NCBI GenBank assembly: GCA_002189035.1
Contig: NEEC01000042.1
Location: 124,001-188,000, forward strand
Origin: Utricularia gibba
Lineage: Eukaryota > Streptophyta > Magnoliopsida > Lamiales > Lentibulariaceae
Length of the DNA: 64,000 bases
Direction of reading: 5' to 3'
The notes below the pieces were generated by a model. That model was not told where the DNA came from, did no database searches, and saw only the letters and a list, made by a program, of their open reading frames with translations. Made by a program: the position numbers and the translations under genes. Below, piece after piece: positions 1-64,000 of the stretch; within the stretch, counting starts at the first letter, position 1; each line of letters opens with the position of its first letter.

Positions 1-313
1 TGAGGAGGTGGTCTTGGGGGCAAGAGGAACCAGACAACGGTCATATTAGGCTTGGGCCGAAAGTAAGTTGTAGCCCGGCAAAGAAAGTGATGTATTTATT
101 AACGTTCGGTTTTCAGGGTTGCCTACATGGTTTTCCAAGGAAAAGCTTTTCGTTTTGTGGCGGCCGCTCTCGCTGGGCACTTGGTCCGGGCCCCTGATTC
201 TTTATGGCTCATGAGGACAAAAGGATGCAAATCGATGAAAATAATGATGCATTTGTTTAAATTACGATGTCGCGTGCACCCCAAATGATTTTTTTAACAA
301 CATACTTTATACA
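1..313 (+). repeat. Satellite monomer subtype A (exemplar)
   Basis: Subtype A is marked by caagaggaaccagacaacgg in its first 40 bases, aacgttcggttttcaggg, ccaaggaaaagc, a GCGGCCGC octamer at 160-167, gtccgggcccctgattc, gaggacaaaagg, and gtcgcgtgcacc in place of the usual atcacgtgcacc. It opens nearly every HOR unit in the central array, so it is the best phase marker. Confidence 0.9.
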
Positions 314-627
314 TGAGGAGGCGGTCTTGGGGGCACTTGGAACCGGAAAAAGATCAGCTTAGGCTTGGGCCGAAAGTAAGTTGTAGCCCGGCAAAGAAAG
401 TGATGTATTTATTATCGTTCGGTTTTTGGGGTTGCCTACATGGTTTTTCAAGGAACATCTTCTCGTTTTGTGGTGGCTAGTCTCGCTGGGAACTTGGTCC
501 TTGACCCCGATTCTGTATGGCTCATGGGGTCAACCGGATGCAAATCGAAGAAAAAAAATGATGCATTTGTTTAAATTACGATATCACGTGCACCCTACAT
601 GATTTTTTCGACAACTTACTTTATACA
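314..627 (+). repeat. Satellite monomer subtype B (exemplar)
   Basis: Subtype B has gcacttggaaccgg, aaaagatcagc, ggtttttggggttgcc, gtggtggctagtctcgc and the purine-rich atcgaagaaaaaaaatg. It almost always follows A. Its two halves can be aligned: acttgg at 335 and 492, tgatg(t/c)attt at 401 and 559, and cctacatg at 435 and 594, all offset by 157-159 bp. Confidence 0.88.
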
Positions 628-869
628 TGGGGAGGCGGTCTTGGGGGTACCTGGAACCGGAAAATGGTCAGCGTAGGCTTGGGCCGATAGTAAGTTGTAG
701 CCCGACAAATAAAGTAATGTATTTATTATCGTTCGGTTTTCGGAAGCTGCCTAAATGCTTTTTGAAAGAACATCTTCTCGTTTTATGGCGGCCAGTCTCG
801 CTGGGAACTTGGTCCTTGACCCTGGTTCTGTATGGCTCATGGGGTGATGAAAAAAAATGATGCATTTGT

Positions 870-1625
870 TTAAATTACGGTATCACGTGCCCTGGTTATA
901 TTCATATTGTGCATTTTGGTGAGGAGAGCAGATTCACCATAAGTTTTCTCAACTTCATTACCATCTCTTAGTTCCAATCTCTTTTCTGTAGATTGCAACT
1001 CAATCATGAACTCTCTAAATGTTGGCTCTGGTGTAACAGGATATTCAGGATACAGCTGATGGAGCTTTCCTTCAATAATGTCAAGGATTTTTCTTTCTGT
1101 CTCAAGTGCACATAACTTTGGCTCGAATCTTGCAGGTAGGCTCATGATTGCCTTGCTAATCACCTTTTGATCCTCAAGTTTTTCCCCCAATCCTCGAATC
1201 TCCTTCACAAGCTTCGCAGTACGTTCATAATAGACTTGTATGGTTTCATTGTCTAACATTTTGTTCCTCTCAAAGTCCTCCAGCTTGTTTTTGCATAATA
1301 TCTCTCTGAGTTTGGCATCGCCTTCATAATGGGATTTGAGAGTATCCCATATTTCTTTTGCTGATTGACACTCTGCAATATCATCAAATAGATGTTCAGA
1401 GATGGCTTGATACAAGGCATCCATTGCTTCATCTTTTCTCTGTTGAAGATACTCAGCTTCCTCTTGCTGTTCTGATGTGGATTTGCTTGTTATTGTAATA
1501 GCCGGAATCTCCCTTTCAACAACATCCCAAATCTTTCTGACCCGAAGGTAGCTGCGCATCTTTTTGACCCAGCTTCCATACTCTGAACCATCAAATATTG
1601 GAGGTCCTCTACCAGATGCCATCAT
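870..1625 (-). pseudogene. gag: Truncated copia-type Gag N-terminal region, open frame, copy 1
   Basis: Gag of copia elements packages the element RNA into cytoplasmic particles. The first true ATG is at 1625 (a GTG lies two codons upstream), giving 251 residues. Residues 11-37, with FDGSEYGSWVKKM and IWDVVE, resemble the DUF4219/gag pre-domain. Residues ~68-168 resemble UBN2 (MDALYQAISEHLF, AKEIWDTLKSHYEG, GLGEKLEDQKVISKAI, SLPARFE). Residues 1-245 come from the element. The last six, ARDTVI, and the TAA stop come from satellite DNA. The CCHC zinc knuckle and all of pol are missing. Residue 206 is Phe here and in copy 2, but Ile in copies 3-6. The open frame is probably a sign of recent amplification and not of function. 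Confidence 0.88.
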
Positions 1626-1731
1626 AGCCACCGCTTGACAAGCTTTGGGTTGATACTTGGTAATCTACCAAGTAAAAAACGCTGAACGGTATATAAAATA
1701 CTGAAACGAACACAGGTTTGAGAACCTTACT

Positions 1732-1743
1732 GCTCTGATACCA
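1732..1743 (-). other. Primer-binding site (tRNA-iMet), copy 1
   Basis: TGGTATCAGAGC on the minus strand directly abuts the CA end of the LTR. It is complementary to the 3' end of plant initiator-methionine tRNA, the usual primer of Ty1/copia elements. Confidence 0.92.
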
Positions 1744-2068
1744 TGTTGTTGCAAGAAAAATAGAGTCTTGGGAAGTAACAAAAAGGTAATGCTTATGAGA
1801 TCACCTTGGATGAAAAACGACTCATGAACAATAAGAATGACCGAAAACCTAATTGACACGCATTTCTAGTAGGGCTTATATATACCAAATACCTAGGTTA
1901 CCCAACAGTGGGCCACAATCATTGAAAACACACAAAAAGCCCAACAACTCGAATCCAACACTTCCATGCTCGAACCCAACACCTTTTTTTATCTGAAATA
2001 TGACATTATGACACAAGTTTAGTTCTTCCAATCACCTTCAAGCTTTGGATTGAGGCTGATCTCCAACA
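1744..2068 (-). repeat. 5' LTR, copy 1
   Basis: This is a 325-bp LTR. It begins TGTTGGAG at 2068 and ends CAACAACA at 1744, so it has the canonical TG...CA with a 5-bp terminal inverted repeat TGTTG/CAACA. The PBS follows at once. It has a TATA box in its middle. No second LTR is present, so insertion age cannot be read from LTR pairs. Confidence 0.92.
1877..1884 (-). promoter_or_regulatory. LTR TATA box, copy 1
   Basis: TATATATA followed by AAGCCC on the minus strand, 184 bp inside the LTR. It is well placed for a U3/R boundary about 25-30 bp downstream. Transcription would run toward gag and then into satellite. Activity is inferred only from the motif. Confidence 0.65.
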
Positions 2069-2202
2069 CTTGGTCCGAGCCCCTGATTCTTTATGGCTCA
2101 TGAGGACAAAAGGATGCAAATCGATGAATACAATGATGCAATTGTTTAAATTACGATATCACGTGCACCCTACATGATTTTTTCAACAACTTACTTTATA
2201 CT
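2069..2202 (+). repeat. Chimeric partial monomer right of insert copy 1
   Basis: It starts in A-type sequence (cttggtccgagcccctgatt), switches to a D/E-type gaatacaatgatg, and ends in an F-type tail. It carries a private gatgcaattg in place of the near-universal gatgcatttg. The same remnant follows all six inserts. Confidence 0.88.
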
Positions 2203-4654
2203 TGAGGAGGTGGTCTTGGGGGGCAAGAGGAACCGGACAAAGGTCAGCTTATGCTTGGGTCGAAAGAAGTTGTAGCCTGACAAAGAAAGTGATCTATTTA
2301 TTAACGTTCGGTTTTCGGGGCTACCTACATGGTTTTTCAAGGAACCGCTTCTCGTTTTGTGGCGGCCAGTCTCGCTGGGAACTTGGTCCTTTACCCCGAT
2401 TCTGTATGGCTCATGAGGTCAACCGAATGCAAATCGATTAAAAAAAATGATGCATTTGTTTAAATTGCGATATGACGTGCACCCCACATGATTTTTTCAA
2501 CAACTTACTTTATACTTGGGGAGGCGGTCTTGGGGTGCACTGGAACGGGACAAAGGTAAGGTTTGGCTTGCGCCGAGAGTTAGTTGTAGCCGACAAATAA
2601 AGTGATAAATTTGATATCGTTCGGTTTTCGGGGGCTACCTACATGGTTTTTCAAGGAACCGCTTCTCGTTTTGTGGCGGCCAGTCTCGCTGGGAACTTGG
2701 TCCTTGACCCCGATTCTGTATGGCTCATGAGGTCAACCGGATGCAAATCGATTAAAAAAAATGATGCATTTGTTTAAATTGCGATATCACGTGCACCCCA
2801 CATGATTTTTTCAACAACTTACTTTATACTTGAGGAGGCGTCTTGGGGTGCACCTGGAACGGGACAAAGGTCAGCTTAGGCTTGGGCAGAAAGTAAGTTG
2901 TAGCCCGCCAAAGAAAGTGATGTATTTATTATCGTTTGGTTTTCGGGGGCTGCCTACATGGTTTTTCAAGGAACCGCTTCTCGTTTTGTGGCGGCCAGTC
3001 TCGCTGGGAACTTGGTCCTTGACCCCGATTCTGTATGGCTCATGAGGTCAACCGGATGCAAATCGATTAAAAAAATGATGCATTTGTTTAAATTGCGATA
3101 TCACGTGCACCCCACATGATTTTTTCAACAACTTACTTTATACTTGAGGAGGCGATCTTAGGGTGCACCTCGAACAGGACAAAGGTAAGGTTTGGCTTGC
3201 GCCGAGAGTTAGTTGTAGCCCGGCAAATAAAGTGATGTATTTATTATCGTTCGGTTTTCGGGGGCTGCCTACATGGTTTTTCAAGGAACCGCTTCTCGTT
3301 TTGTGGCGGCCAGTCTCGCTGGGAACTTGGTCCTTGACCCCGATTCTGTATGGCTCATGGGGTCAACCGGATGCAAATCGAAGAAAAAAAATGATGCATT
3401 TGTTTAAATTACGATATCACGTGCACCCTACATGATTTTTTCGACAACTTACTTTATACATGGGGAGGCGGTCTTGGGGGGTACCTGGAAGCGGAAAATG
3501 GTCAGCTTAGGCTTGGGCCGATAGTAAGTTGTAGCCCGGCAAAGAAAGTGATGTATTTATTATCGTTCGGTTTTCGGGGGTGCCTACATGGTTTTTCAAG
3601 GAACATCTTCTTTTTTGTGGGGCGTCTCGCTGGGAACTTGGTCCTGGCCCTGATTCTTATGGCTTATGAGGTCAACCGGATGCAAATCGATGAAACAATG
3701 ATGCATTTGTTTAAATTACGATATCACGTGCACCCACATGATTTTTTCAACAACTTACTTTATACTTGAGGAGGTGGTCTTGGGGGGCAAGAGGAACCAG
3801 ACAACGGTCATATTAGGCTTGGGCCGAAAGTAAGTTGTAGCCCGGCAAAGAAAGTGATGTATTTATTAACGTTCGGTTTTCAGGGTTGCCTACATGGTTT
3901 TCCAAGGAAAAGCTTTTCGTTTTGTGGCGGCCGCTCTCGCTGGGCACTTGGTCCGGGCCCCTAATTCTTTATGGCTCATGAGGACAAAAGGATGCAAATC
4001 GATGAAAATAATGATGCATTTGTTTAAATTACGATGTCGCGTGCACCCCAAATGATTTTTTTAACAACATACTTTATACATGAGGAGGCGGTCTTGGGGG
4101 CACTTGGAACCGGAAAAAGATCAGCTTAGGCTTGGGCCGAAAGTAAGTTGTAGCCCGGCAAAGAAAGTGATGTATTTATTATCGTTCGGTTTTTGGGGTT
4201 GCCTACATGGTTTTTCAAGGAACATCTTCTCGTTTTGTGGTGGCTAGTCTCGCTGGGAACTTGGTCCTTGACCCGATTCTGTATGGCTCATGGGGTCAAC
4301 CGGATGCAAATCGAAGAAAAAAAATGATGCATTTGTTTAAATTACGATATCACGTGCACCCTACATGATTTTTTCGACAACTTACTTTATACATGGGGAG
4401 GCGGTCTTGGGGGTACCTGGAACCGGAAAATGGTCAGCGTAGGCTTGGGCCGATAGTAAGTTGTAGCCCGACAAATAAAGTAATGTATTTATTATCGTTC
4501 GGTTTCGGAAGCTGCCTAAATGCTTTTTGAAAGAACATCTTCTCGTTTTATGGCGGCCAGTCTCGCTGGGAACTTGGTCCTTGACCCTGGTTCTGTATGG
4601 CTCATGGGGTGATGAAAAAAATGATGCATTTGTTTAAATTACGGTATCACGTGC
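2069..4654 (+). repeat. Satellite block between insert copies 1 and 2
   Basis: It opens with a partial chimeric monomer (2069-2202). Full monomers start at 2203 (G), 2517 (H-like), 2831 (H-like, gcagaaag), 3145 (D'), 3461 (E/F), 3767 (A), 4081 (B) and 4394 (C, cut at 4654 by insert copy 2). The insert-to-insert distance is 3764 bp. Confidence 0.92.
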
Positions 4655-5388
4655 CCTGGTTATATTCATATTGTGCATTTTGGTGAGGAGAGCAGATTCA
4701 CCATAAGTTTTCTCAACTTCATTACCATCTCTTAGTTCCAATCTCTTTTCTGTAGATTGCAACTCAATCATGAACTCTCTAAATGTTGGCTCTGGTGTAA
4801 CAGGATATTCAGGATACAGCTGATGGAGCTTTCCTTCAATAATGTCAAGGATTTTTCTTTCTGTCTCAAGTGCACATAACTTTGGCTCGAATCTTGCAGG
4901 TAGGCTCATGATTGCCTTGCTAATCACCTTTTGATCCTCAAGTTTTTCCCCCAATCCTCGAATCTCCTTCACAAGCTTCGCAGTACGTTCATAATAGACT
5001 TGTATGGTTTCATTGTCTAACATTTTGTTCCTCTCAAAGTCCTCCAGCTTGTTTTTGCATAATATCTCTCTGAGTTTGGCATCGCCTTCATAATGGGATT
5101 TGAGAGTATCCCATATTTCTTTGCTGATTGACACTCTGCAATATCATCAAATAGATGTTCAGAGATGGCTTGATACAAGGCATCCATTGCTTCATCTTTT
5201 CTCTGTTGAAGATACTCAGCTTCCTCTTGCTGTTCTGATGTGGATTTGCTTGTTATTGTAATAGCCGGAATCTCCCTTTCAACAACATCCCAAATCTTTC
5301 TGACCCGAAGGTAGCTGCGCATCTTTTTGACCCAGCTTCCATACTCTGAACCATCAAATATTGGAGGTCCTCTACCAGATGCCATCAT
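4634..5388 (-). pseudogene. gag: Gag N-terminal region with one frameshift, copy 2
   Basis: Same truncated copia Gag as copy 1, but one T is missing from the run at about 5120-5122. The shift falls at about codon 90, in the AKEIWDTL motif of the UBN2-like region. The frame is split into an N-terminal part of about 123 residues, with a wrong tail, and a separate downstream frame. The 3' end again runs six codons into satellite before TAA. Confidence 0.88.
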
Positions 5389-5494
5389 AGCCACCGCTTG
5401 ACAAGCTTTGGGTTGATACTTGGTAATCTACCAAGTAAAAAACGCTGAACGGTATATAAAATACTGAAACGAACACAGGTTTGAGAACCTTACT

Positions 5495-5506
5495 GCTCTG
5501 ATACCA
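5495..5506 (-). other. Primer-binding site (tRNA-iMet), copy 2
   Basis: TGGTATCAGAGC on the minus strand, immediately after the LTR CA end. Confidence 0.91.
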
Positions 5507-5831
5507 TGTTGTTGCAAGAAAAATAGAGTCTTGGGAAGTAACAAAAAGGTAATGCTTATGAGATCACCTTGGATGAAAAACGACTCATGAACAATAAGAA
5601 TGACCGAAAACCTAATTGACACGCATTTCTAGTAGGGCTTATATATACCAAATACCTAGGTTACCCAACAGTGGGCCACAATCATTGAAAACACACAAAA
5701 AGCCCAACAACTCGAATCCAACACTTCCATGCTCGAACCCAACACCTTTTTTTATCTGAAATATGACATTATGACACAAGTTTAGTTCTTCCAATCACCT
5801 TCAAGCTTTGGATTGAGGCTGATCTCCAACA
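5507..5831 (-). repeat. 5' LTR, copy 2
   Basis: 325 bp, TGTTGGAG at 5831 to CAACAACA at 5507, near-identical to copy 1, with no 3' partner. Confidence 0.92.
5640..5647 (-). promoter_or_regulatory. LTR TATA box, copy 2
   Basis: TATATATA on the minus strand at the same LTR offset as in copy 1. Confidence 0.63.
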
Positions 5832-7538
5832 CTTGGTCCGGGCCCCTGATTCTTTATGGCTCATGAGGACAAAAGGATGCAAATCGATGAATACAATGAT
5901 GCAATTGTTTAAATTACGATATCACGTGCACCCTACATGATTTTTTCAACAACTTACTTTATACTTGAGGAGGTGGTCTTGGGGGGCAAGAGGAACCGGA
6001 CAAAGGTCAGCTTATGCTTGGGTCGAAAGAAAGTTGTAGCCTGACAAAGAAAGTGATCTATTTATTAACGTTCGGTTTTCGGGGCTACCTACATGGTTTT
6101 TCAAGGAACCGCTTCTCGTTTTGTGGCGGCCAGTCTCGCTGGGAACTTGGTCCTTTACCCCGATTCTGTATGGCTCATGAGGTCAACCGAATGCAAATCG
6201 ATTAAAAAAAATGATGCATTTGTTTAAATTGCGATATGACGTGCACCCCACATGATTTTTTTCAACACTTACTTTATACTTGGGGAGGTGGTCTTGGGGT
6301 GCACCTGGAACGGGACAAAGGTAAGGTTTGGCTAGCGCCGAGAGTTAGTTGTAGCCCGACAAATAAAGTGATAAATTTGATATCGTTCGGTTTTCAGGGG
6401 CTACCTACATGGTTTTTCAAGGAACCGCTTCTCGTTTTGTGGCGGCCAGTCTCGCTGGGAACTTGGTCTTTGACCCCGATTCTGTATGGCTCATGAGGTC
6501 AACCGGATGCAAATCGATTAAAAAAAATGATGCATTTGTTTAAATTGCGGTATGACGTGCACCCCACATGATTTTTTTCAACAACTTACTTTATACTTCA
6601 GGAGGCGGTCTTGGGGTGCACCTGGAACGGGACAAAGGTCAGCTTAGGCTTGGGCAGAAAGTAAGTTGTAGCCCGCCAAAGAAAGTGATGTATTTATTAT
6701 CGTTTGGTTTTCGGGGTTGCCTACATGGTTTTTCAAGGAACATCTTCTCGTTTTGTGGCGGCCAGTCTCGCTGGGAGCTTTGTCCTGGACCCCGATTCTG
6801 TATGGCTCATGGGGTCAAAAGGATGCAAATCGATGAATAAATGATGCATTTGTTTCAATTACGATATCACGTGCACCCCACATGATTTTTTCGACAACTT
6901 ACTTTATACATGGGGAGGCGGTCTTGGGGGGTACCTGGAACCGGAAAATGGTCAGCTTAGGCTTGGGCCGATAGTAAGTTGTAGCCCGGCAAAGAAAGTG
7001 ATGTATTTATTATCGTTCGGTTTTCGGGGGCTTCCTACATGGTTTTTCAAGGAACATCTTCTCGTTTTGTGGCAGCCAGTCTCGCTGGGAGCTTTGTCCT
7101 GGACCCCGATTCTGTATGGCTCATGGGGTCAAAAGGATGCAAATCGATGAATACAATGATGCATTTGTTTCAATTACGATATCACGTGCACCCCACATGA
7201 TTTTTTCGACAACTTACTTTATACATGGGGAGGCGGTCTTGGGGGTACCTGGAACCGGAAAATGGTCAGCTTAGGCTTGGGCCGATAGTAAGTTGTAGCC
7301 CGGCAAGAAAGTGATGTATTTATTAACGTTCGGTTTTCGGGGTTGCCTACATGGTTTTTCAAGGAACATCTTCCCGTTTTGTGGTGGCTAGTCTCGCTGG
7401 GAACTTTGTCCTGGACCTCGATTCTTTATGTCTTATGAGGTCAACCGGATGCAAATCGATGAAAAAAATTGATGCATTTGTTTAAATTACGATATCACGT
7501 GCACCCTACATGATTTTTTCAACAACTTACTTTATACT
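5832..7538 (+). repeat. Satellite block right of insert copy 2
   Basis: Chimeric partial monomer 5832-5965, then starts at 5966 (G), 6281 (H-like), 6598 (H-like, start reads tcagg), 6911 (E) and 7226 (F). After this the insert-free central array begins. Confidence 0.9.
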
Positions 7539-7852
7539 TGAGGAGGTGGTCTTGGGGGGCAAGAGGAACCAGACAACGGTCATATTAGGCTTGGGCCGAA
7601 AGTAAGTTGTAGCCCGGCAAAGAAAGTGTTGTATTTATTAACGTTCGGTTTTCAGGGTTGCCTACATGGTTTTCCAAGGAAAAGCTTTTCGTTTTGTGGC
7701 GGCCGCTCTCGCAGGGCACTTGGTCCGGGCCCCTGATTCTTTATGGCTCATGAGGACAAAAGTATGCAAATCGATGAAAATAATGATGCATTTGTTTAAA
7801 TTACGATGTCGCGTGCACCCCAAATGATTTGTTTAACAACATACTTTATACA

Positions 7853-8167
7853 TGAGGAGGCGGTCTTGGGGGGCACTTGGAACCGGAAAAAGATCAGCTT
7901 AGGCTTGGGACGAAAGTAAGTTGTAGCCCGGCAAAGAAAGTGATGTATTTATTATCGTTCGGTTTACGGGGGCTTCCTACATGGTTTTTCAAGGAACATC
8001 TTCTCGTTTTATGGCGGCCAGTCTCGCTGGGAACTTGGTCCTTGACCCTGGTTCTGTATGGCTAATGGGGTCAACCGGATGCAAATCGATGAAAAAAAAT
8101 GATGCATTTGTTTAAATTGCGATATCACATGCACCCACATGATTTTTTCAACAACTTACTTTATACT
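7853..8167 (+). repeat. Hybrid satellite monomer B/E/C
   Basis: The head is B (gcacttggaaccggaaaaag). The middle is E (ggtttacgggggcttcctac). The tail is C (ttttatggcggcc, ccctggttctg, attgcgatatc). It replaces the B-C pair in the HOR units at 7539, 8796, 10052, 11620 and 12559, making those units shorter than the canonical cycle. Confidence 0.8.
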
Positions 8168-8481
8168 TGAGGAGGCGATCTTAGGGTGCACCTCGAACAG
8201 GACAAAGGTAAGGTTTGGCTTGCGCCAAGAGTTAGTTGTAGCCCGACAAAGAAAGTGATGTATTTATTATCGTTCGGTTTTTGGGGTTGCCTACATGGTT
8301 TTTCAAGGAACATCTTCTCGTTTTGTGGCAGCCAGTCTCGCTGGGAGCTTTGTCCTGGACCCCGATTCTGTATGGCTCATGGGGTCAAAAGGATGCAAAT
8401 CGATGAATACAATGATGCATTTGTTTCAATTACGATATCACGTGCACCCCACATGATTTTTTCGACAACTTACTTTATACA

Positions 8482-8795
8482 TGGGGAGGCGGTCTTGGGG
8501 GGTACCTGGAACCGGAAAATGGTCAGCTTAGGCTTGGGCCGATAGTAAGTTGTAGCCCGGCAAAGAAAGTGATGTATTTATTAACGTTCGGTTTTCGGGG
8601 TTGCCTACATGGTTTTTCAAGGAACATCTTCCGTTTTGTGGTGGCTAGTCTCGCTGGGAACTTTGTCCTGGACCTCGATTCTTTATGTCTTATGAGGTCA
8701 ACCGGATGCAAATCGATGAAAAAAATTGATGCATTTGTTTAAATTACGATATCACGTGCACCCTACATGATTTTTTCAACAACTTACTTTATACT
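8482..8795 (+). repeat. Satellite monomer subtype F (exemplar)
   Basis: Subtype F shares the gtacctggaaccgg head with E. It then has tattaacgttcggttttcgg, gtggtggctagtctcgctgg, gacctcgattctttatgtct, tatgaggtcaaccgg and aaaaaattgatgc. Its end, caacaacttactttatactt, leads into the gaggaggtgg of the next A. It usually closes a HOR unit. Confidence 0.84.
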
Positions 8796-10051
8796 TGAGG
8801 AGGTGGTCTTGGGGGGCAAGAGGAACCAGACAACGGTCATATTAGGCTTGGGCCGAAAGTAAGTTGTAGCCCGGCAAAGAAAGTGATGTATTTATTAACG
8901 TTCGGTTTTCAGGGTTGCCTACATGGTTTTCCAAGGAAAAGCTTTCGTTTTGTGGCGGCCCTCTCGCAGGGCACTTGGTCCGGGCCCCTGATTCTTTATG
9001 GCTCATGAGGACAAAAGGATGCAAATCGATGAAAATAATGATGCATTTGTTTAAATTACGATGTCGCGTGCACCCCAAATGATTTTTTTAACAACATACT
9101 TTATACATGAGGAGGCGGTCTTGGGGGGCACTTGGAACCGGAAAAAGATCAGCTTAGGCTTGGGACGAAAGTAAGTTGTAGCCCGGCAAAGAAAGTGATG
9201 TATTTATTATCGTTCGGTTTACGGGGGCTTCCTACATGGTTTTTCAAGGAACATCTTCTCGTTTTATGGCGGCCAGTCTCGCTGGGAACTTGGTCCTTGA
9301 CCCTGGTTCTGTATGGCTAATGGGGTCAACCGGATGCAAATCGATGAAAAAAAATGATGCATTTGTTTAAATTGCGATATCACATGCACCCCACATGATT
9401 TTTTCAACAACTTACTTTATACTTGAGGAGGCGATCTTAGGGTGCACCTCGAACAGGACAAAGGTAAGGTTTGGCTTGCGCCAAGAGTTAGTTGTAGCCC
9501 GACAAAGAAAGTGATGTATTTATTATCGTTCGGTTTTTGGGGTTGCCTACATGGTTTTTCAAGGAACATCTTCTCGTTTTGTGGCAGCCAGTCTCGCTGG
9601 GAGCTTTGTCCTGGACCCCGATTCTGTATGGCTCATGGGGTCAAAAGGATGCAAATCGATGAATACAATGATGCATTTGTTTCAATTACGATATCACGTG
9701 CACCCCACATGATTTTTTCGACAACTTACTTTATACATGGGGAGGCGGTCTTGGGGGGTACCTGGAACCGGAAAATGGTCAGCTTAGGCTTGGGCCGATA
9801 GTAAGTTGTAGCCCGGCAAGAAAGTGATGTATTTATTAACGTTCGGTTTTCGGGGTTGCCTACATGGTTTTTCAAGGAACATCTTCCCGTTTTGTGGTGG
9901 CTAGTCTCGCTGGGAACTTTGTCCTGGACCTCGATTCTTTATGTCTTATGAGGTCAACCGGATGCAAATCGATGAAAAAAATTGATGCATTTGTTTAAAT
10001 TACGATATCACGTGCACCCTACATGATTTTTTCAACAACTTACTTTATACT
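8796..10051 (+). repeat. Four-monomer HOR unit A-BC-D-F, unit 2
   Basis: 1256 bp. Monomers start at 8796 (A), 9108 (BC), 9424 (D) and 9738 (F). Confidence 0.88.
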
Positions 10052-11619
10052 TGAGGAGGTGGTCTTGGGGGCAAGAGGAACCAGACAACGGTCATATTAG
10101 GCTTGGGCCGAAAGTAAGTTGTAGCCCGGCAAAGAAAGTGTTGTATTTATTAACGTTCGGTTTTCAGGGTTGCCTACATGGTTTTCCAAGGAAAAGCTTT
10201 TCGTTTTGTGGCGGCCGCTCTCGCAGGGCACTTGGTCCGGGCCCCTGATTCTTTATGGCTCATGAGGACAAAAGGATGCAAATCGATGAAAATAATGATG
10301 CATTTGTTTAAATTACGATGTCGCGTGCACCCCAAATGATTTTTTTTAACAACATACTTTATACATGAGGAGGCGGTCTTGGGGGGCACTTGGAACCGGA
10401 AAAAGATCAGCTTAGGCTTGGGACGAAAGTAAGTTGTAGCCCGGCAAAGAAAGTGATGTATTTATTATCGTTCGGTTTACGGGGGCTTCCTACATGGTTT
10501 TTCAAGGAACATCTTCTCGTTTTATGGCGGCCAGTCTCGCTGGGAACTTGGTCCTTGACCCTGGTTCTGTATGGCTAATGGGGTCAACCGGATGCAAATC
10601 GATGAAAAAAAATGATGCATTTGTTTAAATTGCGATATCACATGCACCCACATGATTTTTTCAACAACTTACTTTATACTTGAGGAGGCGATCTTAGGGG
10701 CACCTCGAACAGGACAAAGGTAAGGTTTGGCTTGCGCCAAGAGTTAGTTGTAGCCCGACAAAGAAAGTGATGTATTTATTATCGTTCGGTTTTTGGGGTT
10801 GCCTACATGGTTTTTCAAGGAACATCTTCTCGTTTTGTGGCAGCCAGTCTCGCTGGGAGCTTTGTCCTGGACCCGATTCTGTATGGCTCATGGGGTCAAA
10901 AGGATGCAAATCGATGAATACAATGATGCATTTGTTTCAATTACGATATCACATGCACCCCACATGATTTTTTCGACAACTTACTTTATACATGGGGAGG
11001 CGGTCTTGGGGGTACCTGGAACCGGAAAATGGTCAGCTTAGGCTTGGGCCGATAGTAAGTTGTAGCCCGGCAAAGAAAGTGATGTATTTATTATCGTTCG
11101 GTTTACGGGGGCTTCCTACATGGTTTTTCAAGGAACATCTTCTCGTTTTGTGGCAGCCAGTCTCGCTGGGAGCTTTGTCCTGGACCCCGATTCTGTATGG
11201 CTCATGGGGTCAAAAGGATGCAAATCGATGAATACAATGATGCATTTGTTTCAATTACGATATCACGTGCACCCCACATGATTTTTTCGACAACTTACTT
11301 TATACATGGGGAGGCGGTCTTGGGGGTACCTGGAACCGGAAAATGGTCAGCTTAGGCTTGGGCCGATAGTAAGTTGTAGCCCGGCAAGAAAGTGATGTAT
11401 TTATTAACGTTCGGTTTTCGGGGTTGCCTACATGGTTTTTCAAGGAACATCTTCCGTTTTGTGGTGGCTAGTCTCGCTGGGAACTTTGTCCTGGACCTCG
11501 ATTCTTTATGTCTTATGAGGTCAACCGGATGCAAATCGATGAAAAAAAATTGATGCATTTGTTTAAATTACGATATCACGTGCACCCTACATGATTTTTT
11601 CAACAACTTACTTTATACT
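10052..11619 (+). repeat. Five-monomer HOR unit A-BC-D-E-F
   Basis: 1568 bp. Starts at 10052 (A), 10366 (BC), 10681 (D), 10993 (E) and 11307 (F). It is the preceding four-monomer unit with one E monomer added between D and F. Confidence 0.87.
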
Positions 11620-13805
11620 TGAGGAGGTGGTCTTGGGGGGCAAGAGGAACCAGACAACGGTCATATTAGGCTTGGGCCGAAAGTAAGTTGTAGCCCGGCA
11701 AAGAAAGTGATGTATTTATTAACGTTCGGTTTTCAGGGTTGCCTACATGGTTTTCCAAGGAAAAGCTTTTCGTTTTGTGGCGGCCGCTCTCGCAGGGCAC
11801 TTGGTCCGGGCCCCTGATTCTTTATGGCTCATGAGGACAAAAGGATGCAAATCGATGAAAATAATGATGCATTTGTTTAAATTACGATGTCGCGTGCACC
11901 CCAAATGATTTTTTTAACAACATACTTTATACATGAGGAGGCGGTCTTGGGGGCACTTGGAACCGGAAAAAGATCAGCTTAGGCTTGGGCGAAAGTAAGT
12001 TGTAGCCCGGCAAAGAAAGTGATGTATTTATTATCGTTCGGTTTACGGGGGCTTCCTACATGGTTTTTCAAGGAACATCTTCTCGTTTTATGGCGGCCAG
12101 TCTCGCTGGGAACTTGGTCCTTGACCCTGGTTCTGTATGGCTAATGGGGTCAACCGGATGCAAATCGATGAAAAAAAATGATGCATTTGTTTAAATTGCG
12201 ATATCACGTGCACCCACATGATTTTTTAAACAACTTACTTTATACTTGAGGAGGCGATCTTAGGGTGCACCTCGAACAGGAAAAGGTAAGGTTTGGCTTG
12301 GCCAAGAGTTAGTTGTAGCCCGACAAAGAAAGTGATGTATTTATTATCGTTCGGTTTTTGGGGTTGCCTACATGGTTTTTCAAGGAACATCTTCCCGTTT
12401 TGTGGTGGCTAGTCTCGCTGGGAACTTTGTCCTGGACCCGATTCTTTATGTCTTATGAGGTCAACCGGATGCAAATCGATGAAAAAAATTGATGCATTTG
12501 TTTAAATTACGATATCACGTGCACCCTACATGATTTTTTCAACAACTTACTTTATACTTGAGGAGGTGGTCTTGGGGGCAAGAGGAACCAGACAACGGTC
12601 ATATTAGGCTTGGGCCGAAAGTAAGTTGTAGCCCGGCAAAGAAAGTGATGTATTTATTAACGTTCGGTTTTCAGGGTTGCCTACATGGTTTTCCAAGGAA
12701 AAGCTTTTCGTTTTGTGGCGGCCGCTCTCGCAGGGCACTTGGTCCGTGCCCCTGATTCTTTATGGCTCATGAGGACAAAAGGATGCAAATCGATGAAAAT
12801 AATGATGCATTTGTTTAAATTACGATGTCGCGTGCACCCCAAATGATTTTTTTAACAACATACTTTATACATGAGGAGGCGGTCTTGGGGGGCACTTGGA
12901 ACCGGAAAAGGATCAGCTTAGGCTTGGGCCGAAAGTAAGTTGTAGCCCGGCAAAGAAGTGATGTATTTATTATCGTTCGGTTTACGGGGGCTTCCTACAT
13001 GGTTTTTCAAGGAACATCTTCTCGTTTTGTGGCGGCCAGTCTCGCTGGGAACTTGGTCCTTGACCCTGGTTCTGTATGGCTAATGGGGTCAACCGGATGC
13101 AAATCGATGAAAAAAAATGATGCATTTGTTTAAATTGCGATATCACGTGCACCCCACATGATTTTTTCAACAACTTACTTTATACTTGAGGAGGCGATCT
13201 TGGGTGCACCTCGAACAGGACAAAGGTAAGGTTTGGCTTGCGCCAAGAGTTAGTTGTAGCCCGACAAAGAAAGTGATGTATTTATTATCGTTCGTTTTTG
13301 GGGTTGCCTACATGGTTTTTCAAGGAACATCTTCTCGTTTTGTGGCAGCCAGTCTCGCTGGGAGCTTTGTCCTGGACCCCGATTCTGTATGGCTCATGGG
13401 GTCAAAAGGATGCAAATCGATGAATACAATGATGCATTTGTTTCAATTACTATCACGTGCACCCACATGATTTTTTCGACAACTTACTTTATACATGGGG
13501 AGGCGGTCTTGGGGGGTACCTGGAACCGGAAAATGGTCAGCTTAGGCTTGGGCGATAGTAAGTTGTAGCCCGGCAAAGAAAGTGATGTATTTATTAACGT
13601 TCGGTTTTCGGGGTTGCCTACATGGTTTTCCAAGGAACTTTTCGTTTTGTGGTGGCTAGTCTCGCTGGGAACTTTGTCCTGGACCTCGATTCTTATGTCT
13701 TATGAGGTCAACCGGATGCAAATCGATGAAAAAAATTGATGCATTTGTTTAAATTACGATATCACGTGCACCCTACATGATTTTTTCAACAACTTACTTT
13801 ATACT
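11620..13805 (+). repeat. Satellite block: three- and four-monomer HOR units
   Basis: Starts at 11620 (A), 11934 (BC) and 12247 (D head fused to F body), a three-monomer unit of 939 bp. Then 12559 (A), 12872 (BC), 13187 (D) and 13496 (F), a four-monomer unit of 1247 bp. The D/F fusion at 12247 is the expected product of an unequal exchange that removed about one monomer. Confidence 0.87.
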
Positions 13806-16800
13806 TGAGGAGGTGGTCTTGGGGGCAAGAGGAACCAGACAACGGTCATATTAGGCTTGGGCCGAAAGTAAGTTAGCCCGGCAAAGAAAGTGATGTATTT
13901 ATTAACGTTCGGTTTTCAGGGTTGCCTACATGGTTTTCCAAGGAAAAGCTTTTCGTTTTGTGGCGGCCGTCTCGCAGGGCACTTGGTCCGGGCCCCTGAT
14001 TCTTTATGGCTCATGAGGACAAAAGGATGCAAATCGATGAAAATAATGATGCATTTGTTTAAATTACGATGTCGCGTGCACCCCAAATGATTTTTTTAAC
14101 AACATACTTTATACATGAGGAGGCGGTCTTGGGGGGCACTTGGAACCGGAAAAAGATCAGCTTAGGCTTGGGCCGAAAGTAAGTTGTAGCCCGGCAAAGA
14201 AAGTGATATTATTATCGTTCGGTTTTTGGGGGCCTACATGGTTTTTCAAGGAACATCTTCTCGTTTTGTGGTGGCTAGTCTCGCTGGGAACTGGTCCTTG
14301 ACCCCGATTCTGTATGGCTCATGGGGTCAACCGGATGCAAATCGAAGAAAAAAAATGATGCATTTGTTTAAATTACGATATCACGTGCACCCTACATGAT
14401 TTTTTCGACAACTTACTTTATACATGGGGAGGCGGTCTTGGGGGGTACCTGGAACCGGAAAATGGTCAGCGTAGGCTTGGGCCGATAGTAAGTTGTAGCC
14501 CGACAAATAAAGTAATGTATTTATTATCGTTCGGTTTTCGGGGCTGCCTAAATGCTTTTTGAAAGAACATCTTCTCGTTTTATGGCGGCCAGTCTCGCTG
14601 GAACTTGGTCCTTGACCCTGGTTCTGTATGGCTCATGGGGTCAACCGGATGCAAATCGATGAAAAAAAATGATGCATTTGTTTAAATTGCGATATCACGT
14701 GCACCCCACATGATTTTTTCAACAACTTACTTTATACTTGAGGAGGCGATCTTAGGGTGCACTCGAACAGGACAAAGGTAAGGTTTGGCTTGCGCCAAGA
14801 GTTAGTTGTAGCCCGACAAAGAAAGTGATGTATTTATTATCGTTCGGTTTTTGGGGTTGCCTACATGGTTTTTCAAGGAACATCTTCTCGTTTTGTGGCA
14901 GCCAGTCTCGCTGGGAGCTTTGTCCTGGACCCCGATTCTGTATGGCTCATGGGGTCAAAAGGATGCAAATCGATGAATACAATGATGCATTTGTTTCAAT
15001 TACGATATCACGTGCACCCACATGATTTTTTCGACAACTTACTTTATACATGGGGAGGCGGTCTTGGGGGGTACCTGGAACCGGAAAATGGTCAGCTTAG
15101 GCTTGGGCCGATAGTAAGTTGTAGCCCGGCAAAGAAAGTGATGTATTTATTATCGTTCGGTTTACGGGGGCTTCCTACATGGTTTTTCAAGGAACATCTT
15201 CTCGTTTTGTGGCGCCAGTCTCGCTGGGAGCTTTGTCCTGGACCCCGATTCTGTATGGCATGGGGTCAAAAGGATGCAAATCGATGAAACAATGATGCAT
15301 TTGTTTAATTACGATATCACGTGCACCCACATGATTTTTTCGACAACTTACTTTATACATGGGGAGGCGGTCTTGGGGACCTGGAACCGGAAAATGGTCA
15401 GCTTAGGCTTGGGCCGATAGTAAGTTGTAGCCCGGCAAAGAAAGTGATGTATTTATTATCGTTCGGTTTTCGGGGTTGCCTACATGGTTTTTCAAGGAAC
15501 ATCTTCTCGTTTTGTGGCAGCCAGTCTCGCTGGAACTTTGTCCTGGACCCGATTCTGTATGGCTCATGGGGTCAAAAGGATGCAAATCGATGAATACAAT
15601 GATGCATTTGTTTAAATTACGATATCACGTGCACCCCACATGATTTTTTCGACAACTTACTTTATACATGGGGAGGCGGTCTTGGGGGTACCTGGAACCG
15701 GAAAATGGTCAGCTTAGGCTTGGGCCGATAGTAAGTTGTAGCCCGGCAAAGAAAGTGATGTATTTATTAACGTTCGGTTTTCGGGGTTGCCTACATGGTT
15801 TTTCAAGGAACTTTTCGTTTTGTGGTGGCTAGTCTCGCTGGGAACTTTGTCCTGGACCCGATTCTTATGTCTTATGAGGTCAACCGGATGCAAATCGATG
15901 AAAAAAATTGATGCATTTGTTTAAATTACGATATCACGTGCACCCTACATGATTTTTTCAACAACTTACTTTATACTTGAGGAGGTGGTCTTGGGGGGCA
16001 AGAGGAACCAGACAACGGTCATATTAGGCTTGGGCCGAAAGTAAGTTTAGCCCGGCAAAGAAAGTGATGTATTTATTAACGTTCGGTTTTCAGGGTTGCC
16101 TACATGGTTTTCCAAGGAAAAGCTTTTCGTTTTGTGGCGGCCGCTCTCGCAGGGCACTTGGTCGGGCCCCTGATTCTTTATGGCTCATGAGGACAAAAGG
16201 ATGCAAATCGATGAAAATAATGATGCATTTGTTTAAATTACGATGTCGCGTGCACCCAAATGATTTTTTTAACAACATACTTTATACATGAGGAGGCGGT
16301 CTTGGGGGCACTTGGAACCGGAAAAAGATCAGCTTAGGCTTGGGCCGAAAGTAAGTTGTAGCCCGGCAAAGAAAGTGATGTATTTATTATCGTTCGGTTT
16401 TTGGGGTTGCCTACATGGTTTTTCAAGGAACATCTTTCGTTTTGTGGTGGCTAGTCTCGCTGGGAACATGGTCCTTGACCCGATTCTGTATGGCTCATGG
16501 GGTCAACCGGATGCAAATCGAAGAAAAAAAATGATGCATTTGTTTAAATTACGATATCACGTGCACCCTACATGATTTTTTCGACAACTTACTTTATACA
16601 TGGGGAGGCGGTCTTGGGGGTACCTGGAACCGGAAAATGGTCAGCGTAGGCTTGGGCCGATAGTAAGTTGTAGCCCGACAAATAAAGTAATGTATTTATT
16701 ATCGTTCGGTTTTCGGAAGCTGCCTAAATGCTTTTTGAAAAACATCTTCTCGTTTTATGGCGGCCAGTCTCGCTGGGAACTTGGTCCTTGACCCTGGTTC

Positions 16801-19800
16801 TGTATGGCTCATGGGGTCAACCGGATGCAAATCGATGAAAAAAATGATGCATTTGTTTAAATTGCGATATCACGTGCACCCCACATGATTTTTTCAACAA
16901 CTTACTTTATACTTGAGGAGGCGATCTTAGGGTGCACCTCGAACAGGACAAAGGTAAGGTTTGGCTTGCGCCAAGAGTTAGTTGTAGCCCGACAAAGAAA
17001 GTGATGTATTTATTATCGTTCGGTTTTGGGGTTGCCTACATGGTTTTTCAAGGAACATCTTCTCGTTTTGTGGCAGCCAGTCTCGCTGGGAGCTTTGTCC
17101 TGGACCCCGATTCTGTATGGCCCATGGGGTCAAAAGGATGCAAATCGATGAATACAATGATGCATTTGTTTCAATTACGATATCACGTGCACCCCACATG
17201 ATTTTTTCGACAACTTACTTTATACATGGGGAGGCGGTCTTGGGGGTACCTGGAACCGGAAAATGGTCAGCTTAGGCTTGGGCCGATAGTAAGTTGTAGC
17301 CCGGCAAAGAAAGTGATGTATTTATTATCGTTCGGTTTTCGGGGGCCTACATGGTTTTTCAAGGAACATCTTCCGTTTTGTGGTGGCCAGTCTCGCTGGG
17401 TCCTGGACCCCGATTCTTTATGGCTATGGGTCAAAAGGATGCAAATCGATGAATACAATGATGCATTTGTTTCAATTACGATATCACGTGCACCCCACAT
17501 GATTTTTTCGACAACTTACTTTATACATGGGGAGGCGGTCTTGGGGGTACCTGGAACCGGAAAATGGTCAGCTTAGGCTTGGGCCGATAGTAAGTTGTAG
17601 CCCGGCAAAGAAAGTGATGTATTTATTAACGTTCGGTTTTCGGGTTGCCTACATGGTTTTCCAAGGAACTTCGTTTTGTGGTGGCTAGTCTCGCTGGGAA
17701 CTTTGTCCTGGACCTCGATTCTTATGTCTTATGAGGTCAACCGGATGCAAATCGATGAAAAAAATTGATGCATTTGTTTAAATTACGATATCACGTGCAC
17801 CCTACATGATTTTTTCAACAACTTACTTTATACTTGAGGAGGTGGTCTTGGGGGGCAAGAGGAACCAGACAACGGTCATATTAGGCTTGGGCCGAAAGTA
17901 AGTTAGCCCGGCAAAGAAAGTGATGTATTTATTAACGTTCGGTTTTCAGGGTTGCCTACATGGTTTTCCAAGGAAAAGCTTTTCGTTTTGTGGCGGCCCT
18001 CTCGCAGGGCACTTGGTCCGGGCCCCTGATTCTTTATGGCTCATGAGGACAAAAGGATGCAAATCGATGAAAATAATGATGCATTTGTTTAAATTACGAT
18101 GTCGCGTGCACCCCAAATGATTTTTTTAACAACATACTTTATACATGAGGAGGCGGTCTTGGGGGCACTTGGAACCGGAAAAAGATCAGCTTAGGCTTGG
18201 GCCGAAAGTAAGTTGTAGCCCGGCAAAGAAAGTGATGTATTTATTATCGTTCGGTTTTTGGGGTTGCCTACATGGTTTTTCAAGGAACATCTTCTCGTTT
18301 TGTGGTGGCTAGTCTCGCTGGGAACATGGTCCTTGACCCCGATTCTGTATGGCTCATGGGGTCAACCGGATGCAAATCGAAGAAAAAAAAATGATGCATT
18401 TGTTTAAATTACGATATCACGTGCACCCTACATGATTTTTTCGACAACTTACTTTATACATGGGGAGCGGTCTTGGGGGTACCTGGAACCGGAAAATGGT
18501 CAGCGTAGGCTTGGGCCGATAGTAAGTTGTAGCCCGACAAATAAAGTAATGTATTTATTATCGTTCGGTTTTCGGGCTGCCTAAATGCTTTTTGAAAGAA
18601 CATCTTCTCGTTTTATGGCGGCCAGTCTCGCTGGGAACTTGGTCCTTGACCCTGGTTCTGTATGGCTCATGGGGTCAACCGGATGCAAATCGATGAAAAA
18701 AAATGATGCATTTGTTTAAATTGCGATATCACGTGCACCCCACATGATTTTTTCAACAACTTACTTTATACTTGAGGAGGCGATCTTAGGGTGCACCTCG
18801 AACAGGACAAAGGTAAGGTTTGGCTTGCGCCAAGAGTTAGTTGTAGCCGACAAAGAAAGTGATGTATTTATTATCGTTCGGTTTTTGGGGTTGCCTACAT
18901 GGTTTTTCAAGGAAATCTTCTCGTTTTGTGGCAGCCAGTCTCGCTGGGAGCTTTGTCCTGGACCCCGATTCTGTATGGCTCATGGGGTCAAAAGGATGCA
19001 AATCGATGAATACAATGATGCATTTGTTTCAATTACGATATCACGTGCACCCCACATGATTTTTTCGACAACTTACTTTATACATGGGGAGGCGGTCTTG
19101 GGGGTACCTGGAACCGGAAAATGGTCAGCTTAGGCTTGGGCCGATAGTAAGTTGTAGCCCGGCAAAGAAAGTGATGTATTTATTATCGTTCGGTTTACGG
19201 GGGCTTCCTACATGGTTTTTCAAGGAACATCTTCTCGTTTTGTGGCAGCCAGTCTCGCTGGGAGCTTTGTCCTGGACCCGATTCTGTATGGCTCATGGGT
19301 CAAAAGGATGCAAATCGATGAATACAATGATGCATTTGTTTCAATTACGATATCACGTGCACCCCACATGATTTTTTCGACAACTTACTTTATACATGGG
19401 GAGGCGGTCTTGGGGTACCTGGAACCGGAAAATGGTCAGCTTAGGCTTGGGCCGATAGTAAGTTGTAGCCCGGCAAAGAAAGTGATGTATTTATTATCGT
19501 TCGGTTTTCGGGTTGCCTACATGGTTTTTCAAGGAACATCTTCCGTTTTGTGGTGGCAGTCTCGCTGGGAACTTTGTCCTGGACCCGATTCTTTATGGCT
19601 TATGGGTCAAAAGGATGCAAATCGATGAATACAATGATGCATTTGTTTCAATTACGATATCACGTGCACCCCACATGATTTTTTCGACAACTTACTTTAT
19701 ACATGGGGAGGCGGTCTTGGGGGTACCTGGAACCGGAAAATGGTCAGCTTAGGCTTGGCCGATAGTAAGTTGTAGCCCGGCAAAGAAAGTGATGTATTTA

Positions 19801-20637
19801 TTAACGTTCGGTTTTCGGGGTTGCCTACATGGTTTTCAAGGAAAAGCTTTTCGTTTTTGTGGCTAGTCTCGCTGGGAACTTTGTCCTGGACCTCGATTCA
19901 TTATGTCTTATGAGGTCAACCGGATGCAAATCGATGAAAAAAATTGATGCATTTGTTTAAATTACGATATCACGTGCACCCTACATGATTTTTTCAACAA
20001 CTTACTTTATACTTGAGGAGGTGGTCTTGGGGGCAAGAGGAACCAGACAACGGTCATATTAGGCTTGGGCCGAAAGTAAGTTTAGCCCGGCAAAGAAAGT
20101 GATGTATTTATTAACGTTCGGTTTTCAGGGTTGCCTACATGGTTTTCCAAGGAAAAGCTTTTCGTTTTGTGGCGGCCGCTCTCGCAGGGCACTTGGTCCG
20201 GGCCCTGATTCTTTATGGCTCATGAGGACAAAAGGATGCAAATCGATGAAAATAATGATGCATTTGTTTAAATTACGATGTCGCGTGCACCCAAATGATT
20301 TTTTTAACAACATACTTTATACATGAGGAGGCGGTCTTGGGGGGCACTTGGAACCGGAAAAAGATCAGCTTAGGCTTGGCCGAAAGTAAGTTGTAGCCCG
20401 GCAAAGAAAGTGATGTATTTATTATCGTTCGGTTTTTGGGGTTGCCTACATGGTTTTTCAAGGAACATCTTCTCGTTTTGTGGTGGCTAGTCTCGCTGGG
20501 AACATGGTCCTTGACCCCGATTCTGTATGGCTCATGGGGTCAACCGGATGCAAATCGAAGAAAAAAAATGATGCATTTGTTTAAATTACGATATCACGTG
20601 CACCCTACATGATTTTTTCGACAACTTACTTTATACA

Positions 20638-20951
20638 TGGGGAGGCGGTCTTGGGGGTACCTGGAACCGGAAAATGGTCAGCGTAGGCTTGGGCCGATAG
20701 TAAGTTGTAGCCCGACAAATAAAGTAATGTATTTATTATCGTTCGGTTTTCGGAAGCTGCCTAAATGCTTTTTGAAAGAACATCTTCTCGTTTTATGGCG
20801 GCCAGTCTCGCTGGGAACTTGGTCCTTGACCCTGGTTCTGTATGGCTCATGGGGTCAACCGGATGCAAATCGATGAAAAAAATGATGCATTTGTTTAAAT
20901 TGCGATATCACGTGCACCCCACATGATTTTTTCAACAACTTACTTTATACT
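20638..20951 (+). repeat. Satellite monomer subtype C (exemplar)
   Basis: Subtype C has gtacctggaaccgg, gtcagcgtagg, gacaaataaagtaatg, cggaagctgcctaaatgc, a tttttgaaagaac stretch, ttttatggcggcc, ccctggttctg and attgcgatatc. It follows B in the canonical cycle, and it is the subtype, pure or as an E/C hybrid, that abuts the left side of every retroelement insert. Confidence 0.87.
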
Positions 20952-21265
20952 TGAGGAGGCGATCTTAGGGTGCACCTCGAACAGGACAAAGGTAAGGTTT
21001 GGCTTGCGCCAAGAGTTAGTTGTAGCCCGACAAAGAAAGTGATGTATTTATTATCGTTCGGTTTTTGGGGTTGCCTACATGGTTTTTCAAGGAACATCTT
21101 CTCGTTTTGTGGCAGCCAGTCTCGCTGGGAGCTTTGTCCTGGACCCCGATTCTGTATGGCTCATGGGGTCAAAGGATGCAAATCGATGAATACAATGATG
21201 CATTTGTTTCAATTACGATATCACGTGCACCCCACATGATTTTTTTCGACAACTTACTTTATACA
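20952..21265 (+). repeat. Satellite monomer subtype D (exemplar)
   Basis: Subtype D has gcgatcttagggtgcacctc, gaacaggacaaaggtaagg, cttgcgccaagagttag, ggcagccagtctcgctggga, gctttgtcctggacc, atgaatacaatgatg and tttcaattacg. It follows C. A related form, D', has gccgagagttag and aatcaattaaaaaaa instead. Confidence 0.87.
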
Positions 21266-22198
21266 TGGGGAGGCGGTCTTGGGGGTACCTGGAACCGGAA
21301 AATGGTCAGCTTAGGCTTGGGCCGATAGTAAGTTGTAGCCCGGCAAAGAAAGTGATGTATTTATTATCGTTCGGTTTACGGGGCTTCCTACATGGTTTTT
21401 CAAGGAACATCTTCTCGTTTTGTGGCAGCCAGTCTCGCTGGGAGCTTTGTCCTGGACCCCGATTCTGTATGGCCCATGGGGTCAAAGGATGCAAATCGAT
21501 GAATACAATGATGCATTTGTTTCAATTACGATATCACGTGCACCCCACATGATTTTTTCGACAACTTACTTTATACATGGGGAGGCGGTCTTGGGGGTAC
21601 CTGGAACCGGAAAATGGTCAGCTTAGGCTTGGGCCGATAGTAAGTTGTAGCCCGGCAAAGAAAGTGATGTATTTATTATCGTTCGGTTTTCGGGGTTGCC
21701 TACATGGTTTTTCAAGGAACATCTTCCCGTTTTGGTGTGGCTAGTCTCGCTGGGAACTTTGTCCTGGACCTCGATTCTTTATGTCTTATGAGGTCAAAAG
21801 GATGCAAATCGATGAATACAATGATGCATTTGTTTCAATTACGATATCACGTGCACCCCACATGATTTTTTCGACAACTTACTTTATACATGGGAGGCGG
21901 TCTTGGGGGGTACCTGGAACCGGAAAATGGTCAGCTTAGGCTTGGGCCGATAGTAAGTTGTAGCCCGGCAAAGAAAGTGATGTTTATTAACGTTCGGTTT
22001 TCGGGTTGCCTACATGGTTTTCCAAGGAAAGCTTTCGTTTTGTGGTGGCTAGTCTCGCTGGGAACTTTGTCCTGGACCTCGATTCATTATGTCTTATGAG
22101 GTCAACCGGATGCAAATCGATGAAAAAATTGATGCATTTGTTTAAATTACGATATCACGTGCACCCTACATGATTTTTTCAACAACTTACTTTATACT

Positions 22199-24652
22199 TG
22201 AGGAGGTGGTCTTGGGGGCAAGAGGAACCAGACAACGGTCATATTAGGCTTGGGCCGAAAGTAAGTTTAGCCCGGCAAAGAAAGTGATGTATTTATTAAC
22301 GTTCGGTTTTCAGGGTTGCCTACATGGTTTTCCAAGGAAAAGCTTTTTTTGTGGCGGCCGCTCTCGCAGGGCACTTGGTCCGGGCCCCTGATTCTTTATG
22401 GCTCATGAGGACAAAAGGATGCAAATCGATGAAAATAATGATGCATTTGTTTAAATTACGATGTCGCGTGCACCCCAAATGATTTTTTTAACAACATACT
22501 TTATACATGAGGAGGCGTCTTGGGGGCACTTGGAACCGGAAAAAGATCAGCTTAGGCTTGGGCCGAAAGTAAGTTGTAGCCCGCAAAGAAAGTGATGTAT
22601 TTATTATCGTTCGGTTTTTGGGGTTGCCTACATGGTTTTTCAAGGAACATCTTCTCGTTTTGTGGTGGCTAGTCTCGCTGGGAACTGGTCCTTGACCCCG
22701 ATTCTGTATGGCTCATGGGTCAACCGGATGCAAATCGATGAAAAAAATGATGCATTTGTTTAAATTACGATATCACGTGCACCCACATGATTTTTTCGAC
22801 AACTTACTTTATACATGGGAGGCGGTCTTGGGGGGTACCTGGAACCGGAAAATGGTCAGCTTAGGCTTGGGCCGATAGTAAGTTGTAGCCCGGCAAAGAA
22901 AGTGATGTATTTATTAACGTTCGGTTTTCGGGGTTGCCTACATGGTTTTTCAAGGAACATCTTCGTTTTTGTGGTGGCTAGTCTCGCTGGAACTTTGTCC
23001 TGGACCCGATTCTTTATGTCTTATGAGGTCAAAAGATGCAAATCGATGAATACAATGATGCATTTGTTTCAATTACGATATCACGTGCACCCCACATGAT
23101 TTTTTCGACAACTTACTTTATACATGGGAGGCGGTCTTGGGGGTACCTGGAACCGGAAAATGGTCAGCTTAGGCTTGGGCCGATAGTAAGTTGTAGCCCG
23201 GCAAAGAAAGTGATGTATTTATTAACGTTCGGTTTTCGGGGTTGCCTACATGGTTTTTCAAGGAACATCTTCCGTTTTGTGGTGGAGTCTCGCTGGGAAC
23301 TTTGTCCTGGACCTCGATTCTTATGTCTTATGAGGTCAACCGGATGCAAATCGATGAAAAAATTGATGCATTTGTTTAAATTACGATATCACGTGCACCC
23401 TACATGATTTTTTCAACATTACTTTATACTTGAGGAGGTGGTCTTGGGGGCAAGAGAACCAGACAACGGTCATATTAGGCTTGGGCCGAAAGTAAGTTTA
23501 GCCCGGCAAAGAAAGTGATGTATTTATTAACGTTCGGTTTTCAGGGTTGCCTACATGGTTTTCCAAGGAAAACTTCGTTTTGTGGCGGCCGCTCTCGCAG
23601 GGCACTTGGTCCGGACCCTGATTCTTTATGGCTCATGAGGACAAAGGATGCAAATCGATGAAAATAATGATGCATTTGTTTAAATTACGATGTCGCGTGC
23701 ACCCCAAATGATTTTTTAACAACATACTTTATACATGAGGAGGCGGTCTTGGGGGCACTTGGAACCGGAAAAAGATCAGCTTAGGCTTGGGCCGAAAGTA
23801 AGTTGTAGCCCGGCAAAGAAAGTGATGTATTTATTATCGTTCGGTTTTGGGGTTGCCTACATGGTTTTTCAAGGAACATCTTCTCGTTTTGTGGTGGCTA
23901 GTCTCGCTGGGAACTGGTCCTTGACCCCGATTCTGTATGGCTCATGGGGTCAACCGGATGCAAATCGAAGAAAAAAAATGATGCATTTGTTTAAATTACG
24001 ATATCACGTGCACCCCCATGATTTTTTCGACAACTTACTTTATACATGGGGAGGCGGTCTTGGGGTACCTGGAACCGGAAAATGGTCAGCTTAGGCTTGG
24101 GCCGATAGTAAGTTGTAGCCCGAAAGAAAGTGATGTATTTATTATCGTTCGGTTTTCGGGGTTGCCTACATGGTTTTTCAAGGAACATCTTCCGTTTTGT
24201 GGTGGCCAGTCTCGCTGGGAACTTTGTCCTGGACCCGATTCTGTATGGCTCATGGGTCAAAAGGATGCAAATCGATGAACAATGATGCATTTGTTTAATT
24301 ACGATATCACGTGCACCCCACATGATTTTTTCGACAACTTACTTTATACATGGGGAGGCGGTCTTGGGGGACCTGGAACCGGAAAATGGTCAGCTTAGGC
24401 TTGGGCCGATAGTAAGTTGTAGCCCGGCAAAGAAAGTGATGTATTTATTAACGTTCGGTTTTCGGGTTGCCTACATGGTTTTTCAAGGAACATCTTCTCG
24501 TTTTGTGGTGGCCTCGCTGGGAACTTTGTCCTGGACCGATTCATTATGTTATGGGTCAACCGGATGCAAATCGATGAAAAAAATGATGCATTTGTTTAAA
24601 TTACGATATCACGTGCACCCTACATGATTTTTTCAACAACTTACTTTATACT
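22199..24652 (+). repeat. Satellite block: two A-B-(E/F)-F four-monomer units
   Basis: Starts at 22199 (A), 22508 (B), 22816 (F-like), 23125 (F); then 23431 (A), 23736 (B), 24047 (E-like), 24351 (F). C and D are missing from both units. Small deletions are frequent, for example gtggcctcgctgggaac near 24510. Confidence 0.85.
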
Positions 24653-27600
24653 TGAGGAGGTGGTCTTGGGGGGCAAGAGGAACCAGACAACGGTCATATT
24701 AGGCTTGGGCCGAAAGTAAGTTTAGCCCGGCAAAGAAAGTGATGTATTTATTAACGTTCGGTTTTCAGGGTTGCCCTACATGGTTTTCCAAGGAAAAGCT
24801 TCGTTTTGTGGCGGCCGTCTCGCAGGGGACTTGGTCCGGCCCCTGATTCTTTATGGCTCATGAGGAAAAAGGATGCAAATCGATGAAAATAATGATGCAT
24901 TTGTTTAAATTACGATGTCGTGCACCCCAAATGATTTTTTTAACAACATACTTTATACATGAGGAGGCGGTCTTGGGGGCACTTGGAACCGGAAAAAGAT
25001 CAGCTTAGGCTTGGGCCGAAAGTAAGTTGTAGCCCGGCAAAGAAAGTGATGTATTTATTATCGTTCGGTTTTTGGGGTTGCCTACATGGTTTTTCAAGGA
25101 ACATCTTCTCGTTTTGTGGTGGCTAGTCTCGCTGGGAAATGGTCCTTGACCCGATTCTGTATGGCTCATGGGGTCAACCGGATGCAAATCGAAGAAAAAA
25201 ATGATGCATTTGTTTAAATTACGATATCACGTGCACCCTACATGATTTTTTCGACAACTTACTTTATACATGAGGCGGTCTTGGGGGTACCTGGAACCGG
25301 AAAATGGTCAGCGTAGGCTTGGGCCGATAGTAAGTTGTAGCCCGACAAATAAAGTAATGTATTTATTATCGTTCGGTTTTCGGAAGCTGCCTAAATGGTT
25401 TTTGAAAGAACATCTTCTCGTTTTATGGCGGCCAGTCTCGCTGGGAACTTGTCCTTGACCCTGGTTCTGTATGGCTCATGGGGTCAACCGGATGCAAATC
25501 GATGAAAAAAATGATGCATTTGTTTAAATTGCGATATCACGTGCACCCCACATGATTTTTTAACAACTTACTTTATACTTGAGGAGGCGATCTTAGGGTG
25601 CACCTCGAACAGGACAAAGGTAAGGTTTGGCTTGCGCCGAGTTAGTTGTAGCCCGACAAAGAAAGTGATGTATTTATTATCGTTCGGTTTTTGGGGTTGC
25701 CTACATGGTTTTTCAAGGAACATCTTCTCGTTTTGTGGCAGCCAGTCTCGCTGGGAGCTTTGTCCTGGACCCCGATTCTGTATGGCTCATGGGTCAAAAG
25801 GATGCAAATCGATGAAAACAATGATGCATTTGTTTAAATTACGATATCACGTGCACCCCACATGATTTTTTCGACAACTTACTTTATACATGGGGAGGCG
25901 GTCTTGGGGGGTACCTGGAACCGGAAAATGGTCAGCTTAGGCTTGGGCCGATAGTAAGTTGTAGCCCGGCAAAGAAAGTGATGTATTTATTATCGTTCGG
26001 TTTTCGGGCTTCCTACATGGTTTTCAAGGAACATCTTCTCGTTTGTGGCGCCAGTCTCGCTGGGACTTTGTCCTGGACCCGATTCTGTATGGCTCATGGG
26101 TCAAAAGGATGCAAATCGATGAAACAATGATGCATTTGTTTCAATTACGATCACGTGCACCCCACATGATTTTTTCGACAACTTACTTTATACATGGGAG
26201 CGGTCTTGGGGGGTACCTGGAACCGGAAAATGGTCAGCTTAGGCTTGGGCCGATAGTAAGTTGTAGCCCGGCAAAGAAAGTGATGTATTTATTAACGTTC
26301 GGTTTTCGGGGTTGCCTACATGGTTTTTCAAGGAACATCTTCCGTTTTGTGGTGGCTAGTTGGGAACTTTGTCCTGGACCCGATTCTTTATGTCTTATGA
26401 GGTCAACCGGATGCAAATCGATGAAAAAAATGATGCATTTGTTTAAATTACGATATCACGTGCACCCTACATGATTTTTTCAACAACTTACTTTATACTG
26501 AGGAGGTGGTCTTGGGGGCAAGAGGAACCAACAACGGTCATATTAGGCTTGGGCCGAAAGTAAGTTGTAGCCCGGCAAAGAAAGTGATGTATTTATTAAC
26601 GTTCGGTTTTCAGGGTTGCCTACATGGTTTTCCAAGGAAAAGCTTTTCGTTTTGTGGCGGCCGCTCTCGCTGGGACTTGGTCCGGGCCCCTGATTCTTTA
26701 TGGCTCATGAGGACAAAAGGATGCAAATCGATGAAAATAATGATGCATTTGTTTAAATTACGATGTCGCGTGCACCCCAAATGATTTTTTTAACAACATA
26801 CTTTATACATGAGGAGGCGGTCTTGGGGCACTTGGAACCGGAAAAAGATCAGCTTAGGCTTGGGCCGAAAGTAAGTTGTAGCCCGGCAAAGAAAGTGATG
26901 TATTTATTATCGTTCGGTTTTTGGGGTTGCCTACATGGTTTTTCAAGGAACATCTTCTCGTTTTGTGGTGGCTAGTCTCGCTGGGAACTGGTCCTTGACC
27001 CGATTCTGTATGGCTCATGGGGTCAACCGGATGCAAATCGAAGAAAAAAATGATGCATTTGTTTAAATTACGATATCACGTGCACCCTACATGATTTTTT
27101 CGACAACTTACTTTATACATGGGGAGGCGGTCTTGGGGGGTACCTGGAACCGGAAAATGGTCAGCGTAGGCTTGGGCCGATAGTAAGTTGTAGCCCGACA
27201 AATAAAGTAATGTATTTATTATCGTTCGGTTTTCGGGCTGCCTAAATGCTTTTTGAAAGAACATCTTCTCGTTTTATGGCGGCCAGTCTCGCTGGGAACT
27301 TGGTCCTTGACCCTGGTTCTGTATGGCTCATGGGGTCAACCGGATGCAAATCGATGAAAAAAATGATGCATTTGTTTAAATTGCGATATCACGTGCACCC
27401 CACATGATTTTTTCAACAACTTACTTTATACTTGAGGAGGCGATCTTGGGCACCTCGAACAGGACAAAGGTAAGGTTTGGCTTGCGCCAAGAGTAGTTGT
27501 AGCCGACAAAGAAAGTGATGTATTTATTATCGTTCGGTTTTGGGGTTGCCTACATGGTTTTTCAAGGAACATCTTCTCGTTTTGTGGGCTAGTCTCGCTG

Positions 27601-28950
27601 GGAACTTGGTCCTGACCCCGATTCTGTATGGCTCATGGGGTCAACCGGATGCAAATCGATGAAAAAAAATGATGCATTTGTTTAAATTACGATATCACGT
27701 GCACCCTACATGATTTTTTTCGACAACTTACTTTATACATGGGGAGGCGGTCTTGGGGGTACCTGGAACCGGAAAATGGTCAGCTAGGCTTGGGCCGATA
27801 GTAAGTTGTAGCCCGACAAATAAAGTGATGTATTTATTATCGTTCGGTTTTCGGGCTGCCTAAATGCTTTTTGAAGAACATCTTCTCGTTTTATGGCGGC
27901 CAGTCTCGCTGGGAACTTGGTCCTTGACCCGATTCTGTATGGCTCATGGGGTCAACCGGATGCAAATCGATGAAAAAAATGATGCATTTGTTTAAATTAC
28001 GATATCACGTGCACCCTACATGATTTTTTCGACAACTTACTTTATACATGGGGAGGCGGTCTTGGGGGGTACCTGGAACCGGAAAATGGTCAGCTTAGGC
28101 TTGGGCCGATAGTAAGTTGTAGTAAAGTGATGTATTTATTATCGTTCGGTTTTCGGGCTGCCTAATGCTTTTTGAAAGAACATCTTCTCGTTTTTGGCGG
28201 CCAGTCTCGCTGGGAACTTGGTCCTTGACCCTGATTCTGTATGGCTCATGGGTCAACCGGATGCAAATCGATGAAAAAAATGATGCATTTGTTTAAATTA
28301 CGATATCACGTGCACCCCACATGATTTTTTCAACAACTTACTTTATACATGAGGAGGCGTCTTAGGGTGCACCTTGGTAAGGTTTGGCTTGCGCCAAGAG
28401 TTAGTTGTAGCCCGACAAAGAAAGTGATGTATTTATTATCGTTCGGTTTTGGGGTTGCCTACATGGTTTTTCAAGGAACATCTTCTCGTTTTGTGGCAGC
28501 CAGTCTCGCTGGGAGCTTTGTCCTGGACCCGATTCTGTATGGCTCATGGGGTCAAAAGGATGCAAATCGATGAATACAATGATGCATTTGTTTCAATTAC
28601 GATATCACGTGCACCCCACATGATTTTTTCGACAACTTACTTTATACATGGGGAGGCGTCTTGGGGTACCTGGAACCGGAAAATGGTCAGCTTAGGCTTG
28701 GGCCGATAGTAAGTTGTAGCCCGGCAAAGAAAGTGATGTATTTATTATCGTTCGGTTTACGGGCTTCCTACATGGTTTTTCAAGGAGCATCTTCTCGTTT
28801 TGTGCCAGTCTCGCTGGGAGCTTTGTCTGGACCCCGATTCTGTATGGCTCATGGGTCAAAAGGATGCAAATCGATGAATACAATGATGCATTTGTTTAAT
28901 TACGATATCACGTGCACCCCACATGATTTTTTCACAACTTACTTTATACA
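24653..28950 (+). repeat. Satellite block: six- and eight-monomer units
   Basis: Canonical six: 24653 A, 24960 B, 25271 C, 25580 D, 25891 E, 26195 F. Then an eight: 26499 A, 26810 B, 27120 C, 27433 D head with B-like body, 27740 C-like, 28049 C-like, 28350 D (shortened head), 28649 E, followed directly by the next A without an F. The two extra C-like monomers show a local duplication. Confidence 0.85.
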
Positions 28951-31900
28951 TGGGGAGGCGGTCTTGGGGGCAAGAGGAACCAGACAACGGTCATATTAGG
29001 CTTGGGCCGAAAGTAAGTTGTAGCCCGGCAAAAAAGTGATGTATTTATTAACGTTCGGTTTTCAGGGTTTCCTACATGGTTTTCCAAGGAAAAGCTTTTC
29101 GTTTTGTGGCGGCCGCTCTCGCAGGGCACTTGGTCCGGGCCCCTGATTCTTTATGGCTCATGAGGACAAAAGGATGCAAATCGATGAAAATAATGATGCA
29201 TTTGTTTAAATTACGATGTCGCGTGCACCCCAAATGATTTTTTAACAACATACTTTATACATGAGGAGGCGGTCTTGGGGGCACTTGGAACCGGAAAAAG
29301 ATCAGCTTAGGCTTGGGCCGAAAGTAAGTTGTAGCCCGGCAAAGAAAGTGATGTATTTATTATCGTTCGGTTTTTGGGGTTGCCTACATGGTTTTTCAAG
29401 GAACATCTTCTCGTTTTGTGGTGGCTAGTCTCGCTGGGAACATGGTCCTTGACCCCGATTCTGTATGGCTCATGGGGTCAACCGGATGCAAATCGAAGAA
29501 AAAAAATGATGCATTTGTTTAAATTACGATATCACGTGCACCCTACATGATTTTTTCGACAACTTACTTTATACATGGGGAGGCGGTCTTGGGGGGTACC
29601 TGGAACCGGAAAATGGTCAGCGTAGGCTTGGGCCGATAGTAAGTTGTAGCCCGACAAATAAAGTAATGTATTTATTATCGTTCGGTTTTCGGAAGCTGCC
29701 TAAATGCTTTTTGAAAGAACATCTTCTCGTTTTATGGCGGCCAGTCTCGCTGGGAACTTGGTCCTTGACCCTGGTTCTGTATGGCTCATGGGGTCAACCG
29801 GATGCAAATCGATGAAAAAAAATGATGCATTTGTTTTAAATTGCGATATCACGTGCACCCCACATGATTTTTTCAACAACTTACTTTATACTTGAGGAGG
29901 CGATCTTAGGGTGCACCTCGAACAGGACAAAGGTAAGGTTTGGCTTGCGCCGAGAGTTAGTTGTAGCCCGACAAATAAAGTGATGTATTTATTATCGTTC
30001 GGTTTTCGGGGCTGCCTACATGGTTTTTAAGGAACCGCTTCTCGTTTTGTGGTGGCCAGTCTCGCTGGGAACTTGGTCCTTGACCCCGATTCTGTATTGC
30101 TCATGAGGTCAACCGGATGCAAATCATTAAAAAAAAATGATGCATTTGTTTAAATTACGATGTCACGTGCACCCCACATGATTTTTTAAACAACATACTT
30201 TATACATGAGGAGGCAGTCTTGGGTGCATTTGGAACGGGAAAAGGTAAGGTTTTGCGTGCCGAGAGTTAGTTGTAGCCGGCAAATAAAGTGATGTATTTA
30301 TTATCGTTCGGTTTACGGGGGCTTCCTACATGGTTTTTCAAGGAGCATCTTCTCGTTTTGTGGCAGCCAGTCTCGCTGGGAGCTTTGTCCTGGACCCCGA
30401 TTCTGTATGGCTCATGGGGTCAAAAGGATGCAAATCGATGAATACAATGATGCATTTGTTTCAATTACGATATCACGTGCACCCCACATGATTTTTTCGA
30501 CAACTTACTTTATACATGGGAGGCGGTCTTGGGGGTACCTGGAACCGGAAAAATGGTCAGCTTAGGCTTGGGCCGATAGTAAGTTGTAGCCCGGCAAAGA
30601 AAGTGATGTATTTATTATCGTTCGGTTTTCGGGGTTCCTACATGGTTTTTCAAGGAACATCTTCTCGTTTTGTGGCAGCCAGTCTGGAGCTTTGTCTGGA
30701 CCCGATTCTGTATGGCTCATGGGTCAAAGGATGCAAATCGATGAATACAATGATGCATTTGTTTAATTACGATATCACGTGCACCCACATGATTTTTGAC
30801 AACTTACTTTATACATGGGGAGGCGGTCTTGGGGGGCAAGAGGAACCAGACAACGGTCATATTAGGCTTGGGCCGAAAGTAAGTTGTAGCCCGGCAAAGA
30901 AAGTGATGTATTTATTAACGTTCGGTTTTCAGGTTTCCTACATGGTTTTCCAAGGAAAAGCTTTTCGTTTTGTGGCGGCCGCTCTCGCAGGGCACTTGGT
31001 CCGGGCCCCTGATTCTTTATGGCTCATGAGGACAAAAGGATGCAAATCGATGAAAATAATGATGCATTTGTTTAAATTACGATGTCGCGTGCACCCAAAT
31101 GATTTTTTTAACAACATACTTTATACATGAGGAGGCGGTCTTGGGGGCACTTGGAACCGGAAAAAGATCAGCTTAGGCTTGGGCCGAAAGTAAGTTGTAG
31201 CCCGGCAAAGAAAGTGATGTATTTATTATCGTTCGGTTTTGGGGTTGCCTACATGGTTTTTCAAGGAACATCTTCTCGTTTTGTGGTGGCTAGTCTCGCT
31301 GGGAACATGGTCCTTGACCCCGATTCTGTATGGCTCATGGGGTCAACCGGATGCAAATCGAAGAAAAAAAATGATGCATTTGTTTAAATTACGATATCAC
31401 GTGCACCCTACATGATTTTTTCGACAACTTACTTTATACATGGGAGGCGGTCTTGGGGGTACCTGGAACCGGAAAATGGTCAGCGTAGGCTTGGGCCGAT
31501 AGTAAGTTGTAGCCCGACAAATAAAGTAATGTATTTATTATCGTTCGGTTTTCGGAAGCTGCCTAAATGCTTTTTGAAAGAACATCTTCTCGTTTTATGG
31601 CGGCCAGTCTCGCTGGGAACTTGGTCCTTGACCCTGGTTCTGTATGGCTCATGGGGTCAACCGGATGCAAATCGATGAAAAAAAATGATGCATTTGTTTA
31701 AATTGCGATATCACGTGCACCCCACATGATTTTTTCAACAACTTACTTTATACATGAGGAGGCGATCTTAGGGTGCACCTCGAACAGGACAAAGGTAAGG
31801 TTTGGCTTGCGCCGAGAGTTAGTTGTAGCCCGACAAAGAAAGTGATGTATTTATTATCGTTCGGTTTTTGGGGTTTACATGGTTTTTCAAGGAACTTTCT

Positions 31901-33904
31901 CGTTTTGTGGTGCCAGTCTCGCTGGCTTGGTCCTGACCCCGATTCTGTATGCTCATGGGTCAAGGATGCAAATCAATGAAAAAAAATGATGCATTTGTTT
32001 AAATTACGATATCACGTGCACCCCACATGATTTTTTCACAACTTACTTTATACATGGGAGGCGTCTTGGGTACCTGGAACCGGAAAAGGTCAGCTTTTGG
32101 CTGCCCGATAGTAAGTTGTAGCCCGGCAAAAAGTGATGTATTTATTATCGTTCGGTTTACGGGGTTCCTACATGGTTTTTCAAGGAGCATCTTCTCGTTT
32201 TGTGGCAGCCAGTCTCGCTGGAGCTTTGTTCTGGACCCGATTCTGTATGGCTCATGGGGTCAAAAGGATGCAAATCGATGAATACAATGATGCATTTGTT
32301 TCAATTACGATATCACGTGCACCCCACATGATTTTTCGACAACTTACTTTATACATGGGGAGGCGGTCTTGGGGGCAAGAGGAACCAGACAACGGTCATA
32401 TTAGGCTTGGGCCGAAAGTAAGTTGTAGCCCGGCAAAGAAAGTGATGTATTTATTAACGTTCGGTTTTCAGGGTTTCCTACATGGTTTTCCAAGGAAAAG
32501 CTTTCGTTTTGTGGCGGCCGCTCTCGCAGGGCACTTGGTCCGGCCCCTGATTCTTTATGGCTCATGAGGACAAAAGGATGCAAATCGATGAAAATAATGA
32601 TGCATTTGTTTAAATTACGATGTCGCGTGCACCCCAAATGATTTTTTTAACAACATACTTTATACATGAGGAGGCGGTCTTGGGGGGCACTTGGAACCGG
32701 AAAAGGTCAGCTTAGGCTTGGGCCGAAAGTAAGTTGTAGCCCGGCAAAGAAAGTGATGTATTTATTATCGTTCGGTTTTGGGTTGCCTACATGGTTTTTC
32801 AAGGAACATCTTTCGTTTTGTGGTGGCTAGTCTCGCTGGGAACTGGTCCTTGACCCCGATTCTGTATGGCTCATGGGGTAACCGGATGCAAATCGAAGAA
32901 AAAAATGATGCATTTGTTTAAATTACGATATCACGTGCACCCTACATGATTTTTTCGACAACTTACTTTATACATGGGGAGGCGGTCTTGGGGGTACCTG
33001 GAACCGGAAAATGTCAGCGTAGGCTTGGGCCGATAGTAAGTTGTAGCCCGACAAATAAAGTAATGTATTTATTATCGTTCGGTTTTCGGAAGCTGCCTAA
33101 ATGCTTTTTGAAAGAACATCTTCTCGTTTTATGGCGGCCAGTCTCGCTGGGAACTTGGTCCTTGACCCTGATTCTGTATGGCTCATGGGGTCAACCGGAT
33201 GCAAATCGATGAAAAAAATGATGCATTTGTTTAAATTGCGATATCACGTGCACCCACATGATTTTTTCAACATTACTTTATACATGAGGAGGCGATCTTA
33301 GGGTGCACCTCGAACAGGACAAAGGTAAGGTTTGGCTTGCGCCAAGAGTTAGTTGTAGCCCGACAAAGAAAGTGATGTATTTATTATCGTTCGGTTTTTG
33401 GGGTTGCCTACATGGTTTTCAAGGAACATCTTCTCGTTTTGTGGCAGCCAGTCTCGCTGGGAGCTTTGTCCTGGACCCCGATTCTGTATGGCTCATGGGG
33501 TCAAAAGGATGCAAATCGATGAATACAATGATGCATTTGTTTAATTACGATATCACGTGCACCCCACATGATTTTTTCGACAACTTACTTTATACATGGG
33601 AGGCGGTCTTGGGGGTACCTGGAACCGGAAAATGGTCAGCTTAGGCTTGGGCCGATAGTAAGTTGTAGCCCGGCAAAGAAAGTGATGTATTTATTATCGT
33701 TCGGTTTACGGGGGCTTCCTACATGGTTTTTCAAGGAGCATCTTCTCGTTTTGTGCAGCCAGTCTCGCTGGGAGCTTTGTCTGGACCCCGATTCTGTATG
33801 GCTCATGGGTCAACCGGATGCAAATCGATGAAAAAATGATGCATTTGTTTAAATTACGATATCACGTGCACCCTACATGATTTTTCAACAACTTACTTTA
33901 TACT
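28951..33904 (+). repeat. Satellite block: six-, five- and five-monomer units
   Basis: Starts: 28951 A, 29262 B, 29576 C, 29893 D', 30207 H head with E body, 30517 E; 30816 A, 31128 B, 31441 C, 31755 D (strongly shortened), 32055 E; 32356 A, 32667 B, 32975 C, 33285 D, 33597 E. The A monomers here begin with tggggaggcgg or tgggaggcgg instead of tgaggaggtgg, because they follow E and not F. Confidence 0.85.
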
Positions 33905-36900
33905 TGAGGAGGTGGTCTTGGGGGCAAGAGGAACCAGACAACGGTCATTGGGCCGAAAGTAAGTTGTAGCCCGGCAAAGAAAGTGTTATTTATTAACGTT
34001 CGGTTTTCAGGGTTGCCTACATGGTTTTCCAAGGAAAAGCTTTTCGTTTTGTGGCGGCCGCTCTCGCAGGGACTTGGTCCGGGCCCCTGATTCTTTATGG
34101 CTCATGAGGACAAAAGGATGCAAATCGATGAAAATAATGATGCATTTGTTTAAATTACGATGTCGCGTGCACCCCAAATGATTTTTTTAACAACATACTT
34201 TATACATGAGGAGGCGGTCTTGGGGGCACTTGGAACCGGAAAAAAGATCAGCTTAGGCTTGGGCCGAAAGTAAGTTGTAGCCCGGCAAAGAAAGTGATGT
34301 ATTTATTATCGTTCGGTTTTGGGGTTGCCTACATGGTTTTCAAGGAACATCTTCTCGTTTTGTGGTGGCTAGTCTCGCTGGGAACATGGTCCTTGACCCC
34401 GATTCTGTATGGCTCATGGGTCAACCGGATGCAAATCGAAGAAAAAAAATGATGCATTTGTTTAAATTACGATATCACGTGCACCCTACATGATTTTTTC
34501 GACAACTTACTTTATACATGGGGAGGCGGTCTTGGGGGTACCTGGAACCGGAAAATGGTCAGCGTAGGCTTGGGCCGATAGTAAGTTGTAGCCCGACAAA
34601 TAAAGTAATGTATTTATTATCGTTCGGTTTTCGGGCTGCCTAAATGCTTTTTGAAGAACATCTTCTCGTTTTATGGCGGCCAGTCTCGCTGGGAACTTGG
34701 TCCTTGACCCTGTTCTGTATGGCTCATGGGGTCAACCGGATGCAAATCGATGAAAAAAAATGATGCATTTGTTTAAATTGCGATATCACGTGCACCCCAC
34801 ATGATTTTTTCAACAACTTACTTTATACTTGAGGAGGCGATCTTAGGGTGCACCTCGAACAGGACAAAGGTAAGGTTTGGCTTGCGCCAAGAGTTAGTTG
34901 TAGCCCGACAAAGAAAGTGATGTATTTATTATCGTTCGGTTTTTGGGGTTGCCTACATGGTTTTCAAGGAACATCTTCTCGTTTTGTGGCAGCCAGTCTC
35001 GCTGGGAGCTTTGTCCTGGACCCCGATTCTGTGGCCCATGGGGTCAAAAGGATGCAAATCGATGAACAATGATGCATTTGTTTCAATTACGATATCACGT
35101 GCACCCCACATGATTTTTTCGACAACTTACTTTATACATGGGGAGGCGGTCTTGGGGGGTACCTGGAACCGGAAAATGGTCAGCTTAGGCTTGGGCCGAT
35201 AGTAAGTTGTAGCCCGGCAAAGAAAGTGATGTATTTATTATCGTTCGGTTTACGGGGCTTCCTACATGGTTTTTCAAGGAACATCTTCTCGTTTTGTGGC
35301 AGCCAGTCTCGCTGGGAGCTTTGTCCTGGACCCCGATTCTGTATGGCTCATGGGGTCAAAAGGATGCAAATCGATGAATACAATGATGCATTTGTTTCAA
35401 TTACGATATCACGTGCACCCCACATGATTTTTTCGACAACTTACTTTATACATGGGGAGGCGGTCTTGGGGGGTACCTGGAACCGGAAAATGGTCAGCTT
35501 AGGCTTGGGCCGATAGTAAGTTGTAGCCCGGCAAAGAAAGTGATGTATTTATTAACGTTCGGTTTTCGGGGTTGCCTACATGGTTTTTCAAGGAACATCT
35601 TCCCGTTTTGTGGTGGCTAGTCTCGCTGGGAACTTTGTCCTGGACCTCGATTCTTTATGTCTTATGAGGTCAACCGGATGCAAATCGATGAAAAAATTGA
35701 TGCATTTGTTTAAATTACGATATCACGTGCACCCTACATGATTTTTTCAACAACTTACTTTATACTTGAGGAGGTGGTCTTGGGGGGCAAGAGGAACCAG
35801 ACAACGGTCATATTAGGCTTGGGCCGAAAGTAAGTTGTAGCCCGGCAAAGAAAGTGTGTATTTATAACGTTCGGTTTTCAGGGTTGCCTACATGGTTTTC
35901 CAAGGAAAAGCTTTTCGTTTTGTGGCGGCCGCTCTCGCAGGGCACTTGGTCCGGGCCCCTGATTCTTTATGGCTCATGAGGACAAAAGGATGCAAATCGA
36001 TGAAAATAATGATGCATTTGTTTAAATTACGATGTCGCGTGCACCCCAAATGATTTTTTTAACAACATACTTTATACATGAGGAGGCGGTCTTGGGGGCA
36101 CTTGGAACCGGAAAAAGATCAGCTTAGGCTTGGGCCGAAAGTAAGTTGTAGCCCGGCAAAGAAAGTGATGTATTTATTATCGTTCGGTTTTTGGGGTTGC
36201 CTACATGGTTTTTCAAGGAACATCTTCTCGTTTTGTGGTGGCTAGTCTCGCTGGGAACTGGTCCTTGACCCCGATTCTGTATGGCTCATGGGGTCAACCG
36301 GATGCAAATCGAAGAAAAAAAATGATGCATTTGTTTAAATTACGATATCACGTGCACCCTACATGATTTTTTCGACAACTTACTTTATACATGGGGAGGC
36401 GGTCTTGGGGGGTACCTGGAACCGGAAAAATGGTCAGCGTAGGCTTGGCCGATAGTAAGTTGTAGCCCGACAAATAAAGTAATGTATTTATTATCGTTCG
36501 GTTTTCGGAAGCTGCCTAAATGCTTTTTGAAAGAACATCTTCTCGTTTTATGGCGGCCAGTCTCGCTGGGAACTTGGTCCTTGACCCTGGTTCTGTATGG
36601 CTCATGGGGTCAACCGGATGCAAATCGATGAAAAAAATGATGCATTTGTTTAAATTGCGATATCACGTGCACCCACATGATTTTTTCAACAACTTACTTT
36701 ATACTGAGGAGGCGATCTTGGGTGCACCTCGAACAGGACAAAGGTAAGGTTTGGCTTGCGCCAAGAGTTAGTTGTAGCCCGACAAAGAAAGTGATGTATT
36801 TATTATCGTTCGGTTTTGGGGGTTGCCTACATGGTTTTTCAAGGAACATCTTCTCGTTTTGTGGCAGCCAGTCTCGCTGGGAGCTTTGTCCTGGACCCCG

Positions 36901-39792
36901 ATTCTGTATGGCTCATGGGTCAAAAGGATGCAAATCGATGAATACAATGATGCATTTGTTTCAATTACGATATCACGTGCACCCACATGATTTTTTCGAC
37001 AACTTACTTTATACATGGGGAGGCGGTCTTGGGGGTACCTGGAACCGGAAAAAGGTCAGCTTAGGCTTGGGCCGATAGTAAGTTGTAGCCCGGCAAAGAA
37101 AGTGATGTATTTATTATCGTTCGGTTTACGGGGGCTTCCTACATGGTTTTTCAAGGAACATCTTCTCGTTTTGTGGCGCCAGTCTCGCTGGGAACTTTGT
37201 CCTGGACCCCGATTCTGTATGGCTCATGGGTCAAAAGGATGCAAATCGATGAATAAAATGATGCATTTGTTTAATTACGATATCACGTGCACCCCACATG
37301 ATTTTTTCGACAACTTACTTTATACATGGGAGGCGGTCTTGGGGGGCAAGAGGAACCGACAACGGTCATATAGGCTTGGGCCGAAGTAAGTTGTAGCCCG
37401 GCAAAGAAAGTGATGTATTTATTAACGTTCGGTTTTCGGGTTGCCTACATGGTTTTCAAGGAAAAGCTTTCGTTTTGGCGGCCGTCTCGCAGGGACTTGG
37501 TCCGGGCCCCTGATTCTTTATGGCTCATGAGGACAAAAGGATGCAAATCGATGAAAAAAATGATGCATTGTTTAAATTACGATGTCACGTGCACCCCAAT
37601 GATTTTTTTAACAACATACTTTATACATGAGGAGGCGGTCTTGGGGGGCACTTGGAACCGGAAAAAGATCAGCTTAGGCTTGGGCCGAAAGTAAGTTGTA
37701 GCCCGGCAAAGAAAGTGATGTATTTATTATCGTTCGGTTTTGGGGTTGCCTACATGGTTTTTCAAGGAACATCTTCTCGTTTTGTGGTGGCTAGTCTCGC
37801 TGGGAACTGGTCCTTGACCCCGATTCTGTATGGCTCATGGGGTCAACCGGATGCAAATCGAAGAAAAAAAATGATGCATTTGTTTAAATTACGATATCAC
37901 GTGCACCCTACATGATTTTTTCGACAACTTACTTTATACATGGGAGGCGGTCTTGGGGGGTACCTGGAACCGGAAAATGGTCAGCGTAGGCTTGGGCCGA
38001 TAGTAAGTTGTAGCCCGACAAATAAAGTAATGTATTTATTATCGTTCGGTTTTCGGAAGCTGCCTAAATGCTTTTTGAAGAACATCTTCTCGTTTTGGCG
38101 GCCAGTCTCGCTGGGAACTTGGTCCTTGACCCTGGTTTCTGTATGGCTCATGGGGTCAACCGGATGCAAATCGATGAAAAAAAATGATGCATTTGTTTAA
38201 ATTGCGATATCACGTGCACCCCACATGATTTTTTCAACAACTTACTTTATACATGAGGAGGCGATCTTAGGGTGCACCTCGAACAGGACAAAGGTAAGGT
38301 TTGGCTTGCGCCAAGAGTTAGTTGTAGCCCGACAAAAGAAAGTGATGTATTTATTATCGTTCGGTTTTGGGGTTGCCTACATGGTTTTTCAAGGAACATC
38401 TTCTCGTTTTGTGGCAGCCAGTCTCGCTGGGAGCTTTGTCCTGGACCCCGATTCTGTATGGCTCATGGGGTCAAAAGGATGCAAATCGATGAATACAATG
38501 ATGCATTTGTTTCAATTACGATATCACGTGCACCCCACATGATTTTTTCGACAACTTACTTTATACATGGGGAGGCGGTCTTGGGGGTACCTGGAACCGG
38601 AAAATGGTCAGCTTAGGCTTGGGCCGATAGTAAGTTGTAGCCCGGCAAAGAAAGTGATGTATTTATTATCGTTCGGTTTACGGGGGCTTCCTACATGGTT
38701 TTTCAAGGAACATCTTCTCGTTTTGTGGCGCCAGTCTCGCTGGGAACTTTGTCCTGGACCCCGATTCTGTATGGCTCATGGGGTCAAAAGGATGCAAATC
38801 GATGAAACAATGATGCATTTGTTTAAATTACGATATCACGTGCACCCCACATGATTTTTTCGACAACTTACTTTATACATGGGGAGGCGGTCTTGGGGGC
38901 CAGGAAACGGTCATATTAGGCTTGGGCCGAAAGTAAGTTGTAGCCCGGCAAAGAAAGTGATGTATTTATTAACGTTCGGTTTTCAGGGTTTACATGGTTT
39001 TCCAAGGAAAAGCTTTTCGTTTTGTGGCGGCCGCTCTCGCAGGGCACTTGGTCCGGACCCCTGATTCTTTATGGCTCATGAGGACAAAAGGATGCAAATC
39101 GATGAAAATAATGATGCATTTGTTTAAATTACGATGTCGCGTGCACCCCAATGATTTTTTAACAACATACTTTATACATGAGGAGGCGGTCTTGGGGGGT
39201 ACTGGAACCGGAAAAGGTCAGCTTAGGCTTGGGCCGAAGTAAGTTGTAGCCCGGCAAAGAAAGTGATGTATTTATTATCGTTCGGTTTTCGGGGTTCCTA
39301 CATGGTTTTTCAAGGAACATCTTCTCGTTTTGTGGCGCCAGTCTCGCTGGGATTTGTCCTGGACCCCGATTCTGTATGGCTCATGGGGTCAAAAGGATGC
39401 AAATCGATGAAACAATGATGCATTTGTTTAATTACGATATCACGTGCACCCCACATGATTTTTTCGACAACTTACTTTATACATGGGGAGGCGGTCTTGG
39501 GGGTACCTGGAACCGGAAAATGGTCAGCTTAGGCTTGGGCCGATAGTAAGTTGTAGCCCGGCAAAGAAAGTGATGTATTTATTACGTTCGGTTTTCGGGT
39601 TGCCTACATGGTTTTTCAAGGAACATCTTCTCGTTTTGTGGTGCCAGTCTCGCTGGGAACTTTGTCCTGGACCCCGATTCTGTATGGCTCATGGGGTCAA
39701 CCGGATGCAAATCGATGAAAAAAATGATGCATTTGTTTAAATTACGATATCACGTGCACCTACATGATTTTTTCAACAACTTACTTTATACA
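33905..39792 (+). repeat. Satellite block: six-, five-, five- and three-monomer units
   Basis: Starts: 33905 A, 34207 B, 34519 C, 34830 D, 35139 E, 35453 F; 35767 A, 36079 B, 36392 C, 36705 D, 37016 E; 37327 A, 37628 B, 37941 C, 38254 D, 38568 E; 38880 A (head shortened by deletion), 39179 B/E hybrid, 39484 F-like. Confidence 0.85.
35139..35452 (+). repeat. Satellite monomer subtype E (exemplar)
   Basis: Subtype E begins like C and F with gtacctggaaccggaaaatg and gtcagcttagg. It then has ggtttacgggg and cttcctacatgg, followed by a D-like end (gcagccagtctcgctgggag, aatacaatgatg, tttcaattacg). It looks like an old C/F-D recombinant that became a stable HOR member. Confidence 0.82.
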
Positions 39793-42700
39793 TGAGGAGG
39801 CGGTCTTGGGGGGCAAGAGGAACCAGACAACGGTCATATTAGGCTTGGCCGAAAGTAAGTTGTAGCCCGGCAAAGAAAGTGATGTATTTATTAACGTTCG
39901 GTTTTCGGGTTGCCTACATGGTTTTCAAGGAAAAGCTTTTCGTTTTGTGGCGGCCGTCTCGCTGGGCACTTGGTCCGGGCCCCTGATTCTTTATGGCTCA
40001 TGAGGACAAAAGGATGCAAATCGATGAAAATAATGATGCATTTGTTTAAATTACGATGTCGCGTGCACCCCAAATGATTTTTTAACAACTACTTTATACA
40101 TGAGGAGGCGGTCTTGGGGGGCACTTGGAACTCAGCTTAGCTTGGCCGAAAGTAAGTTGTAGCCCGCAAAGAAAGTGATGTATTTATTATCGTTCGTTTT
40201 GGGTTGCCTACATGGTTTTTCAAGGAACATCTTCTCGTTTTGTGGTGGCTAGTCTCGCTGGGAACTTCCTTGACCCCGATTCTGTATGGCTCATGGGGTC
40301 AACCGGATGCAAATCGATGAAAAAAAATGATGCATTTGTTTAAATTACGATATCACGTGCACCCACATGATTTTTTCGACAACTTACTTTATACATGGGG
40401 AGGCGGTCTTGGGGGGTACCTGGAACCGGAAAATGGTCAGCTTAGGCTTGGGCCGATAGTAAGTTGTAGCCCGGCAAAGAAAGTGATGTATTTATTATCG
40501 TTCGGTTTTGGGGGCTGCCTACATGGTTTTTCAAGGAAATCTTCTCGTTTTGTGGTGGCTAGTCTCGCTGGGAACTTGTCCTGGACCCCGATTCTGTATG
40601 GCTCATGGGGTCAACCGGATGCAAATCGATGAAAAAAATGATGCATTTGTTTAAATTACGATATCACGTGCACCCCACATGATTTTTTCGACAACTTACT
40701 TTATACATGGGGAGGCGGTCTTGGGGGGTACCTGGAACCGGAAAATGGTCAGCTTAGGCTTGGGCCGATAGTAAGTTGTAGCCCGGCAAAGAAAGTGATG
40801 TATTTATTATCGTTCGGTTTTCGGGTGCCTACATGGTTTTTGAAAGAACATCTTCTCGTTTTTGGCGGCCAGTCTCGCTGGGAACTTGGTCCTGACCTGG
40901 TTCTGTATGGCTCATGGGGTCAACCGGATGCAAATCGATGAAAAAAAATGATGCATTTGTTTAAATTACGATATCACGTGCACCCCACATGATTTTTTCA
41001 ACAACTTACTTTATACTTGAGGAGGCGGTCTTGGGGGCACCTGAACAGGACAAAGGTAAGGTTTGGCTTGGCCAAAGTAGTTGTAGCCCGGCAAAGAAAG
41101 TGATGTATTTATTATCGTTCGGTTTTGGGGTTGCCTACATGGTTTTTCAAGGAACATCTTCTCGTTTTGTGGCGCCAGTCTCGCTGGGAGCTTTGTCCTG
41201 GACCCCGATTCTGTATGGCTCATGGGTCAAAAGGATGCAAATCGATGAAAAAATGATGCATTTGTTTCAATTACGATATCACGTGCACCCCACATGATTT
41301 TTTCGACAACTTACTTTATACATGGGGAGGCGGTCTTGGGGGGTACCTGGAACCGGAAAAAGGTCAGCTTAGGCTTGGGCCGATAGTAAGTTGTAGCCCG
41401 GCAAAGAAAGTGATGTATTTATTATCGTTCGGTTTTCGGGGGCTGCCTACATGGTTTTTCAAGGAACGCTTCTCGTTTTGTGGCGGCCAGTCTCGCTGGG
41501 AACTTGGTCCTGGACCCCGATTCTGTATGGCTCATGGGGTCAAGGATGCAAATCGATGAAAAAAAATGATGCATTTGTTTAAATTACGATATCACGTGCA
41601 CCCCATGATTTTTTCGACAACTTACTTTATACATGGGGAGGCGGTCTTGGGGGTACCTGGAACCGGAAAATGGTCAGCTTAGGCTTGGGCCGATAGTAAG
41701 TTGTAGCCCGGCAAAGAAAGTGATGTATTTATTATCGTTCGGTTTTTGGGGGTGCCTACATGGTTTTTCAAGGAAAATCTTCTCGTTTTGTGGTGGCTAG
41801 TCGCTGGGAACTTGTCCTGGACCCCGATTCTGTATGGCTCATGGGGTCAACCGGATGCAAATCGAAGAAAAAAAATGATGCATTTGTTTAAATTACGATA
41901 TCACGTGCACCCTACATGATTTTTTCGACAACTTACTTTATACATGGGGAGCGGTCTTGGGGGGTACCTGGAACTGGAAAATGGTCAGCGTAGGCTTGGG
42001 CCGATAGTAAGTTGTAGCCCGACAAATAAAGTAATGTATTTATTATCGTTCGGTTCGAAATGCCTAAATGCTTTTAAAGAACATCTTCTCGTTTTATGGC
42101 GGCCAGTCTCGCTGGGAACTTGGTCCTTGACCCTGGTTCTGTATGGCTCATGGGGTCAACCGGATGCAAATCGATGAAAAAAAATGATGCATTTGTTTAA
42201 ATTGCGATATCACGTGCACCCCACATGATTTTTTCAACAACTTACTTTATACTTGAGGAGGCGATCTTAGGGTGCACCTCGAACAGGACAAAGGTAAGGT
42301 TTGGCTTGCGCGAGAGTTAGTTGTAGCCCGACAAATAAAGTGATGTATTTATTATCGTTCGGTTTTCGGGGGCTGCCTACATGGTTTTTCAAGGAACATC
42401 TTCTCGTTTTGTGGTGGCCAGTCTCGCTGGGAACTTGGTCCTTGACCCCGATTCTGTATGGCTCATGAGGTCAACCGGATGCAAATCAATTAAAAAAATG
42501 ATGCATTTGTTTAATTACGATGTCACGTGCACCCCACATGATTTTTTTAACAACATACTTTATACATGAGGAGGCGTCTTGGGCAGGAACGGGACAAAGG
42601 TAAGGTTTTGCTGCACCGAGAGTTAGTTGTAGCCGGCAAATAAAGTGATGTATTTATTATCGTTCGGTTTTCGGGGGCTGCCTACATGGTTTTTCAAGGA

Positions 42701-45058
42701 ACCGCTTTCGTTTTGTGGCGCCAGTCTCGCTGGGAACTTGGTCCTGGACCCCGATTCTGTATGGCTCATGGGTCACCGGATGCAAATCGATGAAAAAAAA
42801 TGATGCATTTGTTTAAATTACGATATCACGTGCACCCTACATGATTTTTTCGACAACTTACTTTATACATGGGGAGGCGGTCTTGGGGGTACCTGGAACC
42901 GGAAAATGGTCAGCTTAGGCTTGGGCCGATAGTAAGTTGTAGCCCGGCAAAGAAAGTGATGTATTTATTATCGTTCGGTTTTCGGGGGCTGCCTACATGG
43001 TTTTTCAAGGAACCGCTTCTCGTTTTGTGGCGGCCAGTCTCGCTGGGAACTTGGTCCTGGACCCCGATTCTGTATGGCTCATGGGGTCAACCGGATGCAA
43101 ATCGAAGAAAAAAAATGATGCATTTGTTTAAATTACGATATCACGTGCACCCTACATGATTTTTTCGACAACTTACTTTATACATGGGGAGGCGGTCTTG
43201 GGGGTACCTGGAACCGGAAAATGGTCAGCTTAGGCTTGGGCCGATAGTAAGTTGTAGCCCGGCAAAGAAAGTGATGTATTTATTATCGTTCGGTTTTGGG
43301 GCTGCCTACATGGTTTTTCAAGGAAAATCTTCTCGTTTTGTGGTGGCTAGTCTCGCTGGGAACTTGTCCTGGACCCCGATTCTGTATGGCTCATGGGTCA
43401 ACCGGATGCAAATCGAAGAAAAAAAATGATGCATTTGTTTAAATTACGATATCACGTGCACCCTACATGATTTTTTCGACAACTTACTTTATACATGGGG
43501 AGGCGGTCTTGGGGGGTACCTGGAACTGGAAAATGGTCAGCGTAGGCTTGGGCCGATAGTAAGTTGTAGCCCGACAAAAAAGTAATGTATTTATTATCGT
43601 TCGGTTTTCGGAAGCTGCCTAAATGCTTTTTGAAAGAACATCTTCTCGTTTTATGGCGGCCAGTCTCGCTGGGAACTTGGTCCTTGACCCTGGTTCTGTA
43701 TGGCTCATGGGGTCAACCGGATGCAAATCGATGAAAAAAATGATGCATTTGTTTAAATTGCGATATCACGTGCACCCCACATGATTTTTTCAACAACTTA
43801 CTTTATACTTGAGGAGCGATCTTAGGGTGCACCTCGAACAGGACAAAGGTAAGGTTTGGCTTGCGCCGAGAGTTAGTTGTAGCCCGACAAATAAAGTGAT
43901 GTATTTATTATCGTTCGGTTTTCGGGGCTGCCTACATGGTTTTTCAAGGAACCGCTTCTCGTTTTGTGGTGGCCAGTCTCGCTGGGAACTTGGTCCTTGA
44001 CCCCGATTCTGTATGGCTCATGAGGTCAACCGGATGCAAATCGAATTAAAAAAAATGATGCATTTGTTTAAATTACGATGTCACGTGCACCCACATGATT
44101 TTTTTAACACATACTTTATACATGAGGAGGCAGTCTTTGGGTGCATTTGGAACGGGACAAAGGTAAGGTTTTGCGTGCCCGAGAGTAGTTGTAGCCGGCA
44201 AATAAAGTGATGTATTTATTATCGTTCGGTTTTCGGGGCTGCCTACATGGTTTTTCAAGGAACGCTTCTCGTTTTGTGGCGGCCAGTCTCGCTGGGAACT
44301 TGGTCCTGGACCCCGATTCTGTATGGCTCATGGGTCACCGGATGCAAATCGAAGAAAAAAAATGATGCATTTGTTTAAATTACGATATCACGTGCACCCT
44401 ACATGATTTTTTCGACAACTTACTTTATACATGGGGAGGCGGTCTTGGGGGGTACCTGGAACCGGAAAATGGTCAGCTTAGGCTTGGGCCGATAGTAAGT
44501 TGTAGCCCGGCAAAGAAAGTGATGTATTTATTATCGTTCGGTTTTTGGGGGCTGCCTACATGGTTTTTCAAGGAAAATCTTCTCGTTTTGTGGTGGCTAG
44601 TCTCGCTGGGAACTTGTCCTGGACCCCGATTCTGTATGGCTCATGGGTCAACCGGATGCAAATCGAAGAATACAATGATGCATTTGTTTCAATTACGATA
44701 TCACGTGCACCCCACATGATTTTTTCGACAACTTACTTTATACATGGGGAGGCGGTCTTGGGGGGTACCTGGAACCGGAAAATGGTCAGCTTAGGCTTGG
44801 GCCGATAGTAAGTTGTAGCCCGGCAAAGAAAGTGATGTATTTATTAACGTTCGGTTTTCGGGGTTGCCTACATGGTTTTTCAAGGAACATCTTCCGTTTT
44901 GTGGTGGCTAGTCTCGCTGGGAACTTTGTCCTGGACCTCGATTCTTTATGTCTTATGAGGTCAACCGGATGCAAATCGATGAAAAAAATTGATGCATTTG
45001 TTTAAATTACGATATCACGTGCACCCTACATGATTTTTTCAACAACTTACTTTATACT
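39793..45058 (+). repeat. Satellite block with D'-H-E-C order and few A monomers
   Basis: Starts: 39793 A, 40101 B (damaged head), 40396 E, 40708 E/C, 41018 D-like, 41323 E-like, 41634 E-like, 41945 C, 42254 D', 42567 H, 42870 E-like, 43185 E-like, 43496 C, 43810 D', 44123 H, 44432 E-like, 44745 F. After 39793 no A monomer occurs for 17 monomers. The order C-D'-H-E-E repeats with a period of about 1551-1556 bp (C to C, D' to D'). Confidence 0.84.
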
Positions 45059-48000
45059 TGAGGAGGTGGTCTTGGGGGGCAAGAGGAACCAGACAACGGT
45101 CATATTAGGCTTGGGCCGAAAGTAAGTTGTAGCCCGGCAAAGAAAGTGATGTATTTATTAACGTTCGGTTTTCAGGGTTGCCTACATGGTTTTCCAAGGA
45201 AAAGCTTTTCGTTTTGTGGCGGCCGCTCTCGCAGGGCACTTGGTCCGGGCCCCTGATTCTTTATGGCTCATGAGGACAAAAGGATGCAAATCGATGAAAA
45301 TAATGATGCATTTGTTTAAATTACGATGTCGCGTGCACCCCAAATGATTTTTTTAACAACATACTTTATACATGAGGAGGCGGTCTTGGGGGGCACTTGG
45401 AACCGGAAAAAGATCAGCTTAGGCTTGGGCCGAAAGTAAGTTGTAGCCCGGCAAAGAAAGTGATGTATTTATTATCGTTCGGTTTTTGGGGTTGCCTACA
45501 TGGTTTTTCAAGGAACATCTTCTCGTTTTGTGGTGGCTAGTCTCGCTGGGAACTTGGTCCTTGACCCCGATTCTGTATGGCTCATGGGGTCAACCGGATG
45601 CAAATCGAAGAAAAAAAATGATGCATTTGTTTAAATTACGATATCACGTGCACCCTACATGATTTTTTCGACAACTTACTTTATACATGGGGAGGCGGTC
45701 TTGGGGGGTACCTGGAACCGGAAAATGGTCAGCGTAGGCTTGGGCCGATAGTAAGTTGTAGCCCGACAAATAAAGTAATGTATTTATTATCGTTCGGTTT
45801 TCGGAAGCTGCCTAAATGCTTTTTGAAAGAACATCTTCTTTTATGGCGGCAGTCTCGCTGGGAACTTGGTCCTTGACCCTGGTTCTGTATGGCCTCATGG
45901 GTCAACCGGATGCAAATCGATGAAAAAAAATGATGCATTTGTTTAAATTGCGATATCACGTGCACCCCACATGATTTTTTCAACAACTTACTTTATACTT
46001 GAGGAGGCGATCTTAGGGTGCACCTCGAACAGGACAAAGGTAAGGTTTGGCTTGCGCCGAGAGTTAGTTGTAGCCCGACAAAGAAAGTGATGTATTTATT
46101 ATCGTTCGGTTTTCGGGGGTTGCCTACATGGTTTTTCAAGGAACATCTTCTCGTTTTGTGGTGGCCAGTCTCGCTGGGAGCTTTGTCCTTGACCCCGATT
46201 CTGTATGCTCATGGGGTCAACCGGATGCAAATCAATGAAAAAAATGATGCATTTGTTTAAATTACGATATCACGTGCACCCCACATGATTTTTTTAACAA
46301 CATACTTTATACATGAGGAGGCGGTCTTGGGGGTATTTGGAACGGGACAAAGGTAAGCTTTTGGCTGCACCGAGAGTAGTTGTAGCCCGGCAAAGAAAGT
46401 GATGTATTTATTATCGTTCGGTTTTCGGGGTTGCCTACATGGTTTTCCAAGGAACATCTTCTCGTTTTGTGGCAGCCAGTCTCGCTGGGAACTTGTCCTG
46501 GACCCCGATTCTGTATGGCTCATGGGGTCAACCGGATGCAAATCGATGAATACAATGATGCATTTGTTTAAATTACGATATCACGTGCACCCTACATGAT
46601 TTTTTCGACAACTTACTTTATACATGGGGAGGCGGTCTTGGGGTACCTGGAACCGGAAAATGGTCAGCTTAGGCTTGGGCCGATAGTAAGTTGTAGCCCG
46701 GCAAAGAAAGTGATGTATTTATTATCGTTCGGTTTTTGGGGGCTGCCTACATGGTTTTTCAAGGAAAATCTTCTCGTTTTGTGGTGGCTAGTCTCGCAGG
46801 GAACCTTGTCCTGGACCCCGATTCTGTATGGCTCATGGGGTCAACCGGATGCAAATCGAAGAAAAAAAATGATGCATTTGTTTAAATTACGATATCACGT
46901 GCACCCTACATGATTTTTTCGACAACTTACTTTATACATGGGGAGGCGGTCTTGGGGGGTACCTGGAACCGGAAAATGGTCAGCGTAGGCTTGGGCCGAT
47001 AGTAAGTTGTAGCCCGACAAATAAAGTAATGTATTTATTATCGTTCGGTTTTCGGAAGCTGCCTAAATGCTTTTTGAAAGAACATCTTCTCGTTTTATGG
47101 CGGCCAGTCTCGCTGGGAACTTGGTCCTTGACCCTGGTTCTGTATGGCTCATGGGGTCAACCGGATGCAAATCGATGAAAAAAAATGATGCATTTGTTTA
47201 AATTGCGATATCACGTGCACCCCACATGATTTTTTCAACAACTTACTTTATACTTGAGGAGGCGATCTTAGGGTGCACCTCGAACAGGACAAAGGTAAGG
47301 TTTGGCTTGCGCCGAGAGTTAGTTGTAGCCCGACAAATAAAGTGATGTATTTATTATCGTTCGGTTTTCGGGGGCTGCCTACATGGTTTTTCAAGGAACC
47401 GCTTCTCGTTTTGTGGTGGCCAGTCTCGCTGGGAACTTGGTCCTTGACCCCGATTCTGTATTGCTCATGAGGTCAACCGGATGCAAATCAATTAAAAAAA
47501 ATGATGCATTTGTTTAAATTACGATGTCACGTGCACCCCACATGATTTTTTTAACAACATACTTTATACATGAGGAGGCAGTCTTTGGGTGCATTTGGAA
47601 CGGGACAAAGGTAAGGTTTTGCGTGCACCGAGAGTTAGTTGTAGCCGGCAAATAAAGTGATGTATTTATTATCGTTCGGTTTTCGGGGTTGCCTACATGG
47701 TTTTCCAAGGAACATCTTCTCGTTTTGTGGCAGCCAGTCTCGCTGGGACTTTGTCCTGGACCCCGATTCTGTATGGCTCATGGGGTCAAAAGGATGCAAA
47801 TCGATGAATACAATGATGCATTTGTTTAAATTACGATATCACGTGCACCCTACATGATTTTTTCGACAACTTACTTTATACATGGGGAGGCGGTCTTGGG
47901 GGTACCTGGAACCGGAAAATGGTCAGCTTAGGCTTGGGCCGATAGTAAGTTGTAGCCCGGCAAAGAAAGTGATGTATTTATTATCGTTCGGTTTTCGGGG

Positions 48001-49082
48001 CTGCCTACATGGTTTTTCAAGGAACCGCTTCTCGTTTTGTGGTGGCCAGTCTCGCTGGGAACTTGGTCCTTGACCCGATTCTGTATGCTCATGAGGTCAA
48101 CCGGATGCAAATCAATTAAAAAAAATGATGCATTTGTTTAAATTACGATGTCACGTGCACCCCACATGATTTTTTTAACAACATACTTTATACATGAGGA
48201 GGCGTCTTTGGTGCATTTGGAACGGGACAAAGGTAAGGTTTTGCGTGCACGAAAGTAAGTTGTAGCCCGGCAAAGAAAGTGATGTATTTATTAACGTTCG
48301 GTTTTCAGGGTTGCCTACATGGTTTTCCAAGGAAAAGCTTTTCGTTTTGTGGCGGCCGCTCTCGCTGGGCACTTGGTCCGGGCCCCTGATTCTTTATGGC
48401 TCATGAGGACAAAATGATGCAAATCGATGAAAATAATGATGCATTTGTTTAAATTACGATGTCGCGTGCACCCCAAATGATTTTTTTAACAACATACTTT
48501 ATACATGAGGAGGCGGTCTTGGGGGCACTTGGAACCGGAAAAAGATCAGCTTAGGCTTGGGCCGAAAGTAAGTTGTAGCCCGGCAAAGAAAGTGATGTAT
48601 TTATTATCGTTCGGTTTTTGGGGTTGCCTACATGGTTTTTCAAGGAACATCTTCTCGTTTTGTGGTGGCTAGTTTCGCTGGGAACTTGGTCCTTGACCCC
48701 GATTCTGTATGGCTCATGGGGTCAACCGGATGCAAATCGAAGAAAAAAAATGATGCATTTGTTTAAATTACGATATCACGTGCACCCTACATGATTTTTT
48801 CGACAACTTACTTTATACATGGGAGGCGGTCTTGGGGGGTACCTGGAACCGGAAAATGGTCAGCTTAGGCTTGGGCCGATAGTAAGTTGTAGCCCGGCAA
48901 AGAAAGTGATGTATTTATTATCGTTCGGTTTTCGGGGCTTCCTAAATGCTTTTTGAAAGAACATCTTCTCGTTTTATGGCGGCCAGTCTCGCTGGGAACT
49001 TGGTCCTTGACCCTGGTTCTGTATGGCTCATGGGGTGATGAAAAAAAAATGATGCATTTGTTTAAATTACGGTATCACGTGC
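45059..49082 (+). repeat. Satellite block left of insert copy 3
   Basis: Starts: 45059 A, 45373 B, 45688 C, 46000 D-like, 46314 H-like, 46625 E, 46939 C, 47255 D', 47571 H, 47883 E-like, 48195 H/A hybrid, 48506 B, 48820 E/C hybrid cut at 49082. The last monomer carries the 16-bp deletion that marks insert left flanks. Confidence 0.86.
47571..47882 (+). repeat. Satellite monomer subtype H (exemplar)
   Basis: Subtype H has gaggaggcagtctttgggtg, catttggaacgggacaaagg, taaggttttgcgtgcaccga and tagccggcaaataaag. Here its second half is E/D-like. H heads are found from about 30 kb and 42 kb onward, and at the right end they are joined to A bodies to form the HA hybrid. Confidence 0.78.
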
Positions 49083-49814
49083 CCTGGTTATATTCATATT
49101 GTGCATTTTGGTGAGGAGAGCAGATTCACCATAAGTTTTCTCAACTTCATTACCATCTCTTAGTTCCAATCTCTTTTCTGTAGATTGCAACTCAATCATG
49201 ATCTCTCTAAATGTTGGCTCTGGTGTAACAGGATATTCAGGATACAGCTGATGGAGCTTTCCTTCAATAATGTCAAGGATTTTTCTTTCTGTCTCAAGTG
49301 CACATAACTTTGGCTCGAATCTTGCAGGTAGGCTCATGATTGCCTTGCTAATCACCTTTTGATCCTCAAGTTTTTCCCCAATCCTCGAATCTCCTTCACA
49401 AGCTTCGCAGTACGTTCATAATAGACTTGTATGGTTTCATTGTCTAACATTTTGTTCCTCTCAAAGTCCTCCAGCTTGTTTTTGCATAATATCTCTCTGA
49501 GTTTGGCATCGCCTTCATAATGGGATTTGAGAGTATCCCATATTTCTTTTGCTGATTGACACTCTGCAATATCATCAAATAGATGTTCAGAGATGGCTTG
49601 ATACAAGGCATCCATTGCTTCATCTTTTCTCTGTTGAAGATACTCAGCTTCCTTGCTGTTCTGATGTGGATTTGCTTGTTATTGTAATAGCCGGAATCTC
49701 CCTTTCAACAACATCCCAAATCTTTCTGACCCGAAGGTAGCTGCGCATCTTTTTGACCCAGCTTCCATACTCTGAACCATCAAATATTGGAGGTCCTCTA
49801 CCAGATGCCATCAT
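49062..49814 (-). pseudogene. gag: Gag N-terminal region with two frameshifts, copy 3
   Basis: Same truncated copia Gag, broken twice. Two bases are missing near 49651-49655 (about codon 55, in the Q/E-rich linker before the UBN2-like region). One C is missing from the run at about 49376-49379 (about codon 147, in the GLGEKLED motif). Net loss is 3 bp, so the downstream frame is restored after the second lesion, but the middle is read in a wrong frame. The end again uses six satellite codons. Confidence 0.87.
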
Positions 49815-49920
49815 AGCCACCGCTTGACAAGCTTTGGGTTGATACTTGGTAATCTACCAAGTAAAAAACGCTGAACGGTATATAAAATACTGAAACGAAC
49901 ACAGGTTTGAGAACCTTACT

Positions 49921-49932
49921 GCTCTGATACCA
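49921..49932 (-). other. Primer-binding site (tRNA-iMet), copy 3
   Basis: TGGTATCAGAGC on the minus strand, adjacent to the LTR CA end. Confidence 0.91.
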
Positions 49933-50257
49933 TGTTGTTGCAAGAAAAATAGAGTCTTGGGAAGTAACAAAAAGGTAATGCTTATGAGATCACCTTGGAT
50001 GAAAAACGACTCATGAACAATAAGAATGACCGAAAACCTAATTGACATGCATTTCTAGTAGGGCTTATATATACCAAATACCTAGGTTACCCAACAGTGG
50101 GCCACAATCATTGAAAACACACAAAAAGCCCAACAACTCGAATCCAACACTTCCATGCTCGAACCCAACACCTTTTTTTATCTGAAATATGACATTATGA
50201 CACAAGTTTAGTTCTTCCAATCACCTTCAAGCTTTGGATTGAGGCTGATCTCCAACA
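49933..50257 (-). repeat. 5' LTR, copy 3
   Basis: 325 bp with TG...CA ends, near-identical to the other five; no 3' partner. Confidence 0.92.
50066..50073 (-). promoter_or_regulatory. LTR TATA box, copy 3
   Basis: TATATATA on the minus strand at the conserved LTR offset. Confidence 0.63.
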
Positions 50258-53200
50258 CTTGGTCCGAGCCCCTGATTCTTTATGGCTCATGAGGACAAAA
50301 GGATGCAAATCGATGAATACAATGATGCAATTGTTTAAATTACGATATCACGTGCACCCTACATGATTTTTTCAACAACTTACTTTATACTTGAGGAGGT
50401 GGTCTTGGGGGGCAAGAGGAACCGGACAAAGGTCAGCTTATGCTTGGGTCGAAAGTAAGTTGTAGCCTGACAAAGAAAGTGATCTATTTATTAACGTTCG
50501 GTTTTCGGGGCTACCTACATGGTTTTTCAAGGAACCGCTTCTCGTTTTGTGGCGGCCAGTCTCGCTGGGAACTTGGTCCTTTACCCCGATTCTGTATGGC
50601 TCATGAGGTCAACCGAATGCAAATCGATTAAAAAAAATGATGCATTTGTTTAAATTGCGATATGACGTGCACCCCACATGATTTTTTTCAACAACTTTCT
50701 TTATACTTGGGGAGGCGGTCTTGGGTGCACCTGGAACGGGACAAAGGTCAGCTTAGGCTTGGGCAGAAAGTAAGTTGTAGCCCGGCAAATAAAGTGATAA
50801 ATTTATATCGTTCGGTTTTCGGGGCTACCTACATGGTTTTTCAAGGAACCGCTTCTCGTTTTGTGGCGGCCAGTCTCGCTGGGAACTTGGTCTTTGACCC
50901 CGATTCTGTATGGCTCATGAGGTCAACCGGATGCAAATCGATTAAAAAAAATGATGCATTTGTTTAAATTGCGATATGACGTGCACCCCACATGATTTTT
51001 TTCAACAACTTACTTTATACTTGAGGAGGCGGTCTTGGGGTGCACCTGGAACGGGACAAAGGTCAGCTTAGGCTTGGGCAGAAAGTAAGTTGTAGCCCGG
51101 CAAAGAAAGTGATGTATTTATTATCGTTCGGTTTTTGGGGCTGCCTACATGGTTTTCCAAGGAACATCTTCTCGTTTTGTGGCAGCCAGTCTCGCTGGGA
51201 GCTTTGTCCTGGACCCGATTCTGTATGGCTCATGGGGTCAAAAGGATGCAAATCGATGAATACAATGATGCATTTGTTTAAATTACGATATCACGTGCAC
51301 CCTACATGATTTTTTCAACAACTTACTTTATACATGGGGAGGCGGTCTTGGGGGGTACCTGGAACCGGAAAATGGTCAGCTTAGGCTTGGGCCGATAGTA
51401 AGTTGTAGCCCGGCAAAGAAAGTGATGTATTTATTATCGTTCGGTTTTTGGGGGCTGCCTACATGGTTTTTCAAGGAAAATCTTCTCGTTTTGTGGTGGC
51501 TAGTCTCGCAGGGAACTTGTCCTGACCCCGATTCTGTATGGCTCATGGGGTCAACCGGATGCAAATCGAAGAAAAAAAATGATGCATTTGTTTAAATTAC
51601 GATATCACGTGCACCCTACATGATTTTTTTCGACAACTTACTTTATACATGGGGAGGCGGTCTTGGGGGTACCTGGAACTGGAAAATGGTCAGCGTAGGC
51701 TTGGGCCGATAGTAAGTTGTAGCCCGACAAATAAAGTAATGTATTTATTATCGTTCGGTTTTCGGAAGCTGCCTAAATGCTTTTTGAAAGAACATCTTCT
51801 CGTTTTATGGCGGCCAGTCTCGCTGGGAACTTGGTCCTTGACCCTTCTGTATGGCTCATGGGGTCAACCGGATGCAAATCGATGAAAAAAAATGATGCAT
51901 TTGTTTAAATTGCGATATCACGTGCACCCCACATGATTTTTTCAACAACTTACTTTATACTTGAGGAGGCGATCTTAGGGTGCACCTCGAACAGGACAAA
52001 GGTAAGGTTTGGCTTGCGCCGAGAGTTAGTTGTAGCCCGACAAATAAAGTGATGTATTTATTATCGTTCGGTTTTCGGGGCTGCCTACATGGTTTTTCAA
52101 GGAACCGCTTCTCGTTTTGTGGGCCAGTCTCGCTGGGAACTTGGTCCTTGACCCCGATTCTGTATTGCTCATGAGGTCAACCGGATGCAAATCAATTAAA
52201 AAAAATGATGCATTTGTTTAAATTACGATGTCACGTGCACCCCACATGATTTTTTTAACAACATACTTTATACATGAGGAGGCAGTCTTTGAGTGCATTT
52301 GGAACGGGACAAAGGTAAGGTTTTGCGTGCACCGAAAGTAAGTTGTAGCCCGGCAAAGAAAGTGATGTATTTATTAACGTTCGGTTTTCAGGGTTGCCTA
52401 CATGGTTTTCCAAGGAAAAGCTTTTCGTTTTGTGGCGGCCGCTCTCGCTGGGCACTTGGTCCGGGCCCCTGATTCTTTATGGCTCATGAGGACAAAATGA
52501 TGCAAATCGATGAAAATAATGATGCATTTGTTTAAATTACGATGTCGCGTGCACCCCAAATGATTTTTTTAACAACATACTTTATACATGAGGAGGCGGT
52601 CTTGGGGGGCACTTGGAACCGGAAAAAGATCAGCTTAGGCTTGGGCCGAAAGTAAGTTGTAGCCCGGCAAAGAAAGTGATGTATTTATTATCGTTCGGTT
52701 TTTGGGGTTGCCTACATGGTTTTTCAAGGAACATCTTCTCGTTTTGTGGCTAGTTTCGCTGGGAACTTGGTCCTTGACCCCGATTCTGTATGGCTCATGG
52801 GGTCAACCGGATGCAAATCGAAGAAAAAAAATGATGCATTTGTTTAAATTACGATATCACGTGCACCCTACATGATTTTTTCGACAACTTACTTTATACA
52901 TGGGGAGGCGGTCTTGGGGGTACCTGGAACCGGAAAATGGTCAGCTTAGGCTTGGGCCGATAGTAAGTTGTAGCCCGGCAAAGAAAGGGATGTATTTATT
53001 ATCGTTCGGTTTTGGGGGCTGCCTACATGGTTTTTCAAGGAAAATCTTCTCGTTTTGTGGTGGCTAGTCTCGCAGGGAACTTGTCCTCGACCCCGATTCT
53101 GTATGGCTCATGGGGTCAACCGGATGCAAATCGAAGAAAAAAAATGATGCATTTGTTTAAATTACGATATCACGTGCACCCTACATGATTTTTTCGACAA

Positions 53201-54734
53201 CTTACTTTATACATGGGGAGGCGGTCTTGGGGGGTACCTGGAACTGGAAAATGGTCAGCGTAGGCTTGGGCCGATAGTAAGTTGTAGCCCGACAAATAAA
53301 GTAATGTATTTATTATCGTTCGGTTTTCGGAAGCTGCCTAAATGCTTTTTGAAAGAACATCTTCTCGTTTTATGGCGGCCAGTCTCGCTGGGAACTTGGT
53401 CCTTGACCCTGGTTCTGTATGGCTCATGGGTCAACCGGATGCAAATCGATGAAAAAAAATGATGCATTTGTTTAAATTGCGATATCACGTGCACCCCACA
53501 TGATTTTTTCAACAACTTACTTTATACTTGAGGAGGCGATCTTAGGGTGCACCTCGAACAGGACAAAGGTAAGGTTTGGCTTGCGCCGAGAGTTAGTTGT
53601 AGCCCGACAAATAAAGTGATGTATTTATTATCGTTCGGTTTTCGGGGGCTGCCTACATGGTTTTTCAAGGAACCGCTTCTCGTTTTGTGGTGGCCAGTCT
53701 CGCTGGGAACTTGGTCCTTGACCCCGATTCTGTATTGCTCATGAGGTCAACCGGATGCAAATCAATTAAAAAAAATGATGCATTTGTTTAAATTACGATG
53801 TCACGTGCACCCCACATGATTTTTTTAACAACATACTTTATACATGAGGAGGCAGTCTTTGAGTGCATTTGGAACGGGACAAAGGTAAGGTTTTGCGTGC
53901 ACCGAAAGTAAGTTGTAGCCCGGCAAAGAAAGTGATGTATTTATTAACGTTCGGTTTTCAGGGTTGCCTACATGGTTTTCCAAGGAAAAGCTTTTCGTTT
54001 TGTGGCGGCCGCTCTCGCTGGGCACTTGGTCCGGGCCCCTGATTCTTTATGGCTCATGAGGACAAAATGATGCAAATCGATGAAAATAATGATGCATTTG
54101 TTTAAATTACGATGTCGCGTGCACCCCAAATGATTTTTTTAACAACATACTTTATACATGAGGAGGCGGTCTTGGGGGCACTTGGAACCGGAAAAAGATC
54201 AGCTTAGGCTTGGGCCGAAAGTAAGTTGTAGCCCGGCAAAGAAAGTGATGTATTTATTATCGTTCGGTTTTTGGGGTTGCCTACATGGTTTTTCAAGGAA
54301 CATCTTCTCGTTTTGTGGTGGCTAGTTTCGCTGGGAACTTGGTCCTTGACCCCGATTCTGTATGGCTCATGGGGTCAACCGGATGCAAATCGAAGAAAAA
54401 AATGATGCATTTGTTTAAATTACGATATCACGTGCACCCTACATGATTTTTTCGACAACTTACTTTATACATGGGGAGGCGGTCTTGGGGGGTACCTGGA
54501 ACCGGAAAATGGTCAGCTTAGGCTTGGGCCGATAGTAAGTTGTAGCCCGGCAAAGAAAGTGATGTATTTATTATCGTTCGGTTTACGGGGCTTCCTAAAT
54601 GCTTTTTGAAAGAACATCTTCTCGTTTTATGGCGGCCAGTCTCGCTGGGAACTTGGTCCTTGACCCTGGTTCTGTATGGCTCATGGGGTGATGAAAAAAA
54701 ATGATGCATTTGTTTAAATTACGGTATCACGTGC
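50258..54734 (+). repeat. Satellite block between insert copies 3 and 4
   Basis: Chimeric remnant 50258-50391, then starts at 50392 G, 50708 H-like, 51022 H-like, 51335 E, 51650 C, 51962 D', 52275 H/A, 52589 B, 52901 E, 53214 C, 53529 D', 53845 H/A, 54159 B, 54472 E/C (cut at 54734). The five-monomer order C-D'-HA-B-E occurs twice in a row at a period of about 1564-1570 bp. Confidence 0.88.
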
Positions 54735-55469
54735 CCTGGTTATATTCATATTGTGCATTTTGGTGAGGAGAGCAGATTCACCATAAGTTTTCTCAACTTC
54801 ATTACCATCTCTTAGTTCCAATCTCTTTTCTGTAGATTGCAACTCAATCATGATCTCTCTAAATGTTGGCTCTGGTGTAACAGGATATTCAGGATACAGC
54901 TGATGGAGCTTTCCTTCAATAATGTCAAGGATTTTTCTTTCTGTCTCAAGTGCACATAACTTTGGCTCGAATCTTGCAGGTAGGCTCATGATTGCCTTGC
55001 TAATCACCTTTTGATCCTCAAGTTTTTCCCCCAATCCTCGAATCTCCTTCACAAGCTTCGCAGTACGTTCATAATAGACTTGTATGGTTTCATTGTCTAA
55101 CATTTTGTTCCTCTCAAAGTCCTCCAGCTTGTTTTTGCATAATATCTCTCTGAGTTTGGCATCGCCTTCATAATGGGATTTGAGAGTATCCCATATTTCT
55201 TTTGCTGATTGACACTCTGCAATATCATCAAATAGATGTTCAGAGATGGCTTGATACAAGGCATCCATTGCTTCATCTTTTCTCTGTTGAAGATACTCAG
55301 CTTCCTCTTGCTGTTCTGATGTGGATTTGCTTGTTATTGTAATAGCCGGAATCTCCCTTTCAACAACATCCCAAATCTTTCTGACCCGAAGGTAGCTGCG
55401 CATCTTTTTGACCCAGCTTCCATACTCTGAACCATCAAATATTGGAGGTCCTCTACCAGATGCCATCAT
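54714..55469 (-). pseudogene. gag: Truncated copia-type Gag N-terminal region, open frame, copy 4
   Basis: 251 codons from the first ATG. The encoded protein is identical to copies 5 and 6 and differs from copy 1 only at residue 206 (Ile for Phe). DUF4219-like region at residues 11-37, UBN2-like at ~68-168, then an acidic tail ending at residue 245; the last six residues are satellite-encoded. No zinc knuckle, so RNA packaging by this product is unlikely. Confidence 0.88.
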
Positions 55470-55575
55470 AGCCACCGCTTGACAAGCTTTGGGTTGATAC
55501 TTGGTAATCTACCAAGTAAAAAACGCTGAACGGTATATAAAATACTGAAACGAACACAGGTTTGAGAACCTTACT

Positions 55576-55587
55576 GCTCTGATACCA
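55576..55587 (-). other. Primer-binding site (tRNA-iMet), copy 4
   Basis: TGGTATCAGAGC on the minus strand, adjacent to the LTR CA end. Confidence 0.91.
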
Positions 55588-55912
55588 TGTTGTTGCAAGA
55601 AAAATAGAGTCTTGGGAAGTAACAAAAAGGTAATGCTTATGAGATCACCTTGGATGAAAAACGACTCATGAACAATAAGAATGACCGAAAACCTAATTGA
55701 CATGCATTTCTAGTAGGGCTTATATATACCAAATACCTAGGTTACCCAACAGTGGGCCACAATCATTGAAAACACACAAAAAGCCCAACAACTCGAATCC
55801 AACACTTCCATGCTCGAACCCAACACCTTTTTTTATCTGAAATATGACATTATGACACAAGTTTAGTTCTTCCAATCACCTTCAAGCTTTGGATTGAGGC
55901 TGATCTCCAACA
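55588..55912 (-). repeat. 5' LTR, copy 4
   Basis: 325 bp with TG...CA ends; same sequence lineage as copies 3, 5 and 6 (gacatgcat). Confidence 0.92.
55721..55728 (-). promoter_or_regulatory. LTR TATA box, copy 4
   Basis: TATATATA on the minus strand at the conserved LTR offset. Confidence 0.63.
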
Positions 55913-56046
55913 CTTGGTCCGAGCCCCTGATTCTTTATGGCTCATGAGGACAAAAGGATGCAAATCGATGAATACAATGATGCAATTGTTTAAATTACGA
56001 TATCACGTGCACCCTACATGATTTTTTCAACAACTTACTTTATACT

Positions 56047-56360
56047 TGAGGAGGTGGTCTTGGGGGGCAAGAGGAACCGGACAAAGGTCAGCTTATGCTT
56101 GGGTCGAAAGTAAGTTGTAGCCTGACAAAGAAAGTGATCTATTTATTAACGTTCGGTTTTCGGGGCTACCTACATGGTTTTTCAAGGAACCGCTTCTCGT
56201 TTTGTGGCGGCCAGTCTCGCTGGGAACTTGGTCCTTTACCCCGATTCTGTATGGCTCATGGGGTCAACCGGATGCAAATCGAAGAAAAAAAATGATGCAT
56301 TTGTTAAATTACGATATCACGTGCACCCTACATGATTTTTTCGACAACTTACTTTATACA
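56047..56360 (+). repeat. Satellite monomer subtype G (insert-associated)
   Basis: Subtype G has caagaggaaccggacaaagg, cagcttatgcttgggtcg, tagcctgacaaag, a gatctatttattaacg variant of the conserved block, ggggctacctacatgg, aaccgcttctcg and cctttaccccg. Full G monomers occur only as the first complete monomer after an insert, at 2203, 5966, 50392, 56047, 59196 and 62345; part of a G-like sequence recurs at 62657. This subtype is a marker of the insert-bearing HOR. Confidence 0.86.
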
Positions 56361-56991
56361 TGGGGAGGCGGTCTTGGGGGTACCTGGAACTGGAAAATGG
56401 TCAGCGTAGGCTTGGGCCGATAGTAAGTTGTAGCCCGACAAATAAAGTAATGTATTTATTATCGTTCGGTTTTCGGAAGCTGCCTAAATGCTTTTTGAAA
56501 GAACATCTTCTCGTTTTATGGCGGCCAGTCTCGCTGGGAACTTGGTCCTTGACCCTGGTTCTGTATGGCTCATGGGGTCAACCGGATGCAAATCGATGAA
56601 AAAAAATGATGCATTTGTTTAAATTGCGATATCACGTGCACCCCACATGATTTTTTCAACAACTTACTTTATACTTGAGGAGGCGATCTTAGGGTGCACC
56701 TCGAACAGGACAAAGGTAAGGTTTGGCTTGCGCCGAGAGTTAGTTGTAGCCCGACAAATAAAGTGATGTATTTATTATCGTTCGGTTTTCGGGGGCTGCC
56801 TACATGGTTTTTCAAGGAACCGCTTCTCGTTTTGTGGTGGCCAGTCTCGCTGGAAACTTGGTCCTTGACCCCGATTCTGTATTGCTCATGAGGTCAACCG
56901 GATGCAAATCAATTAAAAAAAATGATGCATTTGTTTAAATTACGATGTCACGTGCACCCCACATGATTTTTTTAACAACATACTTTATACA

Positions 56992-57305
56992 TGAGGAGGC
57001 AGTCTTTGAGTGCATTTGGAACGGGACAAAGGTAAGGTTTTGCGTGCACCGAAAGTAAGTTGTAGCCCGGCAAAGAAAGTGATGTATTTATTAACGTTCG
57101 GTTTTCAGGGTTGCCTACATGGTTTTCCAAGGAAAAGCTTTTCGTTTTGTGGCGGCCGCTCTCGCTGGGCACTTGGTCCGGGCCCCTGATTCTTTATGGC
57201 TCATGAGGACAAAATGATGCAAATCGATGAAAATAATGATGCATTTGTTTAAATTACGATGTCGCGTGCACCCCAAATGATTTTTTTAACAACATACTTT
57301 ATACA
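56992..57305 (+). repeat. Hybrid satellite monomer H/A
   Basis: The first ~65 bp are subtype H (gcagtctttgagtgcatttg, ggttttgcgtgcacc). From gaaagtaagttg onward the monomer is subtype A, including GCGGCCGC and gtccgggcccctg. The switch lies at the edge of the conserved agtaagttgtagcccg block. The same hybrid is present at 48195, 52275, 53845, 60141 and 63262, so it arose once and spread with the HOR. Confidence 0.82.
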
Positions 57306-57862
57306 TGAGGAGGCGGTCTTGGGGGCACTTGGAACCGGAAAAAGATCAGCTTAGGCTTGGGCCGAAAGTAAGTTGTAGCCCGGCAAAGAAAGTGATGTAT
57401 TTATTATCGTTCGGTTTTTGGGGTTGCCTACATGGTTTTTCAAGGAACATCTTCTCGTTTTGTGGTGGCTAGTTTCGCTGGGAACTTGGTCCTTGACCCC
57501 GATTCTGTATGGCTCATGGGGTCAACCGGATGCAAATCGAAGAAAAAAAATGATGCATTTGTTTAAATTACGATATCACGTGCACCCTACATGATTTTTT
57601 CGACAACTTACTTTATACATGGGGAGGCGGTCTTGGGGGGTACCTGGAACCGGAAAATGGTCAGCTTAGGCTTGGGCCGATAGTAAGTTGTAGCCCGGCA
57701 AAGAAAGTGATGTATTTATTATCGTTCGGTTTACGGGGGCTTCCTAAATGCTTTTTGAAAGAACATCTTCTCGTTCTATGGCGGCCAGTCTCGCTGGGAA
57801 CTTGGTCCTTGACCCTGGTTCTGTATGGCTCATGGGGTGATGAAAAAAAATGATGCATTTGT

Positions 57863-58618
57863 TTAAATTACGGTATCACGTGCCCTGGTTATATTCATAT
57901 TGTGCATTTTGGTGAGGAGAGCAGATTCACCATAAGTTTTCTCAACTTCATTACCATCTCTTAGTTCCAATCTCTTTTCTGTAGATTGCAACTCAATCAT
58001 GATCTCTCTAAATGTTGGCTCTGGTGTAACAGGATATTCAGGATACAGCTGATGGAGCTTTCCTTCAATAATGTCAAGGATTTTTCTTTCTGTCTCAAGT
58101 GCACATAACTTTGGCTCGAATCTTGCAGGTAGGCTCATGATTGCCTTGCTAATCACCTTTTGATCCTCAAGTTTTTCCCCCAATCCTCGAATCTCCTTCA
58201 CAAGCTTCGCAGTACGTTCATAATAGACTTGTATGGTTTCATTGTCTAACATTTTGTTCCTCTCAAAGTCCTCCAGCTTGTTTTTGCATAATATCTCTCT
58301 GAGTTTGGCATCGCCTTCATAATGGGATTTGAGAGTATCCCATATTTCTTTTGCTGATTGACACTCTGCAATATCATCAAATAGATGTTCAGAGATGGCT
58401 TGATACAAGGCATCCATTGCTTCATCTTTTCTCTGTTGAAGATACTCAGCTTCCTCTTGCTGTTCTGATGTGGATTTGCTTGTTATTGTAATAGCCGGAA
58501 TCTCCCTTTCAACAACATCCCAAATCTTTCTGACCCGAAGGTAGCTGCGCATCTTTTTGACCCAGCTTCCATACTCTGAACCATCAAATATTGGAGGTCC
58601 TCTACCAGATGCCATCAT
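57863..58618 (-). pseudogene. gag: Truncated copia-type Gag N-terminal region, open frame, copy 5
   Basis: 251-codon open frame with the same encoded protein as copies 4 and 6 (Ile206), ending in six satellite codons and TAA. Domain content and missing parts are as in copy 4. Its identity to copies 4 and 6 shows recent segmental amplification and not separate insertion. Confidence 0.88.
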
Positions 58619-58724
58619 AGCCACCGCTTGACAAGCTTTGGGTTGATACTTGGTAATCTACCAAGTAAAAAACGCTGAACGGTATATAAAATACTGAAAC
58701 GAACACAGGTTTGAGAACCTTACT

Positions 58725-58736
58725 GCTCTGATACCA
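58725..58736 (-). other. Primer-binding site (tRNA-iMet), copy 5
   Basis: TGGTATCAGAGC on the minus strand, adjacent to the LTR CA end. Confidence 0.91.
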
Positions 58737-59061
58737 TGTTGTTGCAAGAAAAATAGAGTCTTGGGAAGTAACAAAAAGGTAATGCTTATGAGATCACCTT
58801 GGATGAAAAACGACTCATGAACAATAAGAATGACCGAAAACCTAATTGACATGCATTTCTAGTAGGGCTTATATATACCAAATACCTAGGTTACCCAACA
58901 GTGGGCCACAATCATTGAAAACACACAAAAAGCCCAACAACTCGAATCCAACACTTCCATGCTCGAACCCAACACCTTTTTTTATCTGAAATATGACATT
59001 ATGACACAAGTTTAGTTCTTCCAATCACCTTCAAGCTTTGGATTGAGGCTGATCTCCAACA
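58737..59061 (-). repeat. 5' LTR, copy 5
   Basis: 325 bp with TG...CA ends; no 3' partner. Confidence 0.92.
58870..58877 (-). promoter_or_regulatory. LTR TATA box, copy 5
   Basis: TATATATA on the minus strand at the conserved LTR offset. Confidence 0.63.
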
Positions 59062-61032
59062 CTTGGTCCGAGCCCCTGATTCTTTATGGCTCATGAGGAC
59101 AAAAGGATGCAAATCGATGAATACAATGATGCAATTGTTTAAATTACGATATCACGTGCACCCTACATGATTTTTTCAACAACTTACTTTATACTTGAGG
59201 AGGTGGTCTTGGGGGGCAAGAGGAACCGGACAAAGGTCAGCTTATGCTTGGGTCGAAAGTAAGTTGTAGCCTGACAAAGAAAGTGATCTATTTATTAACG
59301 TTCGGTTTTCGGGGCTACCTACATGGTTTTTCAAGGAACCGCTTCTCGTTTTGTGGCGGCCAGTCTCGCTGGGAACTTGGTCCTTTACCCCGATTCTGTA
59401 TGGCTCATGGGGTCAACCGGATGCAAATCGAAGAAAAAAAATGATGCATTTGTTTAAATTACGATATCACGTGCACCCTACATGATTTTTTCGACAACTT
59501 ACTTTATACATGGGGAGGCGGTCTTGGGGGGTACCTGGAACTGGAAAATGGTCAGCGTAGGCTTGGGCCGATAGTAAGTTGTAGCCCGACAAATAAAGTA
59601 ATGTATTTATTATCGTTCGGTTTTCGGAAGCTGCCTAAATGCTTTTTGAAAGAACCTTCTCGTTTTATGGCGGCCAGTCTCGCTGGGAACTTGGTCCTTG
59701 ACCCTGGTTCTGTATGGCTCATGGGGTCAACCGGATGCAAATCGATGAAAAAAAATGATGCATTTGTTTAAATTGCGATATCACGTGCACCCCACATGAT
59801 TTTTTCAACAACTTACTTTATACTTGAGGAGGCGATCTTAGGGTGCACCTCGAACAGGACAAAGGTAAGGTTTGGCTTGCGCCGAGAGTTAGTTGTAGCC
59901 CGACAAATAAAGTGATGTATTTATTATCGTTCGGTTTTCGGGGGCTGCCTACATGGTTTTTCAAGGAACCGCTTCTCGTTTTGTGGTGGCCAGTCTCGCT
60001 GGGAACTTGGTCCTTGACCCCGATTCTGTATTGCTCATGAGGTCAACCGGATGCAAATCAATTAAAAAAAATGATGCATTTGTTTAAATTACGATGTCAC
60101 GTGCACCCCACATGATTTTTTTAACAACATACTTTATACATGAGGAGGCAGTCTTTGAGTGCATTTGGAACGGGACAAAGGTAAGGTTTTGCGTGCACCG
60201 AAAGTAAGTTGTAGCCCGGCAAAGAAAGTGATGTATTTATTAACGTTCGGTTTTCAGGGTTGCCTACATGGTTTTCCAAGGAAAAGCTTTTCGTTTTGTG
60301 GCGGCCGCTCTCGCTGGGCACTTGGTCCGGGCCCCTGATTCTTTATGGCTCATGAGGACAAAATGATGCAAATCGATGAAAATAATGATGCATTTGTTTA
60401 AATTACGATGTCGCGTGCACCCCAAATGATTTTTTTAACAACATACTTTATACATGAGGAGGCGGTCTTGGGGGGCACTTGGAACCGAAAAAGATCAGCT
60501 TAGGCTTGGGCCGAAAGTAAGTTGTAGCCCGGCAAAGAAAGTGATGTATTTATTATCGTTCGGTTTTTGGGGTTGCCTACATGGTTTTTCAAGGAACATC
60601 TTCTCGTTTTGTGGTGGCTAGTTTCGCTGGGAACTTGGTCCTTGACCCCGATTCTGTATGGCTCATGGGGTCAACCGGATGCAAATCGAAGAAAAAAAAA
60701 TGATGCATTTGTTTAAATTACGATATCACGTGCACCCTACATGATTTTTTCGACAACTTACTTTATACATGGGGAGGCGGTCTTGGGGGGTACCTGGAAC
60801 CGGAAAATGGTCAGCTTAGGCTTGGGCCGATAGTAAGTTGTAGCCCGGCAAAGAAAGTGATGTATTTATTATCGTTCGGTTTACGGGGGCTTCCTAAATG
60901 CTTTTTGAAAGAACATCTTCTCGTTCTATGGCGGCCAGTCTCGCTGGGAACTTGGTCCTTGACCCTGGTTCTGTATGGCTCATGGGGTGATGAAAAAAAT
61001 GATGCATTTGTTTAAATTACGGTATCACGTGC
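59062..61032 (+). repeat. Satellite part of composite HOR unit 2
   Basis: Remnant 59062-59195, then G, C, D', H/A, B and E/C as in unit 1. The E/C monomer shares a ttctatggcgg variant with unit 1 (near 57775 and 60925), which is not present left of copy 4. Confidence 0.88.
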
Positions 61033-61767
61033 CCTGGTTATATTCATATTGTGCATTTTGGTGAGGAGAGCAGATTCACCATAAGTTTTCTCAACTTCAT
61101 TACCATCTCTTAGTTCCAATCTCTTTTCTGTAGATTGCAACTCAATCATGATCTCTCTAAATGTTGGCTCTGGTGTAACAGGATATTCAGGATACAGCTG
61201 ATGGAGCTTTCCTTCAATAATGTCAAGGATTTTTCTTTCTGTCTCAAGTGCACATAACTTTGGCTCGAATCTTGCAGGTAGGCTCATGATTGCCTTGCTA
61301 ATCACCTTTTGATCCTCAAGTTTTTCCCCCAATCCTCGAATCTCCTTCACAAGCTTCGCAGTACGTTCATAATAGACTTGTATGGTTTCATTGTCTAACA
61401 TTTTGTTCCTCTCAAAGTCCTCCAGCTTGTTTTTGCATAATATCTCTCTGAGTTTGGCATCGCCTTCATAATGGGATTTGAGAGTATCCCATATTTCTTT
61501 TGCTGATTGACACTCTGCAATATCATCAAATAGATGTTCAGAGATGGCTTGATACAAGGCATCCATTGCTTCATCTTTTCTCTGTTGAAGATACTCAGCT
61601 TCCTCTTGCTGTTCTGATGTGGATTTGCTTGTTATTGTAATAGCCGGAATCTCCCTTTCAACAACATCCCAAATCTTTCTGACCCGAAGGTAGCTGCGCA
61701 TCTTTTTGACCCAGCTTCCATACTCTGAACCATCAAATATTGGAGGTCCTCTACCAGATGCCATCAT
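61012..61767 (-). pseudogene. gag: Truncated copia-type Gag N-terminal region, open frame, copy 6
   Basis: 251-codon open frame, same encoded protein as copies 4 and 5, with the six-residue satellite tail. No zinc knuckle or pol follows. Confidence 0.88.
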
Positions 61768-61873
61768 AGCCACCGCTTGACAAGCTTTGGGTTGATACTT
61801 GGTAATCTACCAAGTAAAAAACGCTGAACGGTATATAAAATACTGAAACGAACACAGGTTTGAGAACCTTACT

Positions 61874-61885
61874 GCTCTGATACCA
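61874..61885 (-). other. Primer-binding site (tRNA-iMet), copy 6
   Basis: TGGTATCAGAGC on the minus strand, adjacent to the LTR CA end. Confidence 0.91.
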
Positions 61886-62210
61886 TGTTGTTGCAAGAAA
61901 AATAGAGTCTTGGGAAGTAACAAAAAGGTAATGCTTATGAGATCACCTTGGATGAAAAACGACTCATGAACAATAAGAATGACCGAAAACCTAATTGACA
62001 TGCATTTCTAGTAGGGCTTATATATACCAAATACCTAGGTTACCCAACAGTGGGCCACAATCATTGAAAACACACAAAAAGCCCAACAACTCGAATCCAA
62101 CACTTCCATGCTCGAACCCAACACCTTTTTTTATCTGAAATATGACATTATGACACAAGTTTAGTTCTTCCAATCACCTTCAAGCTTTGGATTGAGGCTG
62201 ATCTCCAACA
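61886..62210 (-). repeat. 5' LTR, copy 6
   Basis: 325 bp with TG...CA ends; no 3' partner. Confidence 0.92.
62019..62026 (-). promoter_or_regulatory. LTR TATA box, copy 6
   Basis: TATATATA on the minus strand at the conserved LTR offset. Confidence 0.63.
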
Positions 62211-64000
62211 CTTGGTCCGAGCCCCTGATTCTTTATGGCTCATGAGGACAAAAGGATGCAAATCGATGAATACAATGATGCAATTGTTTAAATTACGATA
62301 TCACGTGCACCCTACATGATTTTTTCAACAACTTACTTTATACTTGAGGAGGTGGTCTTGGGGGCAAGAGGAACCGGACAAAGGTCAGCTTATGCTTGGG
62401 TCGAAAGTAAGTTGTAGCCTGACAAAGAAAGTGATCTATTTATTAACGTTCGGTTTTCGGGGCTACCTACATGGTTTTTCAAGGAACCGCTTCTCGTTTT
62501 GTGGCGGCCAGTCTCGCTGGGAACTTGGTCCTTTACCCCGATTCTGTATGGCTCATGAGGTCAACCGGATGCAAATCGAAGAAAAAAAAATGATGCATTT
62601 GTTTAAATTACGATATCACGTGCACCCTACATGATTTTTTCAACTTACTTTATACTTGGGGAGGCGGTCTTGGGGGTACCTGGAACTGGAAAAGGTCAGG
62701 TAGGCTTGGGCCGATAGTAAGTTGTAGCCCGACAAATAAAGTAATGTATTTATTATCGTTCGGTTTTCGGGGCTACCTACATGGTTTTTCAAGCCGCTTC
62801 TCGTTTTGTGGCGGCCAGTCTCGCTGGGAACTTGGTCCTTTACCCCGATTCTGTATGGCTCATGAGGTCAACCGGATGCAAATCGATTAAAAAAAATGAT
62901 GCATTTGTTTAAATTGCGATATGACGTGCACCCCAATGATTTTTTCAACAACTTACTTTATACTTGGGGGAGGCGGTCTTGGGTGCACCTGGAACGGGAC
63001 AAAGGTCAGCTTAGGCTTGGCCGAGAGTAAGTTGTAGCCCGACAAAGAAAGTGATGTATTTATTATCGTTCGGTTTTCGGGGGCTGCCTACATGGTTTTT
63101 CAAGGAACCGCTTCTCGTTTTGTGGCGGCCAGTCTCGCTGGAACTTGTCCTTGACCCGATTCTGTATGGCTCATGAGGTGATGCAATCGATTAAAAAATG
63201 ATGCATTTGTTTAAATTACGATATCGTGCACCCCACATGATTTTTTAAACAACTTTATACATGAGGAGGCAGTCTTGGGTGCATTTGGAACGGACAAAGG
63301 TAAGGTTTTGCTGCACCGAAAGTAAGTTGTAGCCCGCAAAGAAAGTGATGTATTTATTAACGTTCGGTTTTCAGGGTTGCCTACATGGTTTTCCAAGGAA
63401 AAGCTTTTCGTTTTGTGGCGGCCGCTCTCGCTGGGCACTTGGTCCGGGCCCCTGATTCTTTATGGCTCATGAGGACAAAAGGATGCAAATCGATGAAATA
63501 ATGATGCATTTGTTTAAATTACGATGTCGCGTGCACCCCAAATGATTTTTTTAACAACATACTTTATACATGAGGAGGCGGTCTTGGGGGGCACTGGAAC
63601 CGGAAAAAGATCAGCTTAGGCTTGGCCGAAAGTAAGTTGTAGCCCGGCAAAGAAAGTGATGTATTTATTATCGTTCGGTTTTTGGGGTTGCCTACATGGT
63701 TTTTCAAGGAACATCTTCTCGTTTTGTGGTGGCTAGTTTCGCTGGGAACTTGGTCCTTGACCCCGATTCTGTATGGCTCATGGGTCAACCGGATGCAAAT
63801 CGAAGAAAAAAAATGATGCATTTGTTTAAATTACGATATCACGTGCACCCTACATGATTTTTTCGACAACTTACTTTATACATGGGGAGGCGGTCTTGGG
63901 GGGTACCTGGAACCGGAAAATGGTCAGCTTAGGCTTGGGCCGATAGTAAGTTGTAGCCCGGCAAAGAAAGTGATGTATTTATTATCGTTCGGTTTTCGGG
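62211..64000 (+). repeat. Satellite block right of insert copy 6, runs off the window
   Basis: Remnant 62211-62344, then starts at 62345 G, 62657 C head with G-like body, 62965 H-like, 63262 H/A (shortened), 63571 B and 63883 E, cut by the window edge. The C/G hybrid and the H-like monomer make this unit different from the two exact 3149-bp units before it. Whether another insert follows cannot be seen. Confidence 0.87.

Follow-up and report, generated by a model that had tools for sequence, protein, structure and literature searches.

The window analysed in this work is a 64-kb stretch of Utricularia gibba DNA (G000:C477:124001-188000), nearly all of which consists of a satellite with a monomer of ~313 bp. 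Our analyses have identified within this satellite six copies of a 1.18-kb non-satellite block (~1,175 bp), each carrying part of a copia-type retrotransposon. The searches covered the 100-Mb, 516-contig assembly, and the genome-wide repeat counts obtained from it are lower bounds. A conserved 38-base satellite word has at least 7,773 matches across the assembly, corresponding to a satellite total of ~2.4 Mb if one monomer per match is assumed; because the satellite is so abundant, the insert-bearing units are a small subset of it. Among the matches listed, the satellite is found on small contigs (e.g. C477, C15, and C39), and telomere repeats, likewise among the matches listed in a telomere-repeat search, on large contigs (e.g. 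C1-C3). A literature search by monomer length gave no identification of this satellite. The features of the window, including its higher-order repeats (HORs), are as follows:

747-890, plus strand: left satellite flank common to all copies, ~144 bp, 16-bp deletion included (alignment)
845-846, plus strand: site at which 16 bp of satellite, CAACCGGATGCAAATC, are deleted, only beside the insert
870-1622, minus strand: gag-derived frame, 243 codons of gag followed by 7 of satellite, in which it also terminates (Pfam)
884-893, plus strand: left join of satellite and gag, CACGTGC followed by CCTGGTTA (array compared with satellite and element sequence)
891-2068, minus strand: insert copy 1, truncated copia (5' gag part, primer binding site, 5' LTR), element proper from ~894
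891-4654, plus strand: one unit of the 3.77-kb insert-bearing HOR, H*GJPCaDA; the block starts upstream at C477:113566
1732-1743, minus strand: primer binding site TGGTATCAGAGC adjoining the LTR (sequence)
1744-2068, minus strand: complete 325-bp LTR, TGTTG...CAACA, with TATATAAG motif, ends as in dispersed full-length copies
2069-2417, plus strand: right satellite flank common to all copies, ~349 bp, begins CTTGGTCC (alignment)
4655-5831, minus strand: insert copy 2 (flank alignment)
5832-49082, plus strand: satellite lacking the insert, with several other HOR orders, e.g. LIDABK (monomer order)
49083-50257, minus strand: insert copy 3 (flank alignment)
54735-55912, minus strand: insert copy 4 (flank alignment)
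54735-61032, plus strand: two units of the 3.149-kb insert-bearing HOR, H*GBCMA, 99.97% identical
57884-59061, minus strand: insert copy 5 (flank alignment)
61033-62210, minus strand: insert copy 6 (flank alignment)

Read on the minus strand, the insert consists of a 5' LTR, a primer binding site (PBS), and the first 243 codons of gag, which bears out the LTR-PBS-gag fragment proposed in a sequence-only reading of this window. The PBS matches what we take to be the usual plant initiator tRNA-Met site, and the gag portion was recognised in a Pfam scan of a slightly longer ORF (870-1631) as the copia-type gag domain Retrotran_gag_2 (PF14223; E=2.3e-27). The end of the insert has been corrected to 2068, since the LTR runs from 1744 to 2068. 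The truncation of the element is demonstrated: the array fragment has one LTR only, and the window copies, each of which ends within gag, lack a second LTR and pol, so that they are not intact autonomous copia elements. All six are 99.6-100% identical to copy 1, with differences limited to a few SNPs and short indels when they are aligned together with 300 bp of flank. Among the window copies, four out of six have the satellite-fused frame open, and the 243-codon gag frame is open in 14 of the 25 copies that were found in the assembly, one of the 14 being shorter by 1 residue.

The same alignment with 300 bp of flank shows that both junctions and the 16-bp deletion to the left of the insert are the same in 6/6 window copies, as the sequence-only reading had maintained, and the deletion is found only beside the insert. 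Genome-wide, this deletion scar was detected at 22 places (with at most 2 mismatches), all adjoining the insert, and it is present in 25/25 copies from the fetched arrays when one indel is allowed. The right edge of the insert is the exact LTR terminus, the same as that of the dispersed LTRs described below; because the window LTR ends exactly where they end, we regard this as the integration edge. A "chimeric remnant" had been suggested for the right side; the junction there is indeed shared by the copies, but it is a clean LTR end. What is chimeric is the join on the left, where the insert breaks off within gag at an edge not made by integration. Here the satellite reads CACGTGCACCCC, the element reads TTGCACCTGAGGTTA, and the array has CACGTGC joined to CCTGGTTA, which possibly reflects a 6-bp microhomology (TGCACC) between satellite and element with the loss of 3 bp. 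Between the two flanks ~211 bp of satellite is missing, as calculated from a 1,277-bp insert-bearing interval; therefore one deletion of ~4.3 kb, comprising the 3' part of the element and some of the flank, suffices. A diagnostic word of the right flank occurs exactly at 19 places, only at insert copies, and the closest insert-free relative of the right-flank monomer (C39:15851) has 13 differences from it and an uninterrupted site. A full-length insertion with both LTRs at this satellite site was not found in the assembly search.

Outside the window, the exact left-junction word has 25 matches in the assembly, all in a single orientation, which are distributed over contigs C477 (13), C39 (4), C513 (4), C15 (3), and C21 (1). 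The right-junction word has 23 exact matches, or 24 with one indel allowed; contig C21 stops within the 25th copy, before its right junction. Reversed-pattern controls gave 0 matches. Hence, the earlier count of six copies is correct for the window, and the assembly holds at least 25 copies on five satellite contigs. Contigs C477, C21, and C513 end inside the array, and the right end of C477 may be allelic to C39 and C513, so that the 25 copies do not necessarily belong to one haplotype. Homopolymer-type indels among the copies indicate assembly noise.

Relatives of the insert are dispersed elsewhere in the genome. The six dispersed copies that were fetched with their flanks are 5.3-5.4 kb long and have paired 325-bp LTRs, and four of the six are bordered by 5-bp target duplications (viz. 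AATTT, AGTCA, TTTCA, and TAGAT). The pieces of one broken dispersed copy follow the copia order, viz. Pol_BBD and gag_pre-integrs, SH3_retrovirus, and RVT_2; the integrase core gave no match in the searched pieces of this copy. On the basis of the TG...CA LTRs, the target duplications, the domain order, and the gag domain, the donor family is a Ty1/copia LTR retrotransposon. The genome search that had been recommended for the parent and the junction words has yielded 5.3-kb two-LTR relatives and the junction matches (25 left, 23 right), and comparison with these relatives supports the earlier claim that the 3' part was lost. Of the dispersed copies examined, the one nearest to the insert has 98.98% identity with it. 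In an alignment, five substitutions are shared by all of the complete array copies (24/24) and by none of the dispersed ones (0/24). A 36-base word spanning two of the private sites has 24 exact matches, none of them outside the arrays, and each of its 40 dispersed matches departs from it at two sites, so that 0/40 carry the array haplotype. The array copies form one clade with support of 100/99. At the level of sequence, the shared junctions, the five private substitutions, and this single clade demonstrate a single origin of the array copies.

Members of the dispersed family are clustered in the assembly (G000) at C4:1.98-2.05 Mb, where there are 9 copia-family matches in 70 kb, as well as at C402:2.545-2.59 Mb, C413:2.93-3.03 Mb, and C2:2.868-2.918 Mb; these clusters may mark centromeric or pericentromeric patches. 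One dispersed copy (L022; C510:88001-96000) has identical LTRs, no matching target duplication in its flanks, and a single long reading frame spanning the coding region. Close to the start of contig C477 lies a distinct non-satellite sequence (L046; C477:885-2500) with internal inverted matches, which also matches the flanks of the dispersed copia copies L020-L022 and is another repeat from the same neighbourhoods.

For the analysis of the HORs, 161 kb from the five contigs was split into 435 monomers. The insert occurs in three HOR arrangements, at spacings of 3.1-6.8 kb. These are EOS*GJ... (C477:103-112 kb, C15, and C21), H*GJPCaDA with a period of 3.77 kb (C477:113-130 kb), and H*GBCMA with a period of 3.14 kb (C477:178-192 kb, C39, and C513). 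Adjacent monomers differ by ~37 edits per ~313 bp, as against identities of 99.94-99.97% between units, which identifies these arrays as HORs. Neighbouring 3.77-kb units are 99.94-99.95% identical, with one comparison at 99.13%, and the 3.77-kb and 3.149-kb units are 97.36% alike; the latest copies are thus demonstrably recent. The transposon fragment, with its fixed junctions, lies within repeat units of ~3.1 and ~3.8 kb, and the array, with its 25 copies, is a composite satellite. Monomer order and unit identities of up to 99.97% uphold the proposed HOR amplification, except that it took place in three arrangements and not in one. The middle 43 kb of the window (5832-49082) is an insert-free HOR, and it separates two insert-bearing blocks.

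All copies share the demonstrated core of insert and immediate flanks, and beyond it the neighbours change at positions inside the satellite. On the left flank, the breakpoints lie at 154-165 bp for one group and at 294-339 bp in copy C477:113566, which is a visible hybrid of the EOS*GJ and H*GJPCaDA arrangements; on the right flank they lie at 200-350 bp. The exchanges kept register, because all monomers without an insert in the 435-monomer set are 287-318 bp long. At two SNPs within the insert (alignment columns 121, A>T, and 998, C>T), the EOS*GJ and 3.77-kb arrangements retain the ancestral state of the dispersed copies and most 3.14-kb units have the derived one; to judge from these two columns, the 3.14-kb HOR is the derived arrangement. 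Some 3.14-kb units (C477:188146, C477:191272, and C513:30835) show ancestral or intermediate states, which suggest exchange between lineages and a history that is no simple ladder.

These observations are most readily explained by one insertion, followed by one ~4.3-kb deletion and then by repeated unequal exchange (probability about 0.88). A Ty1/copia element close to the still dispersed members would have inserted once, at CTTGG, into a ~313-bp satellite monomer, and a later deletion of ~4.3 kb would have removed the 3' LTR, pol, and distal gag together with ~211 bp of satellite. The remainder would be the 5' LTR-PBS-gag block, with the 16-bp deletion lying 45 bp to its left. This broken block would then have been copied as part of the array by unequal, in-register exchange between monomers (crossing-over or conversion), acquiring successive neighbours from the EOS*GJ arrangement through the 3.77-kb HOR to the derived 3.14-kb HOR; the placing of the deletion after integration, the process of copying, and which of the first two HORs came earlier are what we infer. 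A single capture followed by copying had been proposed from the window itself, and the identical junctions, five private substitutions, and one well-supported clade support it.

The first step could have been of another kind, in which no whole element ever integrated and end joining introduced an incomplete linear cDNA, or a piece copied from the genome, into broken satellite, with the LTR end being one cDNA end, the other end a microhomology join, and the later copying unchanged from our preferred reading. The single LTR that is left, a left join that can be aligned on TGCACC, and the ~211 bp of satellite missing between the flanks are all in keeping with such an event. We nevertheless consider it unlikely, as the insert stops on the right precisely at the LTR terminus that the dispersed full-length copies have, and elements that inserted normally commonly lose their 3' part, with no further assumption required. 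Several independent insertions of one element family might be envisaged from its dispersal in ~40 copies matching the 36-base word, but an identical internal truncation point and identical flanks, with the five private substitutions and one clade, make their probability negligible. The earlier argument that independent insertions could not explain the copies thus holds, and we reject them on the common junctions and private SNPs.

The multiplication of the units could likewise be due to extrachromosomal circles, copied by rolling circle and reinserted, in place of unequal crossing-over in the chromosome. Runs of near-identical units (99.94-99.97%) and the presence of units on several contigs would accord with circles, and their reinsertion by homology would look the same as crossing-over. 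However, mixed neighbours, homologous breakpoints in register, and graded change of the HORs are what crossing-over or conversion predicts, so that circles are unneeded and we hold their involvement to be rather improbable. It is far less probable still that one insertion was multiplied by misassembly of satellite reads: the ends of contigs C477, C21, and C513 inside the array and indels resembling sequencing noise point in this direction, but the 25 copies lie in three monomer contexts at spacings of 3.1-6.8 kb and their insert SNPs agree with the HOR type. Insertion, deletion, and unequal exchange, in that order, hence remain our preferred explanation.

The insert is most likely a functionless passenger. 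The open gag frame is no evidence of use, because copies as recent as these would be expected to have kept it open. It is conceivable, though very improbable, that the kept LTR with its TATA motif provides each unit with a promoter in the same direction, and that the HOR has thereby made regularly spaced antisense satellite transcription units which help the array to spread or persist. The insert is useful as a natural tag within the satellite. Since every copy has one origin and two scars, the neighbours gained and lost reveal the remodelling of the HORs, viz. the block that was kept, the positions of exchange, and the order in which the units arose. Such histories are usually hidden, as satellite monomers resemble each other.

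For Arabidopsis centromeres, the copying of ATHILA elements has been a subject of discussion. The type of event described here is already known and involves no new mechanism; the array is a clear example whose merit lies in showing side by side the insertion, the truncation, the common core, and the succession of HORs. Satellites containing retrotransposon pieces are known in plants, as had been remarked for this window, from the table entry for rye E3900 (PMC9659126) and from maize CRM1TR (PMC3648361). In maize, CRM1TR and CRM4TR are tandem repeats with LTR-UTR parts of retrotransposons, explained by illegitimate recombination with loss of internal sequence (PMC3648361); there the repeat unit is itself derived from a retrotransposon, whereas the present element joined an already existing satellite as a guest and was amplified along with it. 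Satellite DNA of Lathyrus sativus that originated from Ogre retrotransposons expands from short tandem repeats within Ogre (PMC7004042), in contrast to a satellite that captured a truncated element. For Brachypodium, a passage of PMC10910784 suggests that centromeric CRM copies were duplicated after integration; those are Ty3/gypsy elements, and the present case is one truncated copia with common junctions within HOR units. A close parallel is provided by the rye B-chromosome satellites E3900 and D1100; according to the table of PMC9659126, E3900 includes a piece derived from gag of the retrotransposon Crwydryn, so that E3900 and the present array both have a retrotransposon gag fragment inside a long tandem unit. 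As far as that table describes the rye case, the present array differs in having a Ty1/copia donor whose family persists at dispersed sites, a fragment with the whole LTR and the PBS, and an otherwise ordinary ~313-bp satellite as host. With retrotransposon DNA that is still recognisable after its uptake by a satellite, the array represents a stage early in the making of composite satellites of the rye E3900 kind.
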